From positions 2,914,001 through 2,978,000 of the forward strand of contig NZ_LT607751.1 in NCBI RefSeq assembly GCF_900090305.1: a stretch of DNA of 64,000 nt. The letters run 5' to 3'. The stretch comes from Micromonospora siamensis. GTDB taxonomy: Bacteria > Actinomycetota > Actinomycetes > Mycobacteriales > Micromonosporaceae. This document shows, piece by piece, positions 1-64,000 of the stretch (position 1 is the first letter of the stretch; each line of letters opens with the position of its first letter). The notes under the pieces were generated by a model that saw only the letters and a program-made list of their open reading frames with translations, did no database searches and was not told the origin of the DNA. The translations under genes were made by a program, and so were the position numbers.

Positions 1-250
1 CCTGGAGCAGGGCCCGCAGCGTACGCGGATCCCGGCGGTCGGCCAGCGCGCCCAGCGGCACGCTCGCGGTGAGCCCGACCAGCCCGGCGACGGTCAACCC
101 GGCGGCGACGGCGGTGGCCGGCAGCCCGACGCCCCGGGTGAGGTAGAGGGCGCCACCGGCCAGCCACAGCCCGGTGCCGACGGTGTTGGCGAGGGTGGCC
201 AGCGACAGCGTGCGCAGCGGGCCCGGCGCGGGCAGCGGGGAGAGTCGCAT
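1..250 (-). CDS. MFS transporter, N-terminal part (truncated by window edge)
   Basis: Reading the minus strand from an ATG at 250 gives a hydrophobic N-terminus with two predicted membrane segments and the cytoplasmic loop GALADRRDPR, which fits motif A of major facilitator superfamily carriers. The gene runs off the left edge, so substrate and length are unknown. The start lies one base after the stop codon of the upstream serine hydrolase gene, so the two are probably co-transcribed and may be translationally coupled. Family assignment rests on about 83 residues. Confidence 0.75.
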   Translation of the reverse strand, partial: MRLSPLPAPGPLRTLSLATLANTVGTGLWLAGGALYLTRGVGLPATAVAAGLTVAGLVGLTASVPLGALADRRDPRTLRALLQ

Positions 251-251
251 G

Positions 252-1289
252 TCAGTCGGGGAACGCGGCGGAGACCTCACGGATCAACGCCGCCACGTCG
301 TCGCCCCAGTGCGAGGCGATCACCAGATCCCGGGCCGGGTCGACCCAGATCAGGTGGCGGCCGCCGTTGCCCCGGGCGCAGCGCCCGCTGGCCGGCGCCC
401 CCGGCTGCACCCGGCCGGTGTCGTTGCGCCACCACAGGTAGCCGTAGTCGGGGTTCAGCGCGCACGGCGCCCAGGCCCGGTCGATCCACTCGGCACTCAG
501 CAACCGCCGCCCGTACCAGGTGCCGCCGGAGACGTACAGGTCACCGAGCAGGGCCAGGTCGCTCGCGGAGATCCACAGCCCGCCACCCCAGTGCGCGCCA
601 CCACTGACCACCGGCACCGGTCGGCCGTCGATCGTGACCACCGAGTCGGCGTACCCGTGCCAGGACCAGGTGTCCGACGCGCCGAGCGGGTCGAGCACCG
701 CCTCCCGCAGCACGTCGGGCAGCGGGCGGCGGAACAGCAGCGTCAGGGCCAGGCAGAGCAGGTTCACCCGTACGTCGTTGTAGGCCCAGCCGGTGCCGGG
801 CGCGCCCTCCCGCTCGAAGCCCTCGCGGCGGCTCTGCGCGTCCACCCCGGTGGGCTTGCCCCACAGCTCACCGGTCCATCCGCTGGTCTGCTGCAGCAGG
901 TGCTCCCAGGTGATCCCGTCCACTGCGAGACGGGCCAGCACAGGGTGGTCGACGGCCTCCGTCACGGGGGTGCCCGGGGTGAGCAGTCCCCGGTCGAAGG
1001 CCACTCCGGCCAGGGTGGACACCACGCTCTTCGTGCCGCTGAACAGCATCTCGGGCACGGTGGGGTCGCCCCAGCTGGCGACGACCTCGCCGCGGTGCCG
1101 GATCACCCCGCTGGCGCCGGAGCCGGGCAGCAGCGGGCCGATCACCTCCCGGTGTGACTCGTCGGCGACCTGCGCGGCCAGGTAGCGGGGCATGTCGTCG
1201 ATGCCGGCGGTGACCCGCTCGGCTTGGCGGTCGGCGGCGGCACGCAGCGCGTCGAGGTCGGGTCGGGCCACGTCGTCATTGACGGTCAT
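252..1289 (-). CDS. Serine hydrolase, beta-lactamase/6-aminohexanoate-dimer-hydrolase-like family
   Basis: A 345-residue protein of the penicillin-binding-protein/class C beta-lactamase fold. The nucleophile motif SxxK is visible as SGTKS (about residue 85), a YxN-like motif appears as YND (in GWAYNDVR), and a glycine-rich HWGGGLW stretch stands where the third motif would be. Proteins of this type hydrolyse amide or ester bonds in small molecules or peptides; the true substrate cannot be told. No signal peptide is evident, so it is probably cytoplasmic. It is followed one base later by an MFS gene, suggesting a hydrolase-plus-transporter operon. Confidence 0.85.
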
Positions 1290-1346
1290 GACCGGACCCT
1301 AGGCCGGTTCCGCCTCCGGACGCCGTCCCGTACGACGCGACGCCGG

Positions 1347-1949
1347 TCACAGGGCGGCGGCGCGCTCCCGAGGGTGGGGCACCCGGACCGAGGCCATGCC
1401 GGCGGCGGTGGCGGCCTGGATACCGAGGTCGGTGTCCTCGAAGACCAGGCACGACTCCGGCGGCACGTCGAGCAGCCGGGCGGCGGTGAGGAAGGCGTCC
1501 GGCGCGGGCTTGGCCCGCGGGTACTCCCCGGCGCAGACCAGCACGTCGAACCGGTCGAGCAGACCGAGCGTGCGCAGCGAGCCGGTGACGCCTTCCCGGG
1601 TGCTGCCGGAGACCACAGCGAACGGCACCCGGCCGTGCGCGTCCTCGATGTGGGCCAGCACCTCCGGCACGGCGGTCAGCCGGGGCAGCGCCTCCTGGTA
1701 CAGCTCCTCCTGGCGGCGCAGCACCGCATCGACCGGCATGGCCAGGCCGTGCCGTTCGTTGAGGTTGGCGACGATGTCGGCGACCGGCCGGCCGCCCCAG
1801 GCGTAGAACAGTTCCTCCGGGAACTCGCAGTCCCACTCGTGCAGCGCCGCCGTCCAGGCGACGTGGTGCAGCGGCATCGAGTCGGCGATGGTGCCGTCGC
1901 AGTCGAACAGGTACGCGCCGAACTCGCCGGCCGGCAGGGGGAGGGCCAT
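1347..1949 (-). CDS. HAD-superfamily phosphatase (beta-phosphoglucomutase/sugar phosphatase-like)
   Basis: A 200-residue haloacid dehalogenase-fold protein. Motif I is [10 protein letters not shown] near the N-terminus, motif II is VVSGSTR, the motif III lysine is in RAKPAPD, and motif IV is [10 protein letters not shown]. The helical cap inserted after motif I marks subfamily IA, as in sugar-phosphate phosphatases and beta-phosphoglucomutases. The ATG at 1949 was chosen because the DxD motif follows at the normal distance; a much longer reading frame continues upstream but overlaps the divergent acetyltransferase gene and is not supported. Substrate unknown. Confidence 0.88.
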
Positions 1950-2003
1950 CGGCTGAGGATAATTCGCTGGGCCCGACGGCGGCGACCTGGTTGCCTCGGG
2001 GCC

Positions 2004-2513
2004 ATGGAACCGATCCGCGCCGCCCGCGCCGACGAGTTGACCGAGCTGCAGTCGATCGAGGTCGACTCGGGGGCGCCGTTCCGCGACATCGGCATGACCG
2101 ACGTCGCAGACAGCCCACCGATGCCGCACGACGTGCTCGCCGGCCATCAGGCGGCCGGCCGGTGCTGGGTGGCGGTCGACGGGGACGACCAGCCGATCGC
2201 CTTCGTGGTGGTCGAGCCGGTCGACGGCTGCGCCCACGTCGCGCAGATCAGCGTCGCGCCCGCGTACGCCCGGCGGGGTGTGGGGCGGCGGCTGCTCGAC
2301 CACGTCGCGGGCTGGGCCGGCGGGCGTGGACTGCCGGCGCTGACCCTGACCACATTTCGCAGCGTGCCCTGGAACGGGCCGTACTACGTCCGCTGCGGCT
2401 TCCGGGAGCTTTCGGCCGCGGAACTCGCCCCCGGCCTGGTCGACACGCTGGCGGCCGAGGCAGCGATGGGACTGGACATGACCGACCGGGTGGCGATGCT
2501 GCGCCGAGTCTGA
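2004..2513 (+). CDS. GNAT-family N-acetyltransferase
   Basis: A 169-residue GCN5-related acetyltransferase. The acetyl-CoA binding loop is visible as [17 protein letters not shown] (about residues 86-102), preceded by the beta-strand 4 region and followed by the YYVRCGF segment typical of motif B. It probably transfers acetyl from acetyl-CoA to an amine; the acceptor is unknown. It is divergent from the HAD gene with only 54 bases between the starts, and convergent with another acetyltransferase downstream. Confidence 0.88.
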
Positions 2514-2521
2514 CCGCCGGG

Positions 2522-3025
2522 TCAGGGCGGGGGTGTGGGCAGCCGGCGGCCGAGGGAGAGCCCCGAGTCGCCGTACCCGTGCCGTCGGTAGAACGCGACC
2601 GCGCGGTCGTTGCGGTGGTGGATCCCGGCGGAGAGCCAGCGGATGCCCTGGTCGTTGGCCCAGCTCTCGGCGGCGGCCAGCAGCGCGGCCCCGACGCCGT
2701 GGTCGCGGCGGTCGGGCAGCACAACGGTGTGCACGGCCGCGGACGGCTCGGGTCGCAGGATCTGGTGCTCGGGCGGATCGCCGTGCCGCAGCACCTCGAT
2801 CATGCCGACCACCCGCCCGTCCGGTGCCTCGGCCACCAGCACGGCGTCCCGGCCCCCGGCGAGCACGGCCCGGAAGTGGTCGGCGACGACGTCCGACCGG
2901 GGAACGCGGTAGGTCTCCGGGTCGAGGGCGAGGTGGGCGTCGGCGTTGGCCAGCCGCAGTGCCACCAGGGCGGGCAGGTCGGCGGCGGTGGCCGGTCGGA
3001 CGGTGGCTGACCTCACGGCCGCCAT
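2522..3025 (-). CDS. GNAT-family N-acetyltransferase
   Basis: A 167-residue GNAT protein. The N-terminal VRPATAADLPALVALR strand-helix is the classic start of the fold, and the acetyl-CoA loop is VVLPDRRDHGVGAALL followed by AVAFYRRHGYGDSG (motif B). The ATG at 3025 precedes the first strand directly; longer upstream frames have no family similarity. Its 3' end lies 8 bases from the end of the preceding convergent acetyltransferase, but the two proteins are not close paralogues. Acceptor unknown. Confidence 0.87.
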   Translation of the reverse strand: MAAVRSATVRPATAADLPALVALRLANADAHLALDPETYRVPRSDVVADHFRAVLAGGRDAVLVAEAPDGRVVGMIEVLRHGDPPEHQILRPEPSAAVHTVVLPDRRDHGVGAALLAAAESWANDQGIRWLSAGIHHRNDRAVAFYRRHGYGDSGLSLGRRLPTPPP

Positions 3026-3124
3026 TGTCCCAAGAAAATTCCCGCCGACTGCATCCGGCGTGGACGGTGCCGGCGAAGTGCTTGGTGGAACACCCCATGT
3101 CAGGAGCGCAGAAGGGGAAACACC

Positions 3125-3424
3125 ATGAAGAAGATGCTGTACGCCGCCGGCGTCACCGCCGCGTTCGCCGCCAGCCTCGCCGTCGCCGCGCCCGCCTCGG
3201 CCGCCCCGGCCAACGACGGCGCCGCCTGCGTGCAGGCCGGTCTGGGCACGCTGAAGAGCCTGGGCCTGCTCCAGGCCGCCGCCCAGCAGAAGATCGACTA
3301 CTCGACCCTGGCCGACCCGACCGCCGGCCCGATCTTCGCCGACCTGCCGGAGGGCTCCTACCTCTCCCTCGGCCAGGTCGTGAAGCTGCACACCACCAAC
3401 CCGGAGCTGTTCGCCTGGTGCTGA
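3125..3424 (+). CDS. Small secreted protein of unknown function
   Basis: A 99-residue protein with a textbook Sec signal peptide: a lysine-containing start (MKKM), an alanine-rich hydrophobic core, and a cleavage site near residue 27 (ASA followed by APAND). The mature part is about 72 residues and has two cysteines, one near its N-terminus (AACVQ) and one as the last residue, which could form a disulfide. A ribosome-binding site (AGGGGAAA) precedes the ATG, and a strong hairpin terminator follows. No family recognised; an exported actinobacterial hypothetical. Confidence 0.8.
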   Translation: MKKMLYAAGVTAAFAASLAVAAPASAAPANDGAACVQAGLGTLKSLGLLQAAAQQKIDYSTLADPTAGPIFADLPEGSYLSLGQVVKLHTTNPELFAWC

Positions 3425-3478
3425 CGCCCGCGACCGGCGGTTGGAGCTGACGGCCGGTCACGATTCAGGTCCATTGCG

Positions 3479-3516
3479 GAACCAGGGCCTTCCCGACCGA
3501 GGGGAGGCCCTGGTTC
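3479..3516 (+). terminator. Hairpin terminator after the secreted protein gene
   Basis: Perfect 12-bp inverted repeat (GAACCAGGGCCT at 3479-3490, AGGCCCTGGTTC at 3505-3516) with a 14-base loop, 55 bases after the stop codon of the secreted protein gene. Confidence 0.75.
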
Positions 3517-3565
3517 GTGTTCCTGGCCGCCCGCCCCGGGGGCCGGCGGCCGATAGGGTGACCGC

Positions 3566-4045
3566 ATGGTGCTGCCGTTCGTGGTCACCCTGCGCGGCTA
3601 CGACATGCGCCAGGTCGAGGGCCTCTTCACCGAGGTCGACCGTGCCCTGGCCGGCGACAGCGAGGTGGCGCGGGCCGCCGCACGGGACGCCCTTCGGTCG
3701 GCTGGCCTGCGCCGTCGGATACGCGGTTACGCGCCCGGCGAGGTGGATGCCGCGATAGCTCACCGGCAGGAGGCACTCTCGTCCCTGGGCGGCCGGCTGC
3801 GACCCGTACCGGTGCGACCGGCTGCCGACACGCCGGCTCCGTTCACCGTCGTCGTCGGCGGATACGACATCCGCCAGGTCGACGACCTCCTCGCCACGGC
3901 TGACCGTGCGCTGGCCGCCGACAGCGCCGTGGCGCGGGCCGCGGCGCGGGACGCCCTCCGGTCGGCCGACCTGCGCCGTGGGTTGCGCGGGTACGCGCGC
4001 CGAGCCGTGGACGAGGCGGTGGCAGAGCGGCTACGGGCTCTCTGA
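3566..4045 (+). CDS. Tandem DivIVA-domain-like protein
   Basis: A 159-residue protein made of two similar halves. Each half opens with a DivIVA-type motif (FVVTLRGYDMRQVEGLF near residue 5, FTVVVGGYDIRQVDDLL near residue 93) and closes with a second motif (RIRGYAPGEVDAAI near residue 51, LRGYARRAVDEAV near residue 139). The segment between them, with ARAAARDALRSA, is almost identical in both halves. DivIVA proteins bind membranes through this N-terminal motif and organise polar growth in actinobacteria, but there is no long coiled coil here, so it is not a Wag31 orthologue. It is probably a small membrane-associated or adaptor protein that arose by internal duplication. Confidence 0.75.
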   Translation: MVLPFVVTLRGYDMRQVEGLFTEVDRALAGDSEVARAAARDALRSAGLRRRIRGYAPGEVDAAIAHRQEALSSLGGRLRPVPVRPAADTPAPFTVVVGGYDIRQVDDLLATADRALAADSAVARAAARDALRSADLRRGLRGYARRAVDEAVAERLRAL

Positions 4046-4087
4046 CATCGCCCAGCGGTCGGCCCGGTCATGATCCCGCTCGAACAT

Positions 4088-4127
4088 GGAAACAGTGGCC
4101 TCCCGGAGCGGGGAGGCCACTGTTTCC
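4088..4127. terminator. Bidirectional hairpin terminator
   Basis: Perfect 17-bp inverted repeat (arms 4088-4104 and 4111-4127, loop of 6) between the convergent DivIVA-like and GH9 cellulase genes. The right arm ends in TGTTTCC, giving a short T-rich tail. Confidence 0.85.
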
Positions 4128-4152
4128 TGGATCGAGCACGATCACGCGGGGG

Positions 4153-6768
4153 TCAGGACAGCGTGCACGCCTTCCCGTTGAGGGTGACCAGGCCGGGGTT
4201 CGGGTTGGGGCCGCCGGCGCTTCCGCCGTTGAGCCCGAAGGTGACCTCGGCGCCGGGGAGGATCTTCGCGTTCCACGACTCGTTGCGGGCGGTCACCGTC
4301 GCACCGGACTGGGCCAGCCGGGCCGACCAGAAGTTGGTGACGTGCTGGTCGCCGGTGAACGCCCAGCGCACCGACCAGCCGTCCACCGCCGTGGCGCCGG
4401 TGTTGCGGACGGTCACCTGGGTGGTGAAGCCCTCCGGCCAGCTGCCGTGCGTGGTGTACGTGGCCATGCAGGTCGGCGCCGGCACCGCCGCCGCGTCGCC
4501 CTGGTCGGCGAGGAACGACGCCAGCCAGGCCAGCGCCGAGTTCCAGTTGATCGCGACCTCGTTGGTCGAGTACGAGTTGATGTCGTCGACGTAGCAGAAC
4601 ATCGGCTGGCAGCCGGCGAGCAGCTGGGCGGCGTACGGGTCCTGGATGCCGGCGTTCGCGCCACCGGCCAGCGAGCCGGCGGGCGGGTTCGGCAGCTCCG
4701 GGTTCAGCTGGTGGGCGAAGATCCGGCTGTGCTGGTTGTGCGCGTTCCGCTCACCCCAGCCGGTCACGTACGACATGTTCAGCGCGTTGCGGCCGAGCAG
4801 GTAGTCGGCGGCCTGCACCGCCCCGTCCCGGTACTTCGCGTCCCGGGTCAGGTCGAAGGCGGTGCCCAGCACGACGGCGTTGTTGACGATGTTGCTGTTG
4901 CTGCCCCAGACGTACGCGCCGGCCTCGCCGGGCAGCGGCAGCCCGTACGCCTGCGTCTTCGCGGCGGTCAGGTAGCGGTCGGCGGCGGCGGTGACCGAGG
5001 CGCGCACCTTCGCCTTCTCGGTGGCCGGCAGTGTGCTTGGCACGGTGGCCAGGTCGAGGCGGCCCAGCGCGGCCACGCTCTGCCAGCCGAACGCGCCGCC
5101 CGCGTCGAAGACGTCGGCGGTGTGCAGCGGGGAGCCGGTCAGGTCGGTCAGGTACGCCTTGTCCCCGGTGGTCAGGAAGAGTTCGACGGCGGCCCAGTAG
5201 AACTCGTCGGCGACCTTGTCGTCCTCGTACGCGCCGCCGCCGGTGCCGTCGGTGACGCTGGCGTAGATCGCCGGGTGGGCCTTGGCGGCCGCGTACGCGG
5301 TCTTCGCGGCGTCCCGGCAGCGCTGGGCGAACGCGGCGTCGTAGCGGGCGTAGAGCCGGGCGCACTGGGCGCCGACGGCGGCCAGGTTGAGGGTGGCCGC
5401 GGTGGACGGCGGGTGCAGCTCGCGTGGCTGCGGGTCGTCCTGCGGGGCGAGCGGCAGGCCGGTCCACGCCCTGTCGTGGATCTTGTGGTGGGCCATCCCG
5501 GCCAGCGGCTGGCCGGCCGGCACCTGCATGCGCAGCAGGAACTCCAGCTCCCAGCGGGCCTCGTCGAGGATGTCCGGCACCTTGTTGCCCCGCTCGGGCA
5601 CCCGCAGAGTCGAGTCGCCCAGCGCGGCGCCGCCGGCGGCGGTCTCGGCGGTCTTGGTCCGCTCGAAGGCGTTGAGCAACTGGTAGGTGGCGATGCCGCC
5701 GTTGACCACGTACTTGCCGTGGTCGCCGGCGTCGTACCAGCCGCCGCGCACGTCCAGCTCGTAGTCGCAGACGCCGGGCTGGCAGGGCACGTCGGTGTCG
5801 CCCTGGTTGGGCGCCACGCCGAGGTGCCCGGCCGGCCGGGCGTACGCCGCGCCGATCAGGTCGCCGTCGATCGGGGTGCCGCTGCGCTGGGCGTAGAAGA
5901 ACTGCAACGAGTCGGCGCGCAGCCGGTCGTAGACGGCGCCGGAGATGTCGAACGGGTGGCTGGTCTCGCCGTCGACGACCAGGGTGTAGCCGGTCCCCGG
6001 GGTCTTCACGGCGGAGAAGTCGACGGTCTGCACGTTCTGCCCGGAGGCGGCGTCGACCCCGCGCGGCGTGGCGCTGCCGCTGGCCACCACCGTCCCGGCA
6101 GCCGACCGCAGCTGCCAGGGCAGCGGGTCGGTGGCCTCGGTGACCACGGTGGCGTTCTTCGGCCCGCCGGGCAGGTAGCCGACCTGGTTGACCCGCACGC
6201 GCGGCCCGGTGTCCGGCACGTACGGCGGCGCCGCCTCGCCGCCGCGCAGCGAGACGTTGTCCAGGCAGAAGGTCTGCGCGTCGGCGCTGCCGCCGACCTG
6301 GAAGATCAGCTGCGCCGAGGGGTTGTCGGTGCCGGCGGTGAAGGTCTGCTCGACGTGCCGGGCGGCGCCGCTCGCGGCGACCTCGCTGGCGAAGTAGCCG
6401 GTGTAGGGGGCGCTGCCCTGCTGGAGCACCGCCTTGACGGTCGCCCCGGGGGTGGCCCGGACGTCGAAGGCGATGGTGTACTCGGCGCCGGCGAGCAGGC
6501 GTACCCCCTCCTGGCCGATGCCGGCGTCCCACGGGTTCGCCGTGCCGGCGGCCACGCCGGTGCAGAGCCAGCCGTCGACCACGTCCAGCGGGCCGGTGCC
6601 GTAGGAGAACCAGGGGTTCACCCCGGCGGCGAAGTCGCCGTTGGTGAGCTGTTCGGGGGCGTCCGGCGGCACCTCGGCGTACGCCGTGCCGGCGCCCGTG
6701 CCGAGGAGGGCCAGGACGGTCGCCGCGGCGAGCGCCGCACGGCGGCGTCGACGGCGGTCAGATGGCAT
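4153..6768 (-). CDS. Secreted GH9 cellulase (endoglucanase/cellobiohydrolase) with CBM4/9 and CBM2
   Basis: An 871-residue exported modular glycoside hydrolase. A signal peptide (polyarginine start, cleavage after AYA at residue 31) is followed by a CBM4/9-like module (about 40-178), a CelD-type Ig-like domain (about 188-270), the family 9 catalytic domain (about 275-755) and a C-terminal CBM2 cellulose-binding module (767-871). The catalytic aspartates are in WYDAGDHGKY (D346/D349), the conserved histidine region is HNQHSR, and the catalytic acid is Glu737 in NEVAIN. It cleaves beta-1,4-glucan outside the cell. A GTG one codon upstream (6771) has better spacing from a GGAGG sequence and may be the true start. 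Control by CebR is very likely because an exact CebR box lies 64-77 bases upstream. Confidence 0.97.
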   Translation of the reverse strand: MPSDRRRRRRAALAAATVLALLGTGAGTAYAEVPPDAPEQLTNGDFAAGVNPWFSYGTGPLDVVDGWLCTGVAAGTANPWDAGIGQEGVRLLAGAEYTIAFDVRATPGATVKAVLQQGSAPYTGYFASEVAASGAARHVEQTFTAGTDNPSAQLIFQVGGSADAQTFCLDNVSLRGGEAAPPYVPDTGPRVRVNQVGYLPGGPKNATVVTEATDPLPWQLRSAAGTVVASGSATPRGVDAASGQNVQTVDFSAVKTPGTGYTLVVDGETSHPFDISGAVYDRLRADSLQFFYAQRSGTPIDGDLIGAAYARPAGHLGVAPNQGDTDVPCQPGVCDYELDVRGGWYDAGDHGKYVVNGGIATYQLLNAFERTKTAETAAGGAALGDSTLRVPERGNKVPDILDEARWELEFLLRMQVPAGQPLAGMAHHKIHDRAWTGLPLAPQDDPQPRELHPPSTAATLNLAAVGAQCARLYARYDAAFAQRCRDAAKTAYAAAKAHPAIYASVTDGTGGGAYEDDKVADEFYWAAVELFLTTGDKAYLTDLTGSPLHTADVFDAGGAFGWQSVAALGRLDLATVPSTLPATEKAKVRASVTAAADRYLTAAKTQAYGLPLPGEAGAYVWGSNSNIVNNAVVLGTAFDLTRDAKYRDGAVQAADYLLGRNALNMSYVTGWGERNAHNQHSRIFAHQLNPELPNPPAGSLAGGANAGIQDPYAAQLLAGCQPMFCYVDDINSYSTNEVAINWNSALAWLASFLADQGDAAAVPAPTCMATYTTHGSWPEGFTTQVTVRNTGATAVDGWSVRWAFTGDQHVTNFWSARLAQSGATVTARNESWNAKILPGAEVTFGLNGGSAGGPNPNPGLVTLNGKACTLS

Positions 6769-6810
6769 CACGGGGCTGTCCTCCGGTGGTGGGGTCTGCT
6801 GCGGTGAGCA

Positions 6811-6826
6811 GGGAAAACGTTCTCCC
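6811..6826. promoter_or_regulatory. Second LacI-family-type operator candidate upstream of GH9 gene
   Basis: GGGAAAACGTTCTCCC is a near-perfect palindrome (one mismatched pair) centred on AACGTT, the centre typical of LacI/GalR-family operators. It lies 5 bases from the CebR box on the side of the gene. It could bind a second sugar-responsive repressor; this is inference. Confidence 0.5.
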
Positions 6827-6831
6827 GATAC

Positions 6832-6845
6832 TGGGAGCGCTCCCA
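6832..6845. promoter_or_regulatory. CebR box (cellulose-utilisation operator)
   Basis: The 14-base palindrome TGGGAGCGCTCCCA is identical to the consensus site bound by CebR, the cellobiose-responsive LacI-family repressor of cellulase and cellobiose-uptake genes in Streptomyces and relatives. It stands 64 bases upstream of the GH9 start and about 160 bases upstream of the divergent PP2C gene. Confidence 0.93.
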
Positions 6846-7005
6846 GCGCTCGATGTTTCCAGTCGGTAACCCGGCTGTCAATCGATCCGACCCGATGAGC
6901 TGCGAATCGGCCGGACGGAGGAGGACAGTGAGATTCGCCGCGCCACGCGTCATCGTCCTGATCTCCTAGAGACAATTCCGCCCTCCGCCTGGCAGGCTGC
7001 CTCCC

Positions 7006-7734
7006 ATGACCCTGAAGCTTCGTTCCGTCGGGGCGAGCGACCGTGGGCTGATCCGCAGCGGAAACCAGGACGCCCTGCACGCCGGCGCCTGGCTCGTCGC
7101 CGTCGCCGACGGCATGGGCGGCATGGCCGCCGGTGACCTCGCCAGCCGGATCGCCATCGACGCGGTCGGGCCGCTCGACCTCGAGACCCCCGAGCACGCC
7201 CTGGTCGAGGCGCTACAGAGCGGCATAGAGCTGGCGACCGCCCGGATCCGCCAGGCCGTCGTCGAGGACCCGGAACGACAGGGCATGGGCACCACCCTGA
7301 CCGCGCTGCTGTTCGCCCGTACCGGCAGCTGCCTGGCGCTGGCCCACGTCGGCGACTCCCGGGCCTACCTGTTCCGCGAGGGGGTGCTCAAGCAGGTCAC
7401 CCGGGACGACACCTTCGTGCAGATGCTTGTCGACCAGGGTGTGATCAGCCCCGAGGAGGCCAGCAGCCACCCCCGCCGGGCCGTGGTCACCCAGGCGTTG
7501 CAGGGCGACGAGGTCTCCCCGGCGTACGCCACGATGGTGCCCCGCCCTGGTGACCGCTGGCTGCTCTGCAGCGACGGGCTCTCCAACGTGGTCCGGCCGG
7601 ACACCCTCGCCGAGGTGCTCGGCGACCACGCCGACCGGGGCGAGTGCGCCCGCCGGCTGATCGACCTGGCGTTGCGGGCCGGCGGCCCGGACAACGTCAC
7701 CGTGGTCATCGCCGACGTCACCGACGAGGACTGA
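7006..7734 (+). CDS. PP2C-family serine/threonine protein phosphatase
   Basis: A 242-residue protein phosphatase of the PP2C (PPM) family. Metal-binding and catalytic motifs are all visible: SGNQD near residue 24, VADGMGGMAAGD near residue 37, HVGDSRAY near residue 114, SDGLSNVV near residue 190, and GGPDNVTVVI at the C-terminus. It dephosphorylates Ser/Thr residues placed by Hanks-type kinases; it resembles the cytosolic half of PstP but has no transmembrane anchor. No kinase lies next to it. It is divergent from the cellulase gene. Confidence 0.93.
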   Translation: MTLKLRSVGASDRGLIRSGNQDALHAGAWLVAVADGMGGMAAGDLASRIAIDAVGPLDLETPEHALVEALQSGIELATARIRQAVVEDPERQGMGTTLTALLFARTGSCLALAHVGDSRAYLFREGVLKQVTRDDTFVQMLVDQGVISPEEASSHPRRAVVTQALQGDEVSPAYATMVPRPGDRWLLCSDGLSNVVRPDTLAEVLGDHADRGECARRLIDLALRAGGPDNVTVVIADVTDED

Positions 7735-7758
7735 CCCGCCGGGCCGACGGCCCGGGTC
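7733..7758. terminator. Hairpin between convergent PP2C and hrpB genes
   Basis: GACCC-GCC-GGGCC (7733-7745) pairs with GGCCCGGGTC (7749-7758) around a 3-base loop, with a 3-base bulge. It overlaps both stop codons and could end transcription in both directions. Confidence 0.5.
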
Positions 7759-10486
7759 AGCGGCGGCGGGGCGTGGCGTGCCGGGTCGGCGCAGCGGTGG
7801 TCGGATCCTCCGGCCACGGGTGCCGTGGGTAGCGTCCGCGCAGCTCGCCACGGACCTGCGGGTAGCCGGTGCGCCAGAACGACGCCAGGTCCGCGGTGAC
7901 CGCCACCGGCCGGCCGGCGGGGGAGAGCAGGTGCAGCAGCACCGGCACCCGCCCGTCGGCGATCCGGGGCGCGACCGGCCAGCCGAAGGTCTCCTGGAGC
8001 TTCACCGCGAGCACCGGGGCGGCCGGGTCCGAGTAGTCCACCCGGACCCGGGAGCCGCTGGGCACCGTGAGCCGCTCCGGCGCCAGCTCGTCCAGCCGGC
8101 CCGCCAGGGACCACGGGACCAGCCGGCGCAACGCCGAGGTCACGTCGACCCGGCCGAGGTCGGCCCGGCGGCGGGCGGCGGCCAGCTCCGGGCCGAGCCA
8201 CTGCGGCGCCGCGGCCAGCAGCGCCTCGTCGTCCACCTCCGGCCACTGGCCGCCCAGCGCCTGCCGGCAGAACGCCAGCCGGGCGCGAAGCGCGTGCGCG
8301 GCCGGCGTCCAGCCGAGCAGCCCCAACCCCTCCTGCCGCAGCCCGGTCAGCAGCGCCGTGGCAACCCGCTCCGGATCGGGGCGGGCCAGCGGACGCTCGG
8401 TCAGCTCGATCGCACCCAGCCGCACCACCTCCCGGGCCACCACGTCCCCGTTCGACCAGGCGGTCTCCCGCTCCCGGATCAGCAGCGGGCCGGCCACCTC
8501 CCGGGCGGTCGCCTCGTCCACCGGCGCGGCCGAACGGACCCGGGCGGTGGGCGCGCCGGGCCGGCGGTCCGCGACCGCGACGGCCAGCCAGGCGGAGCCG
8601 GCCAGCCCGGACCCGGGCGCCAGCTCCGCGGCGGTCCCGCCGGCCATCAGGTACGACCCGCCACCGGCGCGCCGGGCCCGTGCCAGCCGCTCCGGGTACG
8701 CCAACCCGACCAGCAGCCCCGCGGCCAGATCGTCGGGCAGGTGCTCCCCGACGCCGGTCCCGCCGGCGGGGCGGTCCTCCCCGCGGGCCCGGCCCGCCGC
8801 TCCGGCGGTCCGGCCGGCTCCCGGTTGGCCGGTCCTCCGGTGACCGGCACCGGGCTGGCCGGGCGTCGTGCCGGTGGGCTGGCCGGGCGTGGTGCCGGTG
8901 GGCTGGCCGGGCGTCGTGCCGGTGGGCTGGCCGGGCGTGGTGCCGGCGGGCAGGGCGGCGCGCAGCCGGCGTACCTCGGCCCGCCAGCGGGCGGTCGCCC
9001 CGGCGTCGATCCCCGCCCGCAGCCGCCGCCAGGCGGCCGGCAGGTCGTCGCCCGGCCCGACCACACCCTCCTCCGCCAACAGGGCGACCACCTCGGCGGC
9101 CCGGTCCGCGCCGACCCGAGGTGCCCCGTCGAGCAGTGCGCGGGCCAGGCGTGGGTGCGCGCCCGCAGCCGCGATGGCCCGGCCCCGGCCGGTGATCCGC
9201 CCGTCGTCGTCCACCGCGCCGAGGCCGGCCAGGGTGTCCCGGGCGACCGTCATGGCGGCGGTCGGCGGCGGATCGGGCAGCGCCAGCCCGGTACCGTCGG
9301 GACGGCCCCACGCCGCCAGTTGCAGCGCGAACCCGGTCAGGTCCGCGGTGGCGATCTCCGGCTCCGGTTGGGCGGGCAGCCGCTGGTGGGTGGCCTCCGA
9401 CCAGCAGCGGTAGACGTACCCGGGGGCCTCCCGGCCGGCCCGGCCGGCGCGCTGGGTGGCGGCCGCGCGGGAGACCGGCACGGTCACCAGCGCGCCCAGC
9501 CCACGGGACAGGTCCATCCGGGGCACCCGGGCGAGCCCGGCGTCGACCACCACCCGGACGCCGGGCACGGTCAGGCTGCTCTCCGCCACCGCCGTGGCCA
9601 GCACCACCCGCCGCCGGTCCGCGGCTTCCCACCCGGGTTCGGACCCGTCAGGCCGGGACGGCCGGCGCAGGGCCGCGTCCTGGTCGGCGCCGCGCATCCG
9701 GCCGTGCAGGGGCAGCACCGTCACCCGGTCACGCAGGTCGGCCAGGCGTCCGGCGACCCCGGCGATCTCCCCGGCGCCGGGGAGGAAGACGAGCACGTCG
9801 CCGTCGCGTTCGGCCAGCGCCCGCCGGACGGTGGCCGCCACGTGGTCGAGCAGGGCCGGGGCGACCCGGGTGGGATCCGGGGTGACCGCGCGCGGCGGCG
9901 GCGCCCAGATCCGCTCGACCGGGTGCAGGGCGGCCTGCGCGCTCACCACGGGCGCCGGGGCGCCATCCCCGCCGAGCAGGGCGGCGAACCGGTCCGTCTC
10001 CGGGGTGGCGGACATGGCCAGCAGCCAGAGGTCGGGGCGGAGCGCCGCCCGGGCCTCGACGGTGAAGGCGAGCGCCAGGTCGGCGTCGAGCTGCCGCTCG
10101 TGGCACTCGTCGAGCAGTACCGCGCCGACCCCGGACAGCTCCGGGTCGTGGTGCAGGCGACGGACCAGCAGGCCGGTGGTCACCACCTCCACCCGGGTGT
10201 CCGGGCCGACGCGCCGCTCGCCCCGCACCGCGTACCCGATCCGACCGCCGACCCGTTCGCCGAGCAGGTCGGCCATCCGGTGCGCCGCCGCCCGGGCAGC
10301 CACCCGCCGAGGCTGCGCCACCAGCACCCGGCCGTCGACCCGGTCGGCGACGGCCAGCGGCGCGAGGGTGGTCTTGCCGGTCCCCGGCGGCGCCACCAGC
10401 ACCCCCGCGCCCGCGTCGCCCAGGGCGGCCACCACCGCCGGCAGCACCCCCCGCACCGGCAGCTCCAGCCCCACCTCGCTCAACAC
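7757..10486 (-). CDS. hrpB: ATP-dependent RNA helicase HrpB
   Basis: A 909-residue DEAH-box helicase. Walker A is PPGTGKTT (about residue 38), motif Ia is AQPRRVAARAA, motif II is DECH (in LLDECHERQ), motif III is SATP, and motif VI is QRAGRAGR. The HA2-like region and the HrpB C-terminal domain follow. HrpB unwinds nucleic acid in an ATP-dependent way; its cellular role is poorly defined. It is longer than the usual roughly 820 residues, mainly because of a low-complexity insertion around residues 510-575 with four copies of GTTPGQPT encoded by a 24-bp tandem repeat. It stands alone, with convergent PP2C on one side and the IS element upstream. Confidence 0.93.
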   Translation of the reverse strand: MLSEVGLELPVRGVLPAVVAALGDAGAGVLVAPPGTGKTTLAPLAVADRVDGRVLVAQPRRVAARAAAHRMADLLGERVGGRIGYAVRGERRVGPDTRVEVVTTGLLVRRLHHDPELSGVGAVLLDECHERQLDADLALAFTVEARAALRPDLWLLAMSATPETDRFAALLGGDGAPAPVVSAQAALHPVERIWAPPPRAVTPDPTRVAPALLDHVAATVRRALAERDGDVLVFLPGAGEIAGVAGRLADLRDRVTVLPLHGRMRGADQDAALRRPSRPDGSEPGWEAADRRRVVLATAVAESSLTVPGVRVVVDAGLARVPRMDLSRGLGALVTVPVSRAAATQRAGRAGREAPGYVYRCWSEATHQRLPAQPEPEIATADLTGFALQLAAWGRPDGTGLALPDPPPTAAMTVARDTLAGLGAVDDDGRITGRGRAIAAAGAHPRLARALLDGAPRVGADRAAEVVALLAEEGVVGPGDDLPAAWRRLRAGIDAGATARWRAEVRRLRAALPAGTTPGQPTGTTPGQPTGTTPGQPTGTTPGQPGAGHRRTGQPGAGRTAGAAGRARGEDRPAGGTGVGEHLPDDLAAGLLVGLAYPERLARARRAGGGSYLMAGGTAAELAPGSGLAGSAWLAVAVADRRPGAPTARVRSAAPVDEATAREVAGPLLIRERETAWSNGDVVAREVVRLGAIELTERPLARPDPERVATALLTGLRQEGLGLLGWTPAAHALRARLAFCRQALGGQWPEVDDEALLAAAPQWLGPELAAARRRADLGRVDVTSALRRLVPWSLAGRLDELAPERLTVPSGSRVRVDYSDPAAPVLAVKLQETFGWPVAPRIADGRVPVLLHLLSPAGRPVAVTADLASFWRTGYPQVRGELRGRYPRHPWPEDPTTAAPTRHATPRRR
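8852..8947. repeat. 24-bp in-frame minisatellite within hrpB (4 copies)
   Basis: Four head-to-tail 24-bp units, differing mainly by an alternating GTCGTG/GTGGTG, at 8852, 8876, 8900 and 8924. On the coding strand each unit reads as GTTPGQPT. The period is a multiple of three, so copy-number change would not break the frame. Confidence 0.92.
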
Positions 10487-10534
10487 ACCAACACTCTCCC
10501 ACCCCCGCCGGAACCTGGGCCCGGCCGCCCAGCC

Positions 10535-10549
10535 CGTTGATCATGAAGT
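10535..10549. repeat. Left arm of palindromic repeat flanking the IS30 element
   Basis: CGTTGATCATGAAGT is the exact inverse of 11735-11749. The arms lie symmetrically, 18 bases outside the inner inverted repeats on each side. See the matching hairpin family member at 24415-24483. Confidence 0.8.
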
Positions 10550-10567
10550 AAGCGGCGAAGTCGATCT

Positions 10568-11716
10568 GGCGGTTTCTAGGCTTCAGTGCAACTGATCTTG
10601 GTTGGGCTGGAGGTGCTGGTGGCGAGGCCGGGTGTGTTGACGTTCGGGCATCGGCAGGTGTTGGAGCATTTGTGGGGGGTTGGTCGGACGATCTCGCAGA
10701 TCGCGGGGGTTCTCGGGGTGCCGGTGTGCACGGTGTCGCGGGAGGTGGCGCGGAACAACAGTGCGCGGCACGGGACGAAGAACCCGCTGGGGCGGTCACT
10801 GCCGCATGGGCGGGGGCGCCGCCCGTATCGGTGGGGTTATCAGGCGCAGTGGGCGCAGCGGCGGGCTGACGCGGCCAGGCGGCGGCCGGCGAGGGCGAAG
10901 CTGGCGGTCGGTACGCGGCTGCGGCAGGTGGTGGCGGGGAAACTGGCCCGTAGGTGGTCTCCGAAGCAGATCGCCGCGTGGTTGCGGGCCACGTTCGCCG
11001 ACCGGCCGGAGTTGCAGGTGTCCCACGAGACGATCTACCAGGCGATCTACGTGCAGTCGCGAGGCAATCTGAGGGCCGAGTTGACCCGGCAGGTAGCGCT
11101 ACGGTCGGGACGCACCCAGCGGCGTCCGCAGTCACGTGCCGCGGGCGCCGCTCGCCGTCGGCGGCCCTGGATCGCAGACCTGCACATCAGCACCCGGCCC
11201 GCGGAGGTCACCGACCGGGCGGTGCCCGGGCACTGGGAAGGTGACCTGGTCATCGGCAAGGCCGGCGCCTCAGCGATCGTGACCCTGGTGGAACGAGCCA
11301 CCCGTTACGTGATGCTCGGCGCCCTACCCCACGGCCGCGACAGCGAAGCCGTCATCGGTGTGCTCACCAACCTGGCCACCCGCATGCCCACGCACCTGCG
11401 CCGGTCGCTGACCTGGGACCAAGGCGTGGAAATGGCCACCCACCCCGTGTTCACCGTCGCCACCGGCTGCCCGGTCTACTTCTGCGACCCCCACAGCCCC
11501 TGGCAACGCGGCACCAACGAAAACACCAACGGGCTGCTACGCCAGTACTTCCCCAAGAGCAGCTACGACTTCCGCACCATCGACCAGAACGGCTTGGACG
11601 AGGTCGCCCACGAACTCAACACCCGCCCCCGACAGACGCTGGACTGGAACACCCCAGCCCAGCGTCTGGCTCACCTCATCACCGCCTAACGATTGCACTC
11701 ACCCCTTGACCCCGCC
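10568..11716 (+). mobile_element. IS30-family insertion sequence
   Basis: An intact IS30-type transposase gene bounded by imperfect 25-bp terminal inverted repeats (10568-10592 and 11692-11716; 18 of 25 positions match, best at the AGTGCAA and GGCGG ends). The exact ends are uncertain because identity continues outward with the palindromic arms at 10535-10549 and 11735-11749. No clear short target duplication could be assigned. The element lies between hrpB and a methyltransferase gene and interrupts no coding region. Confidence 0.85.
10619..11689 (+). CDS. IS30-family DDE transposase
   Basis: A transposase of about 356 residues with an N-terminal helix-turn-helix (ISQIAGVLGVPVCTVSREVA) and a second one near residue 120 (WSPKQIAAWLR). 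The DDE catalytic core shows the first Asp in GHWEGDLVIG, the second in LTWDQGVEM, and the Glu in GTNENTNGLLRQYFPK, which is the IS30 signature. The GTG at 10619 was chosen because GGAGG lies 5 bases before it and it avoids overlap with the left inverted repeat; an in-frame GTG at 10586 is possible. The reading frame is complete, so the element may be active. Confidence 0.95.
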   Translation: MARPGVLTFGHRQVLEHLWGVGRTISQIAGVLGVPVCTVSREVARNNSARHGTKNPLGRSLPHGRGRRPYRWGYQAQWAQRRADAARRRPARAKLAVGTRLRQVVAGKLARRWSPKQIAAWLRATFADRPELQVSHETIYQAIYVQSRGNLRAELTRQVALRSGRTQRRPQSRAAGAARRRRPWIADLHISTRPAEVTDRAVPGHWEGDLVIGKAGASAIVTLVERATRYVMLGALPHGRDSEAVIGVLTNLATRMPTHLRRSLTWDQGVEMATHPVFTVATGCPVYFCDPHSPWQRGTNENTNGLLRQYFPKSSYDFRTIDQNGLDEVAHELNTRPRQTLDWNTPAQRLAHLITA

Positions 11717-11734
11717 TCTCCAAAACTGCCGCAA

Positions 11735-11749
11735 ACTTCATGATCAACG
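11735..11749. repeat. Right arm of palindromic repeat flanking the IS30 element
   Basis: ACTTCATGATCAACG, the perfect reverse complement of 10535-10549. A GCCGC/GCGGC pair two bases further in extends the symmetry. Confidence 0.8.
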
Positions 11750-11789
11750 AGGTGGGGGTGGGGTTTTTCATATTGAGGGGGATCGAAGG

Positions 11790-12539
11790 GTGGGGTTGGG
11801 TGGAGGGGTGGGGCGGATCGCGTACGACGAGGAGCAGGCCGCCGCCTTCGCCGCCGGGCGAGGGCTGGGGCTGGGCGGGTTGGGGGCCTGGCGGGACGCC
11901 GTGGCGCGACACCTGCCGGCCGAGCCGGGAGTGCGGCTGCTGGATCTGGGGGCGGGGACCGGCACCTGGTCCGCGGCGTTCCGGCAGTGGTTCGACGCCG
12001 ACGTGCTGGCCGTCGAGCCGGCGGCGGCGATGCGGGCGCGGTGCGCGTACCCGGGGGTGGTCGGCGGTCGGGCGGAGGCCCTGCCGGTCGCGGGGGCCAG
12101 CCTGGACGGCGCGTGGATCTCCACGGTGATCCACCACCTGCCGGACCTGGCCGCGGTGGCCGCGGAGCTGCGGCGGGCGCTGCGGCCCGGCGCGCCGGTG
12201 CTGATCCGCTCCGTCTTCGCCGGCCGGGGCGGAGGGGTGAGCCTGTTCCGGTGGTTCCCGGAGGCGCTGCGGGTGCTGGAGACGTATCCGTCGGTGGCCG
12301 AGGTCTGCGCGGCGTTCGGGACGGCGGGGTTCGAGCCGGTCGCCCTCGAGTCGGTGCCGCAGGTCAGCGCGCCCTCGCTGGCGGTGGCCGCGGCCGACCT
12401 GCGCCGGGCGGCGCACACCCCGCTGGTGCTGCTCGACGACGCCGACTACGAGCGCGGCGTGGTGCGGCTGCGGGTCGCCGCCGAGCGGGCGCCGCTGGCG
12501 CCGGTGGTGGATTCGCTGGACCTGCTCGTGCTGCGCTGA
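11790..12539 (+). CDS. Class I SAM-dependent methyltransferase
   Basis: A protein of about 249 residues with a Rossmann-fold methyltransferase core: motif I is LLDLGAGTGTWSAAF, the ribose-binding acidic residue is in LAVEPAAAM, and motif IV/post-I is WISTVIHHLPDL, followed by LRRALRPGAPVLIRS. It resembles UbiE/COQ5-type methyltransferases acting on small molecules; the substrate is unknown. The start is uncertain: GTG 11790, TTG 11796 and GTG 11808 are all in frame, and translation from further upstream would run into the IS-flanking repeat. The IS element may therefore have displaced the native promoter. Confidence 0.85.
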   Translation: MGLGGGVGRIAYDEEQAAAFAAGRGLGLGGLGAWRDAVARHLPAEPGVRLLDLGAGTGTWSAAFRQWFDADVLAVEPAAAMRARCAYPGVVGGRAEALPVAGASLDGAWISTVIHHLPDLAAVAAELRRALRPGAPVLIRSVFAGRGGGVSLFRWFPEALRVLETYPSVAEVCAAFGTAGFEPVALESVPQVSAPSLAVAAADLRRAAHTPLVLLDDADYERGVVRLRVAAERAPLAPVVDSLDLLVLR

Positions 12540-12556
12540 GCGGGCCCGGACACGAC

Positions 12557-12584
12557 GATGGCCGGGTCCGCCGACCCGGCCATC
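12557..12584. terminator. Bidirectional hairpin terminator
   Basis: Perfect 12-bp stem (GATGGCCGGGTC at 12557-12568, GACCCGGCCATC at 12573-12584) with a 4-base loop between the convergent methyltransferase and sigma factor genes. Confidence 0.85.
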
Positions 12585-12608
12585 ACCGTGTTACCCCCTG
12601 GAAAAGAC

Positions 12609-13436
12609 TCAGTAGGTGCCGTCCAGCTGCCCGCGCAGCTTGGTCAGCGCCCGGGCGAGCAGCCGGGAGACGTGCATCTGCGACACGCCGATCTGCTCGG
12701 CGATCTGCGACTGGGTCAGGTTGCCGTAGAAGCGCAGCGTGAGGATCTTCTGCTCGCGCTCGTCCAGCGTGGCCAGCGCCGGGCCCAGGGCGACCCGCAG
12801 CTCGGCCAGCTCGAACTCGTTGTCCTCGCCGCCGAGCATGTCGCCCAGCTCGGTGGCCCGGTCGCCGTCGCCGGTCGGCGTGGACAGCGACACCGCGTTG
12901 TAGGCGCGGGCACCCTCCAGGCCCTCCAGGACCTCTTCCTCGGTGAGCTTGAGGTGGGCGGCGATGTCGGCGACCGTCGGCGAGCGGCCGAGGGTCTGCA
13001 GCAGCGAGCTGTTGGCGTCGGAGATGGCCAGCCGCAGTTCCTGGAGGCGACGCGGAACCCGGATGTCCCAGGTGCGGTCGCGGAAGTGCCGCTTGAGCTC
13101 ACCGATGATGGTCGGGATGGCGTATCCGGCGAAGTCCACGCCCCGGGTGGGGTCGAACTTGTCGATCGCCTTGATCAGGCCGACGGCGGCGGTCTGCGCC
13201 AGGTCGTCGGTCGGCTCGCCCCGGCCGCTGTAGCGGTGGGCGAGGTGGTTGGCGAGCGGCAGCCAGGCCTCGATGGCCTTGTCACGCATCGCGGCGCGGG
13301 AAGGGTGGTTCGCCGGCAGGGCGGCCATCGCGTTCAGCAGGTCGGCGGCGCTGTCGGTGAGCGCCCGCGGGTCCAGCTTCTCGGTGGTCGTCGGCGCGGC
13401 GGTCGCCGTCTGCTCAGTGGTGGTCGGCGCGGTCAT
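12609..13436 (-). CDS. SigB/SigF/SigG-type RNA polymerase sigma factor
   Basis: A 275-residue sigma-70 family protein with region 2 (LANHLAHRYSGRGEPTDDL and GLIKAIDKFDPTRGVDFAGY), region 3 (PRRLQELRLAISDAN through TVADIAAHL) and region 4 with its helix-turn-helix (LTQSQIAEQIGVSQMHVSRL). This is the stress/sporulation subfamily controlled by anti-sigma kinases and SpoIIE-type phosphatases. The ATG at 13436 was chosen over one 18 bases upstream because GGAGG stands 7 bases before it. No anti-sigma or anti-anti-sigma gene is adjacent, which is unusual for the family. It may direct the GTTT-N15-GGGTA promoters found elsewhere in the window. Confidence 0.95.
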   Translation of the reverse strand: MTAPTTTEQTATAAPTTTEKLDPRALTDSAADLLNAMAALPANHPSRAAMRDKAIEAWLPLANHLAHRYSGRGEPTDDLAQTAAVGLIKAIDKFDPTRGVDFAGYAIPTIIGELKRHFRDRTWDIRVPRRLQELRLAISDANSSLLQTLGRSPTVADIAAHLKLTEEEVLEGLEGARAYNAVSLSTPTGDGDRATELGDMLGGEDNEFELAELRVALGPALATLDEREQKILTLRFYGNLTQSQIAEQIGVSQMHVSRLLARALTKLRGQLDGTY

Positions 13437-13550
13437 GGGTGGTCCTCCCTGCACCTCGTCCGCGGATAAAAGACGTGACGCTTTGGTTTAACTTCAGATG
13501 GGCCGTTCGGGAGTCACCTTAGCCTGATCGGCTCCCGGAAATCTAGCCGA

Positions 13551-13565
13551 AAGTACGATGTACTT
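13551..13565. promoter_or_regulatory. Palindromic operator candidate upstream of sigma factor
   Basis: AAGTACGATGTACTT has perfect 6-base arms around GAT, within an AT-rich patch 115 bases upstream of the sigma gene start. It looks like a dimeric regulator site; the regulator is unknown. Confidence 0.4.
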
Positions 13566-13711
13566 AAGTTATTTACGGGCAGGAAGGCCGTGAACCGGAC
13601 AAAAATTCCGGTTTTGTGATCGCGGTTACCGGTACGGACGGCCCACCGTGACCCGACGATCACCCGGCGTCGACCAACCGGCCGTCGCCGCCGCTCGGCT
13701 GATCGGCAAGA

Positions 13712-13747
13712 GGAAACCCGACAATCGGCGCCGACTGTCGGGTTTCC
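13712..13747. repeat. 36-bp near-perfect palindrome between divergent genes
   Basis: The arms 13712-13723 (GGAAACCCGACA) and 13736-13747 (TGTCGGGTTTCC) are perfectly complementary, and the centre TCGGCGCCGA is itself palindromic. Only one pair in 36 bases is mismatched. Terminator-like hairpins are not expected between two divergent starts, so it may be an operator, an attenuator of the downstream gene, or the relic of a lost gene's terminator. Confidence 0.75.
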
Positions 13748-13811
13748 GTCGTTGTTCCGCCGCCGGGACGCGCCGTAGCGTCGCTGGGACAGTTCCCTGG
13801 TTGGAGGCGCC

Positions 13812-14588
13812 GTGCTCGACCCCACCGCACCCCAGATCGTGGTGCAGTGCCGGACGCTCTCCTTCAGTTGGCTGCCCGCCGACCCGGACGCGGTCGCCGC
13901 CCTCGTTCCCGCCGGCCTGTGCCCCCGACCCGACCGCCAGGTCTTCCTCAGCCAGTACGTGGTCGACGACGAGACGCAGACCTCCGGCTTCGGCGCCTAC
14001 TCCCTGACCTACCTCGGAGTCGCCCTGGTCGGGGTGGACGCCCCCGACGGCCGCCCCGGCGGCTGGTGGACCCACTATCTCGCCTCCAGCGACAGGGTGC
14101 GGAAGTACGCGACGGCGCGCGGCGCCCCCGTGGCTGCCGGCCGTACCCGCGTCGACGTGCGCGGTGACCGGCTGGAGGCGGTGACCGAGGTCGACGGGAA
14201 ACCGCTGATCCGGTCCCGCTGCCGGGTCGGCGACACCGGCACCCGGATCCGCAGCGGCCACAGCCGCTTCCTCACCGCGACCGAGGACGGCCGGCTGCTC
14301 AGCGCGCTCTATCCGTTCCTCGCCGAGCCGGTGGCGCCGTTCGAGGTCGAGTCGGTGGAGTTCCTCGACCCCGGGCACCCGGTGTACGCGCTGCGTCCGG
14401 ACAACCCGTTGACCATCGACTGGGGCTTCTACACCCCGCGCGCCTCGTTCGCCTTCCCCGGCGGCTTCGACAGCATGCCCGGGCCGGCCGAGCGGGGCCG
14501 CCCCCACGGGGAGCCCGGCGAGCCGCTCACCGGCGGTCAGAAGGTGCCGGCGCGGCGGGCCCGCAGCGGTCTGCCGTCCGGGTCGTAG
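13812..14588 (+). CDS. Acetoacetate decarboxylase-like family protein
   Basis: A 258-residue protein resembling the acetoacetate decarboxylase fold: a repeated beta-barrel pattern with LVPAGLCPRPDRQVFLSQYV near the N-terminus, a YSLTYLGVALVGVD strand, and a later WWTHYLASSD segment. Members decarboxylate or hydrate small keto acids, but many actinobacterial relatives are uncharacterised and the Schiff-base lysine cannot be assigned with confidence. GTG start with GGAGG 5 bases before. The last 52 bases overlap the convergent phospholipase D-like gene, and the C-terminal 45 residues (arginine/glycine-rich) look non-conserved. Confidence 0.68.
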   Translation: MLDPTAPQIVVQCRTLSFSWLPADPDAVAALVPAGLCPRPDRQVFLSQYVVDDETQTSGFGAYSLTYLGVALVGVDAPDGRPGGWWTHYLASSDRVRKYATARGAPVAAGRTRVDVRGDRLEAVTEVDGKPLIRSRCRVGDTGTRIRSGHSRFLTATEDGRLLSALYPFLAEPVAPFEVESVEFLDPGHPVYALRPDNPLTIDWGFYTPRASFAFPGGFDSMPGPAERGRPHGEPGEPLTGGQKVPARRARSGLPSGS

Positions 14589-16126
14589 ACCAGCCGGTAG
14601 ACCGGCAGCGCCCAGATCCGGGTGTACCAGGGCAGTCGCTCCGGCTGGTGCGGGCGCAGCCGCCCGGGCGGGCGCGGGCCGACCCGGCCGCCGTCGTGCC
14701 ACCGCTGCAACTCCTGGGCGGTCGAGACGATCGCCTCGACCGCCGTCGCCGGGTCCAGCAGGTCGTCGTCCCCGCCCCCGTCGGGATCCCGGTCCAGGTG
14801 CTCCCGCCACAGCCGAAGCCGCAGGTCCCGGGCGAAGACCCGGGCCCCGTCGCCGTGGCCGCCCGGGTCGGGGGGCTCGCGCTCGTCGCGGGTCTCGTCG
14901 AGCACCGCGCAGGACAGTTCGCTGTCGTGGGTCCACGACCGCCGGTTGAAGTTGTCGCTGCCGACGCTGGACCAGGTGTCGTCGACCACGCACACCTTGG
15001 CGTGCACGTAGACCGGCTCGCCGGCGTGGTTCTCCACGTCGAAGACGTGCACCCGGTCCGGCGCGGCCTTCTGGCAGAGCGAGAGCGCCTGCTCCCGGCC
15101 GACCATGTTCGGCGGCAGGGCCAGCGCACCGTCCACGTCCGGGTGCCGGGGGACGACCGCCACCAGGTGCAGCTCCGGGTTGGCGCGCAGCGCCTGGGCG
15201 AACAGCTCCGCCACCTCGGTCGACCAGAGGTACTGGTCCTCCAGGTAGATCAGCCGCCGGGCCCGGCGGATCGCCTTGGTGTACCCGCGGGCCACGGTGC
15301 GCTCACCGTCCGGGGCGAAGGAGTAACGCGGGCGTACCGCCGGGTAGGTGCGCAGCACCTGGATCTGGTGCGGGCCGCACGGAGGCGGGTCGGCCGGCTG
15401 GTCGGGCAGCGGATCCGGGCGCAGGTCCGAGCCGCGCAGCCGGTCCCGCAGATAGGCCAGCGGGTTCTCCGAGTCCAGCGGCATCGGGTCGGTCCAGCGC
15501 TCCCGGAAGGCGGTGTCCAGCGCGCCGACCACCGGCCCGCGCAGCGCCAGCTGCACGTCGTGCCAGGGCGGGTGCGGGCCGTACTTCGGGGACATGACCA
15601 CGGCCTGCGGGTCGCCCCCGTGGTCGGCGTCGTCCCGGCGGCTGTGGCACAGGTCGATGCCGCCGGCGAAGGCGATGTCCCGTTCCGGCGCGCCGGGGCG
15701 GCGCAGCACGACCAGCTTCTGGTGGTGCGAGCCGCCGCGGCGTACCCGCTGGTCGAGCAGCACCTCGCCGCCCGCGGCGCAGATCGCCTCGCTCAGGCTC
15801 CGGTTCTCCGCCTCGCTGTAGGAGAGCGCGTCGAGGTGCGAGCGCCAGAGCAGCCCCTTGACCACCACCCCGCGCTGGGCCGCCCGGGCGAACAGCTGCA
15901 CCACCGTCGGGCCGTCCGGGCGCATCCGCTCGTCCGGGTCGCCGCGCCAGTCGGTGAAGAAGAGATGGTCGCCACGTTCGAGCGCCTCCACCTCGGCGAC
16001 CAGGCGATCGAAGTACGCGGCGCCGTGAATTAACGGCTCGGCAAGGTTTCCGGTCGTCCAGACGGGTAATTCCGAGACCGGGTTGGCGCGTTCCTGCTCG
16101 GTGAGGAACCAGTCCCGCAGCGTCAC
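14537..16126 (-). CDS. Phospholipase D-like (HKD) family protein
   Basis: A 529-residue protein with two HKD motifs: the first is SHHQKLVVL with a following GGIDLCHSRRD near residue 130, the second is VHAKVCVVDD with SVGSDNFNRRS near residue 390. Two HKD halves form one active site that cleaves phosphodiester bonds, as in phospholipase D and cardiolipin synthase. Long actinobacterial proteins of this sort are usually annotated as PLD. No signal peptide or membrane helix was seen. GTG 16126 is preceded by a G-rich sequence; GTG 16159 is an alternative 11 codons upstream. The 3' end overlaps the convergent decarboxylase-like gene by 52 bases. Confidence 0.9.
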   Translation of the reverse strand: MTLRDWFLTEQERANPVSELPVWTTGNLAEPLIHGAAYFDRLVAEVEALERGDHLFFTDWRGDPDERMRPDGPTVVQLFARAAQRGVVVKGLLWRSHLDALSYSEAENRSLSEAICAAGGEVLLDQRVRRGGSHHQKLVVLRRPGAPERDIAFAGGIDLCHSRRDDADHGGDPQAVVMSPKYGPHPPWHDVQLALRGPVVGALDTAFRERWTDPMPLDSENPLAYLRDRLRGSDLRPDPLPDQPADPPPCGPHQIQVLRTYPAVRPRYSFAPDGERTVARGYTKAIRRARRLIYLEDQYLWSTEVAELFAQALRANPELHLVAVVPRHPDVDGALALPPNMVGREQALSLCQKAAPDRVHVFDVENHAGEPVYVHAKVCVVDDTWSSVGSDNFNRRSWTHDSELSCAVLDETRDEREPPDPGGHGDGARVFARDLRLRLWREHLDRDPDGGGDDDLLDPATAVEAIVSTAQELQRWHDGGRVGPRPPGRLRPHQPERLPWYTRIWALPVYRLVYDPDGRPLRARRAGTF

Positions 16127-16260
16127 GTTCCAGCCCCCCGAGGTCGACGACGTCCTCACGGTATGGCCCCCGCGACGGTCGCGCACCTCCGGCCCCCTGG
16201 TCGGATGCGGTCTCACGGGGACGGGCGTACCGAAACCGACAACGCCGAGGAGGCCACCCC

Positions 16261-16389
16261 ATGCCCGCCGAGACGACGAACACCGTGACCGAGTACCGCG
16301 AGCCGGCGGTCGAGGGGGAGCGGGGTGCGCTGGTGGCGGTGTTGGTGATGGTGCTGCTGGGCGTGGCGGGGATCTTCGCCGTCTCCTGA
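16261..16389 (+). CDS. Small single-pass membrane protein (42 aa)
   Basis: An ATG at 16261 is preceded at ideal distance by GAGGAGG (16247-16253) and opens a 42-codon frame. The N-terminal half is acidic and polar, and residues 21-41 form one hydrophobic helix (about VAVLVMVLLGVAGIFAV) ending at the C-terminus. Codon third positions are GC-rich as in real genes here. Function unknown. The strong ribosome-binding site and clear topology are the support; homologues were not searched. Confidence 0.65.
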   Translation: MPAETTNTVTEYREPAVEGERGALVAVLVMVLLGVAGIFAVS

Positions 16390-16411
16390 TCCCGCGTACG
16401 CCCGCGGACGC

Positions 16412-16427
16412 CCCGGCGATCGCCGGG
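16412..16427. terminator. Short GC hairpin after the small membrane protein gene
   Basis: CCCGGCG-AT-CGCCGGG, 23 bases after the stop of the 42-codon gene and just past the end of the convergent pirin gene. Confidence 0.45.
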
Positions 16428-16451
16428 ACGCCCGCGTGGAGCGGATCGGGG

Positions 16452-17423
16452 TCAGGCGCCGGTGTGCGGCATCCGCCCCGCCGGGACGACACCGAGCCGG
16501 CCGGCCTGGAAGTCCTCCACGGCCTGCATGAGCTCGGCCCGGGTGTTCATCACGAACGGCCCGTAGTGCGCCACCGGCTCCCGGATGGGCTGTCCGCCCA
16601 TGATGTAGAGCTCCAGCGCCGGGGTGTTGGCGTCCTGCCGCGCGTCCGCGGTGACCCGCAGCGCGTCGCCGGGGCCGTGCACGGCGAGCTGGCCGGTGTG
16701 GATCGGCCGGCTGTCGGTGCCGACGGTGCCCCTCCCGGCCAGCACGTAGACCAGCGCGTTGAAGTCGGCCCGCCAGGGCAGGCTCAGCTCCGCGCCTGGC
16801 TGCACCGTCACGTGCGTGATGGTGATCGGGGTGTGGGTCGAGCCGGGCCCCTGGTGGCCGGCGACCTCGCCGGCGATCACCCGGATCAGCGCGCCGCCGT
16901 CCGGCGTGGTGAGCAGCGCCGACTCGCGACCCCGGATGTCCTGGTAGCGCGGCGGGATCATCTTGGCCACCTTCGGCAGGTTGACCCAGAGCTGCAGGCC
17001 GTGGAAGAGGCCGCCGCTGGTCACCAGGTGCTCCGGCGGCGCCTCGATGTGCAGCAGCCCGCTGCCGGCGGTCATCCACTGGGTGTCGCCGTCGGTGATG
17101 GTGCCGCCGCCGCCCTGCGAGTCCTGGTGGTCCATGATCCCGTCGATCATGTAGGTCACCGTCTCGAAGCCGCGGTGCGGGTGCCACGGGGTGCCCTTCG
17201 GCTCACCCGGCGCGTAGTCGACCTCGCCCATCTGGTCCAGGTGGATGAACGGGTCCAGCTCGCTCATCGGCACGCCGGCGAAGGCCCGGCGCACCGGGAA
17301 GCCCTCGCCCTCGTAGCCGCTGGGCGCGGTGGTGAGCCGGCGGACCGGCCGGTAGGCGGTCGACTCGTCGAGCCGGGGCAGGCGGGGCAGGACCAGGACG
17401 TCGTCCACGGTGATCGCGGGCAT
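16452..17423 (-). CDS. Pirin family protein
   Basis: A 323-residue bicupin of the pirin family. The N-terminal cupin shows FIHLDQMGEVDYAPGEP and the metal-ligand region WHPHRGFETVTYMIDG (about residues 80-95); a second conserved patch is WMTAGSGLLHIEAPP and the C-terminal cupin follows. Pirins bind Fe and act as redox-sensing cofactors or quercetin dioxygenases. It is transcribed with the upstream MarR gene (10 bases between stop and start), so it is probably induced under the conditions that the MarR regulator senses. Confidence 0.95.
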   Translation of the reverse strand: MPAITVDDVLVLPRLPRLDESTAYRPVRRLTTAPSGYEGEGFPVRRAFAGVPMSELDPFIHLDQMGEVDYAPGEPKGTPWHPHRGFETVTYMIDGIMDHQDSQGGGGTITDGDTQWMTAGSGLLHIEAPPEHLVTSGGLFHGLQLWVNLPKVAKMIPPRYQDIRGRESALLTTPDGGALIRVIAGEVAGHQGPGSTHTPITITHVTVQPGAELSLPWRADFNALVYVLAGRGTVGTDSRPIHTGQLAVHGPGDALRVTADARQDANTPALELYIMGGQPIREPVAHYGPFVMNTRAELMQAVEDFQAGRLGVVPAGRMPHTGA

Positions 17424-17433
17424 CTCGAACTCC

Positions 17434-17916
17434 TTAGCTGTCGCGGTGGGTGGCCGACGCGTCGCGGTCGGCGCGCAGGCGCCGGCCGAGCCGTTCGAAG
17501 ACCCGGGTGAGGCAGGCGACCTCGGCGTCGTCGAGGTCGTCCATCAGGTGGCTGCGCACGGAGCGCAGGTGGTGCGGCGCCGCCTCGCGCAGCGTGAGCA
17601 GGCCGGCTGCGGTGAGCACGGCCTCGCTGCCCCGGCGGTCGCCCGGGCAGCTCTCCCTGGCCACCAGGCCGCGCTTCTGCATCGAGGTGATCTGGTACGT
17701 CAGTCGGCTGGGCGAGAACACCAGCCGGCCGGCCAGCTCGCCCATCCGTAGCCGCTGGCCGGGGGCCTCGGAGAGCAGCACCAGCACGTGGTAGTCGGCG
17801 AAGCTCAGCTCGCTGTCGGTGCGCAGGTCGTCCTCCAACTGGGTGAACAGCCGTTGGCTCGACTCGATGTACGCCCGCCAGCAGGCCATCCGCGTGGCGT
17901 CCAGGCTCTCGGTCAC
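17434..17916 (-). CDS. MarR-family transcriptional regulator
   Basis: A 160-residue winged-helix regulator. SFADYHVLVLLSEAPGQRL leads into the recognition helix region MGELAGRLVFSPSRLTYQI, and the wing contains RGLVARESCPGDRRG. The C-terminal helices would dimerise. MarR proteins repress their own operon and respond to oxidants or phenolics; the pirin gene is the likely target. GTG start at 17916. An AAGGAG lies 15 bases upstream, a little far, and two in-frame-stop GTGs sit between. AATTTGAAC motifs upstream are candidate binding sites. Confidence 0.92.
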   Translation of the reverse strand: MTESLDATRMACWRAYIESSQRLFTQLEDDLRTDSELSFADYHVLVLLSEAPGQRLRMGELAGRLVFSPSRLTYQITSMQKRGLVARESCPGDRRGSEAVLTAAGLLTLREAAPHHLRSVRSHLMDDLDDAEVACLTRVFERLGRRLRADRDASATHRDS

Positions 17917-17939
17917 GGCACCACGATATCACTCCTTGA

Positions 17940-18016
17940 AATTTGAACAAACCCGTTCCGGGCTGTCGATCCCGAGAACGTCGGCGAGGAGCGGCGATAT
18001 TCCTCAGAATTTGAAC
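17940..18016. promoter_or_regulatory. Two AATTTGAAC direct repeats in the marR/acetyltransferase intergenic region
   Basis: AATTTGAAC occurs at 17940-17948 and again at 18008-18016 on the same strand, each in a locally AT-rich patch. The first is within TTGAAATTTGAA, close to the palindromic ATTTGAA-type sites bound by MarR proteins, and overlaps the ribosome-binding site of marR. They are candidate operators for autoregulation and for the divergent acetyltransferase gene. Confidence 0.5.
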
Positions 18017-18075
18017 GAGATGGTCGGGGTAATGCGGGTGCCCACGGCCCGGGCGCTGTGCCACACTCCGGCACC

Positions 18076-18612
18076 GTGGAACCCGTCGCCCTCACCGCCC
18101 CCGGCCTGTCCCTGCGTCCCTGGCGGATGACGGACGCCCCGGTCGTGCTGGCGGCGTTCGCCGACCCGGCGATCGCCCGCTGGAACCCGCAGCAGGTCAC
18201 CGACGAGGCCGGAGCCGCGCAGTGGCTCCGTCGCCGGACGGGCGCCGACGACAGCGCGATCTCCCTCGCGGTCACCGACGCCGCCGACGGCGCCCTGCTC
18301 GGCGCCGTCTCGCTGCACCACCTCCACGGCGAGGACGCGCAGGTCGGCTACTGGACCACCGCCGCGGCCCGCGGCCGGGGAGTCGCCACCCGCGCCGTCA
18401 CCGTGCTCACCGGATGGGGCTTCGACCGGCTCGGGCTGCACCGGATCGAGCTGTGCCACGCCGTGCCGAACGTCGCGTCCTGCCGGGTCGCCGAACGGGC
18501 CGGGTACGCCGCCGAAGGGGTGCTGCGCGAGTCCTACCGGTACGGCGACGGCCGGCGGTACGACGAGCACCTGCACGCCCGGCTCGCCACCGACCCGCCG
18601 CCCGCCCGATAG
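18076..18612 (+). CDS. RimJ/RimL-type N-acetyltransferase
   Basis: A GNAT protein of about 178 residues with the RimJ/RimL pattern: LTAPGLSLRPWRMTDAPVV at the N-terminus, an acetyl-CoA loop AQVGYWTTAAARGRGVATRAV, and the C-terminal SCRVAERAGYAAEGVLRES. It may acetylate a protein N-terminus or a small amine. GTG 18076 is the likely start; GTG 18058 is possible. A promoter-like GAAT-N16-GGGTAA lies 44 bases upstream. The DUF1684 gene follows after 10 bases, so they are likely co-transcribed. Confidence 0.88.
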   Translation: MEPVALTAPGLSLRPWRMTDAPVVLAAFADPAIARWNPQQVTDEAGAAQWLRRRTGADDSAISLAVTDAADGALLGAVSLHHLHGEDAQVGYWTTAAARGRGVATRAVTVLTGWGFDRLGLHRIELCHAVPNVASCRVAERAGYAAEGVLRESYRYGDGRRYDEHLHARLATDPPPAR

Positions 18613-18622
18613 CGTCGAGGGC

Positions 18623-19210
18623 GTGGACGATCTCGACCTGCTCGACTGGCGCGAACGCGTCGCCCAGCTGTACCTGTCCGACCTCGACCTGGCCGGCTTC
18701 CGGTCCGCCCGCGACGAGCTCTTCGCCACCCACCCGAGCAGCCCGCTGCCGGCGCGGGCGCGAGCCGGCTTCACCGGGCTGCCCTGGTTCCCGCCGAACC
18801 CCGAGGCAGTGGTCGAGGCGCCGCTGCGCCCCGCCACCGGAGAACTGGAGATCGACACCGGCGGGCCGGACGGGGTGGTGCGCTACCGCCGGTTCGCGGT
18901 CGCCGCCACGCCGTGGGGCGAGCTGACCCTGTGGTGGATCGAGGCGTACGGGGGCGGGCTGTTCGTGCCGGTACGCGACGGCACCAGCGGACTCCAGACG
19001 TACGGCGGCGGCCGGTACCTCACCGACACCGTCAAGGGCACCTTCGGCCGGGGCCTGACGGTGCTGCCCGGCGAGCGGGTCCGGCTGGACGCCAACTACC
19101 TCTACAACCCCTCCTGCGCCTACGACGACCGGTGGGCCTGCCCGCTCGCGCCGCCGGAGAACCGGGTCGACGTCCCGATCCGGGCCGGCGAGCTGTCCTG
19201 GCATCCGTGA
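18623..19210 (+). CDS. DUF1684 domain protein
   Basis: A 195-residue DUF1684 protein. The family signature is clear in the C-terminal half: TYGGGRYLTDTVKG, LDANYLYNPSCAY, WACPLAPPENRVDVPI and the terminal AGE. The N-terminal half carries LDLAGFRSARDELF and FTGLPWFPPNP. Function of the family is unknown; it is common in actinobacteria and Bacteroidetes. GTG start at 18623. Followed by a very strong hairpin. Confidence 0.9.
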   Translation: MDDLDLLDWRERVAQLYLSDLDLAGFRSARDELFATHPSSPLPARARAGFTGLPWFPPNPEAVVEAPLRPATGELEIDTGGPDGVVRYRRFAVAATPWGELTLWWIEAYGGGLFVPVRDGTSGLQTYGGGRYLTDTVKGTFGRGLTVLPGERVRLDANYLYNPSCAYDDRWACPLAPPENRVDVPIRAGELSWHP

Positions 19211-19233
19211 CCGGCGACCCGACCGGCACGCGC

Positions 19234-19268
19234 CGACGCTCCCGGCGCACCGTGCGCCGGGAGCGTCG
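19234..19268. terminator. Strong bidirectional hairpin terminator
   Basis: Perfect 17-bp inverted repeat (19234-19250 and 19252-19268) around a single base, between the convergent DUF1684 and GSP17M-like genes. Confidence 0.85.
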
Positions 19269-19279
19269 AACCGAGGGCC

Positions 19280-19861
19280 TCAGCGGGCCGTCGTGCCGGT
19301 GGGTGTCAGGTGCATCCGTCCCAGCAGCTGCCGCGCATGGTCGGCCAGGTCGGCCTCCACGGTCACCGCGTACTGGCTGGCGCGCAGCGAACTGGCCGAG
19401 GTGAAGTCGCGCTGGCCACCCGTCATCGCGTGCGCCACCGCCCCGAACACCGCGCCCCAGATGGCGCCGATCACCAACCCGACCAGGATCACCGCGATCC
19501 AGTTGCCGGCGGTGAAGATGCCGAACAGCAGGCCGATGAAGAGGCCGAACCACGCGCCGGTACCGGCGCCCACGGCAGCCGCCCGACCGGTGTTCATCCG
19601 GCCCAGCACGGTCTCCACAAGCGTCAGGTTCGTGCCGACGATCGAGGTCCGCTCCACCGGGAACCGGTTGTCCGCCAGATAGTCCACCACCCGCTGGGCG
19701 GACGGATAGTCCGGGTACGAGCCGATCGTCACGGTCGGCGGGCCGGCCTGCGGGCCGTGGCCGTCACCGCTGGGCGGTTCCGGCCGGCCGGCCGGCCCGG
19801 TCGGTAGGTTGCCACCAGTCGTGGGTCGCCAGGCGGCGGTGGGTGTCGAAGGTCTGGTCAT
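19280..19861 (-). CDS. General stress protein 17M-like membrane protein
   Basis: A 193-residue protein. After a proline/glycine-rich N-terminus (about 40 residues) comes the domain seen in general stress protein 17M: TIGSYPDYPSAQRVVDYLADNRFPVERTSIVG. A pair of hydrophobic helices follows (about residues 95-145, glycine-rich, GAGTGAWFGLFIGLLFGIF), and a C-terminal cytosolic segment. The ATG at 19861 is six bases after AAGGAGG; an upstream ATG at 19867 is too close to it. Presumably a stress-related membrane protein; biochemical role unknown. Confidence 0.85.
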   Translation of the reverse strand: MTRPSTPTAAWRPTTGGNLPTGPAGRPEPPSGDGHGPQAGPPTVTIGSYPDYPSAQRVVDYLADNRFPVERTSIVGTNLTLVETVLGRMNTGRAAAVGAGTGAWFGLFIGLLFGIFTAGNWIAVILVGLVIGAIWGAVFGAVAHAMTGGQRDFTSASSLRASQYAVTVEADLADHARQLLGRMHLTPTGTTAR

Positions 19862-19888
19862 CAGCATCCTCCTTCGTCAACACCCCGC

Positions 19889-19912
19889 GTTCCCGAGCCC
19901 GACGACGGGTAA
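19889..19912 (+). promoter_or_regulatory. SigB-type promoter candidate (GTTC-N14-GGGTAA) for GH15 gene
   Basis: GTTC at 19889-19892 and GGGTAA at 19907-19912 with a 14-base spacer, 71 bases before the GH15 start. Weaker match than the sites near 31-35 kb. Confidence 0.45.
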
Positions 19913-19982
19913 CGCGCCCCGCCCCGGTCGATCCCGGCGGCCGAGGGGGAATGCGGCAGGCAGGGCCGGGGTAACCCGCCCC

Positions 19983-21824
19983 GTGCAGAGCGGACGGATC
20001 AGCGAGCACGGCTTCCTGGCCGACGGCCGCAGCGCTGCCCTGGTCGATCGCGCCGGCGCGGTCAACTGGTGGTGCCCGGCCCGGTTCGACGGGCCCTCGG
20101 TCTTCGGCCGGCTGCTCGGCGACGACGCCGGGCACTGGTCGATCCGACCCGAGGGCGAGTTCACCAGCGAGCGGTCCTACCTGGACGACACGCTGGTGCT
20201 GCGTACCGTCTTCCACACCGCGCACGGCTCCGTCGCGGTCACCGACGCGCTCGCGCTCGAACCGGGGGCGCGGGGGCACGACATCGGGCGGCGCTCGCCC
20301 GGCGTACTGGCCCGGCTGGTGGAGGGGCTCTCCGGCGAGGTGCCGATGCGGCTGGACTACCGGCCGCGGTTCGAGTACGGCCGGGTGGACGCGTACCTCA
20401 CCGAGGACGACGGCGTGGTCCGGGCCACCGCCGGGGCGGACCGGCTGGCCCTGCGCGGCGCCGTCCCGCTGACGTACGGGGTGGGGAAGGCCGGCGCCCG
20501 GTTCACCGCCCGGGCCGGCCGGTCGTACGGCTTCACGCTGGGCTACGCGCCCACCTACGGTGGCGGCGACCCGGTGCTGCCGGACGCCGACCGGGTGGTC
20601 GCCGAGGCGGTCACCGGCTGGCGGTCCTGGGCCGGCCTGCACGACTACCGGGGGCTCTACCGCGACCAGGTGCGGCGCAGCGCCATGGTGGTGCAGGGGA
20701 TGACCTACGGCCCCAGCGGCGCGATCGTCGCCGCCGCCACCACCTCGCTGCCGGAGGAGATCGGCGGCGACCGCAACTACGACTACCGGTTCGTCTGGGT
20801 GCGCGACTTCAGCCTCACCCTCCGGGCACTGTGGCGCTCCGCCTGCCCGGACGAGGCGAACCGCCAGTTCTCCTGGGTGTCCCGGGCGATGGGCCGCATC
20901 GGCGACGAGCCGGTGCCCATCATGTACGGCGTCCAGGGCGAACGGGACCTCACCGAGCACACCCTCGACCACCTGCCCGGCTACCAGGACAGCCGACCGG
21001 TCTTCGTCGGCAACGACGCCTGGCGGCAGCGGCAGACCGACGTGCTCGGCGAGATCCTCGACGCCGCCTGGCTGATGCGGCACTACCTGGACCCGATGGC
21101 CCCGGAGGTCCGCCAGCTGCTGCGCGACCTCGCCGACCAGGCCACCACCGACTGGCGCCGCCCCGACGCCGGCATGTGGGAGGCGCGCGACGCGGAACGG
21201 CACTACGTCTCGTCCAAGGTGCAGTGCTGGACGGCGCTGGACCGGGCGGTGCGGTTCGGGCCGCGGATCGGCGACGCGGCCGACGTCGCCCGCTGGGCCG
21301 CCGCCCGCGACGAGGTACGCGAGGCGGTGCTCACCCGGGGCTGGAACGCGCGGGTCGGCGCGTACACCGGGGCCTTCGACTCCGACGACCTGGACGCCTC
21401 GGTCCTGCTGATGCCGTTGGTGGGTTTCCTGCCCGCGACCGACCCGCGGATGCGCGCGACCATGGACCTGATCGAGCGACGGCTCGGACACGACGGCCTG
21501 CTGCGCCGCTGGGACACCGACCCGGCCGGGTTCGTCATCTGCTCGTTCTGGCTGGCCGGCTGCCTCGCCGAGGCCGGCGAGGTGGACCGTGCCGCCGCAC
21601 TCTTCGAGCAGCTCGCCGCCCGGGTCAACGACCTGGGACTCTTCGCCGAGCAGATCGACCCGGTCAGCGGGGAACAGCTCGGCAACTTCCCGCAGGCCTT
21701 CTCGCACATCGGACTGATCAACACCGCCGGCCGGATCACCGACGCGCTCGCGCGGTCGGCCGCGACGTCCACCGCACCCGCCGTGCCGACCGGCGCGGCG
21801 TCGAGGGAGGGAGCACGGCGATGA
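19983..21824 (+). CDS. Glycoside hydrolase family 15 (glucoamylase/trehalase-like)
   Basis: A 613-residue cytosolic GH15 enzyme. The N-terminal beta-domain starts ISEHGFLADGRSAALVDRAGAV with the usual NWWCPARFDGPSVFG motif; the (alpha/alpha)6 barrel begins near residue 240 with the substrate-binding RNYDYRFVWVRDFSLTLRAL motif, and the catalytic region includes MWEARD and the C-terminal QIDPVSGEQLGNFPQAFSHIGLINTA. Relatives release glucose from alpha-glucans or trehalose. The stop overlaps the start of an SDR gene (ATGA), so the pair is translationally coupled. GTG start chosen at the point where family similarity begins. Confidence 0.93.
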   Translation: MQSGRISEHGFLADGRSAALVDRAGAVNWWCPARFDGPSVFGRLLGDDAGHWSIRPEGEFTSERSYLDDTLVLRTVFHTAHGSVAVTDALALEPGARGHDIGRRSPGVLARLVEGLSGEVPMRLDYRPRFEYGRVDAYLTEDDGVVRATAGADRLALRGAVPLTYGVGKAGARFTARAGRSYGFTLGYAPTYGGGDPVLPDADRVVAEAVTGWRSWAGLHDYRGLYRDQVRRSAMVVQGMTYGPSGAIVAAATTSLPEEIGGDRNYDYRFVWVRDFSLTLRALWRSACPDEANRQFSWVSRAMGRIGDEPVPIMYGVQGERDLTEHTLDHLPGYQDSRPVFVGNDAWRQRQTDVLGEILDAAWLMRHYLDPMAPEVRQLLRDLADQATTDWRRPDAGMWEARDAERHYVSSKVQCWTALDRAVRFGPRIGDAADVARWAAARDEVREAVLTRGWNARVGAYTGAFDSDDLDASVLLMPLVGFLPATDPRMRATMDLIERRLGHDGLLRRWDTDPAGFVICSFWLAGCLAEAGEVDRAAALFEQLAARVNDLGLFAEQIDPVSGEQLGNFPQAFSHIGLINTAGRITDALARSAATSTAPAVPTGAASREGARR

Positions 21825-22600
21825 CCGGACGACTGGACGGCAAGAAGGCCCTGATCACCGGATCGGACTCGGGTATCGGGCAGGCCACCGCGATCGAGTT
21901 CGGCCGGGAGGGTGCCGACGTGGTGGTGCACTACCTGCACGACCACGCCGGGGCCAACCACACGAAGGCCGAGATCGAACGGGCCGGGCGGCGGGCGGTC
22001 GTCGTGCAGGGCGACATCAGCGTCGAGCACCAGGTGGACGCCATGTTCGACGAGGCGCTGGCGGAGTTCGGGACGCTGGACATCCTGATGAACGACGCCG
22101 GGGTGGACGCGTCCGGCATCCCCGTGGCCGACCTGGACACCGAGACCTGGGACCGGTGCATCCGGACCAACCTCTACGGCATGTTCTTCTGCTCCCGCCG
22201 CTTCGTCCGGCACCGCAGGGACGCCGGCGGCGGTGGCCGGATCATCAACATCACCTCCATCCACCAGGAGGTGGCCCGGGCCGGCGGCGCCGACTACGAC
22301 GCCAGCAAGGGCGGCATGCTGGAGCTGGCCAAGAGCCTCGCGCTGGAGGTGGCGCCGATGCGGATGAACGTCAACAACATCGGCCCCGGCATGGTCCTCA
22401 CCCCGTTCAACCAGGAGGCCATCGACAACCCGGACTACCTGCACGAGCAGGTGCAGAGCATCCCGTGGAAGCGGGCCGCCGAACCGGGGGAGATCGCCAA
22501 GCTCGCCGTCTTCCTGGCCAGCGACGACGCCGACTACGTGACCGGCTCGACGTACTTCATGGACGGCGGCCTGATGCAGAACCAGGGCCAGGGAGCCTGA
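21821..22600 (+). CDS. Short-chain dehydrogenase, glucose 1-dehydrogenase-like
   Basis: A 259-residue classical SDR. The cofactor motif is ITGSDSGIGQATA (TGxxxGxG) near residue 12, NDAG replaces the usual NNAG near residue 91, the catalytic Ser is in NITSIHQ and the Tyr-Lys pair in YDASKGG. The C-terminal YVTGSTYFMDGGLMQNQGQG matches glucose 1-dehydrogenases. It probably oxidises a sugar with NAD(P). Coupled by a 4-base overlap to the GH15 gene, which could supply glucose, so the two may form a short alpha-glucan-to-gluconolactone route; this is inference. Confidence 0.92.
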   Translation: MTGRLDGKKALITGSDSGIGQATAIEFGREGADVVVHYLHDHAGANHTKAEIERAGRRAVVVQGDISVEHQVDAMFDEALAEFGTLDILMNDAGVDASGIPVADLDTETWDRCIRTNLYGMFFCSRRFVRHRRDAGGGGRIINITSIHQEVARAGGADYDASKGGMLELAKSLALEVAPMRMNVNNIGPGMVLTPFNQEAIDNPDYLHEQVQSIPWKRAAEPGEIAKLAVFLASDDADYVTGSTYFMDGGLMQNQGQGA

Positions 22601-22647
22601 GCGGGCCGCGCCGGGCGGCCGGTGGCGCCGCCCGGCACGATGGGGAC

Positions 22648-23157
22648 ATGCGCCTCGTCGTCACCGCCGACACCCACGTTCCGAAGCGGGCCCGGGACCT
22701 GCCCGAACCGCTCTGGACGGCGATCGACGCCGCCGACGTGGTCGTGCACGCCGGGGACTGGGTGGACGAGGCGCTGCTGGACGCGGTGCAGGCCCGGGCC
22801 CGCCGGCTGGTCGGGGTGTACGGCAACAACGACGGCCCGCCGTTGCGTGCCCGGCTGCCCGAGGTGGCCCGGGTCGAGCTGGCCGGGCTCCGCGTCGCCG
22901 TCGTGCACGAGACCGGCCCGAAGCAGCGCCGCGAGGAACGCTGCGCCGCCCGGTTCCCCGACTGCGACCTGCTGGTCTTCGGGCACTCCCACATCCCGTG
23001 GGACAGCGTCGCGCCGGGTGGTCTGCGGCTGCTCAACCCGGGGTCGCCCACCGACCGGCGGGCCCAGCCGTACGCGACGTACCTGACCGCGCGGGTGGCG
23101 GCGGGGCGGCTCGACGAGGTCGAGCTGCACCGCCTGCCCCCGCGCGGCGGTCACTGA
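22648..23157 (+). CDS. YfcE/MJ0936-type metallophosphoesterase
   Basis: A 169-residue calcineurin-like phosphoesterase. Metal ligands are in VVTADTHV (DxH), HAGDWVD (GD), VYGNNDGP (GNxD), VVHETG, and FGHSHIPW (GHxH), ending in LNPGSPTDRR. These proteins hydrolyse phosphodiesters with Mn or similar metals; the natural substrate is usually unknown. The gene ends within the last bases of the convergent DUF3072 gene (7-base overlap). Confidence 0.92.
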   Translation: MRLVVTADTHVPKRARDLPEPLWTAIDAADVVVHAGDWVDEALLDAVQARARRLVGVYGNNDGPPLRARLPEVARVELAGLRVAVVHETGPKQRREERCAARFPDCDLLVFGHSHIPWDSVAPGGLRLLNPGSPTDRRAQPYATYLTARVAAGRLDEVELHRLPPRGGH

Positions 23158-23369
23158 CCGCGGCCGGTCTCCGCCTGGAGCTCGTCGATCCGCTTCGAGG
23201 CCTCGGCCTTGGTGAGGTCCTCCGGCACCTCGGCGCCGGCCTCCTGGGCCAGGGTGTGCAGGTACGACTCCTGGGCGGCGGTGGGCGGCTCCTCGCCGGT
23301 GACCCACTCGTCGGGGTCCTTGACGGCGGCCTGCGGGTTGGCGTTGCTGCGGTTGGCGTCGGTCATCAT
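23151..23369 (-). CDS. DUF3072 domain protein
   Basis: A 72-residue acidic protein matching DUF3072: VKDPDEWVTGEEPPTAAQ, SYLHTLAQEAGAEVPEDL and TKAEASKRIDELQ. The family is small, cytosolic, widespread in actinobacteria and of unknown function. Two consecutive ATGs (23369, 23366) follow GAGGAG; a longer frame upstream is unlikely. A SigB-type promoter candidate stands 28 bases upstream, so it is probably stress-induced. Confidence 0.9.
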   Translation of the reverse strand: MMTDANRSNANPQAAVKDPDEWVTGEEPPTAAQESYLHTLAQEAGAEVPEDLTKAEASKRIDELQAETGRGQ

Positions 23370-23396
23370 CAGTCCTCTCCTCGAACACCTGTGCCA

Positions 23397-23422
23397 GTAC
23401 CCCGGTGGTGTCGGCTTCATTC
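23397..23422 (-). promoter_or_regulatory. SigB-type promoter candidate (GAAT-N16-GGGTAC) for DUF3072 gene
   Basis: On the minus strand GGGTAC (23402-23397) is preceded by 16 bases and GAAT, matching GNNT-N14-16-GGGTAC/T. The -10 ends 28 bases before the ATG, leaving room for a normal leader with the GAGGAG ribosome-binding site. Confidence 0.55.
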
Positions 23423-23449
23423 CGCCCCGCCGCCGCATACGATCACCGG

Positions 23450-24406
23450 ATGGACACGGGTGTGGTGGTGGTCGGCGCCGGGATCGCCGGGGTGGCGTGC
23501 GCGGTCGAGCTGACCCGGGCCGGGGTGCCGGTGGAGATCCGCGAACGGGGACGCGTCGCCGGCGGCCGGATGGCCAGCAAGCGCTTCGACGGGCGCCCCG
23601 CCGACCTGGGCGCCGCCTACTTCACCGTCGACGACCCGGACTTCGCCGCGGTCGCGCAGCAGTGGCGGGCCGCCGGGCTGGCCCGGGAGTGGACCGACAC
23701 CTTCGTCGCGTACGACCGTGACGGCCGGCGGGAACGGCGCGGGCCGGTGCGCTGGGCCGCCCCCGGTGGCCTGCGTTCCCTGGTCGAGCACCTGGCCCGG
23801 GACCTGCCGCTGACCGTCGACCGGCTGGTGCTCGGGGTCGAGCCGGGCCCGGTCGTCGACGGTCGGCCGTGCGCCGCGGTGGCGCTGGCGGTGCCCGGCC
23901 CGCAGGCCGCCCTGCTGCTCGACCCGGCGCTGGTCGAGGCGACCCGGGTGGTGCAGGACCAGCGCTGGACGGCCGCGCTCGCCGCCGTGCTGCGCTTCCC
24001 CGGCCGCCGCTGGGCCGACTTCCGGGGTGCGTTCGTCAACGACCACCCGGTGCTCGCCGTGGTCTGCGACGACGGCGACCGGCGCGGCGACGGCGCCCCG
24101 GTGCTGGTCGCGCACACCACCCCGGAGTTCGCCGCCGGGCACCTGGCCCAGCCGACGGGTGCCGGGCCGGCGATCGAGGAGGCCGTCCGGGACCTGCTCG
24201 GGCTCCCCGAGCCGGCCGAGTTGGTGCACGTGCACCGCTGGACGTACGCCAAGCCGGCGTCGACCGCGGAGGGGACGTACCACCTGGACGCCGACGGCAT
24301 CGGGCTGGCCGGGGACGCCTTCGGCGGCAAACCCCGGGTGCAGACCGCCTGGCGCTCCGGCCGCGACCTCGGCCGAGCCCTGACCACCCACCTGACCACC
24401 CCCTAA
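23450..24406 (+). CDS. Renalase-like FAD-dependent oxidoreductase
   Basis: A 318-residue flavoprotein. The dinucleotide-binding motif VVVGAGIAGVACAVEL is at residues 5-20, followed by the renalase-type GRVAGGRMASKRFDGRPADLGAAYF; the C-terminal LAGDAFGG binds the flavin ribityl region. Bacterial renalases oxidise dihydro-isomers of NAD(P)H that inhibit metabolism, a repair function, though exact substrate here is inferred. The ATG at 23450 gives the normal short N-terminus. It ends before a long hairpin. Confidence 0.87.
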   Translation: MDTGVVVVGAGIAGVACAVELTRAGVPVEIRERGRVAGGRMASKRFDGRPADLGAAYFTVDDPDFAAVAQQWRAAGLAREWTDTFVAYDRDGRRERRGPVRWAAPGGLRSLVEHLARDLPLTVDRLVLGVEPGPVVDGRPCAAVALAVPGPQAALLLDPALVEATRVVQDQRWTAALAAVLRFPGRRWADFRGAFVNDHPVLAVVCDDGDRRGDGAPVLVAHTTPEFAAGHLAQPTGAGPAIEEAVRDLLGLPEPAELVHVHRWTYAKPASTAEGTYHLDADGIGLAGDAFGGKPRVQTAWRSGRDLGRALTTHLTTP

Positions 24407-24414
24407 CCCCCGCC

Positions 24415-24483
24415 GCTCGTCGATCAGGGAGTTCTGGTCGTCCGGAAGCGCTCTCCGTGACGAAAACTCCTTGATCGACGAGC
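24415..24483. repeat. Palindromic intergenic repeat / bidirectional terminator
   Basis: Inverted repeat of 19 bp with one G-T pair (arms 24415-24433 and 24465-24483) separated by 31 bases, between convergent genes. Its arm, CGTCGATCAGGGAGTT, is a close variant of the IS30-flanking arm CGTTGATCATGAAGT, which suggests a dispersed family of intergenic hairpins. Confidence 0.75.
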
Positions 24484-24496
24484 CGGACGGGAGGGG

Positions 24497-25810
24497 TCAG
24501 CCGTTCGCGGCGGCCGGGGTCGGTTCACCGGCTGGGGTCGGTTCCTTGGCGGCCTGGCGTTCGGAGGTGTCCTGGGTGCGTTCGCCCTCGCGGTCCAGCA
24601 GTTGCATGACCGGGGTGGCGGCCATGCCGTGCACCACCACCGACACCAGCACCACCAGACCGGCCATCGCCCAGACGAGCTGCGCCTGCGGGAACTCCGT
24701 CTTCGTCGTGGCGTACGCCAGGTAGTAGAACGAGCCGACGCCCCGGATGCCGAACGCGGAGATCACCCAGTGCTCCGCCGGCCGACCGGGCGCCCCGCGC
24801 AGCGACAGCCAGCCCGCCAGCGGGCGGATCACGAAGATCAGGGCCAGCCCCACCGCGGCGGCCTGCCAGGTCAGCGGCTTGAGCAGGCCGCCGACGATCG
24901 CGCCGCCGAAGAGCAGCAGCAGCATGACGGTGAGCAGCCGCTCCACCTGCTCGGCGAAGTCGTGCAGCACCGAGTGGAACTCGTGGGTCCGCTCCGCCGC
25001 CCGGATCGCCCGCGCGGCCACGAAGACGGCGAGGAAGCCGTACCCGCCGGCCACCTCGACCAGCCCGTACGCCAGGAAGGTGGCGGCCAGGGCCAGGAAC
25101 CCCTCGGCGTGCTTGGCCAGCCGGATCTCGCTCGGGGCCCGGAAGAAGAGCTTGCCGAGCAGCCAGCCGATGAGCAGGCCGCCGCCCACCCCGACGGCGA
25201 GCTTGTAGAGCACGTCGACGGCGAACCACTCGGCGAACCAGTCGGCCGGGGCGAGGCTGGTGGAGGCGATGGCGATCGCCGCGTACACGAAGGGGAAGGC
25301 CAGCCCGTCGTTGAGCCCGGCCTCGGAGGTGAGGGCGAAGCGCACCTCGTCCTCGGAGTCCTCCGCGTCGGTCGGCTCACCGACCTGCACGTCGGAGGCG
25401 AGCACCGGGTCGGTGGGGGCCAGCGCGGCGCCCAGCAGCAGCGCGGTGGCCGGCACCAGGCCCGCCCACCACCAGCCGAGCAGCGCCACCGCCGCGATGC
25501 ACAGCGGCATGGCGATGGCCAGCAGCCGCCAGGTCGACGACCAGCGGCGCCAGCTCAGTGGCCGGTCGATCTTCAGTCCGGCGCCCATCAGGGCGACGAT
25601 CACCCCGACCTCGGTCAGGTGGGTGGTGAACGTGTCGAACCGGAGCGGGTCGGGCACGGGCAGCCCGACCGGGAGCAGGAACACCAGCATGCCCAGCCCG
25701 AGGAAGGCGATCGGCATGGAGAGGGGCCGGCGTTCCAGCACCCGGGGCAGGATCCCCGCGAGCAGGGCGCCGATCCCCACCACTGCGAACGCCACGTCTA
25801 CCGGCTCCAC
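24497..25810 (-). CDS. CPA1-type cation:proton antiporter
   Basis: A 437-residue membrane protein with about 12 hydrophobic helices and a polar C-terminal tail (about 35 residues). Transport motifs are visible as LAPTDPVLASDV (discontinuous helix 4 region), EAGLNDGLAFPFVY (ND pair of the ion-binding site, CPA1/NhaP type) and FGIRGVGSFYYLAYA. It exchanges protons for Na+ or K+ at the inner membrane. GTG start at 25810 follows AAGGGTGG. Single gene, convergent with the renalase-like gene. Confidence 0.92.
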   Translation of the reverse strand: MEPVDVAFAVVGIGALLAGILPRVLERRPLSMPIAFLGLGMLVFLLPVGLPVPDPLRFDTFTTHLTEVGVIVALMGAGLKIDRPLSWRRWSSTWRLLAIAMPLCIAAVALLGWWWAGLVPATALLLGAALAPTDPVLASDVQVGEPTDAEDSEDEVRFALTSEAGLNDGLAFPFVYAAIAIASTSLAPADWFAEWFAVDVLYKLAVGVGGGLLIGWLLGKLFFRAPSEIRLAKHAEGFLALAATFLAYGLVEVAGGYGFLAVFVAARAIRAAERTHEFHSVLHDFAEQVERLLTVMLLLLFGGAIVGGLLKPLTWQAAAVGLALIFVIRPLAGWLSLRGAPGRPAEHWVISAFGIRGVGSFYYLAYATTKTEFPQAQLVWAMAGLVVLVSVVVHGMAATPVMQLLDREGERTQDTSERQAAKEPTPAGEPTPAAANG

Positions 25811-25904
25811 GACACCACCCTTCGGCCTCGCCCGTGCCTCGGGGAGGTGGTGACACACCTTGCCCTGCGGACGACCCCGCCAATCGTGGCTGTCCGGGTG
25901 ATCG

Positions 25905-26582
25905 TCACCGCAGTGCGGCGATCGGGCTTTCCGCCAGGCCGGCCAGCAGCGCCGCCGGGTCGTCGTAGACGGCCACCGCGCCCGCGCCGGCCAGCTCGCC
26001 GCGGCTGGTGCCGCCGCAGGCCAGCCCGATGCACGGGATGTCCAGCTTGCCGGCCGCCGCCACGTCCCAGACCGAGTCGCCGACGAACACCACCTCGGCG
26101 GCGTCCAGTCCGGCCTGCTCGAGCGCGGCGATCAGGATGTCCGGCGCCGGCTTGCTCTGCTGCGCGTCCGCCGAGCTGGTCACCGTGTCGATCACGTCGT
26201 CGGCGTCGAGCACCTTGCGCAGCGCGGCCAGCTCGTGCTCGGCGGCGGAGGTGGCCAGCACCACCCGCAGGCCCCGCGCCGCGCAGGCCCGCAACAGCTC
26301 CGCCGCGCCGGGCAGCGGGGCCAGCCGTTCGAACCAGCCCGCGAAGAGACTGTCGTGGGCGTCGCGGAGCTTGTCGTCCTGGTCCCGGTCGCGTTCCGCG
26401 CCGAGCAGGTGGTCGAGGAGCTTGTCCGAGCCCATCCCGATGGACCGGTGGATGACCGCCATGGGCACCCGGTGGTCGGCCTGGCGCAGCGCCTCCCACC
26501 AGGCGACGGTGTGCAGGTAGGTCGTGTCGACGAGGGTCCCGTCGACGTCGAGGAGGACTCCGCTGCGCTTCAGATCGGGCAT
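25905..26582 (-). CDS. HAD-superfamily hydrolase (phosphoglycolate phosphatase-like)
   Basis: A 225-residue HAD protein: motif I is LLDVDGTLVDT, motif II is VVLATSA, the lysine is in SKPAPD, and motif IV is VFVGDSVWDVAAAG. The helical cap is class C1. It dephosphorylates a small metabolite; identity unknown. Lies 10 bases after the large SpoIIE-type phosphatase gene and is probably co-transcribed with it. Confidence 0.92.
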   Translation of the reverse strand: MPDLKRSGVLLDVDGTLVDTTYLHTVAWWEALRQADHRVPMAVIHRSIGMGSDKLLDHLLGAERDRDQDDKLRDAHDSLFAGWFERLAPLPGAAELLRACAARGLRVVLATSAAEHELAALRKVLDADDVIDTVTSSADAQQSKPAPDILIAALEQAGLDAAEVVFVGDSVWDVAAAGKLDIPCIGLACGGTSRGELAGAGAVAVYDDPAALLAGLAESPIAALR

Positions 26583-26592
26583 GGCGCTCCTC

Positions 26593-28749
26593 CTACCCGT
26601 CGGAACCGTCCGCGACGCCTGGCCGGTCGGCCGGGATGAGGATCTCGAACCAGACGGTCGAACCGCGCACCGTGGGGTCGGTGCCCCAGGCGTCGCTCAG
26701 CTCCTCGATCAGCCCGAGGCCCCGGCCCCGGCTGCTCAGCGTGTCGGTCTGGGCGCGGGTCACCGTGCCCCGGGTGCCCGAGTCGGCGACCGAGACCAGC
26801 AGCCGTTCCGGGCTCAGGTCGACCGCCACCCGGGCGGCCGTGCCGGCGTGCAGCAGCGCGTTGGTGGTCAGCTCGCTGGTGCACAGCACGGCCGCGCCGA
26901 TCACCTGCTCGGGCACCTGCCAGTCGGTGAGCTGGCCGGTCATCCAGTGCCGGACCCGGCTCGGCGCGGTCGGCTCGGCCGGCACCTCCATGCTCGCCGA
27001 CCGGCTCGGCCGGAGCGCGTGCTCCACGGCCAGCACCGCGACGTCGTCCTCGGTGGCGCCCGGCACCGCCGCGCTGGCCACCGCGCACAGCGCCCGGGGG
27101 TCGCCGCTGCCCGCCCCGGCCACCGCCGCCGCCAGCCCGTCCAGCCCCGCCGACAGGTCCTGCCAGCGTCGCTCGACCACCCCGTCGCTGAACATCAGCA
27201 GCGTGTCGCCGGCGGTGAACGGCACGGTGGCCGTACCCGGGCGGCAGCCCAGCCCGAGTGGCGGGCCGGCGGGCAGGTCGACGTAGCGGGCGGTGCCCGT
27301 ACCGTCCGGGGCGCAGCGCCGGATCAGCGGCGCCGGGTGCCCGGCGCTGGCCAGGGTGACCTGCTGCGACTCCAGGTCGATCACCCCGAAGACCACCGTG
27401 ACGAACAGCTCGTAGGTGTCGGCCTCGGTGCCGAGGCTGGCGACCAGCCGGTCCAGGCCGCCGAGCACCGCGTCCGGTCGGGGGTCGCTCAGCGCCAGCG
27501 CACGCAGCGCGGCGCGGACCTGCCCCATCCGGGCGGCGGCCTGCACGTCGTGGCCCGCCACGTCGCCGAGCACCACACCCAGCCCGCCGGTGGGCAGGGT
27601 GAACGCGTCGTAGAAGTCGCCGCCGGCGGCGTTGCCGTCCACGCCCGGCTCGTAGCGGGCGGCGATCCGCAGCCGGGGCATCGCCGGCAGGTGCTCCGGC
27701 AGCATGCTGCGTTGCAGCAGCTGGGCGGTGCCGTGCTGGGTCTCGAACCGGCGGGCCCGCTCGGCGGCCTGGCCGACCAGCTCCACCGCCGCGGCGAGCA
27801 GGGCCCGTTCCGCGCCGGTCCAGGTGTGCGCCTCCTGGTAGCCCACCGACAGCGCGCCGCGGATCACCGACGAGCGCAGCGGCAGCACCGCCAGCGCCCG
27901 GATCTTCTGGTCGTGGCGGTCCACCGCGCTGTCCCGCAGCGGCTGGCCGTCGGCGACCAGGAACGGCACCCCGCTGCGGGCGGTGGCGATCACCGGAGCG
28001 GCGGAGTCCTGGGCGGCCCGCCGCCACAACGGCGGCAGCCGCTCGTCGGCCTCGTCCAGCAGCTCGCCCCGGACCCGCCGCACCGTACGCCAGTTGCTGC
28101 CCTCGTCGATCGCGAAGGACACCCGGTCGGCGTCGAACGACCCCAGCGCGTAGCGCAGCGTCACCCGCGCCACGTCGTCCAGGGTGAGCGTGCCGGCCAG
28201 TGCTGCGGCGAAGTCGCTGAGGCTCTGCAGCTGCTGGGTGACCTGGCTGGTCTGCACCAGCACGCTCAGCACCCCGACGATGCGGCCCGCGCTGTCCTGC
28301 ACCGCCGAGTGCGCCCGGGTGAAGGCGGCCCGGCCGGCGGTGCCGAGGCTGCGGTGGATCGGCAGCGTCGAGTCGCGCTCCAGGAACGGCTCGCCGCGCC
28401 GGTAGGTGCGCTCGATCACCTCGGCGGCGCCGGGGGCGTGCCACACGTCGGCGAAGACCTCGGCTGCGGGCCGACCGATCGCGGCGGGGTGCCGCGGGCC
28501 GAGCACCTCGGCGTACCCCTCGTTGTAGAGCAGCACGAAGTCGTCGCCGTAGAGCAGGCACATCGGCACCGGCGAGGCGAGGACGACGTCGATGACCGCG
28601 CGTACGGCCGGGTCCCACCGCTCGCGCGGACCCAGCGGGGTGTCGCCCCACGGGTGGGCGAGCACCGCGGCCGCCGCGTCGGTGGGCCCGGGAGCCTCCG
28701 TGGGAGCGGGAGCGGATGGGGTGGGAACTCGCCCGACCGTGCCTGGCAT
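26593..28749 (-). CDS. PAS-GAF-SpoIIE phosphatase with C-terminal anti-sigma-kinase-like HATPase domain
   Basis: A 718-residue cytosolic signalling protein. Order: PAS-like domain (about 30-160, with MCLLYGDDFVLLYNEGYAEVLG), GAF domain (about 175-335), SpoIIE/PP2C-type phosphatase (about 355-570, with GGDFYDAF, VLGDVAGHDVQAA and FSDGVVERR), and a RsbW-like histidine-kinase-type ATPase (about 600-705, with ELTTNALLHAG and GRGLGLIEELSDAWG). Such proteins dephosphorylate anti-anti-sigma factors and can also phosphorylate them, tuning SigB/SigF-type sigma factors to a sensed signal. No partner anti-sigma gene is adjacent; the sigma factor at 12.6 kb is a possible distant target. Confidence 0.94.
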   Translation of the reverse strand: MPGTVGRVPTPSAPAPTEAPGPTDAAAAVLAHPWGDTPLGPRERWDPAVRAVIDVVLASPVPMCLLYGDDFVLLYNEGYAEVLGPRHPAAIGRPAAEVFADVWHAPGAAEVIERTYRRGEPFLERDSTLPIHRSLGTAGRAAFTRAHSAVQDSAGRIVGVLSVLVQTSQVTQQLQSLSDFAAALAGTLTLDDVARVTLRYALGSFDADRVSFAIDEGSNWRTVRRVRGELLDEADERLPPLWRRAAQDSAAPVIATARSGVPFLVADGQPLRDSAVDRHDQKIRALAVLPLRSSVIRGALSVGYQEAHTWTGAERALLAAAVELVGQAAERARRFETQHGTAQLLQRSMLPEHLPAMPRLRIAARYEPGVDGNAAGGDFYDAFTLPTGGLGVVLGDVAGHDVQAAARMGQVRAALRALALSDPRPDAVLGGLDRLVASLGTEADTYELFVTVVFGVIDLESQQVTLASAGHPAPLIRRCAPDGTGTARYVDLPAGPPLGLGCRPGTATVPFTAGDTLLMFSDGVVERRWQDLSAGLDGLAAAVAGAGSGDPRALCAVASAAVPGATEDDVAVLAVEHALRPSRSASMEVPAEPTAPSRVRHWMTGQLTDWQVPEQVIGAAVLCTSELTTNALLHAGTAARVAVDLSPERLLVSVADSGTRGTVTRAQTDTLSSRGRGLGLIEELSDAWGTDPTVRGSTVWFEILIPADRPGVADGSDG

Positions 28750-28877
28750 GGACGCAGCCTATCCGGAGCCCCGACCGGGCGACCCGATCATGCCGGCCGA
28801 GCCGGCGCGGCGGAGAGTTCCGGCAGGTCACGGCCGGTATGCCGGCCGATGTCGGGAAATTCCGCCAGGCGGCTGCG

Positions 28878-28902
28878 GCGTGCTGCCCGGTCGAGGGGGT
28901 AT
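28878..28902 (+). promoter_or_regulatory. SigB-type promoter candidate (GCGT-N15-GGGTAT)
   Basis: GCGT at 28878-28881 and GGGTAT at 28897-28902 with a 15-base spacer, 36 bases before the start of the TM-helix protein gene and its AGGAGGGA ribosome-binding site. Confidence 0.5.
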
Positions 28903-28938
28903 GCGGGCGGCGCTAGTCCATGCGACAGGAGGGACATC

Positions 28939-29790
28939 ATGCCGAAAACCCTCGCGGTCGGGCAGGCCGACATCGGTTCCGCCCTGACCGACTTCTGGAG
29001 GTCGGTGCTGCTCTTCATCCCGAGGGCCATCGCGTTCATCGTGATCCTCGTGGTGGGCTGGCTCATCGCCCGAGCCGTGCTGAAGATCGTGGACGCGGCA
29101 CTGGAACGGGTCGGGTTCGACCGGGCGGTCGAACGCGGCGGCATCAAACGTGCGCTGGAACGGACCAAGTACGACGCCAGTGACATCCTGGCCAAGCTGG
29201 CCTACTACGCCGTGCTGCTGTTCACCCTGCAGTTCGCCTTCGGGGTGTGGGGACCCAACGCGATCAGCGACCTGATCCGCGGCGTGATCTCCTGGCTGCC
29301 CAGGGCGTTCGTGGCGATCATCATCGTGGTCGTGGCCGCCGCCATCGCCAACGCGGTGCGCGACCTGATCACCGGGGCGCTGGGCGGGCTGTCGTACGGA
29401 AAGGTGCTGGCCGACCTGACCGCCGTGTTCATCCTGGCGCTCGGCATCATCGCCGCGCTGAACCAGGTGGGCATCGCCACCACGGTCACCACGCCGGTGC
29501 TGATCGCGGTCCTGGCCACGGTGGCCGGCATCCTGGTCGTCGGCGTCGGCGGTGGTCTGGTGAAGCCGATGCAGAACCGCTGGGACGGCTGGCTCAACCG
29601 GATGGCCGAGGAGTCCCGGGCGATCCAGGCGCAGCGGCAGGGGCAGAACGCCGGGCGCAGCGACTACGAGCGGCAGATGGCCGACCGTGGTGGTCAGCGT
29701 ACCCAGGTGATGCCGGAGTCCTCGATGACCGGGTCGCGCGGCGGCCGGCCGGGGGACGAGACCCAGCAGTTCGGCCGGCCGAACGGCTGA
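28939..29790 (+). CDS. Small mechanosensitive-channel-like TM-helix protein
   Basis: A 283-residue membrane protein with about five hydrophobic helices. Repeated units of the conserved TM-helix type found at the N-terminus of MscS-like channels are visible: FIPRAIAFIVILVVGWLIAR, WLPRAFVAIIIVVVAAAIAN, and a later VAGILVVGVGGGL helix. The MscS beta domain is absent, so channel activity is uncertain. The C-terminal 70 residues are polar, glutamine- and arginine-rich. AGGAGGGA precedes the ATG. A stress-type promoter candidate lies upstream. Confidence 0.82.
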   Translation: MPKTLAVGQADIGSALTDFWRSVLLFIPRAIAFIVILVVGWLIARAVLKIVDAALERVGFDRAVERGGIKRALERTKYDASDILAKLAYYAVLLFTLQFAFGVWGPNAISDLIRGVISWLPRAFVAIIIVVVAAAIANAVRDLITGALGGLSYGKVLADLTAVFILALGIIAALNQVGIATTVTTPVLIAVLATVAGILVVGVGGGLVKPMQNRWDGWLNRMAEESRAIQAQRQGQNAGRSDYERQMADRGGQRTQVMPESSMTGSRGGRPGDETQQFGRPNG

Positions 29791-29806
29791 GCCGGCGACG
29801 GTGCGA

Positions 29807-29842
29807 CGAGGGTGTCCGCGGGGCGATCGCGGGCACCCTTCG
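29807..29842. terminator. Hairpin terminator between convergent genes
   Basis: CGAGGGTGTCCGCG (29807-29820) pairs with CGCGGGCACCCTTCG (29828-29842) with one bulge and one G-T pair, loop of 7. Confidence 0.65.
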
Positions 29843-29848
29843 CCGTGC

Positions 29849-30211
29849 TCAGGCCAGGTGTCGGGGATCCAGCGAGCGGGTCAGCGCGCAGACCGCCAGC
29901 AGGCGGGTGAGCGTCCAGTCGGGCTCCGCCCACCAGTCGGCGTCGGCGGGCGGCCACCAGCCGTGCTGGCGGGCAGCGGAGCGTACTCCCTCGGCGTAGC
30001 CGGCGAGGGCGGCCGGGGTGAGCGGCCGGCGGTCGCCGTCGAGGCTGTCGCGGACGGCGGCGGCGTGCTGGTCGACGCTCGCCAGCAGGCCCGGCCGGGC
30101 GGCCGCCGCGGCCATGCCGGCGGTCCCGACCGACGCCGTCAGCAGGGCGAGGGTGGACCGGGCGGAGGCCACCGCGGTTCCGGTGGTTACCTGGGGGTAC
30201 GGCACTCGCAT
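29849..30211 (-). CDS. Hypothetical protein
   Basis: A 120-residue protein not assigned to a family. The first 45 residues are alanine/threonine-rich and only weakly hydrophobic; the rest contains a tryptophan-rich patch (HGWWPPADADWWAEPDW) and a leucine-rich end (LTRLLAVCALTRSLD). No signal peptide or membrane segment is convincing. GC-rich third positions and a terminator shared with its convergent neighbour support it as a real gene. It is divergent from the next hypothetical gene. Confidence 0.65.
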   Translation of the reverse strand: MRVPYPQVTTGTAVASARSTLALLTASVGTAGMAAAAARPGLLASVDQHAAAVRDSLDGDRRPLTPAALAGYAEGVRSAARQHGWWPPADADWWAEPDWTLTRLLAVCALTRSLDPRHLA

Positions 30212-30356
30212 GAGCTACGAGGCTAGCCATCCGGTGCCTCGGGCAACCTCGGCCGCTCGGGTCGACCGGACTCGGTCGCCGGGATTGACCCGGATTCCGC
30301 TGGGCAGAAGGAGAAGCGGGCCCCGATCGGGGCGGACCGGGGATGCGGAGGCACGG

Positions 30357-30806
30357 ATGGGACAACGGGTGGACGGGCCGGACGAGGCCCACCGGCGGCC
30401 GGCCGGGGTGAGCGACGAGACGGTCGCGGCGCTCGGCAAGCTCAGTGAGGCGCTGGAGACGGTGGAGCGGGTACGCGGCCACCTCTATTCGCTGCACCAG
30501 CTGGTGGGGCACGCCGACCTGATGCTCGACGAGGCGGTGGAGAAGTTCCGCGCCGCCGGGCACCCGGAGATCGCCGACCGGATCGCCACGGAGCTGCTCG
30601 GCCGCAACGTCATCGCGGGCCGGTGGACGTTCCAGATCGTCGAGGACTTCGACGACGGCTACTACGCGCTCTTCCGCCAGGTCGACCGGGACGCCCGCGA
30701 CGAACTGGTCGACGGTATGCGGCACCTGTACGAGGCGGAGATGAAGGAGGAGCGGCGTACCCGGGGGCTGCCCGGGCACGAGGCGCGGCCCGGCCGCCGG
30801 GGCTAG
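30357..30806 (+). CDS. Conserved-looking hypothetical cytosolic protein
   Basis: A 149-residue charged protein with no membrane segments. Long amphipathic helices dominate: TVAALGKLSEALETVERVRG, then LMLDEAVEKFRAAGHPEIADRIATELLG, and a tryptophan/phenylalanine patch RWTFQIVEDFDDGYYALF. The C-terminal 20 residues are basic. GGAG precedes the ATG. Not recognised; it overlaps the convergent small membrane gene by 4 bases. Confidence 0.72.
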   Translation: MGQRVDGPDEAHRRPAGVSDETVAALGKLSEALETVERVRGHLYSLHQLVGHADLMLDEAVEKFRAAGHPEIADRIATELLGRNVIAGRWTFQIVEDFDDGYYALFRQVDRDARDELVDGMRHLYEAEMKEERRTRGLPGHEARPGRRG

Positions 30807-31012
30807 TCGGCGCCGGCGCCTTCCGGCTGGCGACGCTTGGTGTCGTCGGCGAGAATCACGGTGGCCACCATCAGCGCGACGCAGAGGCTGAACAGCCACG
30901 AGTCGTCGGAGACCAACCAGGCGGCGACGGGGGCCTGGAGCGCGGCGAGCAGGAAGCCGAGCCAGGCCAGCCGACGCTGACGTGGGGTGAGGATGCCGGA
31001 GCCCTGTTGCAT
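30803..31012 (-). CDS. Small two-helix membrane protein
   Basis: A 69-residue protein with a basic N-terminus (PRQRRLAWLG) and two hydrophobic segments (LGFLLAALQAPVAAWLV, and LFSLCVALMVATVILA), ending in a charged tail. Predicted hairpin topology in the cytoplasmic membrane. Function unknown. Confidence 0.68.
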   Translation of the reverse strand: MQQGSGILTPRQRRLAWLGFLLAALQAPVAAWLVSDDSWLFSLCVALMVATVILADDTKRRQPEGAGAD

Positions 31013-31163
31013 TCCGAAAGTCTTACGCGACGGCCCCGGCCCGCCCGAGCCCTCGGCGTCGATTCTGGATGACCTGTCCGCTTTTCCGGACGACCGGGCC
31101 GCATATTTTGTCGGTTCGGGGGTGGTCGGTGGCGGCGCCGGTTGTTCTCGTCGGGCACGACGA

Positions 31164-31191
31164 AGGCGCCCGGCCGTACGCCCGGGCGCCT
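31164..31191. terminator. Hairpin terminator
   Basis: Perfect 10-bp stem (AGGCGCCCGG at 31164-31173, CCGGGCGCCT at 31182-31191), loop of 8, downstream of the minus-strand hypothetical gene that ends at 31209. Confidence 0.75.
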
Positions 31192-31208
31192 GACCTCGCC
31201 GCAGCGCC

Positions 31209-31469
31209 TCACATGGTGTCCGGACCGGTCCGTCCCGTGGTCGACGGCCGGTACGCGCGCTCGGCGTCGGTCATCTCCCGCCGTTCGGCCTGCGGGCCGG
31301 CGCCGCGGTCGACCGCCTCCGGCCCGTGACCGAAGGCCGCCTCCTCACCCGCGTCGTTGCCGGTGACGTCGTCGGCCTGCCCGTCGATGGTCGACCGGGC
31401 GATGGCCCGGTCCAGCTCCTCCAGCGGGGTCTTCTGCTCGTCCCGCCACACCCTGTCGTTGTCCGTCAT
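31209..31469 (-). CDS. Small acidic hypothetical protein under a SigB-type promoter
   Basis: An 86-residue hydrophilic protein with no membrane segment, rich in Asp, Glu, Gly and Arg. N-terminus VWRDEQKTPLEELDRAIARS is helical; the middle (DDVTGNDAGEEAAFGHGPEA) looks disordered. Not recognised, but it has the composition of small actinobacterial stress proteins. The ATG at 31469 lies only 9 bases after the -10 of a very good SigB-type promoter, so the message may be nearly leaderless; an AGAGGG stands just before the ATG. Confidence 0.78.
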   Translation of the reverse strand: MTDNDRVWRDEQKTPLEELDRAIARSTIDGQADDVTGNDAGEEAAFGHGPEAVDRGAGPQAERREMTDAERAYRPSTTGRTGPDTM

Positions 31470-31478
31470 CCCTCTGCG

Positions 31479-31503
31479 GTACCCGGGCGGGATGATCGCA
31501 AAC
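31479..31503 (-). promoter_or_regulatory. SigB-type promoter (GTTT-N15-GGGTAC)
   Basis: On the minus strand GTTT (31503-31500), 15-base spacer, GGGTAC (31484-31479). The -10 ends 9 bases before the ATG of the downstream gene. Confidence 0.72.
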
Positions 31504-31531
31504 GGCCGCCTGGACGGGCGGGCCCGGAACG

Positions 31532-31567
31532 CGCCGACGGCCGCCGGAGATCCGGCGGCCGTCGGCG
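31532..31567 (-). terminator. Strong hairpin terminator after the SRPBCC gene
   Basis: Perfect 17-bp inverted repeat (31532-31548 and 31551-31567) around GA, 22 bases after the stop of the minus-strand SRPBCC gene and just upstream of the next promoter. Confidence 0.85.
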
Positions 31568-31588
31568 AAGACGGAACGGGGGAGGGGA

Positions 31589-32050
31589 TCAGGGGGTCGG
31601 CCGGTCCACCGAACCGCGCCACGCGCCGGTCTCCTGACCGCGCCGCTCGATGAACGTCTTGAACCGCTCCAGGTCACCCTTGGCCCGGCGGTCGACCACG
31701 CCCAGCTTGTCGCCGGCCTGCTCGACCACGCCGTGCGGCTCGAAGTCCATCTGGAGGGTGACCCGGGTGTGCCCCTCGTCGAGGCGGTGGAAGGTCACCA
31801 CGCCGGCCTGCTGGGTGCCGCCGGTGGACTTCCAGGCCACCCGCTCGTCGGGGAGCTGCTCGGTGATCTCGGCGTCGAACTCGCGCTTGACCCCGGCGAT
31901 CTCCACCGTCCAGTGGGTCATCGTCTCGGAGAGCTGCCGGACCTCCTGCACGCCCTCCATGAAGTGGGGGAACTCCTCGAACTGGGTCCACTGGTCGTAC
32001 ACGGTCCGGATCGGGACCGCGACGTCCACGTGCTCGACAACGCCGCTCAT
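31589..32050 (-). CDS. SRPBCC (polyketide cyclase/START-like) family protein
   Basis: A 153-residue START-fold protein: VVEHVDVAVPIRTVYDQWTQFEEFPHFMEGV is the standard first strand and helix, and a long C-terminal helix (KGDLERFKTFIERRGQ) closes the ligand cavity. These proteins bind or modify hydrophobic ligands; partner unknown. AAGGAGG precedes the ATG. It follows the DUF2795 gene by 52 bases on the same strand, so both may be driven by the SigB-type promoter at 32530. Confidence 0.9.
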   Translation of the reverse strand: MSGVVEHVDVAVPIRTVYDQWTQFEEFPHFMEGVQEVRQLSETMTHWTVEIAGVKREFDAEITEQLPDERVAWKSTGGTQQAGVVTFHRLDEGHTRVTLQMDFEPHGVVEQAGDKLGVVDRRAKGDLERFKTFIERRGQETGAWRGSVDRPTP

Positions 32051-32102
32051 GCAGGTTCCTCCTTCGTCCGCCGGTGCTCGGCCGGATCGTGGGCCGATCC
32101 GG

Positions 32103-32519
32103 TCACCAGCGGGTCGTCTCGTTCTTGTGCCCGAGCGCGGCCCACACCTCGGAGATCGTCTGGTAACGGGTGCCCTCGGGGAGCCGCTCCAGGGCGGCCA
32201 CGATGTCGGCCGGCGCCTGGTTCTCCAGGGCGTTGGCCACCAGCGCCGCACGGTCACCGGGCAGGGCGGTCATGGTGATGAACCGGCCCAGCCGACTGCG
32301 CGCCTCCACGTCCTCGGAACTCATCCCCTGCGGGGAGCCGGTACGCAGGTCGCCGGCCGGGGCGGTGGTGGCGCCCGGCTGGTCCTCACCGGCCGGCTCC
32401 GCCTCGCGGAACTCCTCCACGCGCGAACCACCGGTTCCCGGTCCCTGCACGAGCCCGGCCACGTCCTGGCTCATGTTGTCGTCGACCCGGGGCGAGTGCT
32501 TGCTGCTGCCTCGTTCCAT
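32103..32519 (-). CDS. DUF2795 domain protein
   Basis: A 138-residue protein. The N-terminal 75 residues are disordered and polar; the C-terminal 60 hold a DUF2795-type domain (LPGDRAALVANALENQAPADIVAALERLPEG, then YQTISEVWAALG). The family is small and of unknown function, with a fold of short helices. The ATG at 32519 has no ribosome-binding site and lies 10 bases after a near-consensus SigB-type -10, so a leaderless message is likely; an ATG at 32474 is an alternative start. Confidence 0.85.
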   Translation of the reverse strand: MERGSSKHSPRVDDNMSQDVAGLVQGPGTGGSRVEEFREAEPAGEDQPGATTAPAGDLRTGSPQGMSSEDVEARSRLGRFITMTALPGDRAALVANALENQAPADIVAALERLPEGTRYQTISEVWAALGHKNETTRW

Positions 32520-32529
32520 GTCGTGAGCG

Positions 32530-32554
32530 GTACCCGGGCAACGGGCCGGCAAAC
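32530..32554 (-). promoter_or_regulatory. SigB-type promoter (GTTT-N15-GGGTAC)
   Basis: On the minus strand GTTT (32554-32551), 15-base spacer, GGGTAC (32535-32530), followed after 10 bases by the ATG of the DUF2795 gene. Confidence 0.75.
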
Positions 32555-32583
32555 CGGAGCGCCGCGAGACTGGCACCACATCG

Positions 32584-33564
32584 TCACGAATCAGCCGGTT
32601 CCCGGGGCGGCAGGATCGGCTCACCGGGATCCTTCGCCCCGCTCTGCAACACCCGCCCCCGCTGCAACTCCGCGTTGATCTGCACCCCGAGCATCAGGGC
32701 GCAGTTGGACAGGTAGAGCCAGACCAGGAACGCGATGACCGCGCCCAGGCTGCCGTAGGTGACGTCGTACGAGCCGAAGTTCGCGACGTACAGGCCAAAA
32801 CCGAAGGAGGCCAGCAGCCAGGCCAGCAGCGCCACCGCGCCGCCCGGGGTGAGCCAGCGGAACCGGGGCTGGCGCACGTTCGGCGCGATCCAGAACAGCA
32901 GGGACAGCAGCACCATCACCACCATGGCCAGCGCCGGCCACTTCGCGACGCTCCACAGGGTACGGCTCAACCCGCCCGCCCCCACCAGGTCGCCGACCGC
33001 GTCGGCCACCGGGCCGCTGACGATCAGGCCGGTCGCCACCACGGCCAGCAGCAGCAGCGACAGCGCGGCCAGCCCGATCTGGATCGGGCGCAGCTTGTAG
33101 ACCGGCCGGCCCTCCTGCACCCCGTAGATGGCGTTCGAGGCCCGGGTGAACGCCCCGATGAACCCCGACGCCGACCAGAGCGCGCCGAGCAGACCGAAGC
33201 TCAGCAGCACCTTCGCCCCGCTCTGCTGGTCGACCACCCCACGGACCACGCTCACGAAGCCCTCGTTGCCCACCACCGAACCGGCGCCGACGTCCCGGGC
33301 CAGGTCCAGCACCGTGTCCACGGTCCGCTCGCCCTCGGAGACCAGCCCGACCAGGGCGACCACCACGATGGTGGAGGGGAACAGCGCCAGCACCCCGTAG
33401 TAGGTCAACGCGGCAGCCCAGTCGGCGCAGTTGTCCTTGAGGAAGTTGCGCCCGCTGCGCACCAGCACCCCGCGCCAGGTGCGCCAGCTCAACTGGCGTA
33501 CCCGGCGGGGGATCCGCCGCTGTGCGCCCTGCGGCGCCGCGGCCGGCTCCGTCGTCGCTGCCAT
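32584..33564 (-). CDS. YihY/BrkB family membrane protein
   Basis: A 326-residue integral membrane protein with six hydrophobic helices. Family motifs: NFLKDNCADWAAALTYYGVLALFPS near residue 40, GALWSASGFIGAFTRASNAIY near residue 128, and TYGSLGAVIAFLVWLYLSNCALMLGVQINAEL near residue 275. Often annotated as virulence factor BrkB or, wrongly, ribonuclease BN; transport or channel function is suspected. It has its own SigB-type promoter candidate 65 bases upstream. Confidence 0.93.
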   Translation of the reverse strand: MAATTEPAAAPQGAQRRIPRRVRQLSWRTWRGVLVRSGRNFLKDNCADWAAALTYYGVLALFPSTIVVVALVGLVSEGERTVDTVLDLARDVGAGSVVGNEGFVSVVRGVVDQQSGAKVLLSFGLLGALWSASGFIGAFTRASNAIYGVQEGRPVYKLRPIQIGLAALSLLLLAVVATGLIVSGPVADAVGDLVGAGGLSRTLWSVAKWPALAMVVMVLLSLLFWIAPNVRQPRFRWLTPGGAVALLAWLLASFGFGLYVANFGSYDVTYGSLGAVIAFLVWLYLSNCALMLGVQINAELQRGRVLQSGAKDPGEPILPPREPADS

Positions 33565-33628
33565 GCCCGCTCCCGTCGCCCCGGCCGCCGGACCGCTCGT
33601 TCATCGCCGGCGCGCACCGGTCGAGGCG

Positions 33629-33654
33629 GTACCCGGGCCGGAAAATCGACAAAC
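33629..33654 (-). promoter_or_regulatory. SigB-type promoter (GTTT-N16-GGGTAC)
   Basis: On the minus strand GTTT (33654-33651), 16-base spacer, GGGTAC (33634-33629), 64 bases before the BrkB-family start. Confidence 0.72.
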
Positions 33655-33727
33655 CCGACCCCGCGTTTGCCGGTGCCGCCGGGGGGAACGGTCCAGGCAG
33701 ACGCAATCGACGCGCAAGGAGGACGAG

Positions 33728-34141
33728 ATGCCCGGGCGCGAGGTACTGCCCAGCACGCTGCGGCGCTCCCCCCAGAAGGCCCAGCGCACCTGGGAGAAGA
33801 CGCACGACTCGGCCGTCGAGACGTACGGCGAGGGGGAGCGGGCGCACCGCACGGCGTTCGCCGCGGTGAAGCACGAGTTCGAGAAGGTCGGCGACCACTG
33901 GGAGCCCAAGGGCCGCAAGGGCCCGAGCGACCGGCAGGCGGCCGGCGGCGGCCCCGCCCGGCGCGCCCCCACGGCCGGCGGCGTGGACGCCAACGCCACC
34001 AAGGACCACCTCATGGAGGTGGCGAAGAAGCTGGACGTCCCGGGCCGGTCCCGGATGACGAAGCCGGAACTGGTCAAGGCGATCGAGAAGGCGAACACCC
34101 GGCAGACCGCCAAGGCCCGGGAGAAGAGCAAGGGTCGCTGA
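33728..34141 (+). CDS. ChaB family protein with Rho-N/SAP-like C-terminus
   Basis: A 137-residue basic protein. The ChaB domain is at the N-terminus (LPSTLRRSPQKAQRTWEKTHDSAVETYGEG, then AFAAVKHEFEKVGDHWEPKG, residues 6-63). A glycine/alanine-rich linker leads to a helix-extended-loop-helix resembling the Rho N-terminal domain (ATKDHLMEVAKKLDVPGRSRMTKPELVKAIEKA). ChaB is linked with the ChaA antiporter in enterobacteria, but the actinobacterial ChaB-Rho-N proteins are uncharacterised and probably bind nucleic acid. AAGGAGG precedes the ATG. Upstream GTTT-N14-GGGGAA is a weak stress-promoter match. Confidence 0.9.
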   Translation: MPGREVLPSTLRRSPQKAQRTWEKTHDSAVETYGEGERAHRTAFAAVKHEFEKVGDHWEPKGRKGPSDRQAAGGGPARRAPTAGGVDANATKDHLMEVAKKLDVPGRSRMTKPELVKAIEKANTRQTAKAREKSKGR

Positions 34142-34158
34142 CCCGACCGGGTACGCGA

Positions 34159-34190
34159 GGGAGTGGCCGTCGGATCCGACGGCCACTCCC
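34159..34190. terminator. Bidirectional hairpin terminator
   Basis: 32-base perfect palindrome (arms 34159-34174 and 34175-34190) followed by TTTCGTCT, between the convergent ChaB and aldehyde dehydrogenase genes. Confidence 0.85.
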
Positions 34191-34202
34191 TTTCGTCTCA
34201 GC

Positions 34203-35636
34203 TCACCAGTGCCCGCCGCCGGGGGCCTGGAGGTGCACCGTCTTGACGGTGCTGAACTCGTCCAGCAGTTCCGGCCCGTACCCGAAGCCCTGCCCGCTGC
34301 CGCGGCGTGGCTGCGCGGCGCCACCCGGCGCGCCCCCGAAGACCGCGTTGACCTTGACCGTGCCCACCGGCAGCTCCCGCCAGGCCCGCTGGGCGTGGCT
34401 CATCGACGGCGTCAGCACCGTGGCGGCCAGCCCGTACGGCGAGTCGGCGGCGCAGCGCAGCGCCTCGCTGAACGAGTCGACCACGACCACCGCGGCGACC
34501 GGCCCGAACGTCTCCTCGCGGACCAGGGTCATCTCGTGCCGGCAGTCGGTCACGACCGTCGCCGGATAGAACGCCCCCGGCCCCTCCGGCAGCACCCCGC
34601 CGGCCCGCAGCGTCGCCCCCTCGGCCACGGCGGCGGTCACCTGCCCGTGCACGTGGTCCCGGTGCCGCCGGTCCACCAGCGGGCCCAGCTCCGTGGACGG
34701 CTCGCGGCCCGGACCGACGGCCAGCGCGCCGGCCCGCTCGACCAGCGCGTCGACGAAGTCCTCCGCCACGTCCCGGTGCGCGTAGATCCGCTCCACCGCC
34801 ACGCAGATCTGCCCCGCGTTGGCGAACGAACCCATCGCCGCCTGCTCGGCCGCCCAGACCGGATCCACCCCGGCGTCCACGATCAGCGGGTCACTGCCGC
34901 CGTTCTCCAGCAGCGCCTTCGCCCCGGTACGGGCGCACGCCGCGGCGATCGCCCGGCCGGTGGCCGTGGACCCGACGTGGGCCACCACGTCCACCTCCTG
35001 CCCGGCCAGCGCCGCGCCCACCTCGCCGCCGCCCGTCAGCAGCGACAGCACCCCGGCCGGCAGCACGCCGTCCAGTGCCTTCGCCAGCAGCCAACCGGTC
35101 GCCGGGGTCCGCTCGCTCGGCTTGTAGAGCACCACGTTGCCGGTGACCAGGGCGGCGCCGAGCAGCCCGCAGGAGACCGCCACCGGGTCGTTCCACGGGG
35201 TGATCGCGGCGACCACCCCACGCGGCTCCGGCGCCATGAAGTCGATCGCGTCGGCGCTGCCGTGCAACGTCCGGCCGCCGCGCAGCGGCGCCAGCTCGGC
35301 GTACTGGCGCAGCGTGCCGATGCCCGCCTCGACGCCGCCCCGGGCGTCGCCCAGTGGCTTGCCCATCTCGGCGGTGACCGCCTCGGCCAGCTCGTCGGTC
35401 ATCGCCGCCACCGCGTCCGCGGCGCGGTGCAGCGCCGCCGCGCGTTCCGCCGCCGGCGTCACCGCCCACTCCGCGGCGACGCCGCGCGCCGCCTCCACCG
35501 CCTTGGCCACCTCGTCCGGCGTGGCCACTCCGACGGTGCTGACCGGGGAGCCGTCGGCCGGGTCGTGCACGACCAGTTCGCCCCCTTCGCCGCCCGCGCC
35601 CCACACTCCACCGATGAGCTGCTCAACCCTGTACAT
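34203..35636 (-). CDS. Aldehyde dehydrogenase family protein
   Basis: A 477-residue NAD(P)-dependent aldehyde dehydrogenase. Cofactor and catalytic features: ITPWNDPVAVSCGLLGAAL, NVVLYKPSERTPATG, VGSTATGRAI, the general-base Glu in LLENGGSDPLIV (ELGG replaced by ENGG), the nucleophile Cys in FANAGQICVAVERI, and REETFGPVAAV near the C-terminus. Oxidises an aldehyde to the acid; substrate not predictable. Divergent from a CrtI-like oxidoreductase with 72 bases between, both with stress-type promoter candidates. No good ribosome-binding site for the chosen ATG. Confidence 0.93.
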   Translation of the reverse strand: MYRVEQLIGGVWGAGGEGGELVVHDPADGSPVSTVGVATPDEVAKAVEAARGVAAEWAVTPAAERAAALHRAADAVAAMTDELAEAVTAEMGKPLGDARGGVEAGIGTLRQYAELAPLRGGRTLHGSADAIDFMAPEPRGVVAAITPWNDPVAVSCGLLGAALVTGNVVLYKPSERTPATGWLLAKALDGVLPAGVLSLLTGGGEVGAALAGQEVDVVAHVGSTATGRAIAAACARTGAKALLENGGSDPLIVDAGVDPVWAAEQAAMGSFANAGQICVAVERIYAHRDVAEDFVDALVERAGALAVGPGREPSTELGPLVDRRHRDHVHGQVTAAVAEGATLRAGGVLPEGPGAFYPATVVTDCRHEMTLVREETFGPVAAVVVVDSFSEALRCAADSPYGLAATVLTPSMSHAQRAWRELPVGTVKVNAVFGGAPGGAAQPRRGSGQGFGYGPELLDEFSTVKTVHLQAPGGGHW

Positions 35637-35646
35637 GCGGCAGTGG

Positions 35647-35671
35647 ATGCCCCCGCTCCGGCGAGGCAAAC
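35647..35671 (-). promoter_or_regulatory. SigB-type promoter variant (GTTT-N15-GGGCAT) for ALDH
   Basis: On the minus strand GTTT (35671-35668), 15-base spacer, GGGCAT (35652-35647), 10 bases before the ATG. The -10 deviates at one base from GGGTAT. Confidence 0.5.
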
Positions 35672-35673
35672 GC

Positions 35674-35699
35674 GTTTCGCCCGGTAACCGGCCGGGTAG
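35674..35699 (+). promoter_or_regulatory. SigB-type promoter (GTTT-N16-GGGTAG) for CrtI-like gene
   Basis: GTTT (35674-35677), 16-base spacer, GGGTAG (35694-35699), then 9 bases to the ATG. It is back to back with the minus-strand promoter at 35647-35671. Confidence 0.7.
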
Positions 35700-35708
35700 G
35701 CGGATCGG

Positions 35709-37343
35709 ATGACGTCGCCCGCCATCCCGACCGGTTCCGCCCTCCCGACCGGTGCGGAGAGCGTCGATGCCATCGTCGTCGGCGCCGGCCACAACGGCCT
35801 GGTCGCGGCGAACCTGCTGGCCGACGCCGGCTGGGAGGTGCTGGTGCTGGAGGCCACCGAGGCCCCGGGCGGCGCCGTCCGGTCGGCCCAGGTCACCGCC
35901 CCCGGTTACCTCAGCGACCTCTACAGCTCCTTCTATCCGCTCGGCTACGCCTCCCCGGTGCTGGCCGGGCTGGACCTGGACCGGTACGGCCTGCACTGGA
36001 CCAACTCCCCGGACGTGCTGGCGCACCTGCTGCCCGACGGACGGGCCGCGGTGATCAACCGGGACCTGGACACCACCGCCGCCTCGCTGGAGAAGTTCGC
36101 CCCGGGCGACGGCGACCGCTGGCGGCACGCGTACGCCGACTGGCGCGAGGTCTCCGGGCCGATGCTGGACACCATCACCAGGCCCTTCCCGCCGGTGCGC
36201 GGCGGGGTGGAGCTGCTGCGCCGGCTGCGGGTCGGCGGCGCGCTGCGGCTGGCCCGCCGGCTGGTCGTCCCGGTCCGCAAGCTCGGCGACGAGCTCTTCG
36301 AGGGCGAGGGCGGCCCCGCGCTGCTGGCCGGCTGCGCGCTGCACACCGACCTGTCCCCCGAGGAGGCCGGCTCCGGCGTGTACGGCTGGCTGCTGGCCAT
36401 GCTCGGCCAGGAGGTCGGCTGGCCGGTGCCGGTCGGCGGCGCCCAGAAGATCACCGACGCGCTGGTGGCCCGGCTGACCGAGCGGGGCGGGCGGATCCTC
36501 TACGGCGCCCGGGTCGACCGGGTGCTCACCGCCCGGGGCCGCGCCATGGGGGTACGGACGGCCGGCGGCAGCCGCTGGCGGGCCCGCCGCGCGGTGCTGG
36601 CCGACGTGCCGGCCCCCGCGCTCTTCCTCGACCTGGTCGGCGCGGACGCCCTGCCGCCCCGGCTGGTGGAGGACCTGGCCCACTTCAAGTGGGACGGCTC
36701 CACCCTCAAGGTCGACTGGGCGCTCTCCGCCCCGGTGCCGTGGACCAACCAGGAGGTGGCCACCGCCGGCACCGTGCACCTCGGCGCCGACCTCAACGGG
36801 CTGACCAGCTATTCCGGCGCGCTGGCCCGGGGCGAGGTGCCCCGCGACCCGTTCCTGCTGGTCGGGCAGATGTCGGTGGCCGACCCGAGCCACTCGCCGC
36901 CGGGCACCGAGTCGCTCTGGTCGTACACCCACCTGCCGTTCCGGCGGACGTGGCGGGCCGAGGACCTGGCCGGGCACATCGAGCGGATGGAGGAGGTGCT
37001 GGAGGCGGCGGCCCCCGGCTTCCGCTCGCTGATCGTCGGGCGGCACGTAGCCAGCCCGGCCGACCTGGAGAACGGCGACCCGAGCCTGGTGGGCGGCGCG
37101 CTGGGTGGGGGCACCGCGGCCGCGTACCAGCAGCTCTTCCTGCGGCCGGTCCCCGGCCTGGGCCGGGCGGACACCCCGGTGGACCGGCTCTACCTGGCCA
37201 GCTCCTCCGCGCATCCCGGCGGCGGGGTGCACGGGGCCCCCGGGGCCAACGCCGCCCGGGCGGCGTTGGCCCGCGACCGGGCGCTCACCGGCGGCCTGTA
37301 CAAGGGCGTGATCGGCGCGGCGAACCGGGCCGTCTACCGCTGA
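35709..37343 (+). CDS. FAD-dependent oxidoreductase, phytoene desaturase (CrtI/PYROXD2)-like
   Basis: A 544-residue flavoprotein. The ADP-binding motif is VDAIVVGAGHNGLVAANLL (about residues 19-37) with LVLEATEAPGGAVRSAQ; YLSDLYSSFYPLGYASPV follows, and the C-terminus has LYLASSSAHPGGGVHGAPGANAAR, the typical flavin-binding end of the CrtI/PYROXD2 group. The substrate could be a carotenoid or other hydrophobic compound, but no carotenoid genes are nearby. It probably starts within 10 bases of its transcript start. Confidence 0.92.
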   Translation: MTSPAIPTGSALPTGAESVDAIVVGAGHNGLVAANLLADAGWEVLVLEATEAPGGAVRSAQVTAPGYLSDLYSSFYPLGYASPVLAGLDLDRYGLHWTNSPDVLAHLLPDGRAAVINRDLDTTAASLEKFAPGDGDRWRHAYADWREVSGPMLDTITRPFPPVRGGVELLRRLRVGGALRLARRLVVPVRKLGDELFEGEGGPALLAGCALHTDLSPEEAGSGVYGWLLAMLGQEVGWPVPVGGAQKITDALVARLTERGGRILYGARVDRVLTARGRAMGVRTAGGSRWRARRAVLADVPAPALFLDLVGADALPPRLVEDLAHFKWDGSTLKVDWALSAPVPWTNQEVATAGTVHLGADLNGLTSYSGALARGEVPRDPFLLVGQMSVADPSHSPPGTESLWSYTHLPFRRTWRAEDLAGHIERMEEVLEAAAPGFRSLIVGRHVASPADLENGDPSLVGGALGGGTAAAYQQLFLRPVPGLGRADTPVDRLYLASSSAHPGGGVHGAPGANAARAALARDRALTGGLYKGVIGAANRAVYR

Positions 37344-37363
37344 CCGGCGGGTTCGCGCCGGTC
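37342..37363. terminator. Short hairpin terminator
   Basis: GACCGGCG (37342-37349) and CGCCGGTC (37356-37363) with a 6-base loop at the stop codon of the CrtI-like gene, between convergent genes. Confidence 0.6.
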
Positions 37364-37391
37364 AGCGGGTCGGCGAGACGGTGCCGGCCGT

Positions 37392-38159
37392 TCAGCCGGG
37401 CAGGTTGCGGTGCCGGCTGCGCAGCTTGAACGGCATCAGGGCGCTCTCCACCTTGGTGGCGGTGGTCATCTTCGACAGGCCGTCGCGCCGCTCCTCGAAG
37501 CGGATCGGCACCTCGAGGATGGTGTGCCCGAGCTTGGTGGCCAGGTAGTGCATCTCCACCTGGAAGCTGTAGCCGTTGGACTGGACCCGGTCCAGGCCGA
37601 TGTCGCGCAGCGCGTCGGCCCGCCAGATCTTGAACCCGGCCGTCAGGTCGCGGATCCGCACCCGCAGCAGGGTGTGCACGTAGAGGTTCGCCCAGCCGCT
37701 GAGCGCCCGGCGGTAGAGCGGCCAGTTCTCGTCCAGCTGCCCACCGGGCACGTAGCGGGAGCCGATCACGACCCCGGCCTGGGTGGAGAGCAGCGCGCCG
37801 AGCATGCCGGGCAGCGCCTCCGGCGGGTGGGACAGGTCGGCGTCCATCTGCGCGACGTAGTCGGCGCCGCCGTCGAGGGCGCGGCCGATGCCATCGACGT
37901 ACGCCCGACCCAGGCCCTCCTTGCCGGGCCGGTGAACGACCTCGATCCGGTCCGGGTGCTCGATGGCCAGCTTGTCGGCCACCTCACCGGTGCCGTCGGG
38001 GGAGTTGTCGTCGGCGACGAGCACCTTCAGCCCGGGCAGCGGCAGGGCGAGGAGCCGCTCGACCAGCACCGGGAGGTTGCCCGCCTCGTTGTAGGTCGGA
38101 ACGACGACGGTCAGGCGCGCGTCCCGCCACGGCGAGGGCAACTGCACGGGTTCGATCAT
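37392..38159 (-). CDS. Polyprenol-phosphate mannose synthase-like GT2 glycosyltransferase
   Basis: A 255-residue family 2 glycosyltransferase like dolichyl-phosphate mannosyltransferase (Ppm/DPM1). LTVVVPTYNEAGNLPVLVERL is the nucleotide-binding start, KVLVADDNSPDGTGEVA and VAQMDADLSHPPEALP hold the acidic residues and metal-binding DxD, and KIWRADALRDI with SNGYSFQVEMHYLATKLG and PIRFEERRDGLSKM complete the family pattern. It lacks the C-terminal membrane helices of the mycobacterial two-domain type. It would load mannose or another sugar onto a lipid carrier. GAGGA precedes the ATG. Confidence 0.93.
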   Translation of the reverse strand: MIEPVQLPSPWRDARLTVVVPTYNEAGNLPVLVERLLALPLPGLKVLVADDNSPDGTGEVADKLAIEHPDRIEVVHRPGKEGLGRAYVDGIGRALDGGADYVAQMDADLSHPPEALPGMLGALLSTQAGVVIGSRYVPGGQLDENWPLYRRALSGWANLYVHTLLRVRIRDLTAGFKIWRADALRDIGLDRVQSNGYSFQVEMHYLATKLGHTILEVPIRFEERRDGLSKMTTATKVESALMPFKLRSRHRNLPG

Positions 38160-38287
38160 GGCGATATCCTCGGTTTGCCGACAGGGTTCCCTGAGAGGGT
38201 AGCCACTGGCCCGGTGGCCCGCGGCCCAGGCTCCCCGTACGCACCGTATCCGCGGCTCGCCGCCCGCCCCACGGGCCGGGCGGCGGG

Positions 38288-38746
38288 TCACTCCTGCGGC
38301 TTCTGCCGCACCGCGATGTCGGAGAGCCGACGCAGCGTCTCCTTGTTCCGCTGGTGCAGCACCAGGTCGTTGAGCTTGTTGCGGAACCAGCGCAACGGCC
38401 CGGCGGCGAAGTCCTCGCCGAGCCGGACCCGGGTGGCGCCCGCGCCGACCGGCTCCAGCGCGAACGAGACGATCGCCTCACCCGCGGGCCAGAGCCCGGC
38501 GCGCAGCACCAGCCGGTGCGGCGCGTCGCAGAGCAGCACCGTCGAGGCGTCCTGGAGAGAGAGGGGCCACGGGCCGGCCCGGTGGTGCAGCTGGGTGCCG
38601 ACGCGCGGCCAGTCCGGGTCCACGTCGCGGACGTGCGCCGTGCCCACCACCCAGTCGCTGTACGTCCACCCGTCGGAGAGCACCTTGAAGACCTGCTCCG
38701 GGGGAGCCTGGATCACTTTCTCCACAATCGCCACGCGGCACCTCAT
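38288..38746 (-). CDS. SRPBCC family protein
   Basis: A 152-residue START-like protein: VIQAPPEQVFKVLSDGWTYSDWVVGTAHVRDVDPDW at the N-terminus, SFALEPVGAGATRVRLGEDF in the sheet, and a C-terminal helix (KETLRRLSDIAVRQKPQ). Ligand unknown. Start uncertain: ATG 38746, GTG 38755 and GTG 38737 (which has GAGGTG upstream) are all in frame. Divergent from the heptose operon. Confidence 0.87.
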   Translation of the reverse strand: MRCRVAIVEKVIQAPPEQVFKVLSDGWTYSDWVVGTAHVRDVDPDWPRVGTQLHHRAGPWPLSLQDASTVLLCDAPHRLVLRAGLWPAGEAIVSFALEPVGAGATRVRLGEDFAAGPLRWFRNKLNDLVLHQRNKETLRRLSDIAVRQKPQE

Positions 38747-38781
38747 ACCCCTCACGCCGGTACCGGTAACCGGGCGGCCGG

Positions 38782-38807
38782 GTTAGCTTCTCGGCGACGA
38801 CGGGTAA
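38782..38807 (+). promoter_or_regulatory. Possible SigB-type promoter (GTTA-N16-GGGTAA) before heptose operon
   Basis: GTTA at 38782-38785 and GGGTAA at 38802-38807. The -35 is imperfect (GGTT is one base upstream with a 17-base spacer). 61 bases before the ATG at 38869. Confidence 0.35.
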
Positions 38808-38868
38808 CGCCGCACCGACCCTCGGTGCAGCGGGACGGGTCGTGCCGGCCGGCGTACCCCGGCCGAAG

Positions 38869-40698
38869 ATGATGTTTACTCCTCCGGGCCCCGGGAACCC
38901 GCCGCCCGTGCGACGGGACCAGGAGGAGCCGGATCAGCGCAGGTCAGCCCGGGTCGACCCGGGTGGTGACCGGCTCTTCCCGCCGCCCACCCGGCCGGCC
39001 GGGGTGCTGTTCGACGCGGTGCTGCTGGACCGGGACGGCACGCTCGTCGAGGACGTGCCCTACAACGGTGACCCGGAGAAGGTCCGCCCGCTGCCCGGGG
39101 TGCGGGAGGCGCTGGACCGGCTGCGCGCCGCCGGGCTGCGGCTCGGGGTGGTGACCAACCAGTCGGGCCTGGCCCGGGGCCTGTTCGGCGCGGCGGACCT
39201 GGCCCGGGTCAACGCGCGGGTGGAGGAGTTGCTCGGGCCGTTCGACGACTGGCAGGTCTGCCCGCACGACGACCGGGCCGGGTGCCGGTGCCGCAAGCCG
39301 GAGCCGGGCATGGTGTACGCGGCCTCGGGCGCGCTGGGCACCGTACCGGCCCGCTGCGTCCTGGTCGGCGACATCGGCGCCGACATGGTGGCGGCCGGTG
39401 CCGCGGGCGCGGGCGCGATCATGGTGCCGACGCCGGTGACCCGGCCCGAGGAGATCGCCGCCGCGCCGCACGTGGCCCGGGACCTGCCCGCCGCCGTCGA
39501 GGAGATCCTGCGCCGCCAGAACGCCGTCCGCCCCGCCGCCCCGCGCCGGGACAGAGCCGGCACCGTCCTGGTGGTCCGCAGCGACTCCGCCGGAGACGTC
39601 CTGGTCACCGGACCCGCCATCCGCGCCGTCGCCGCCGGCGCCCACCGCGTCGTCCTGCTCTGCGGACCCCGCGGCCGCGCCGCCGCCGACCTGCTGCCCG
39701 GCATCGACGAGATCATCGAATGGCCACTGCCCTGGATCGACGGCAACCCCGAGCCCGTCGACCCCGACGACATGCGCCACCTCACCGAGCGCCTCGCGCA
39801 GGTCGACGCCGACGAGGCGATCATCTTCACCAGCTACCACCAGTCGGCCCTGCCCCTGGCCCTGCTGCTGCGCGTCGCCGGCGTACCCCGCATCCACGCC
39901 ATCAGCGACGACTACCCGGGCAGCCTCCTCGACACCCGCCACCGCGTCCCGGTCGGCGTGCCGGAACCGGAGCGCGCGCTGTCCCTGGCCGCCGCCGCCG
40001 GTCACGCCCTGCCCGACCACGACGGGCCCGGGCTGCGGCTGCGCACCGACGCGGTCCCGCCACCCCCGGCCGAGCTGGGCGGGCCCGGCTACGTGGTGCT
40101 GCACCCCGGCTCCACCGTCCAGGCCCGCGCCTGCCCGCCCGAGCTGGCCGCCCGGATCGTCCGGGTGCTCGCCGAGGCCGGCCACCGGGTGGTGGTCACC
40201 GGTGGGCCGCACGAGCGGGAGCTGACCGCCCTGGTCGCCGGCGACCTCGGCGTGGACCTGGGTGGCCGGACCGGCCTGGCCGAGCTGGCCGCCGTGCTCG
40301 CCGGGGCCGGCGCGCTGGTGGTCGGCAACACCGGCCCGGCGCACGTGGCCGCCGCGCTCGGCGTACCGGTGGTCAGCCTCTTCGCCCCCACCGTCCCGTA
40401 CGGACAGTGGGGCCCCTACCGGGTACCGACCGTCCGGCTCGGCGACGCCGGGGCGCCGTGCCGGGACACCCGGGCCACCAGCTGCCCGGTCGCCGGGCAC
40501 CCCTGCCTGTCCCGGCTGGACCCGGCCGACGTGCTCGCCGCCGTACGCCTGCTCGGCGTCCCCGCCGACCGCCCGCCGGCCCGGACCGGCCCCGCCGTCG
40601 GGGTGGCCGCCGTCGCGGCCGGATCATCCGCCGCCGTCGCGGCCGGGTCGCCCGCCGCCGGTCGGGCGGTCACCACCAGCGGCGGGAGCGGCCGATGA
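38869..40698 (+). CDS. GmhB-like heptose bisphosphate phosphatase fused to GT9 glycosyltransferase
   Basis: A two-domain protein of about 609 residues. The N-terminal domain (about 45-210) is a HAD phosphatase of the GmhB/HisB-N type: LLDRDGTLVEDVPYNGDPEKV, TNQSGLARGLF, the zinc-binding loop CPHDDRAGCRCRKPEPG, and VLVGDIGADM. The C-terminal domain (about 230-560) is a family 9 glycosyltransferase: LVVRSDSAGDVLVTGPAIRA, VLHPGSTVQARACPPELAA and VGNTGPAHVAAALGVPVVSLF. GmhB removes the 7-phosphate from heptose 1,7-bisphosphate; GT9 enzymes transfer heptose. The ATG at 38869 is one of several possible starts (GTG 38842, GTG 39004). First gene of the heptose operon, overlapping the next by 4 bases. 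Confidence 0.9.
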   Translation: MMFTPPGPGNPPPVRRDQEEPDQRRSARVDPGGDRLFPPPTRPAGVLFDAVLLDRDGTLVEDVPYNGDPEKVRPLPGVREALDRLRAAGLRLGVVTNQSGLARGLFGAADLARVNARVEELLGPFDDWQVCPHDDRAGCRCRKPEPGMVYAASGALGTVPARCVLVGDIGADMVAAGAAGAGAIMVPTPVTRPEEIAAAPHVARDLPAAVEEILRRQNAVRPAAPRRDRAGTVLVVRSDSAGDVLVTGPAIRAVAAGAHRVVLLCGPRGRAAADLLPGIDEIIEWPLPWIDGNPEPVDPDDMRHLTERLAQVDADEAIIFTSYHQSALPLALLLRVAGVPRIHAISDDYPGSLLDTRHRVPVGVPEPERALSLAAAAGHALPDHDGPGLRLRTDAVPPPPAELGGPGYVVLHPGSTVQARACPPELAARIVRVLAEAGHRVVVTGGPHERELTALVAGDLGVDLGGRTGLAELAAVLAGAGALVVGNTGPAHVAAALGVPVVSLFAPTVPYGQWGPYRVPTVRLGDAGAPCRDTRATSCPVAGHPCLSRLDPADVLAAVRLLGVPADRPPARTGPAVGVAAVAAGSSAAVAAGSPAAGRAVTTSGGSGR

Positions 40699-41669
40699 AC
40701 GTGCTGGTCTGGCACGTGCACGGGTCGTGGATGACCTCGTTCGTGCACGGCAAGCACCGCTACCTGGTGCCGGTCACCCCCGAGCGCGGCCCGTACGGGC
40801 TGGGTCGGGCCCGCACCTACCCGTGGCCGGCGGACGCCGTCGAGGTGACCCCGCAGGAGCTGCGCCACGCCGACGTCGACCTGGTCGTGCTGCAGCGGCC
40901 CGAGGAGTTCGACCTGGCCTGCGAGTGGCTGGGCCGGCGGGTCGGCCGGGACATTCCGGCGATCTACGTCGAGCACAACACCCCGAAGGGCGACGTGCCG
41001 AACACCCGCCACCCGATGGCCGACCGCGACGACCTGCTGCTGGTCCACGTCACCGCGTTCAACGAGCTGTTCTGGGACAACGGGAGCACCCGCAGCACGG
41101 TGGTCGAGCACGGCATCGTCGCCCCGACCGTCGAGTGGACCGGTGAGCTGGACCGGCTCGCCGTGGTGATCAACGAGCCGGTGCGCCGCTGGCGGGTCAC
41201 CGGCACCGACCTGCTGCCCCGGTTCGCCGAGATCGCCCCGCTGGACGTCTTCGGCATGGGGGTGGCCGGACTGGCCGAGCGGCTCGGGCTGCCCGCCGGC
41301 CGGGTCACCACCCACGACGACGTGCCCCAGCACCTGATGCACGCCGAACTCGCGCGGCGGCGGGCGTACCTGCACCTGTGCCGGTGGACCTCGCTCGGGC
41401 TGAGCCTGATCGAGGCCATGTCCATCGGCATGCCGGTGGTCGCGCTGGCCACCACCGAGGCGGTGGTGGCGGTGCCGCCGCCGGCCGGCGTCCTGTCCAC
41501 CCGGATCGACGTCCTGCGCGACGGCGCCCGACGGTTCGTCGAGGACCGGTCGCTGGCCGCCCGCACCGGCGCGCAGGCCCGTGCGGCGGCGCGGGAGCGC
41601 TACGGCCTGGAACGTTTCCTCGCCGACTGGGACCGGCTGCTGGAGGAGGAAGTATGCGCGTCGCGCTGA
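40695..41669 (+). CDS. Glycosyltransferase (GT4-like) in heptose operon
   Basis: A 324-residue protein with a GT-B C-terminal half: YLHLCRWTSLGLSLIEAMSIGMPVVALATTEAV is the donor-sugar-binding region of family 4 transferases. The N-terminal half starts MNVLVWHVHGSWMTSFVHGKHRYLVP and lacks the usual glycine-rich loop, so the acceptor domain is divergent. Role inferred: transfer of a sugar, possibly heptose, in the same glycan as its neighbours. ATGA overlap with the preceding stop; its own stop lies 16 bases inside the next gene. Confidence 0.85.
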   Translation: MNVLVWHVHGSWMTSFVHGKHRYLVPVTPERGPYGLGRARTYPWPADAVEVTPQELRHADVDLVVLQRPEEFDLACEWLGRRVGRDIPAIYVEHNTPKGDVPNTRHPMADRDDLLLVHVTAFNELFWDNGSTRSTVVEHGIVAPTVEWTGELDRLAVVINEPVRRWRVTGTDLLPRFAEIAPLDVFGMGVAGLAERLGLPAGRVTTHDDVPQHLMHAELARRRAYLHLCRWTSLGLSLIEAMSIGMPVVALATTEAVVAVPPPAGVLSTRIDVLRDGARRFVEDRSLAARTGAQARAAARERYGLERFLADWDRLLEEEVCASR

Positions 41670-42874
41670 TCTCGGAGCACGCCAGCCCGCTCGCCGTCCT
41701 CGGCGGGGAGGACGCGGGCGGCCAGAACACCCACGTCGCGGAGCTGGCCGCCGCGCTGGTCGACGCCGGCCACGAGGTCCGGGTCTACACCCGCCGCGAC
41801 GCGCCGGACCTGCCGGTCACCGTCCGAGCCCCGGACGGCTTCGACGTGGTGCACGTACCGGCCGGACCGGCGGAGCCGCTGGCCAAGGACGAGCTGCTGC
41901 CGCACATGCGGGAGTTCAGCCACTGGCTGGTGGACCGGTGGCGGGGCGGGGACTGGACGCCCGAGGTGATCCACGCGCACTTCTGGATGAGCGGGCTGGC
42001 CGCGCTGAGCGCGGGCGGACGGACCGGGGTGCCGGTGGTGCAGACGTACCACGCGCTGGGCACGGTCAAGCGGCGGCACCAGGGGGTGCAGGACACCAGC
42101 CCGGCCCGACGGGTCGCGTACGAGCGGGAGCTGGGCTGCTCGGTCGACCGGGTGGTCGCCCAGTGCCGCGACGAGGTCGGCGAGCTGGTCCGGATGGGAG
42201 TCCCCCGGTCCCGGATGACGATCATCCCGTCCGGGGTGAACCTGAGCACCTTCACCCCGCTCGGCCCGACCGCCGAGCGGGTGCCGGGGCGGGCCCGGAT
42301 CCTCACCGTCGGCCGGCTGGTGGAACGCAAGGGCTTCCAGACGGTGATCCGGGCGATGGCGCACGTACCCGATGCGGAGTGCGTCGTGGTGGGGGGTCCC
42401 CCCGCCGGCCTGCTGGAGTCCGACCCGTACGCCCGGCGGTTGCGGGCCCTGGCTGAGTCGTGCGGGGTGGCCGACCGGGTGCGGCTGGTCGGCGCGGTGC
42501 CCCGGGAGGAGATGGGGCGCTGGTACCGGTCGGCGGACGTGCTGGTCGCCGCCCCCTGGTACGAGCCGTTCGGCCTCACCCCGCTGGAGGCGATGGCCTG
42601 CGGCATCCCGGTGATCGGCACCGCGGTCGGTGGCCTCACCGACACGGTGGTGCCCGGCCGCACCGGTGACCTCGTCCCGGCCCGCGACCCGCGGGCGTTG
42701 GGCACCGCCGTCCAGGGCCTGCTCACTGACCGGATCCGCCGCTTCGGGTACGCCACCGCGGCGCTGGACCGGGCCCGGCGGTGCTACTCCTGGGCCACCA
42801 CGGCGGAGAGGCTCGCCGAGGTCTACGGGGAGGTGGCCGCGGTGCGCCGGCCGAGCCGGGTGGTCGCCGGATGA
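41654..42874 (+). CDS. GT4-family glycosyltransferase
   Basis: A 406-residue family 4 glycosyltransferase: MRVALISEHASPLAVLGGEDAGGQNTHVAELAAAL is the typical sucrose-synthase/MshA-like N-terminus, VIHAHFWMSGLAAL follows, then IIPSGVNLSTFTPL, ILTVGRLVERKGF, and APWYEPFGLTPLEAMACGIPVIGTAVGGLTD near residue 310. It uses a nucleotide sugar with retention. GGAGGA precedes the ATG, which overlaps the previous gene by 16 bases. Confidence 0.94.
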   Translation: MRVALISEHASPLAVLGGEDAGGQNTHVAELAAALVDAGHEVRVYTRRDAPDLPVTVRAPDGFDVVHVPAGPAEPLAKDELLPHMREFSHWLVDRWRGGDWTPEVIHAHFWMSGLAALSAGGRTGVPVVQTYHALGTVKRRHQGVQDTSPARRVAYERELGCSVDRVVAQCRDEVGELVRMGVPRSRMTIIPSGVNLSTFTPLGPTAERVPGRARILTVGRLVERKGFQTVIRAMAHVPDAECVVVGGPPAGLLESDPYARRLRALAESCGVADRVRLVGAVPREEMGRWYRSADVLVAAPWYEPFGLTPLEAMACGIPVIGTAVGGLTDTVVPGRTGDLVPARDPRALGTAVQGLLTDRIRRFGYATAALDRARRCYSWATTAERLAEVYGEVAAVRRPSRVVAG

Positions 42875-43626
42875 CGGCGCGGTCGCCGGACCTCCGGCCG
42901 GCCGACGGCGGGGGACCGTCGGTGCTGGACGTGCACCTGGCCCACCTGGCGGAGGCGCTGCTGTCCTACCGGGAGTGCGAGGGACTGCTCGCCCGGTGGG
43001 GCCGGGAGCTCGCGGCGACCCTGGTGGCGGGCGGGCGGTTGCTGGTGGCCGGCAACGGCGGCAGCGCCGCCGAGGCCCAACACCTCACCGCCGAACTCGT
43101 CGGCAAACTCCGCCACGACCGCGAACCACTCTCCGCCATCGCCCTGCACGCCGAAACCAGCGCCATGACCGCCATCGGCAACGACTACGGCTACGACGAG
43201 GTCTTCGCCCGCCAGGTCCGCGCCCACGGCCGACCCGACGACATCCTCCTGCTCCTGTCCACCAGCGGCACCAGCCCCAACCTGCTCACCGCAGCCCACG
43301 CCGGCCACGCCACCGGCCTGCGCACCTGGGCCTTCACCGGCCCCGCCCCCAACCCACTCGCCGACGCCTGCCACGAGGCCCTCGCGGTGTCCTCGGCGGA
43401 CAGCCAGGTGGTGCAGGAGCTGCACCTGGTCTCGGCTCACGTGCTCTGCGAGTACGTCGACTGGGCCCTGACCGCCGTGCCGGGCGCGGCCACCGAACCG
43501 GTGCCGGTCGCGGCGACGCGTCCGGCCCCCGCCGGGACCACCCGGGCGGGGCCGGTGCGCACGGGGGTCGAGGTGGTGCTCGGCGCCGACCGGGAGACCG
43601 AGCCGGAACGAGGAGGTCGAGCGTGA
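42871..43626 (+). CDS. gmhA: Phosphoheptose isomerase GmhA (SIS domain)
   Basis: A 251-residue SIS-domain protein, converting sedoheptulose 7-phosphate to D-glycero-D-manno-heptose 7-phosphate. The phosphate-binding loops are LLVAGNGGSAAEAQHLTAELVGKL (about 58-81) and LLLSTSGTSPNLLTAA (about 125-140), with the family's DYGYDEVFARQV between. The C-terminal 50 residues are a proline/alanine-rich tail. ATGA overlap with the previous gene and GTGA with the next. The middle of the gene (about 43075-43375) shows a different codon style (GAA, AAA, CCA, CTC) from both ends. Confidence 0.95.
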   Translation: MTARSPDLRPADGGGPSVLDVHLAHLAEALLSYRECEGLLARWGRELAATLVAGGRLLVAGNGGSAAEAQHLTAELVGKLRHDREPLSAIALHAETSAMTAIGNDYGYDEVFARQVRAHGRPDDILLLLSTSGTSPNLLTAAHAGHATGLRTWAFTGPAPNPLADACHEALAVSSADSQVVQELHLVSAHVLCEYVDWALTAVPGAATEPVPVAATRPAPAGTTRAGPVRTGVEVVLGADRETEPERGGRA

Positions 43627-45113
43627 CGGGACCCGTGGTGGTGATCGGCGACACCCTGCTGGACCGGGACGTCGAGGGAGTGGTGAACCGGCTCTGTCCG
43701 GACTCGCCGGTGCCCGTGCTGGACGAGACCGCGCACGTGGACCGGCCCGGCGGGGCGGGACTCGCGGCGCTCTTCGCCGCCGCGCAGGGTGCCGAGGTGG
43801 CCCTGGTGACCGCGCTGGCCGACGACGCGGGCGGGGCCCGGCTCAGCTCGCTGCTCACCGCCGCGGGAGTGCAGGTGTACGGGCTGCCGTTGGCCGGCGC
43901 CACACCGGAGAAGATCCGGCTGCGGGCCCGGGGACGGGTGCTGCTGCGGCACGACCGGGGTGGGCCGGCGGGGGAGCCCGGGCAGCCCAGCGAGGCGGTG
44001 CTGCGGCTGATCGCCACCGCGTCGGCGGTGCTGGTCAGCGACTACGGGCGCGGGGTGGCCCGGCAGCCGGCACTGCGGGCCGCGCTCGCCGCCACCGCCG
44101 CCCCGGTGGTCTGGGACCCGCACCCGCGCGGGCCGGCGGCGGTGCCCGGCGTCCAGTTGGCCACCCCGAACGAGTCCGAGGCGCGGGAGCTGGCGAAGGT
44201 CGCGCCGGGCGCGTCCCGCCTGGTCACCGCCTCCCGGGGCGCGCAGGGACTGCGGGAGCGCTGGCGGGCCGGCGCGGTGGCGGTCACCCTGGGCGGCGAC
44301 GGGGCGCTGCTCTGCCACGCCGGGTCCACCCCGCTGGTGGTGCCCGCCCCGGCCAGCGCCGAGGGGGACACCTGCGGCGCGGGCGACCGGTTCGCGGCGG
44401 CGGCCAGCCTCGCGCTGGCCCGGGGAGCGCTGGTCTCCGAGGCGGTGCAGCACGCGGTCGCCGAGGCGTCGGCGTACGTGGCGGGCGGGGGAGTGGCCGC
44501 CGTCCTGCCGCCGCCGGTGCGTACGGCGCCCGCCGTGGTCACCGTGTCCGGCGGGGACCGGATCGGCGTGGTGGCCGCGGGCGCGCTCGCCGCCGAGGTA
44601 CGCGCGGCGGGTGGCACGGTCGTCGCCACCGGCGGCTGCTTCGACCTGCTGCACGCCGGTCACGTCGCCACCCTCCAGGCCGCCCGGCAGCTCGGTGACT
44701 GCCTGATCGTCTGCCTGAACTCCGACGCCAGCGTCGCCGGGCTGAAAGGGCCGGACCGGCCGGTGGTGCCGCAGGGCGACCGGAGCCGGATGCTGGCCGC
44801 GCTGAGCTGCGTCGACGCGGTGCTGATCTTCGACGAGGCCACCCCGCACGCGGCGCTGTCCTGGCTGCGGCCCGACGTCTGGGTCAAGGGCGGCGACTAC
44901 GCCACCGGGGCGGGTGACGAGCCGGCGCTGCCCGAGGCGGAGCTGCTGCGCCGCTGGGGCGGGCACACGGTGGTGGTGCCCTACCTCGACGGCCGGTCCA
45001 CCAGCGACCTGATCGCGGCGGCCCGGGCGGGCCGGCGGCGGGCGGCGGAGAGCCAGGTGGGCGAGCCGGGCCGGCACGAGGTGCGGTCGGCGACGACAGG
45101 GAGGTCACGATGA
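43623..45113 (+). CDS. hldE: Bifunctional heptose kinase/adenylyltransferase HldE
   Basis: A 496-residue two-domain enzyme. The PfkB kinase domain (about 1-300) has VVVIGDTLLDRDVEG, HVDRPGGAGLAALFAAA, and the catalytic EGDTCGAGDRFAAAASLALA; it phosphorylates heptose 7-phosphate at C1. The nucleotidyltransferase domain (about 340-470) has ATGGCFDLLHAGHVATLQAARQLGD (HxGH) and VVPQGDRSRMLAALSCVDAVLIF, DVWVKGGDYA. After GmhB removes the 7-phosphate, it makes the ADP-heptose. GTG start overlapping the gmhA stop. Confidence 0.95.
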   Translation: MTGPVVVIGDTLLDRDVEGVVNRLCPDSPVPVLDETAHVDRPGGAGLAALFAAAQGAEVALVTALADDAGGARLSSLLTAAGVQVYGLPLAGATPEKIRLRARGRVLLRHDRGGPAGEPGQPSEAVLRLIATASAVLVSDYGRGVARQPALRAALAATAAPVVWDPHPRGPAAVPGVQLATPNESEARELAKVAPGASRLVTASRGAQGLRERWRAGAVAVTLGGDGALLCHAGSTPLVVPAPASAEGDTCGAGDRFAAAASLALARGALVSEAVQHAVAEASAYVAGGGVAAVLPPPVRTAPAVVTVSGGDRIGVVAAGALAAEVRAAGGTVVATGGCFDLLHAGHVATLQAARQLGDCLIVCLNSDASVAGLKGPDRPVVPQGDRSRMLAALSCVDAVLIFDEATPHAALSWLRPDVWVKGGDYATGAGDEPALPEAELLRRWGGHTVVVPYLDGRSTSDLIAAARAGRRRAAESQVGEPGRHEVRSATTGRSR

Positions 45114-45811
45114 GCCGTGGGGTGCCCGGAGCCGGGCCGACCGTCCTGGTCACCGGTGGGTCGAGTGGGCTGGGCGCGGCGGTGGTGGCCGCGGTGGCCA
45201 GGGCCGGTGGGCGGCCGTTGGTGCTGGACCGGCGGGCGCCGGCCGACGGGGTGCCGTGGGTGGAGTGCGACCTGGCGGACGCCCGGGCGGCCGAGGAGGC
45301 CACCCGGCAGCTCGCCGAACGCTCGGGCGGGTTGGACGGGGTGGTGACCGCCGCCGGCATGGACGTCCCGGGGAAACTCGCCGACCTGCCCGGGGAGACC
45401 TGGGACCGGATCGTCGCGGTGGACCTGCTGGCCACCGCCGCCGTGGTGCGGGCGGCACTGCCCTATCTGGAGGCGTCCCGGGGCAGCGTCGTCACGGTGG
45501 CCTCGACGTTGGGCGTCAAGGCGGTCAGCGACGCCACCGCGTACTGCGCGGCGAAGTTCGGGGTGGTCGGCTTCACCCGCGCCCTCGCCGCCGAACTCGC
45601 CGGCACCGTCGGCGTCACCCTGCTGATCCCCGGCGGCATGCGGACCGCCTTCTTCGACGACCGGGACGAGCAGTACAAGCCCGGCCCCGACGCGATCCTC
45701 AACGATCCGGCCGACACGGCCGCGGCCGTCATGTTCGCGCTGTCCCAGCCGGCCGGCTGCGCGGTGCGGGAGATGGTGGTCTGCGCCGAGCAGGAGTCGT
45801 CGTACCCGTGA
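45110..45811 (+). CDS. Short-chain dehydrogenase in heptose operon
   Basis: A 233-residue classical SDR: VLVTGGSSGLGAAVVAAVA (TGxxxGxG), DGVVTAAGMDVPG, VVTVASTLG with the catalytic Ser, and the YCAAK Tyr-Lys pair. It is too short and lacks the extended-SDR features of the epimerase HldD, so it is not an obvious ADP-heptose 6-epimerase. It may reduce or oxidise a sugar or alcohol in the glycan pathway. ATGA overlap with hldE and GTGA with the next gene. Confidence 0.9.
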   Translation: MSRGVPGAGPTVLVTGGSSGLGAAVVAAVARAGGRPLVLDRRAPADGVPWVECDLADARAAEEATRQLAERSGGLDGVVTAAGMDVPGKLADLPGETWDRIVAVDLLATAAVVRAALPYLEASRGSVVTVASTLGVKAVSDATAYCAAKFGVVGFTRALAAELAGTVGVTLLIPGGMRTAFFDDRDEQYKPGPDAILNDPADTAAAVMFALSQPAGCAVREMVVCAEQESSYP

Positions 45812-46761
45812 TCCTCGTCCTGCGGGCGCTCGGCGTCGGGGACCTCGCCACCGGGGTCCCCGCGCTGCGCGCCCTGCACGCCGCGTACCCGGAACAGGAG
45901 TTGGCCCTCATCGCCCCCGCCTGGCTCGACCCCCTGATCGACCTGGTCGGCGGCATCGACCGACGGATCCACACCGACGGCCTCGGACCCCTGCCCCGGA
46001 CCGGGCCGGCACCGGAGATCGCGGTCAACCTGCACGGCAGGGGCCCACAGTCACACCGGATGCTCACCACCACCCGACCCGACCGCATGCTCGCCTTCGC
46101 CAACCCCGACGCCGGACACCACGACGGACCGGCCTGGAACGACGACGAACACGAGGTGCACCGCTGGTGCCGGCTGCTCGCCTGGTACGGCATCCCCGCC
46201 GACCCGGGCGACCTGGCGTTGCTTGCGCCCCCGCCGTCGGGCGTGCCGACCGGGGTGACCGTCGTGCACCCGGGCAGCAAGATCCGGGCGAAGCGCTGGC
46301 CGGCCGACCGGTTCGCCGCCCTGGCGCGGCAGCTCACCGAACGGGGACACCGGGTGGTGGTCACCGGCTCCGCCGACGAGCGGGAACTCGCCGGGCGGGT
46401 GGCGGACCGGGCCGGGTTGCCGGCCACGGCCGTGCTCGCCGGCCGCACCGACGTCGGCGAGTTGGCCGCCCTGGTCGCCCGGGCCCGGTTGGTGGTCAGC
46501 GGGGACACCGGGGTGGCCCACCTGGCCACCGGCTACGGCACCGCCTCCGTGGTGCTCTTCGGACCGGTCCCGCCGGACCGGTGGGGACCGCCGCCCGGCC
46601 GCTCCCGGCACCGGGTGCTGACCGCTGGCGACGGTGAATGGACCGGTGGCGCAGGGGTAGGAACGCCATCGACGATGGCGGCCATCCCGCTCGACCGGGT
46701 GCTGGCCGCCGTGGACGAGGCGGAACAGGCGGTGCGGACGTCCGGTGCGATTGCGGCGTAG
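45808..46761 (+). CDS. GT9-family (ADP-heptose:LPS heptosyltransferase-like) glycosyltransferase
   Basis: A 317-residue GT9 enzyme: VILVLRALGVGDLATGVPALRAL at the N-terminus, TVVHPGSKIRAKRWPADRFAALARQLTERGHRVVVTGSADE in the middle, and SGDTGVAHLATGYGTASVVLFGPVPPDRWGP, the ADP-heptose-binding region. It is a second, single-domain relative of the GT9 domain fused to GmhB at the start of the operon. Probably transfers heptose to a cell-surface glycan or natural product. Its last 17 bases overlap the topoisomerase gene. Confidence 0.93.
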   Translation: MILVLRALGVGDLATGVPALRALHAAYPEQELALIAPAWLDPLIDLVGGIDRRIHTDGLGPLPRTGPAPEIAVNLHGRGPQSHRMLTTTRPDRMLAFANPDAGHHDGPAWNDDEHEVHRWCRLLAWYGIPADPGDLALLAPPPSGVPTGVTVVHPGSKIRAKRWPADRFAALARQLTERGHRVVVTGSADERELAGRVADRAGLPATAVLAGRTDVGELAALVARARLVVSGDTGVAHLATGYGTASVVLFGPVPPDRWGPPPGRSRHRVLTAGDGEWTGGAGVGTPSTMAAIPLDRVLAAVDEAEQAVRTSGAIAA

Positions 46762-47728
46762 TGATCCGGGCAGGCCGGGGTACGGACGTCGCCGGCGCGG
46801 CGAGGGCTGGCGGTACGTCGACAAGGCCGGCGCGCCGCTGCGCGACCCGGACGAGGTGGCCCGGATCGACGGCCTGGTCATCCCGCCCGCCTGGGAGGAC
46901 GTCTGGATCTCGCCGTACCCCAACGGGCACATCCAGGCCACCGGCATCGACGCGGCCGGACGCAAGCAGTACCTCTACCACCCGCAGTGGCGGCGCAAGC
47001 GGGACGAGGCGAAGTTCGACCACGTCCTGGAGGTGGCGCACCGGCTGCCGGTGCTGCGCAGCCGGGTGGCGCAGGACCTGGAAGGTCGGGGACTGAACCG
47101 CAACCGGGTGCTCGCCACGGTGACCCGGCTGCTCGACATGGGCATGTTCCGGGTCGGCAACGACCAGTACGCCGTCGGCGACGAGGCCACCTACGGGGTC
47201 TCCACGCTGCGGCCGGAGCACGCCCGGTCCCGGGGTGGCTGCGTGGTCTTCGAGTTCCCGGCCAAGGGCGGCGTCGAGCAGGTACGCCGGATCGAGGATC
47301 CGGAGCTGTGCCGGGTGCTGACCAACCTGCGCCGGCGGCGTCGCAGCGAGGAACGCCTCTTCGGCTACTGGGACGGTCGGGACTGGCGCGACGTGCGCAG
47401 TGACGAGGTCAACGACTACCTGCGCGACGCCAGCGGCGGGGAGATGACCGCGAAGGACTTCCGCACCTGGCACGCCACGGTGCTGGCCGCCACGGAACTG
47501 GCGACGTTGGGTCCGGCGCGCTCGGCGACGGCCCGTAAGAGGGCGGTGGCCGCCGTGATGCGGTCCGTGTCGGAGCTGCTGGGCAACACCCCGACGGTGG
47601 CCCGGACCTCCTACGTGGACCCGCGGGTGGTCGACCTGTTCCACGACGGGGTGGTGGCGCCGGTGGCGCCGCAGACGCCACGGGAGGACGCCGAACGGAT
47701 CGTGTTGGCCCTGCTGGAGGACGCCTGA
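46745..47728 (+). CDS. Type IB DNA topoisomerase
   Basis: A 327-residue bacterial topoisomerase IB (poxvirus-like). N-terminal domain with GWRYVDKAGAPLRDPDEVARI, IPPAWEDVWISPYPNGHIQA and YHPQWRRKRDEAKF; catalytic domain with TRLLDMGMFRVGNDQYA, the active-site arginine and histidine in AKDFRTWHATVLAA, and the nucleophile tyrosine in ARTSYVDPRVV. It relaxes DNA by transient 3'-phosphotyrosyl nicking. GTG start at 46745 overlaps the GT9 stop by 17 bases, so it may be read with the heptose operon although its function is unrelated. Confidence 0.94.
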   Translation: MRLRRSDPGRPGYGRRRRGEGWRYVDKAGAPLRDPDEVARIDGLVIPPAWEDVWISPYPNGHIQATGIDAAGRKQYLYHPQWRRKRDEAKFDHVLEVAHRLPVLRSRVAQDLEGRGLNRNRVLATVTRLLDMGMFRVGNDQYAVGDEATYGVSTLRPEHARSRGGCVVFEFPAKGGVEQVRRIEDPELCRVLTNLRRRRRSEERLFGYWDGRDWRDVRSDEVNDYLRDASGGEMTAKDFRTWHATVLAATELATLGPARSATARKRAVAAVMRSVSELLGNTPTVARTSYVDPRVVDLFHDGVVAPVAPQTPREDAERIVLALLEDA

Positions 47729-48030
47729 CCGGTGCCGGCGGAGGTTCGGGGCGCGGCGGGGACCGCGGGAACCTGACCGGTCCCGCCGGGTCCTGGGGGA
47801 ACCGCGACGGGACCGGCGTTCGGTGGTGGCGCGTCGGTCCGGCGGGAGCCGCCGGGCGGTCGCCCGCGACCGTGGTCGCGGGCGCCTCGCCCCAGCCCCC
47901 CGATGTGCCCGGGCCTGCCGGTCTCGACCGGCGTCGGCCCGCATCGAGTATGGCCAGCGGAGGTTGACCGTACGCGCCAGCCGGTTGACGATCCGCGCCA
48001 CCCGTCCCGGCTGGGCGCGTCGGTGGCGGT
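47729..48030. other. Gene-free stretch after topoisomerase
   Basis: 302 bases without a credible gene. It holds a GC hairpin at 47861-47884 and a weaker 9-bp inverted repeat (CCGGTCCCG at 47777-47785, CGGGACCGG at 47808-47816). Open frames here are GC-driven and lack ribosome-binding sites. Confidence 0.6.
47861..47884. terminator. Hairpin terminator after topoisomerase gene
   Basis: CGCCCGCGACC (47861-47871) and GGTCGCGGGCG (47874-47884), perfect 11-bp arms around GT; 132 bases after the topoisomerase stop. Confidence 0.6.
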
Positions 48031-48795
48031 TCAGCCGGTGGTCCGCCGGCCGATCAGCGCGGCCACCCCGTCGAGCACCCGCTCCAGGCCGAAGACGAAC
48101 TCGTCGTCCGGGTCGTCGTCGCGGTCGAGCACGCCCGCCGCCAGCACCCGGTGCAGGGCGGGGAACCGCTGCGGGTCGGTCACCCGGGCGACCAGCCGCC
48201 GGTAGGTGGGCATCAGCTCGCCGGGCGCGATGCCGGCGGCCCGGGTGCCTTCGACGATCTGCGCGGTCAGCAGGGACTCGTTGCGGACGTACCCGGTGAC
48301 CAGCAGGATGACCGACATCTTCTCGTTCTCGGCGAGCCCGGTGTCGGCGAGGCAGCGCAGGCCGTCCTCCAGCCACGCCAGCGAGTTGGGGGTCAGCGGC
48401 GGGCCGGCGATCGGCACCAGCAGCATCCACGGGTGCCGGCGCAGCGCGGAGCGGTCGGCCCAGGCCCACCGGGCCAGCCCCGCGCGCCAGTCCCGGCCGT
48501 CGTCGCCGGCGCCGGGGGGTTCGCCGTACGCGGTGTCGACCATCAGGGTGAGCAGCTCGTCCTTCGCGCCGACGTACCGGTAGAGGGCCATCGTGCCGGC
48601 GCCCAGTTCCTTGGCGACCCGGCCCATGGAGACGGCGGCCAGGCCCTCGTCGTCCGCCACCCGCACGGCCGCCTCGACGATCCCGGCCAGGGTGAGGCCG
48701 GGCCGGGGGCCCTTCGGCGCGCGGTCGCGCAGGCCCCAGGCGGCCTCGATGGCCGGGGGGAGAGCGGGACCGGTGTCGTCCTTCGTCGCGTCCAC
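48031..48795 (-). CDS. TetR-family repressor, tetracycline-repressor-like C-terminus
   Basis: A 254-residue TetR regulator. The DNA-binding helix-turn-helix is TLAGIVEAAVRVADDEGLAAVSMGRVAKELGAGTMALYRYVGAKDELL (about 35-85). The C-terminal ligand domain is long and of the TetR/ActII type (WMLLVPIAGPPLTPNSLAWLEDGL). GTG 48795 was chosen because AAGGAGG stands 4 bases upstream; an ATG at 48816 is possible. Divergent from an MFS drug exporter with a clear operator between, so it almost certainly represses that gene and itself. Confidence 0.95.
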   Translation of the reverse strand: MDATKDDTGPALPPAIEAAWGLRDRAPKGPRPGLTLAGIVEAAVRVADDEGLAAVSMGRVAKELGAGTMALYRYVGAKDELLTLMVDTAYGEPPGAGDDGRDWRAGLARWAWADRSALRRHPWMLLVPIAGPPLTPNSLAWLEDGLRCLADTGLAENEKMSVILLVTGYVRNESLLTAQIVEGTRAAGIAPGELMPTYRRLVARVTDPQRFPALHRVLAAGVLDRDDDPDDEFVFGLERVLDGVAALIGRRTTG

Positions 48796-48821
48796 ATTTC
48801 CTCCTTGCCCCGTCATCCTAT

Positions 48822-48865
48822 TTCTGCGTATGGTCTACGCAGAAGAGCGTATGCCGTACGCAGAA
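48822..48865. promoter_or_regulatory. TetR operator region (TTCTGCGTA / TACGCAGAA)
   Basis: TTCTGCGTA (48822-48830), 5 bases, TACGCAGAA (48836-48844): perfect 9-base arms. A second TACGCAGAA copy lies at 48857-48865, 21 bases after the first, about two helical turns. Located between the divergent TetR and MFS genes. Confidence 0.85.
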
Positions 48866-48874
48866 GGAGTCGCG

Positions 48875-50497
48875 ATGAGTCAGACGGGGGCCCCGGCCCG
48901 GGCGGGCCGGCGGGAATGGATCGGGTTCGGCGTGCTGATGCTGCCGCTGCTGCTCGTCTCGATGGACGTGTCGGTGCTCTACTTCGCCGTCCCGTTCATC
49001 AGCGAGCAGCTGCGGCCCAGCGCCACCCAGCAGCTCTGGATCTTCGACATCTACGGGTTCATGCTCGCCGGGCTGCTGATCACGATGGGCGCGCTCGGTG
49101 ACCGGATCGGCCGGCGCCGGCTGCTGCTGCTCGGGGCCGCCGCGTTCGGCGGCGCGTCGCTGCTGGCCGCGTACGCCGACAGCGCCACCGCCCTGATCGC
49201 CGCCCGCGCGGTGCTGGGCGTCGGCGGGGCCACCCTGATGCCGTCCACGCTGGCCCTGATCCGCAACATGTTCCACGACGAGAAGCAGCGCGGCACCGCC
49301 GTGGGCATCTGGACCGCGGCGATGACCGGCGGCGTGGCGATCGGGCCGGTGCTCAGCGGCGTGCTGCTGGAGCACTTCTGGTGGGGTTCGGTCTTCCTGA
49401 TCAACATCCCGGCGATGCTGCTCCTGCTGCTGCTCGCCCCGGCGCTGGTGCCGGAGTTCCGCAACCCGGCCGCCGGCCGCTTCGACCTGCCCGGGGCGGT
49501 GCTCTCGCTCGGGGCGCTGCTGCCGGTGATCTACGGGATCAAGGAGGCGGCCCGGGACGGCTGGACCCCGGCCCGGGGCGCGGCGGTCGCCCTCGGCGTG
49601 CTGCTCGGCGTCGCCTTCGTCGCGCGGCAGCGCACCGCCCGGCACCCGATGGTCGACCTGGCGCTGTTCCGCCGCCGTGCCTTCAGCGGCGCGCTCGGCG
49701 CCAACCTGCTGGCCATGTTCGGCCTGGTCGGCTTCGCCATCTTCACCACCCAGCACCTCCAGTCGGTGCTCGGCCTGAGCCCGCTGCGGGCGGCGCTGTG
49801 GAGCCTGGTGCCGGCGCTGGCGGTCGGTGGCGTCGCCCCGGCCGGCACCGCCCTGGCCCAGCGGGTCGACCGCGCCTGGCTGATCGCCGTCGGCTTCGTG
49901 GTCGCGGCGGGCGGCTTCACGGTGCTCACCCGGGTGACGCCGGACTCGCCCCTGTGGCTGCTGCTGCTCGGCGCGGCCGGCTACGCCGCCGGCCTGGTCC
50001 TGGTGATGTCCCTGGTCACCGAGTTGGTCCTGGGGGCGGCCCCGCCGGAGCGGGCCGGGGTTGCTTCCGCGCTGACCGAGTCCTCCAGCGAACTCGGCGG
50101 CGCGCTCGGGATGGCGGTGCTGGGCAGCGTGGGCGCCGCGGTCTACCACCGGGAGGCGGTCGACGGACTGCCGTCCGGCCTGCCCGGCGGCGCGGTGGCC
50201 ACCGTCCGGGAGACCCTCGGCGGGGCGCTCGCCGTGGCCGACGGCCTGCCCGCCGCCACCGGCGCGGCGGTCCTGCGTGCCGCCCGGCTCGCCTTCACCG
50301 ACGGGCTGCACTCGGCCGCGGTGGCGGCGGCGCTGGTGATGCTGGCTGCCGCGGTGGTCGCGGCAGCGGTGCTACGGGGCGCCCGCCTGCCGGCGGCGGC
50401 CGGGTCGGTCGCCGTGGAGACCGCACCGACCGACGTGCCGGCCACCCCGGCCGCCGGGGCCGTCCTCGCCCCACCGGTACGACCGCAGTCCCGCTGA
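48875..50497 (+). CDS. DHA2-family MFS drug exporter (QacA/EmrB-like)
   Basis: A 540-residue carrier with 14 predicted helices. Motif A is GALGDRIGRRRLLLLGAAAFG, the membrane-start motif is MDVSVLYFAVPFISEQL with the helix-1 Asp typical of the group (MDVSVL), and motif C-like ALIRNM and GIWTAAMTGGVAIGPVLSGVLLEHFWWGSVFLINIP mark the DHA2 subfamily. Exports drugs or natural products by proton antiport. ATG 48875 follows AAGGAG within the operator region. Controlled by the divergent TetR. Confidence 0.94.
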   Translation: MSQTGAPARAGRREWIGFGVLMLPLLLVSMDVSVLYFAVPFISEQLRPSATQQLWIFDIYGFMLAGLLITMGALGDRIGRRRLLLLGAAAFGGASLLAAYADSATALIAARAVLGVGGATLMPSTLALIRNMFHDEKQRGTAVGIWTAAMTGGVAIGPVLSGVLLEHFWWGSVFLINIPAMLLLLLLAPALVPEFRNPAAGRFDLPGAVLSLGALLPVIYGIKEAARDGWTPARGAAVALGVLLGVAFVARQRTARHPMVDLALFRRRAFSGALGANLLAMFGLVGFAIFTTQHLQSVLGLSPLRAALWSLVPALAVGGVAPAGTALAQRVDRAWLIAVGFVVAAGGFTVLTRVTPDSPLWLLLLGAAGYAAGLVLVMSLVTELVLGAAPPERAGVASALTESSSELGGALGMAVLGSVGAAVYHREAVDGLPSGLPGGAVATVRETLGGALAVADGLPAATGAAVLRAARLAFTDGLHSAAVAAALVMLAAAVVAAAVLRGARLPAAAGSVAVETAPTDVPATPAAGAVLAPPVRPQSR

Positions 50498-50592
50498 GCC
50501 CGGGGCCCGCGTCCGGGGCGAGCCGGGGTGCCGCAGGTCGGGTCGTCAGGGCGACGGGACGGGCCGACAGGCCGCGGGTCGGTGCTCTACAC

Positions 50593-50642
50593 ACGCAGGG
50601 GCGATCCGCGCGGGCACGGGGCCGCGCGGATCGCCCCTGCGT
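50593..50642. terminator. Very strong hairpin terminator
   Basis: Perfect 21-bp inverted repeat (50593-50613 and 50622-50642) with an 8-base loop between the convergent MFS gene and the hypothetical gene ending at 50662. Confidence 0.88.
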
Positions 50643-50661
50643 CGACGCTCGTCCGGCGTCG

Positions 50662-51165
50662 TCAGTCGTTGAGCACGTGCGACAGCCGGTCCCGGAACCG
50701 CCGCTCGGAGTCGCTGACCTGGTCCCCGCCGATGCCGAGGATGCCCCCGCTGGAGGCCGCCCCGACCACCTGCTCGGCGATCTCCACCAGCCAGTGCTTG
50801 TACGCCCCGGCCTGGCCCTCGTCGACCCGGGCGGCCAGCAGGGCGGCGGCCTCACCGGCGCGGACCAGCACGTCGTCGATCATGGGCTGCGGGTCGGCCG
50901 GCGCGATGACCGGCAGTTCGGCGCCCGCCTCCGGGTCGCCGACCCGGGTGACGATCTCGCCGGCGACCGCGGCCACCAGCGGGCTGGCCGACTCGCGGCC
51001 CGCGGAGATGGTCTCCAGTCCGGCGGCGTTCTCCGCCATGGTGCGGCGGGTGCTGTCGGACTCGGCGGCGCTCGCCGCGGTCACCACGGACTGTGGAAGG
51101 CCGACCAGCAGCCCCCACTCCTCGTCGGAGAAACCGAAACCGGTGTACGCCGGCTGCTCGATCAC
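50662..51165 (-). CDS. Hypothetical protein
   Basis: A 167-residue acidic, mostly helical, cytosolic protein. GFSDEEWGLLVGLPQSVVTAASAAESDS is followed by ETISAGRESASPLVAAVAGEIV; the C-terminal part is LVRAGEAAALLAARVDEGQAGAYKHWLVEIAEQVVGAASSGG. The layout (DEEW, glycine near GILGIGG before the end) recalls a group of actinobacterial proteins of unknown function; not confirmed. It is not in an operon. Confidence 0.72.
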   Translation of the reverse strand: MIEQPAYTGFGFSDEEWGLLVGLPQSVVTAASAAESDSTRRTMAENAAGLETISAGRESASPLVAAVAGEIVTRVGDPEAGAELPVIAPADPQPMIDDVLVRAGEAAALLAARVDEGQAGAYKHWLVEIAEQVVGAASSGGILGIGGDQVSDSERRFRDRLSHVLND

Positions 51166-51248
51166 GGCAGAGCCCTCCTCGGCACAGCTTGTCAGGGTCA
51201 GGTGGTGGTTCCGGCCGTCACGTGCCGGCGGCCGGGGTCCGGCTCAGG

Positions 51249-52880
51249 CTAGTCCAGCGTCAGCAGGCCCTGTTCGGACACCACGCGTACGGACAGGGTC
51301 TTGTATCCCACCTCGTCGAAGAGCACGGTCATCTTGTCGTCCTCGTAGTTCAGCACCAGCCCGGGCCCCCACTCGGGGTGCCGGACCTGGCTGTGCACGG
51401 GGAACGGCCCTACCGCGCCGGTGTCGGCGACGCTGGTGCCGGCGTGGCAGTTGTCGCAGTGCCCGCAGACCTCGCTCATCTGCTCGCCGAAGTAGGCCAG
51501 CAGGGCCTGGCCGCGGCAGCCGGTGGTCTCGGCGAAGGCGCGCATCATGTCGGTCCGCGACCGGGTGACGGTCTGCTGGCGCTCGGCCTCGGCCAGTGCC
51601 GCCGCGGCGGCCTCCGCCGGCTTCGGGGCGTACCGGGGGGCACCCAGCTTCTGCTTGGCCCGAAGCTCGACGGCGCCGATCTGTTCCAGCAGGGACAGGA
51701 ACTGGCCGAGCTTGCGCGGCCCGAGACCGCTCCGTTCGCGCAGCTCCTTCTTGGTCACCGGCTTCTTGCGGACCAGCGCGGCCAGCTCGCGGAGTTCGTT
51801 CTCGTTGGGCAGGCCGCCGCTGAAGAAGCGCTGCAGGCCCACGTCCTCGGCCCGCCAGAGCAGCAGCACCCGGGCCGGCTGGCCGTCCCGCCCGGCCCGG
51901 CCGATCTCCTGGAAGTAGCTGTCCGGGGAGTCGGGCAGGGCCATGTGCACCACCCAGGCGATGTTCGGCTTGTCGATGCCCATGCCGAACGCCGACGTGG
52001 CCACCATGATCGGGACCTGGTCGGCGAGGAACGCCTCGTGCAGCTCGTTGCGGGCGGCGGTCGGCATGCCGCCGTGGAAGAACTTCGACGGGAAGCCGGC
52101 GTCGGTCAGGCGCTGCGCCAACTCCTCGGCGGCCCGCCGGGTGGGCACGTAGATGATGCCGGGCCGCTCGTCGTCGCGGAGCAGGGCGGTCAGCCGCCGC
52201 CAGCGGTAGTCGTCGGTGGGGCAGTACGCCACCTCGAGGAAGAGGTTGGGGCGGTCCAGCCCGGAGACCACCACCTCGGCGTCGCGCAGGTGCAGCCGGG
52301 CGATGATGTCGTCGCGTACCGGCGGGGAGGCGGTGGCGGTCAGCGCCACCACCGGCGGCCGGCCGAGGCCGTCGATGAGGTGCCCGAGCGCCAGGTAGTC
52401 CGGGCGGAAGTCGTGTCCCCAGGCGGAGATGCAGTGCGCCTCGTCGATCGCCACCAGGGCCGGCTTCAGCTCGCGCACCTCCGCCATCCGGTCCGGATTG
52501 CTCAACGCCTCCGGGGTGATGAAGAGGAACTCGGCCCGGCCCTCGCGGATCTCGACGATCGCCTGCGCCTGCTGGGCGGCGCTCTCGTCGGAGCTGATCC
52601 GCACGGCCCGCAGCTCGGGGCGTTGCCGTTCGTTGAGCGCGGCGATCTGGTCCTGTTGCAGGGCCAGCAGGGGGGAGATGACCACCGTGGGTCCGGGGAT
52701 CAGGCTCGCCGGGATCTGGTAGATCGCCGACTTGCCGGCGCCGGTGGGGAGGACCACCAGCGCGTCGCGTCGCTTCATCACCGCGCGCATGGCGGCGAGC
52801 TGGTTGGGCCGCAGCTCGGTCCAGCCGAAGAGGCTCTTCGCGGCACGGCGCAACGTCGTCGAGTGCGTGGACAGTTTCAT
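51249..52880 (-). CDS. recQ: RecQ-family ATP-dependent DNA helicase
   Basis: A 543-residue RecQ helicase. Motif 0 FGWTELRPNQLAAM, Walker A VVLPTGAGKSAIYQIPA, motif II DEAHC (IDEAHCISAWGHDFRPDY), and motif VI QEIGRAGRDG. The zinc-binding domain is reduced to CRGQALLAYFG plus CGHCDNCHAG (about 460-480), then a C-terminal Tudor-like module seen in DUF3553 (VRHPEWGPGLVLNYEDDKMTVLFDEVGYKTLSV). It unwinds DNA at stalled forks. Divergent from a methyltransferase with TetR-type operators between. Confidence 0.94.
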   Translation of the reverse strand: MKLSTHSTTLRRAAKSLFGWTELRPNQLAAMRAVMKRRDALVVLPTGAGKSAIYQIPASLIPGPTVVISPLLALQQDQIAALNERQRPELRAVRISSDESAAQQAQAIVEIREGRAEFLFITPEALSNPDRMAEVRELKPALVAIDEAHCISAWGHDFRPDYLALGHLIDGLGRPPVVALTATASPPVRDDIIARLHLRDAEVVVSGLDRPNLFLEVAYCPTDDYRWRRLTALLRDDERPGIIYVPTRRAAEELAQRLTDAGFPSKFFHGGMPTAARNELHEAFLADQVPIMVATSAFGMGIDKPNIAWVVHMALPDSPDSYFQEIGRAGRDGQPARVLLLWRAEDVGLQRFFSGGLPNENELRELAALVRKKPVTKKELRERSGLGPRKLGQFLSLLEQIGAVELRAKQKLGAPRYAPKPAEAAAAALAEAERQQTVTRSRTDMMRAFAETTGCRGQALLAYFGEQMSEVCGHCDNCHAGTSVADTGAVGPFPVHSQVRHPEWGPGLVLNYEDDKMTVLFDEVGYKTLSVRVVSEQGLLTLD

Positions 52881-52948
52881 CGGTGACCGGACGTACCCGA
52901 GCCGATCAACGCCGAAACCGTTGACCGCGGGACAGTCCCGACATCATT

Positions 52949-52978
52949 ATGAACGCCTGTTCATGAATGTCGGTTCAT
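52949..52978. promoter_or_regulatory. TetR-type operator pair (ATGAAC-N4-GTTCAT)
   Basis: ATGAAC-GCCT-GTTCAT (52949-52964) is perfect; ATGAA-N5-GTTCAT (52963-52978) overlaps its right half. They lie between the divergent recQ and methyltransferase genes, 16-45 bases before the methyltransferase start. A TetR gene follows that methyltransferase. Confidence 0.65.
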
Positions 52979-52993
52979 TACGGGAGGGGCCGC

Positions 52994-53830
52994 ATGGCGA
53001 CCATCGTCAACACCCACCAGTCCGCCGCCTGGAACGGCTACGAGGGGCGGCACTGGGCCGACCATCAGGCCCGCTACGACGCGGTCAACGGCGGTTTCAG
53101 CGACGTCCTGCTCGCCGCCGTGCGCCCCGGCGACCGGGTGCTGGACGTCGGCTGCGGCAACGGCCAGCTCACCCGGCTCGCCGCCCGGGCCGGCGGCGGG
53201 TACGCCGTCGGTGTGGACCTCTCGGGCCCGATGCTGGAGCGGGCCCGCTCCTCGGCCGCCGAGGAGGGCCTACCCGACGTCGAGTTCGTCCGCGCCGACG
53301 CGCAGGTGCACCCGTTCCCGCCGGGCGCGTTCGACGTCGCGCTCAGCCGCTTCGGGGTGATGTTCTTCGCCGACCCGGTGGCCGCGTTCGCCAACGTCGG
53401 CCGGGCGCTGCGCCCCGGCGGCCGGCTCGCCTTCGTCTGCCTGGACAGCTTCCGCCACGGCGACCTGGGTGCGGTGCTCGGGGCGCTCGCCGGTCATCTC
53501 CCGCCGCCGGGGACCGACGGCACCGGCGCGGCGGAGCCGCTCTCCCTGGCCGACCCCGACGTCGTCCGCCGGGTGCTCACCGCCGCCGGCTTCGCCGGCG
53601 TGGAGTGCGAACCGGTGGAGGCCGTCGGGACCTGGGGGCGCGACGCCGCGGACGCCGGCCGGTTCCTGGCCGGCTGGGGGCCGATCCGGTACCAGCTCGA
53701 CCGGGTCGACCCGGCCACCGCGGAGCGCGCCCGGGCCGCCCTGGTCGACGCGCTGCGCCGCCACGAGCACCCGTCCGGGGTACGCCTGCGCGGCACCGCC
53801 TGGCTGGTCACCGCCGACCGCCCCGCCTGA
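52994..53830 (+). CDS. Class I SAM-dependent methyltransferase
   Basis: A 278-residue methyltransferase: motif I VLDVGCGNGQLTRLAAR (about 48-64), AVGVDLSGPMLERAR, FVRADAQVHPFPPGAFDVALSRFGVMFFADP, then LRPGGRLAFVCLDSF. Small-molecule substrate likely, unknown. GGGAGGGG precedes the ATG. It is followed 44 bases later by a TetR gene on the same strand, and TetR-type operator palindromes stand immediately upstream, so it is likely repressed by that protein. Confidence 0.9.
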   Translation: MATIVNTHQSAAWNGYEGRHWADHQARYDAVNGGFSDVLLAAVRPGDRVLDVGCGNGQLTRLAARAGGGYAVGVDLSGPMLERARSSAAEEGLPDVEFVRADAQVHPFPPGAFDVALSRFGVMFFADPVAAFANVGRALRPGGRLAFVCLDSFRHGDLGAVLGALAGHLPPPGTDGTGAAEPLSLADPDVVRRVLTAAGFAGVECEPVEAVGTWGRDAADAGRFLAGWGPIRYQLDRVDPATAERARAALVDALRRHEHPSGVRLRGTAWLVTADRPA

Positions 53831-53874
53831 CCGTTACGACTGCCCGGTCACCGGCGAGCCTAGGATGCCTGGTG

Positions 53875-54516
53875 ATGTCACCGAGGAGAGCCGCCGCCCT
53901 GCGCGACGGGGGGCAGAACCTGCGCGAGCACCTGATCGCCGCCGCCGGCCGGCTCGTCGCGACCCGCGGCACGGCGGGGCTGACCGTACGGGACATCGCC
54001 CGGGAGGCCGGCGTCGCCGACGGGGTGCTCTACAACCACTTCGCCGACAAGGAGGAGCTGGTCGCGTACGCGCTGCACGCGCACGTGCGGGCGGTCGGGG
54101 CCGGGCAGGCCGGGGAACCGCCCCGGCCGGGGGAACGGACGGTCGGGGCGAACCTGCGGGCGTACCTGGAACGGGCCCTGGCCGTCCACGCGGCGATCCT
54201 GCCGGCGTTCACCGGGGTGGTCGGCCAGCCCAAGGTTCTGGCCCGGCTCGCCGAACTGCCGAACCCGATGGGCGGCGGGGACGGGTTGCGCGCGGAGTTC
54301 GCCGGCTACCTGCGCGCCGAGCAGCGGCTCGGTCGGGTCCGCGCGCAGGCCCGGCCGGAGGCTGTCGCCACCCTGCTCGTCGGCGTCTGCCACGACCTGG
54401 TCCTCGGCCGGTTGCTCGACCCGTCCGGCCCGGCCGTGCCCGAGCCCGCCCCGGACCTGGTGTCCGACGTGGTCGAGACCCTGCTGCACGGCCTCGCCCC
54501 GCCCGGTGCCGGCTGA
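53875..54516 (+). CDS. TetR-family transcriptional regulator
   Basis: A 213-residue TetR protein. The helix-turn-helix is LVATRGTAGLTVRDIAREAGVADGVLYNHFADKEELV (about 26-62). The C-terminal ligand domain is divergent (AILPAFTGVVGQPKVLARLAELPNPMGGG). Probably controls the upstream methyltransferase and perhaps itself through the ATGAAC-type sites at 52949-52978. Confidence 0.92.
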   Translation: MSPRRAAALRDGGQNLREHLIAAAGRLVATRGTAGLTVRDIAREAGVADGVLYNHFADKEELVAYALHAHVRAVGAGQAGEPPRPGERTVGANLRAYLERALAVHAAILPAFTGVVGQPKVLARLAELPNPMGGGDGLRAEFAGYLRAEQRLGRVRAQARPEAVATLLVGVCHDLVLGRLLDPSGPAVPEPAPDLVSDVVETLLHGLAPPGAG

Positions 54517-54543
54517 CCGCCCCGGCGCCCCCTCCGACTGCCG

Positions 54544-55494
54544 TCAGCGCAGGCGCGGGAGGACGTCCCGCTGGTAGAGGTCGAACAGCCCCTGCCAGTT
54601 CGGGCCGGTGTTGGCGACGTAGACCTCGTCGAAGCCGGCCTTGGCGTACCTGTCGATCATCTCCAGGTGCGCGTCGGCGCTGTTGCCGCAGACGAACGAC
54701 TCCTTCATCATCTCCGGCCGGACCAGCTGGGCGGCCTGCTCGAAGTGACGCGGCGAGGGGAGCACCTGGGACAGCTCACCGGGCACCCCGGCGTTCGGCC
54801 ACTTCTCGTACGCGATCCGCATGCCGGCCTCCTCGCTGTCGGCGTACGCGGCCTTGAAGCCGGCCTGGCACGGCTTGTCCCCGCCGCCGCCGTCGCGGAA
54901 CCGGCGCACCATGTCGGCGTCGGGCATGGTGCTGACGTAACCGTCGCCGATCCGGGCGGCCAGGTCGATCGCCTTGGGGCCGAAGCCGGAGACGTAGACC
55001 TTCGGCGGTGTCTCCGGCAGCGTGTAGATCCGGGCGTGCTCGACGGTGTAGTGCCGGCCGTGGTGGTTGACGAACCCGCCCGCCCACAGCTCGCGCATCA
55101 CCTCGACGGCCTCCTCCAGCATCTCCAGCCGGACGTCGGTCTGTGGCCAGGCGTCGCCGAGGATGTGCTCGTTGAGCGCCTCGCCGGAGCCGACGCCGAG
55201 CACGAACCGACCCTCGTGCAGGACGGCGCTGGTGGCCGCCGCCTGGGCCAGCACCGCCGGATGGATGCGGACGGTCGGGCAGGTCACCGCGGTGGTCACC
55301 GGGAGCGAGCAGACCTGGCTGAGCGCCCCGATGGTGGACCAGACGAAGGGGCTCTGGCCCTGGGCGTCGACCCACGGGTGGTAGTGGTCGGAGATCCACA
55401 GTGCCTCGAAGCCGGCCCGCTCGGCGCCGCGCGCCTGCTCCAGCAGCTCCGCCGGGGTGTACTCCTCGCTGGACAGGAAGTATCCGATCCTCAT
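54544..55494 (-). CDS. LLM-class F420-dependent oxidoreductase (G6PDH-like)
   Basis: A 316-residue TIM-barrel protein of the luciferase-like monooxygenase class, F420 branch (glucose-6-phosphate dehydrogenase-like). Motifs: MRIGYFLSSEEYTPAELLEQARGAERAGFEALWISDHYHPW, SPFVWSTIGALSQVCSLPVTTAVTCPTVRIHPA, and RFVLGVGSGEALNEHILGD. It reduces or oxidises its substrate with coenzyme F420, a hallmark of actinobacteria. GAGGGG precedes the ATG. A SigB-type promoter candidate stands 41 bases upstream. Confidence 0.93.
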   Translation of the reverse strand: MRIGYFLSSEEYTPAELLEQARGAERAGFEALWISDHYHPWVDAQGQSPFVWSTIGALSQVCSLPVTTAVTCPTVRIHPAVLAQAAATSAVLHEGRFVLGVGSGEALNEHILGDAWPQTDVRLEMLEEAVEVMRELWAGGFVNHHGRHYTVEHARIYTLPETPPKVYVSGFGPKAIDLAARIGDGYVSTMPDADMVRRFRDGGGGDKPCQAGFKAAYADSEEAGMRIAYEKWPNAGVPGELSQVLPSPRHFEQAAQLVRPEMMKESFVCGNSADAHLEMIDRYAKAGFDEVYVANTGPNWQGLFDLYQRDVLPRLR

Positions 55495-55535
55495 CGCTTT
55501 CCCCTCGTCACGTGCCGTTGCGGACGGGGAGTGCG

Positions 55536-55560
55536 GTACCCGGGCGGGGCCGGGCGGAAC
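55536..55560 (-). promoter_or_regulatory. SigB-type promoter candidate (GTTC-N15-GGGTAC)
   Basis: On the minus strand GTTC (55560-55557), 15-base spacer, GGGTAC (55541-55536), 41 bases before the F420-dependent oxidoreductase start. Confidence 0.6.
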
Positions 55561-55574
55561 CGCCGACGGGCCGA

Positions 55575-55697
55575 TCAGCGCTTGAACATCGCCCGGATCG
55601 CGATCAGCAGGAACAGGCCGCCCACCACCAGGCCGAGCAGGCGTACGCCGGGGATGTCGGCCGCGCCGGTGGCGTCGGCGAGCAGCGTGGGAGCCAT
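55575..55697 (-). CDS. Small single-pass membrane protein (40 aa)
   Basis: ATG at 55697, with GGGAGAG upstream, opens a 40-codon frame. Residues 17-36 form one hydrophobic helix (LLGLVVGGLFLLIAIRAMF) and the last three residues (FKR) are basic. Predicted N-out or N-in single-span peptide; function unknown. Codon third positions are GC-rich as expected. The reading frame was found by hand and needs confirmation. Confidence 0.6.
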   Translation of the reverse strand: MAPTLLADATGAADIPGVRLLGLVVGGLFLLIAIRAMFKR

Positions 55698-55737
55698 GCC
55701 GGCACTCTCCCACGCGGTCCCGCCGAGCGCCAGCAGG

Positions 55738-55762
55738 AAACAGTAAGGTTTATTGACTGTTT
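55738..55762. promoter_or_regulatory. AT-rich inverted repeat (AAACAGT-N11-ACTGTTT)
   Basis: Arms AAACAGT (55738-55744) and ACTGTTT (55756-55762) around AAGGTTTATTG, in a 30-base AT-rich island. It lies between the divergent small membrane gene and the GH3 gene and looks like a dimeric regulator site. Confidence 0.5.
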
Positions 55763-55877
55763 GGGGCCGCGGGTGTGACCATGGCAGGCACGCGCCGGGC
55801 GGCGGTGGGTGGCGAGGTACGGGGTGGGTGGCGATGAACGCTGTGCGGACCGGTCAGGGCGTCGGGGCGGAGGCGGC

Positions 55878-57365
55878 GTGAGCTTCCCGGAACGCGAGCT
55901 GACCCGGCTGGCCGCGGCCGTCCTGCAACCCGGCTTCGTCGGCACCACCCCACCGCCCTGGATCCGCCGCTGGCTGGCCGACGGGCTCGGCGCGGTGGTC
56001 CTGTTCGCCCGCAACGTGGCCGGCCCCGAGCAGCTCGCCGGCCTGACCGCGGCGCTGCGCGCCGAGCGCCCCGACGTCGTCGTGGCGATCGACGAGGAGG
56101 CCGGCGACGTCACCCGGATCGAGTCGACCCGGGGCAGCTCCCGCCCCGGCAACCTGGCCCTCGGCGCGGTGGACGATCCGGCGCTGACCGAGGCGGTGGC
56201 CCGCGACCTCGGCCTGGAGCTGGCCGCGGCCGGCGTCACCCTCAACTACGCCCCGGACGCCGACGTCAACTCCAACCCCGGCAACCCGGTGATCGGGGTG
56301 CGTTCCTTCGGCGCCGACCCCGACCTGGTCGCCCGGCACACCGCCGCCTGGGTACGCGGCCTCCAGACCGGCGGGGTGGCGGCCTGCGCCAAGCACTTCC
56401 CCGGCCACGGCGACACCAGGGTCGACTCGCACCACGACCTGCCGGTGATCGGCGCCTCCGGCGCGGCGCTGCGCGCCGGTGAGCTGGTCCCGTTCCGGGC
56501 CGCCGTGGCGGCCGGGGTGCAGGCCGTGATGACCGGCCACCTGCTGGTGCCCGCGCTCGACCCGACGCTGCCGGCGACGCTGAGCCCGTACATCCTCGGT
56601 GGCCTGCTCCGCGAGGAGCTCGGCTTCCACGGCGTGGTGGTGACCGACGCGATCGAGATGCGCGCGGTGGCCGACCGGTACGGCCTGGCCGGTGCCGCGG
56701 TCCGGGCCCTCGCCGCCGGGGCCGACGCGGTCTGCGTGGGCGGGGAACACGCCGACGAGGAGACCGCCACCCGGCTGCGGGACGCGATCGTGGCCGCCGT
56801 GCGCGGCGGCGAACTGCCCGAGGAGCGGCTGGCGGAGGCCGCCAAGCGGGTCGGCGAGCTGGCCGCGTGGACGGTGGCCGCCCGCGCCCGGACGACCGGC
56901 GCGGCCCGGCCCGGGGCGACGGTCGGGCTGGCCGCGGCGCGGCGGGCCGTGCGGGTGACCGGGACACCGGCCGGGGCGGGCCTGCTGCCGCTCACCCGGC
57001 CGCCGCACGTGGTCGAGTTCGCCCCGCCCCGCAACATCGCCATCGGCCCGGAGACCCCGTGGGGGGTGGCCGCCCCGCTCGCCGCGCTGCTGCCCGGCAC
57101 CACCACCGCCCGGTACGACCGCGACGCGACGCCCACCGACCCGACCGCCGAAGCGGTCGGCCGGCCGCTGGTGCTGGTGGTGCGGGACCTGCACCGGCAC
57201 GACTGGATGCGGACCGCCGTGACCCGGGCGCTGGCCGCCCGCCCCGACGCGGTGGTGGTCGAGCTGGGCGTGCCCGAGCTGGTCACCGGCGCGGTCCACC
57301 TGGCCACCCACGGCGCCACCCGGGCCTGCGCCCGGGCCGCCGCGGAACGGCTCACCGCCGGTTGA
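55878..57365 (+). CDS. GH3 glycosidase (beta-N-acetylhexosaminidase, NagZ-like)
   Basis: A 495-residue GH3 protein. Markers: LAAAVLQPGFVGTT with ADGLGAVVLFARNVAGPEQL at the N-terminus, the EAGDVTRI segment, and the substrate/catalytic stretch CAKHFPGHGDTRVDSHHDLPVI (about 173-194), with VVVTDAIEMRAVADRYG holding the nucleophile Asp. The KHFPGHGD motif is typical of NagZ, which removes GlcNAc from muropeptides. No signal peptide or lipobox is evident, so it would act in the cytosol. GTG start chosen because GGAGG stands 5 bases before; the alternative upstream is much weaker. Confidence 0.93.
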   Translation: MSFPERELTRLAAAVLQPGFVGTTPPPWIRRWLADGLGAVVLFARNVAGPEQLAGLTAALRAERPDVVVAIDEEAGDVTRIESTRGSSRPGNLALGAVDDPALTEAVARDLGLELAAAGVTLNYAPDADVNSNPGNPVIGVRSFGADPDLVARHTAAWVRGLQTGGVAACAKHFPGHGDTRVDSHHDLPVIGASGAALRAGELVPFRAAVAAGVQAVMTGHLLVPALDPTLPATLSPYILGGLLREELGFHGVVVTDAIEMRAVADRYGLAGAAVRALAAGADAVCVGGEHADEETATRLRDAIVAAVRGGELPEERLAEAAKRVGELAAWTVAARARTTGAARPGATVGLAAARRAVRVTGTPAGAGLLPLTRPPHVVEFAPPRNIAIGPETPWGVAAPLAALLPGTTTARYDRDATPTDPTAEAVGRPLVLVVRDLHRHDWMRTAVTRALAARPDAVVVELGVPELVTGAVHLATHGATRACARAAAERLTAG

Positions 57366-57369
57366 CGCC

Positions 57370-57657
57370 TCAGGAGTCGACGGTGACCAGGTCGGCGTAG
57401 TCGGGGTGCCGTTCGATGAAGGCGGCCATGAACGGGCACCGGGGGACCACCCGGCCGCCCCGGGCCCGGATCTGGTCGAGGGTGCCCCGGATCAACGCCG
57501 CGCCCACCCCCATGTTCTGGAACCTCTCGTCCACCTCGGTGTGCGTGAAGACCAGCACCTCCCCGCGCGGCACGTACGCGGTGAAGCCGGCCAGCGCGTC
57601 GTCGACCAGGATCTCGAAGCGGTGCGCGGCGGGGTTCTCCTCGACCAGAAAGCTCAC
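57370..57657 (-). CDS. YjdJ-type GNAT-like N-acetyltransferase
   Basis: A 95-residue protein of the short GNAT-like family (YjdJ): FEILVDDALAGFTAYVPRGEVLVFTHTEVDERFQNMGVGAALIRGTLDQIR with the CoA-binding loop, ending CPFMAAFIERHPDYADL. Probable acetyltransferase of unknown acceptor. GTG start at 57657 overlaps the stop of the upstream aminotransferase by 4 bases (coupled). Converges on the GH3 gene. Confidence 0.9.
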   Translation of the reverse strand: MSFLVEENPAAHRFEILVDDALAGFTAYVPRGEVLVFTHTEVDERFQNMGVGAALIRGTLDQIRARGGRVVPRCPFMAAFIERHPDYADLVTVDS

Positions 57658-58880
57658 CGGGCCATTCTGCCCCGGCCGGCGACCAGCCTCGCCAGTTCGG
57701 CCAGCAACCGGTCGGTCTCCTCGACGGTGTTGTAGTGGTAGACGCTGGCCCGGACCGCCCCGCCGCGCTCCCGCAGCCCCATCGCCTGGAAGTACTCGTA
57801 GGCGTAGTAGTCGCCGGAGGAGAGGCAGAGCCCGGCGGCGCCCAGCTCGGCCGCGGTCTCGGCCGGGGTCAGCCCGGCCACCCGGAAGGAGACCGTCGGG
57901 CAGCGCCGCGCCGGCGAACCGAGCACGGTCACCTCGGGCAGCGCCGCCAGGCCGGCGACCAGCCGCGCGAAGACCAGCTCCTCGTGCTCCTGCGCGGCGG
58001 CCAGCCCGGCCCGGACCCGGGCCCGCCGGTCACCCGTCGCCGCCGGGTCCAGGGTGGCCAGGTGGTCCACCGCGGCGGCCACCCCGGCCAGCAGCGGGAA
58101 GCTGGGAGTGCCGAACTCGAACCGGTCCGGCACCGCGTCGGAGGACGGGAGCAGCTTCTCCGGACGCAGCTGCGCCCAGCGGGCCGGGTCGGCCACCATC
58201 GCGCCCAGGTGCGGGCCGGACCACTTGTAGGCGCTGGTCACGAAGAAGTCCGCGCCGAGCTGCTCGAGGTCGGTGGGACCGTGCGGCACCGAGTGCACCC
58301 CGTCCACGCAGACCAGCGCCCCGGCCGCGTGCGCCGTCTTCGCGATCGCCGCGACGTCGGGCACGGTGCCGGTGGCGTTGCTGCCGGCGGTCACCGCCAC
58401 CAGCCGGGTGCGCTCGCCCACCAGGTCGGCGTACTGGCCGGCGGGCAGCTCGGCGGTGTCCCGGTCGAACTCGGCCCAGCGCACCGTCGCCCCGGCCGCC
58501 TCGGCGGCCTGCACCCACGGCCGGACGTTGGCGTCGTGGTCCAGCCGGGAGACCACCACCTCGTCGCCCGGGCGCCAGGTCGCGCCGAGGGTCCGGGCGA
58601 GGGTGTACGTGAGCGCGGTGGCGCTCGGCCCGAGGACCACCCCGGCGGGGTCCGCGCCGAGCAGGTCGGCGACCGCGGTCCGGGCGGCGGCGACCAGCTC
58701 CAGCGACCGCCGGCCGGGGGCGAAGGCGGCGCTGCGATTGCCGATGGCGTGCCGCATCGCCGCGGCGACGGCCTCGATCACCGGCGCGGCGGTCTGGGTG
58801 CCCCCGGCACCGTCGAAGTGGGCGAAGCCCTCGGTCAGGGCGGGGTACGCGGCCCGGGTGCGGGCGATGTCGAACGGCAT
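57654..58880 (-). CDS. Cysteine desulfurase-like class V aminotransferase (VC1184 type)
   Basis: A 408-residue PLP enzyme: FAHFDGAGGTQTAAPVI is the VC1184-type N-terminus, VDGVHSVPHGPTDLEQLGADF gives the Asp that holds the PLP ring, and the Schiff-base lysine is in TSAYKWSGPHLG (about residue 223). Members resemble cysteine desulfurases but their substrates are mostly unknown. Its stop overlaps the GNAT-like gene start, so the pair forms a two-gene operon. Confidence 0.92.
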   Translation of the reverse strand: MPFDIARTRAAYPALTEGFAHFDGAGGTQTAAPVIEAVAAAMRHAIGNRSAAFAPGRRSLELVAAARTAVADLLGADPAGVVLGPSATALTYTLARTLGATWRPGDEVVVSRLDHDANVRPWVQAAEAAGATVRWAEFDRDTAELPAGQYADLVGERTRLVAVTAGSNATGTVPDVAAIAKTAHAAGALVCVDGVHSVPHGPTDLEQLGADFFVTSAYKWSGPHLGAMVADPARWAQLRPEKLLPSSDAVPDRFEFGTPSFPLLAGVAAAVDHLATLDPAATGDRRARVRAGLAAAQEHEELVFARLVAGLAALPEVTVLGSPARRCPTVSFRVAGLTPAETAAELGAAGLCLSSGDYYAYEYFQAMGLRERGGAVRASVYHYNTVEETDRLLAELARLVAGRGRMAR

Positions 58881-58970
58881 GCCCGGACCCTAACCCGCAC
58901 CGGCGTTCGGCCGGAAAAGATGATCAACCGGCTGGTGACCGGCGTGCCGGCGTCTCGTACCCTTGGCCCG

Positions 58971-59324
58971 GTGACGAACCGACGGCACCTCCCCTCCACC
59001 ATCGCCGCCCGACGGGCCGGCGGCCTCCTGGCCGGCCTGGTGCTCGGCGCGGCGCTGCTCACCGGATGCAGCTCGCAGGGCGCCTCCACCGACTGCGGCC
59101 TGGACGCCTGCACGGTCACCTTCGACCGCGGTGTCGAGGCCAGCACCACCATCCTCGGCGTCGAGGCCAAGCTGGTGGGCGCCCAGGGCGACCAGGTGAC
59201 CGTCGAGGTGGCCGGTGAGCAGCTCTCGCTGACCGTGGGTCAGCAGGCCGCCTCGGCCGGGGACTTCTCGGTCACCCTGGACAGCGTCACCGACGAACAG
59301 GTCAAGATCCGGGTTTCGCGCTAG
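58971..59324 (+). CDS. Small lipoprotein
   Basis: A 117-residue protein with a lipobox: RRAGGLLAGLVLGAALLTGCSS, cysteine at about residue 33. The mature part is mostly beta-forming (VTFDRGVEASTTILGVEAKLVG, QVTVEVAGEQLSLTVGQQ, FSVTLDSVTDEQVKIRVS) and contains two further cysteines (DCGLDAC) close to the lipidated one. Exported, anchored to the outer face of the membrane; function unknown. GTG start at 58971. Confidence 0.85.
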   Translation: MTNRRHLPSTIAARRAGGLLAGLVLGAALLTGCSSQGASTDCGLDACTVTFDRGVEASTTILGVEAKLVGAQGDQVTVEVAGEQLSLTVGQQAASAGDFSVTLDSVTDEQVKIRVSR

Positions 59325-59387
59325 TTCCGGCAGCTCGGGCCGGGCGGCCCACGTTTGGAAATCTTCGCAACCGGAGATTGTGCCGCC

Positions 59388-60209
59388 ATGTCTCTCACCC
59401 GGAACGCCGAAGCCACCGCCTCGCAGGCCGCGAACAGCCGGTGGCTCGAACTGCTGACCCGCGCCGGCTTCATCGGCTACGGCATCGTGCACCTGCTCTT
59501 CGCCTGGCTGGCCTTCCAGATCGCCTTCGGCCGCTCCGGCGAGGAGGGCAACCAGAACGGCGCCCTGCGCACCCTGGGCGAACAGCCGCTCGGCGAGTTC
59601 CTCCTGATCGCCGTCGCGGTGGGGCTGATCGCGATGGCCATCTGGCAGCTGTTCGAGGCGATCCTCGGGCACCGCTCGGCGCAGGGCAAGGAGCGGCTGG
59701 TCGAGCGGATCACCTCCGTGGTCCGCACGATCGTCTTCGGCTGGCTGGCGTACACCGCCATCAAGGTCGTCCAGGACGCCAGCGCCAACGCCTCCGACCG
59801 GCAGCAGGCGCTGTCGGAGAAGCTGATGGCCTCCACCGGCGGCCGCTGGCTGGTCGGGCTCGCCGGCCTGGTGCTCGCCGCGGTGGGCATCGGCATGGTG
59901 ATCTACGGGATCAAGAAGAAGTTCCTGCGCAACCTCAAGACCGAGCAGATGAGCCCGAAGGCGCTCTCGCTGACCCGCCGCCTCGGCATGGCCGGCTACG
60001 CGGCCCGGGGCACCGTCTTCGCGATCGCCGGGATCCTGGTCGTCACCGCCGCCGTGAAGTACGACCCGGAGAAGGCCCGTGGCCTGGACGCCGCGCTGCG
60101 CACCCTGCGGGACCAGTCGTACGGGCCGGTGCTGCTGGTGCTGATGGCCCTGGGCATCGCCGCCTTCGGCGTCTACTGCTTCGTGCAGTCCCGCTACCGA
60201 AAGGTCTGA
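59388..60209 (+). CDS. DUF1206 membrane protein
   Basis: A 273-residue integral membrane protein with six predicted helices arranged as repeats of a two-helix unit. DUF1206 signatures: RAGFIGYGIVHLLFAWLAFQIAFG, then RTIVFGWLAYTAIKVVQ, RRLGMAGYAARGTVFAIAGILVV, and QSYGPVLLVLMALGIAAFGVYCFVQSRYRKV. Unknown function, common in actinobacteria and stress-associated in some. ATG 59388 has only a loose GGAGA upstream; an earlier in-frame ATG at 59355 is possible. Confidence 0.92.
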   Translation: MSLTRNAEATASQAANSRWLELLTRAGFIGYGIVHLLFAWLAFQIAFGRSGEEGNQNGALRTLGEQPLGEFLLIAVAVGLIAMAIWQLFEAILGHRSAQGKERLVERITSVVRTIVFGWLAYTAIKVVQDASANASDRQQALSEKLMASTGGRWLVGLAGLVLAAVGIGMVIYGIKKKFLRNLKTEQMSPKALSLTRRLGMAGYAARGTVFAIAGILVVTAAVKYDPEKARGLDAALRTLRDQSYGPVLLVLMALGIAAFGVYCFVQSRYRKV

Positions 60210-60278
60210 GCTGGTCGATGGCGGGATCGCCGGGCACCATTGGGCCTTTGCCCGACGCCCGGTGGGGGGAGACAACCT

Positions 60279-61475
60279 GTGCAGAGCTACCTGACGACGA
60301 TCGCCGCCGCGCTGGGCGCGGCGGCGATCGCCCTCGTGGTGGTGGAGGTGATCCACCGGGTGGTGCGCCGGCTCGGCCGCCGCTCGCTGCTGATGACCGA
60401 GCTGACCGATCACGCCCACCGCTCGTTCCAGGTTGCCGCGACGGTGTTGGCCGTCCAGCTCGCGGTGCGTTACACCACGACGTACGCGGTGGGGACCCCG
60501 TGGCGGAAGCTGGTGCTGCACACCCTGGTGCTGGCCGTGGTCGCCGCCGTCGCCTGGCTGGTGGCCTCGCTGCTGGTGGTGGTCGAGGACACCGCGCTGG
60601 CCCGGTTCCGTACGGACGTGCCGAACAACCGGCACGCCCGTCGGGTGCGCACCCAGGTGGTGCTGCTGCGGCGGCTGACGATCGCGGTGATCGTGGTGCT
60701 GGCGGTGGGCGTGATGCTGATGACGTTCCCCGCCGTCCGCGGCATCGGCGCCGGCGTGCTGACCAGCGCCGGTGTCTTCGGTGTGGTCGCCGCGCTGGCC
60801 GCGCAGAGCCTGCTCGGCAACGTCTTCGCCGGCCTCCAGCTCGCCTTCAGCGACGCGGTACGCCTCGACGACGTGGTGGTGGTCGAGGGGGAGTGGGGCC
60901 GGATCGAGGAGCTGACCCTCAGCTACGTGGTGGTCCAGATCTGGGACGACCGGCGGCTGATCCTGCCCACCTCGTACTTCACCAGCACCCCGTTCCAGAA
61001 CTGGACCCGCACCGAGGCGGCGGTGCTCGGCACCGCCGAGTTCGACCTCGACTGGTCCATCCCGGTCCAGGCGATGCGCGAGGAGCTGCGCCGGCTGGTG
61101 GAGAGCACCGAGCTCTGGGACGGCCGGGTCTGCGTACTCCAGGTCACCGACGCCACCGGCGGCATGATCAAGGTGCGGGCGCTGGTCAGCGCGGCCGACG
61201 CCGGCAGCCTGTGGGACCTGCGCTGCCTGGTCCGCGAGCACCTGGCCGCCTGGGTACGCGACCACCGGCCGACCGCCCTGCCGCGGCTGCGCACCGAGCT
61301 GGGCGACGCCTCCGGGGCGCTGCCCTGGCAGTGGGTGCAGCCCCGCCGGCCGGTCCGTCGGCTCGCCGAGCCGGAGATGCCCGACGACGCGCGGGTCTTC
61401 GGCGGCAGCGACGACGGCGACGCCCGCAGCGAGGCCTTCGTCGGCCCCGAGGAGACCGCCGACGGGCGCCGCTGA
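60279..61475 (+). CDS. MscS-family mechanosensitive ion channel
   Basis: A 398-residue MscS-like channel. Four N-terminal helices (ending VMLMTFPAVRGIGAGVLTSAG) precede the pore-lining TM3 and beta domain: VVAALAAQSLLGNVFAGLQLAFSDAVRLDDVVVVEGEWGRIEELTLSYVVVQIWDDRRLILPTSYF. The C-terminal cytosolic cage domain and a charged tail follow. It opens under membrane tension to protect cells from hypo-osmotic shock. GTG start at 60279 with GGGGGA upstream. Downstream of the DUF1206 gene by 69 bases. Confidence 0.93.
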   Translation: MQSYLTTIAAALGAAAIALVVVEVIHRVVRRLGRRSLLMTELTDHAHRSFQVAATVLAVQLAVRYTTTYAVGTPWRKLVLHTLVLAVVAAVAWLVASLLVVVEDTALARFRTDVPNNRHARRVRTQVVLLRRLTIAVIVVLAVGVMLMTFPAVRGIGAGVLTSAGVFGVVAALAAQSLLGNVFAGLQLAFSDAVRLDDVVVVEGEWGRIEELTLSYVVVQIWDDRRLILPTSYFTSTPFQNWTRTEAAVLGTAEFDLDWSIPVQAMREELRRLVESTELWDGRVCVLQVTDATGGMIKVRALVSAADAGSLWDLRCLVREHLAAWVRDHRPTALPRLRTELGDASGALPWQWVQPRRPVRRLAEPEMPDDARVFGGSDDGDARSEAFVGPEETADGRR

Positions 61476-61490
61476 TCTCCTGACTCGTCC

Positions 61491-61530
61491 CCGCGCCCCC
61501 GGTCGCCTCCCACGGCGGTCGGGGGCGCGG
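61491..61530. terminator. Hairpin terminator after mscS-like gene
   Basis: CCGCGCCCCCGGTCGCC (61491-61507) pairs with GGCGGTCGGGGGCGCGG (61514-61530) with two G-T pairs and a 6-base loop. Confidence 0.8.
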
Positions 61531-61806
61531 CCGTGTCCACCCCGGGTGCGTGACCTTCGGTGGTCGACGGACGTTGGCCCGTACGCCGGGCGAGTCGACC
61601 CGGTGCGGCGCGGACCGGTGGCCGCCGGCGGGTTTGACGGCCCCGTTCCGGGGGACCTGCTGCGCACGCCCTGCGTCCGGCCGGTCGCCCGTCGGGCCAC
61701 GACCGGGCGGCGGGCTCGTGCGGCCGGTTTCCACCGGTCGCCCCGCGCAGGATTGACGGGCGGCGGCTCCGGGCATACAGCGCGGTGATGATGAAAGGAG
61801 GACAGC
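61531..61806. other. Gene-free stretch with possible stress promoter
   Basis: 275 bases without a credible gene. It ends in a weak promoter-like pair GATT (61751-61754), 16-base spacer, GGGCAT (61771-61776), and the AAAGGAGG ribosome-binding site of the next gene. Confidence 0.5.
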
Positions 61807-62241
61807 ATGGCTGACGTCGCGAGTCGCAGCACGTCCCGGACCGGAAGCGAGCCGTCCACCGCCGAGTTGGTGCAGCGGGCCACCGAGCAGGTCTCCCGCC
61901 TGGTGCGGGACGAGTTGGCGCTGGCCCGGGCGGAGTTGACCGAGAAGGGCAAGCACGCCGGGATCGGGATCGGACTCTTCGGCGGTGGCGGGGTGATGGC
62001 CCTGTACGGCGCCGGCGCCCTGGTCGCCACCGTGATCCTGCTGTTGGCGCTGGTGATGCCCGCGTGGCTGGCCGCCCTGATCGTGGCGGTGGTGCTCTTC
62101 GTGCTCGCCGGGATCCTCGCCCTGATCGGCAAGAAGCAGGTCAGCCGTGCCGTCCCGCCGGTGCCGGAGGCGACGGTCCGCAGCCTTCGGGCGGACGTGG
62201 ACACCGTCACCGCCGCGGTGAAGGACGGGAGGCGGGCATGA
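61807..62241 (+). CDS. Actinobacterial holin-X-like (phage holin family) membrane protein
   Basis: A 144-residue protein. Basic/polar N-terminus with LVQRATEQVSRLVRDELALARAELTEKGK, then two hydrophobic helices (ALYGAGALVATVILLLALV and WLAALIVAVVLFVLAGILAL), ending in a charged tail. Matches the putative actinobacterial holin-X family, which is chromosomal and not phage-derived here. AAAGGAGG precedes the ATG. First gene of a three-gene membrane operon with ATGA and GTGA overlaps. Confidence 0.9.
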   Translation: MADVASRSTSRTGSEPSTAELVQRATEQVSRLVRDELALARAELTEKGKHAGIGIGLFGGGGVMALYGAGALVATVILLLALVMPAWLAALIVAVVLFVLAGILALIGKKQVSRAVPPVPEATVRSLRADVDTVTAAVKDGRRA

Positions 62242-62648
62242 CGACGGGCAACGGGACCGGTGACAAGGAGGCGCTCCGCGAGGAGATCCGCCGGACCCGG
62301 GTGGAACTGGGCGAGACCATGGAGCTGCTGGCCGCGAAGGCGGACGTGAAGGCCCGGTTGCGGGAGTCCGCCGAGCAGGCCAAGGAGCGGATGCGGGAGC
62401 AGGCGGCGCAGACCGTGGCCCGGGTGCGCGGGCAGGCGGCGCAGAAGGCCGTCGAGATCCGCGGGCAGGCGGCGCAGAAGGCCGTCGTGATGCGGGGCCA
62501 GGCGGCGCAGAAGGCGCAGGTCGCGCGGGTGCAGGCGTACGAGACGGGATCCGCCGTGCGTCGCAACCCCGCGCCGTGGGCGGCGGTCGCGGCGGGTGCG
62601 CTGGCGACCGTGATCGTGGTGTTGATCGTGCGGGGGAGGCGTTCGTGA
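62238..62648 (+). CDS. DUF3618 protein with hendecad repeats
   Basis: A 136-residue protein. DUF3618 starts at EALREEIRRTRVELGETMELLAAKADVKARL (about residues 11-41), followed by a coiled-coil region of four 11-residue repeats (REQAAQTVARV, RGQAAQKAVEI and two variants, about 53-96) encoded by a 33-bp tandem repeat, then one C-terminal helix (AAVAAGALATVIVVLIV). Predicted single-span membrane protein. Coupled to neighbours by 4-base overlaps on both sides. Confidence 0.92.
   Translation: MTTGNGTGDKEALREEIRRTRVELGETMELLAAKADVKARLRESAEQAKERMREQAAQTVARVRGQAAQKAVEIRGQAAQKAVVMRGQAAQKAQVARVQAYETGSAVRRNPAPWAAVAAGALATVIVVLIVRGRRS
62394..62525. repeat. 33-bp tandem repeat within DUF3618 gene (4 units)
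   Basis: Units at 62394, 62427, 62460 and 62493, each 33 bp, most alike in the GCGGGCAGGCGGCGCAGAAG core. They encode 11-residue coiled-coil repeats. Confidence 0.85.
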
Positions 62649-62917
62649 GCAAGGGCATCGGCAAGGCCGCGTACAAGCCGGTCGGGGTGCTGCTCGGCAT
62701 CGCCGCGGGCACCGTCGCCGGGGCGATCTTCCGTAAGGTCTGGACGATCACCGCCGGTGACGGCGAGGCGCCCAGCGCGACCGACGAGGACCGCCGCTGG
62801 GGCGAGATCCTGGCCGCCGCGGCGCTGCAGGGCGCCATCTTCGCGGTGGTCCGGGCGGCCGTCGACCGTGGCGGCGCGGTCGGGGTACGCCGGCTGACCG
62901 GCCGCTGGCCCGACTGA
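62645..62917 (+). CDS. DUF4235 membrane protein
   Basis: A 90-residue protein matching DUF4235: YKPVGVLLGIAAGTVAGAIFRKVW (hydrophobic helix), DRRWGEILAAAALQGAIFAVVRAAVDRGGA (second helix). Two predicted membrane segments. Often found after DUF3618 in actinobacteria, as here. GTG start overlapping the DUF3618 stop; followed by a strong terminator. Confidence 0.92.
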   Translation: MSKGIGKAAYKPVGVLLGIAAGTVAGAIFRKVWTITAGDGEAPSATDEDRRWGEILAAAALQGAIFAVVRAAVDRGGAVGVRRLTGRWPD

Positions 62918-62927
62918 GGACGGCAGT

Positions 62928-62972
62928 GTGAAAGGCCCCTTCCCGCATCGACGGGTAAGGGGCCTTTCGCAC
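62928..62972 (+). terminator. Hairpin terminator after DUF4235 gene
   Basis: AAAGGCCCCTTCCCG pairs with CGGGTAAGGGGCCTTT (one bulge), arms at 62931-62945 and 62952-62967, loop of 6; the right arm ends in TTT. Closes the holin/DUF3618/DUF4235 operon. Confidence 0.85.
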
Positions 62973-63206
62973 GGCCGGACCGGCCCGGCCAGCCGATGGA
63001 GACATCCGTCAGGTCACATGTCGGAGATTTTTCGTCCGGTGGGCTGTGCAGAGTTTTCGCCACGTGGTTTGCTGTTCCACGCTGTTGCGAGATGGCGTGG
63101 GTTGAGAGAAGTCTCCTTCACCGGGGGCCGCCTCAGGCGCCGCTGCTCGAAAACGGCCAATCGGCCGCACGGCGTGCTCGGCCGCCAGTTTTAGAAGGAG
63201 ATACAC
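62973..63206 (+). promoter_or_regulatory. Long leader region of cold-shock gene
   Basis: 234 bases without a gene between the DUF4235 terminator and the cold-shock start. It is less GC-rich than the surroundings and contains AGTTTTCGCC and GTTTGCTGTTCC patches. Long structured 5' leaders control translation of csp genes with temperature; the start of the transcript cannot be placed by eye. Confidence 0.4.
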
Positions 63207-63410
63207 ATGGCGCAGGGAACCGTGAAGTGGTTCAACGCAGACAAGGGCTTCGGCTTCATCACCGTCGACGGCGGGGGTGCTGACGTGTTCGTCCACTTCT
63301 CGGCCATCCAGACCAGCGGCTACCGCACGCTGGAGGAGAACCAGCGGGTGGAGTTCGAGATCGCCCAGGGTCAGAAGGGTCCGCAGGCCGAGCAGGTCCG
63401 CCCCATCTGA
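63207..63410 (+). CDS. Cold-shock domain protein (CspA family)
   Basis: A 67-residue single-domain cold-shock protein: [15 protein letters not shown] holds RNP1 (KGFGFI), DVFVHFS is RNP2, and the barrel ends [14 protein letters not shown]. It binds single-stranded RNA/DNA and melts mRNA structure in the cold or during stress. AAGGAG stands 7 bases before the ATG, a much stronger ribosome-binding site than most genes here. Followed by a perfect hairpin terminator. Confidence 0.97.
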
Positions 63411-63469
63411 TCGAGCAGGGACCGGCCGGCAGCCGCCGGTCCGGTGATCCGGACCCCCGGATCGACGTT

Positions 63470-63500
63470 AAGCCCCGTGTCCTGTCCGGACACGGGGCTT
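63470..63500 (+). terminator. Hairpin terminator after cold-shock gene
   Basis: AAGCCCCGTGTCC (63470-63482) and GGACACGGGGCTT (63488-63500), perfect 13-bp stem with a 5-base loop. Confidence 0.88.
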
Positions 63501-63543
63501 TCCGCTGTCCCGTCCCCGCCCGGGGACGGGGCCGCGTGGTGGG

Positions 63544-63738
63544 TCAGGGACGGCGGCGGGAGCGCAGGCCGCGCCAGAGCACGACGAGTCCGACCAGGAC
63601 CAGCAGCGGCCCGAGCAGCGCCCAGATCCGCTGGTCGGTCATCACGCTGCCCCCGACGTAGCCCAGGCCCTGCACCGTCCACACCGCCCCGACCACGACG
63701 GCCAGCAGGCCGAGGGTCAGCGTCAGCCACCCCTTCAT
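63544..63738 (-). CDS. Small two-helix membrane protein
   Basis: A 64-residue protein with two hydrophobic helices (LTLGLLAVVVGAVWTVQGLGYVGG and WALLGPLLVLVGLVVLWRGL) and a basic C-terminus (RSRRRP), giving a predicted hairpin with both ends in the cytosol. Function unknown. It follows the aldo/keto reductase gene by 16 bases on the same strand. Confidence 0.8.
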   Translation of the reverse strand: MKGWLTLTLGLLAVVVGAVWTVQGLGYVGGSVMTDQRIWALLGPLLVLVGLVVLWRGLRSRRRP

Positions 63739-63754
63739 CGGTCCCCCCTCCGCG

Positions 63755-64000
63755 TCACCACCGGTGGTGCACCTGCGGCCGGATCAGCTCGTCGTAGGTG
63801 TTCCGCACGGCGGCGATCTCCTCGGGCGCGAGCGGCGGCTGGTCGGCCGTGGCGGCGTTGCGCCGGGCCTGCTGGGCGTCGCGGGCGCCGGGGATGACCA
63901 CGGTGACCCCGGGCTGGTCGAGCACCCAGCGCAGGGCGAACTGCGCCATCGTGCGGTCGTCGCCGGCCAGCGGAGCCAGCCGGCGTACGGCGGCCAGCCC
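63755..64000 (-). CDS. Aldo/keto reductase, C-terminal part (truncated by window edge)
   Basis: Reading from the right edge, 81 residues of an aldo/keto reductase: MAQFALRWVLDQPGVTVVIPGARDAQQARRNAATADQPPLAPEEI, with the cofactor-binding VVIPGARDAQQARRN segment (Arg and Asn that recognise the 2'-phosphate of NADPH). The catalytic residues lie outside the window. Probably an operon with the small membrane protein gene. Confidence 0.88.
   Translation of the reverse strand, partial: GLAAVRRLAPLAGDDRTMAQFALRWVLDQPGVTVVIPGARDAQQARRNAATADQPPLAPEEIAAVRNTYDELIRPQVHHRW

Follow-up and report, generated by a model that had tools for sequence, protein, structure and literature searches.

The question raised by this part of the Micromonospora chromosome (6.25 Mb) is whether its stress-like genes carry a common set of SigB/SigF-type promoters and, if so, which sigma factor reads them. 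In the window, that is, the whole 64-kb stretch of DNA analysed here, eight such sites had been listed in an initial annotation made from the letters of the sequence, and all of them are present, with coordinates right within two bases.

Regarding the frequency of the pattern, GTTT-N14-16-GGGTAY has 27 matches genome-wide versus a single one for its reversal. One sequence accounts for four of the 27, and the three copies of it that were inspected are situated within 16S rRNA genes (Rfam); without these four, 23 strict matches remain, 4 of them in the window (binomial p ~8e-5), compared to 3 per 800 kb in random stretches of the genome. The looser GNNT...GGGTAY is noisy, with 66 matches in 800 kb of random stretches, 42 of those in coding sequence, so single loose sites are untrustworthy without conservation. 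Summed over 36 genus relatives, the strict pattern reaches 681 matches versus 129 for the control, one relative (G019) not exceeding its control (11 vs 13), as is also the case in 7 of 24 order relatives. The regular expression fixes letters that are then counted, letter frequencies in the fixed columns being partly given by construction. By eye, two genome-wide matches are probably due to chance or coding, L029 lying inside a gene and L040 overlapping a likely start codon with its last bases. Another match, L037, has no close same-strand gene downstream.

Comparing relatives revealed thirteen putative promoters that follow GNNT-N15/16-GGGNA and span 19.9 to 55.6 kb. Among distinct orthologous upstream regions, 500 of 505 have the site, versus 29 of 1111 for the other genes of the window, the reversed-pattern control giving 6/505 and 28/1111, respectively. 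These counts cover 137 loci (L041-L097, L258-L297 and L326-L365, with L098-L257 and L298-L325 left out), keeping rows with an identity of at least 55%, a match beginning at most 12 residues from the protein start and a full 160-base region; identical upstream regions were counted once, and the named loci and G genomes overlap in part, only identical regions being merged. Across orthologous regions, the boxes are 0.91-1.00 identical, compared to 0.45-0.81 for the spacers. The sites lie just upstream of genes on the same strand above chance, 8-64 bases from the start codon, with a conserved distance at several genes, and they have the features of SigB-type promoters: a -35 GNNT/GTTT, a spacer of about 14-16 bases and a -10 GGGNA. 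The proposal of SigB/SigF-type promoters on stress-like genes is strongly supported by this conservation and by agreement with the SigB-family consensus sequences that have been measured (PMC8346170, PMC10733313, PMC11205660).

Seven of the eight listed sites are conserved, and the one at 19889 has no conserved counterpart; it was discarded as the promoter of the GH15/trehalase-like gene (19983-21824, Pfam GH15), since only the site 8 bases before the start recurs in relatives (19949..19974, forward strand; 22/22, and 20/20 in a separate count), from which a leaderless mRNA is probably made. The DUF3072 gene (23151-23369, Pfam DUF3072) has its site at 23397..23422 on the reverse strand (23/23). 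The probable promoter of the HAD hydrolase gene (25905-26582, Pfam), at 26593..26618 on the reverse strand, is conserved in 32 of 34 regions and overlaps the end of the SpoIIE gene in this genome; in several relatives, the gene upstream of HAD appears to stop earlier, as read by eye. Both the gene of a mechanosensitive-channel-helix protein (28939-29790, Pfam PF05552; site 28878..28902, forward strand, 49/49) and that of the small unknown protein g33 (31209-31469, no Pfam family matched) have a site in every region, the latter at 31479..31503 on the reverse strand, 9 bases from the start (56/56; strict GTTT..GGGTAY in 55/56). Likewise, the DUF2795 gene (32103-32519, Pfam) is preceded by a site at 32530..32554 on the reverse strand (56/56) and probably forms one operon with the SRPBCC gene g34 (31589-32050), whose own upstream region has a site in 0/56.

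Two divergent promoters belong to the genes of a BrkB/YihY membrane protein (32584-33564, Pfam; site 33629..33654, reverse strand, 43/43) and a ChaB/Rho_N protein (33728-34141, Pfam ChaB; site 33665..33689, forward strand, GGGAAC, with GTTT-GGGNA in 54/55). The aldehyde dehydrogenase (ALDH) gene g38 (34203-35606, Pfam Aldedh) has a GGGCAT site at 35647..35671 on the reverse strand (53/53); it was dropped as a site-free control, having scored 0/53 under the GGGTA pattern yet carrying this conserved site, and ChaB was likewise dropped. The -35 element of the ALDH site is two bases from that of the CrtO/CrtI-like oxidoreductase gene (35709-37343), whose GGGTAG site at 35674..35699 on the forward strand is found in 20/20 regions after filters that excluded every Salinispora region. 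Under earlier, looser filters this was 37/52, the 15 misses consisting, by eye, of six Salinispora (a real loss), one apparent 17-base spacer and the rest apparently truncated by a misplaced start.

Further downstream, the HAD/glycosyltransferase-9 gene g42 (38908-40698, Pfam) has a GGGAAC site at 38874..38898 on the forward strand (48/48), less decisive for its spacer identity of 0.81; this promoter probably drives the g42-g48 run. A RecQ-family helicase gene (51249-52880; TIGR00614 351.9 bits, cut-off 219.8) has a site at 52893..52918 on the reverse strand, 12 bases from the start (27/27, and 29/29 in a separate count). Finally, the site of the F420-dependent LLM oxidoreductase gene (54544-55494, TIGR03557 459 bits), at 55536..55561 on the reverse strand, is conserved in 16/19, three orthologues having GTTC in place of GNNT. 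The HAD, ChaB, ALDH, g42 (HAD-GT9 operon) and RecQ sites were absent from the initial list. Seven of the thirteen promoters lie 8-12 bases from the start codon and would give leaderless mRNAs. Gene g60, with matches in 9 of 15 regions at scattered positions, was left out of the 13. Outside the genus, a single GTTT-type site, with GGGAAT, is present at L097, the one Actinoplanes locus examined, where it belongs to the DUF2795 orthologue.

As to the reader of these promoters, the gene at 12609..13436 (reverse strand) had been proposed, and its product is a genuine SigB/F/G-family sigma factor (TIGR02980 284 bits, cut-off 234). However, it is not supported as the sole reader: five sigma factors of this genome, itself included, exceed the cut-off, a SigB-type site precedes it in 0/20 upstream regions, and six Salinispora genomes lack it while retaining six of the seven sites found there. 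The five paralogues share the region-4 helix SQMHVSRLL/SQMHVSRIL, which we take to be the helix that reads the -35 element, and no anti-sigma neighbour of the 12609 gene was seen when its neighbourhood was read by eye. It is a candidate reader, yet not required. The GAF-SpoIIE phosphatase with a weak PAS match and a C-terminal HATPase domain (26593..28749, reverse strand, Pfam), possibly a partner-switch regulator, has a SigB-type site upstream in 0/46 regions.

Another sigma factor of the family is encoded at ~3.496 Mb, where a SigB/F/G sigma fused to a STAS domain, a STAS-HATPase anti-sigma beside it and ctaD between them (Pfam and layout) form the orthologue of the sigma-SsdA/SipA locus; ctaD is named by eye and from the layout that PMC10733313 gives for Micromonospora, with ctaD between ssdA and sipA, and not by a family search. 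A SigB-type site is found in 25/25 upstream regions of sipA and 28/31 of ctaD, and ssdA itself has the GTTT-GGGTA site in 0/30, with 2/30 matching only the looser pattern. The STAS domain is missing at 13 of 30 ssdA loci, seven of which keep sipA, so that the loss of STAS is not strictly tied to that of SipA.

Natural losses of these sigma factors allow the possible readers to be weighed. A dedicated regulon of the 12609 sigma, lost upon deletion of its gene, is improbable: its family is the right one, a match near its score level is seen by eye in 36 of 37 genus genomes (all but G015; identity was measured for a subset), and ~6.5 kb separate the gene from the island's first promoter, but each of the six Salinispora genomes has a single SigB/F/G-family sigma over the cut-off, the sigma-SsdA orthologue, and of the seven targets identified in these genomes, six have retained the site in every one of them. 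The sites did not vanish along with the 12609 sigma, only that of the CrtO-like gene being lost (6/6), so that not every site survives a change of sigma. Further points against such a regulon are the almost identical reading helix of the four paralogues and the lack of a site at the 12609 gene itself.

An island dedicated to sigma-SsdA, with SipA as its switch, is somewhat less improbable, and still unlikely. The sole SigB/F/G-family sigma of the six Salinispora, the sites at sipA and ctaD and the measured consensus GnTT-n14-CGGGTA point to it, and the probable sigma-SsdA targets named in the published study include a luciferase-like monooxygenase, the superfamily of the 54544 gene product (PMC10733313). 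Against it, besides the lack of a site at ssdA, stands the complete Micromonospora genome G002, which has neither sigma-SsdA nor a sipA orthologue (best match 40%) and nevertheless keeps the GH15, DUF3072, RecQ and F420 sites, plus two further sites with sequences matching those of g33 and BrkB; here too, the sites did not vanish with ssdA. Three genus genomes seemed to lack sigma-SsdA and only G002 was counted, as the drafts G005 and G023 have sipA, in G023 running off the contig end and in G005 on a contig beginning with ctaD, making assembly gaps likely. It is very hard to believe that the boxes are operators or constrained coding/RNA elements rather than promoters: the HAD site overlaps a gene here, but two boxes with a tight 15-16 base spacing, an orientation fixed to the downstream gene, a drifting spacer and a steady start-codon distance at several genes speak for promoters, as does the published transcription in vitro of promoters with this consensus (PMC10733313).

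The persistence of sites with sigma-SsdA alone (Salinispora) and without it (G002) supports shared reading. Very probably, then, this is a conserved general-stress promoter island read in common by interchangeable SigB-family sigmas, the link to stress being suggested by gene content. The thirteen promoters, with GNNT or GTTT, 15-16 bases and GGGNA, would drive single genes or short operons, and any SigB-family holoenzyme present in the cell would read them. The five sigmas of this genome share nearly one -35-reading helix; the main candidates would be the 12609 sigma and the sigma-SsdA orthologue. Activation would also raise the anti-sigma SipA through the same-type promoter of sipA, resulting in negative feedback.

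Bacillus subtilis has one SigB sigma with an RsbW/RsbV operon, compared to the several sigmas of Micromonospora here. Its regulon has similar promoters on general stress genes, with the consensus GTTTAA-N12-14-GGGA/TAA/T as quoted in PMC8346170. According to the same paper, the measured SigB-family profile of Streptomyces coelicolor has a -35 GTTT/GNNT and a -10 in which GGG and the A at position 5 are nearly invariant, with cross-recognition among nine SigB homologues; like here, GTTT/GNNT, a short spacer and GGG are combined, and paralogous sigmas act on the same promoters. There, two-plasmid assays were used, whereas the promoters of Micromonospora, 13 in 36 kb, are inferred from conservation. 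In Actinoplanes missouriensis, the published study describes the orthologous sigma with STAS, a STAS-HATPase anti-sigma and a matching consensus, with two examples transcribed in vitro (PMC10733313); different from that description, sipA has a conserved same-type promoter here, apart from the loss of STAS at many ssdA loci. Sigma-H of Actinoplanes sp. SE50/110 (-35 G/CGTTTA/C, -10 GGGTAN3T, spacing 14.6) resembles the island in promoter pattern. Its gene shares an operon with genes for an SDR and a SNARE-domain membrane protein (PMC11205660); no such neighbours were noticed by eye next to the sigmas considered here.

The new parts of this picture are the sigma turnover and the loose STAS/SipA coupling. 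The island yields a set of promoters for what is probably a general-stress regulon of Micromonospora and Salinispora, no such published set being found among papers judged by title and the start of the abstract. Two natural mutants offer themselves for studying the partition or sharing of promoters among paralogous stress sigmas: Salinispora, which has one SigB/F/G-family sigma, and G002, which lacks sigma-SsdA. As STAS is lost from sigma-SsdA while SipA is kept, the published inhibition model becomes directly testable. More tentatively, and with considerable doubt, SigB-family promoters of this lineage may outlive their sigmas: in Salinispora, a freed sigma-SsdA core, STAS-less and SipA-less, would run the island alone, and other Micromonospora would have lost sigma-SsdA, or STAS only with SipA then kept, retaining the promoters. 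If true, the published SipA-STAS lock would not be the general mode of restraint of this sigma.

Elsewhere in the genome, the genes downstream of matches encode CsbD, two hemerythrins, DUF2231, an SRPBCC protein, DUF2267 and WhiB. The gene after DUF2231 encodes an HSP20.

The window (2914001-2978000 on a single contig of 6.25 Mb) carries 13 probable SigB-type promoters conserved among relatives, which confirms and extends the scattered set of sites proposed in the initial annotation, and their reading as SigB-type promoters is well supported. Genes were called by codon usage and named through Pfam and NCBIfam. Over a conservation set of 57 named loci plus relatives' stretches no longer than 20 kb, the orthologues of each called gene (n = 69) were scanned for GTTT-N14-16-GGGNA or GNNT-N14-16-GGGTA within 130 bases upstream. 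The outcome per gene is two-valued: the site is present in 84-100% of the distinct orthologous regions for each of 13 genes (500 of 505 overall), compared to 29 of 1111 regions for the remaining 56 genes, of which two had no usable orthologue. A single gene accounts for nine of these 29 matches, and their positions are scattered. As a control, the reversed pattern matched 6/505 and 28/1111 regions, respectively.

The conserved promoters precede the genes for GH15, DUF3072, HAD, an MS-channel-like protein (28939-29790), the small protein g33 (31209-31469), DUF2795, BrkB, ChaB, ALDH, a CrtO-like protein (35709-37343), HAD-GT9 (38908-40698), RecQ and an F420 oxidoreductase; the nearest named relative of the DUF2795 protein is from Micromonospora mirobrigensis, with 99% identity, which places the source of the window in Micromonospora. 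Five of them were absent from the sites first listed, some being overlooked because their -10 box is GGGAAC or GGGCAT, and the listed site at 19889 is not the conserved GH15 one, which lies at 19949-19974. The gene for a YflT-domain (heat-induced stress) protein at 19280-19732 has no SigB-type site (0/34 upstream regions).

At the conserved sites, the boxes have a pairwise identity of 0.91-1.00 and the spacers one of 0.45-0.81; about 0.31 would be expected arithmetically for two unrelated sequences of the same base composition. The spacer measures 15 or 16 bases in every matched site. Weighting the 13 equally, and with some letters fixed by the search pattern itself, the -35 box reads G, T (65%), T (64%), T, and the -10 box GGG, then T (75%), A (15%) or C (10%), then A and any base. 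Two pairs are divergent, BrkB/ChaB and ALDH/CrtO, the latter (35641-35710) standing back to back with just two bases between the -35 boxes, AAAC GC GTTT (AAACGCGTTT); in Salinispora, the CrtO box of this pair is lost and the ALDH box kept. In seven of the 13, the start codon follows the -10 box after a gap of just 8-12 bases, which orthologues preserve (GH15, 8 in 22/22; RecQ, 12 in 27/27; DUF2795, 10 in 55/56). With transcription starting 5-10 bases past the -10 box, these seven would therefore produce leaderless or nearly leaderless mRNAs.

Throughout the genome, the strict pattern GTTT-N14-16-GGGTAY has 27 matches against one for its reverse. Four of the 27 are one identical sequence (e.g., 429664-429689), and the three copies fetched sit in 16S rRNA genes according to Rfam, a trap for genome-wide scans. 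The remaining 23 are denser in the window than in random stretches (4 in 64 kb versus 3 in 800 kb). Of the 19 among them that fall outside the window, 15 stand 31-112 bases ahead of a called gene, and one of these 15 (L040) looks like chance; the genes behind the outside sites include CsbD, two hemerythrins, DUF2231 (then HSP20), an SRPBCC protein, DUF2267 and a protein kinase, and another site lies 212 bases from the start of a WhiB gene. A second cluster, at 1107638-1109336, has three strict sites, adjoining an SRPBCC paralogue, a protein without Pfam match and a DUF2231-HSP20 pair. With rRNA copies included, the strict pattern exceeds the control in every genome of the genus except G019 (35 of 36; 681 versus 129 in total) and in 17 of 24 from the order (261 versus 133). 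The looser GNNT...GGGTAY is noisy, with 66 matches in 800 kb, 42 coding and 24 intergenic, where intergenic bases make up 14%.

Regarding the proteins that may read these sites, five SigB/F/G-family sigmas exceed the NCBIfam cut-off, and their region-4 helix is near-identical across all five. The one at 12609-13436, the reader first proposed, is solitary. Another, near 3.496 Mb, bears a C-terminal STAS domain, with a STAS-HATPase gene beyond ctaD; this is the sigma-SsdA/SipA system known from Actinoplanes missouriensis, whose Micromonospora orthologues with an intervening ctaD were already listed (PMC10733313). The sigma-SsdA consensus is GnTT-n14-CGGGTA, and two such promoters were transcribed in vitro (PMC10733313). 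The island of 13 is another case of a known SigB-type promoter class. The sigma-H motif of a sister genus is similar (PMC11205660), and nine homologues in S. coelicolor show promoter cross-recognition (PMC8346170). A further family member, at 3246630-3247301, has a weak C-terminal STAS match just below the Pfam cut-off, and beside it two GNNT...GGGTA sites precede holin-X and Na/H exchanger genes.

Sigma turnover among relatives makes the question of promoter reading testable. Each of six Salinispora genomes has one family member above the cut-off, the sigma-SsdA orthologue, and the 12609 sigma finds at best a 49-50% identical protein there. In their 20-kb loci, where seven target genes were found and the other six were not, the MS-channel, g33, DUF2795, ChaB, ALDH and HAD-GT9 sites are kept in 6/6 and the CrtO site in 0/6, so the 12609 sigma is unsupported as sole reader. 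Conversely, the complete genome G002, where three sigmas share 70-94% identity with the 12609 one, yielded no sigma-SsdA and keeps the GH15, DUF3072, RecQ and F420 sites, the four checked; two further sites there match the g33 and BrkB ones in sequence. Neither sigma is needed for retention of the sites checked, and shared reading by several sigmas is therefore favoured over either dedicated regulon.

As for the sigma-SsdA locus itself, GTTT-N16-GGGTA stands upstream of sipA in 25/25 loci (10547-10572 in L300, the 3.496-Mb locus, and its orthologues), a similar site precedes ctaD in 28/31, and no strict-kind site precedes ssdA in 30. The conserved sipA site suggests that the anti-sigma may act in negative feedback; a term search of the main text of the A. 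missouriensis paper gave no match for autoregulation or a sipA promoter (PMC10733313). Across the surveyed loci (L300, L302, L313-L322 and L366-L385), sigma-SsdA has the STAS domain in 17 of 30; in one of the surveyed genomes (G013, L374), STAS is present with no sipA in the 9 kb covered. The 13 STAS-less loci comprise six from Salinispora, also without sipA at the locus (best match anywhere in the six genomes, E 4e-9), and seven from Micromonospora that keep sipA. These seven are a puzzle for the Actinoplanes model, because SipA there attaches through the STAS domain, no binding to the sigma domain having been detected (PMC10733313).
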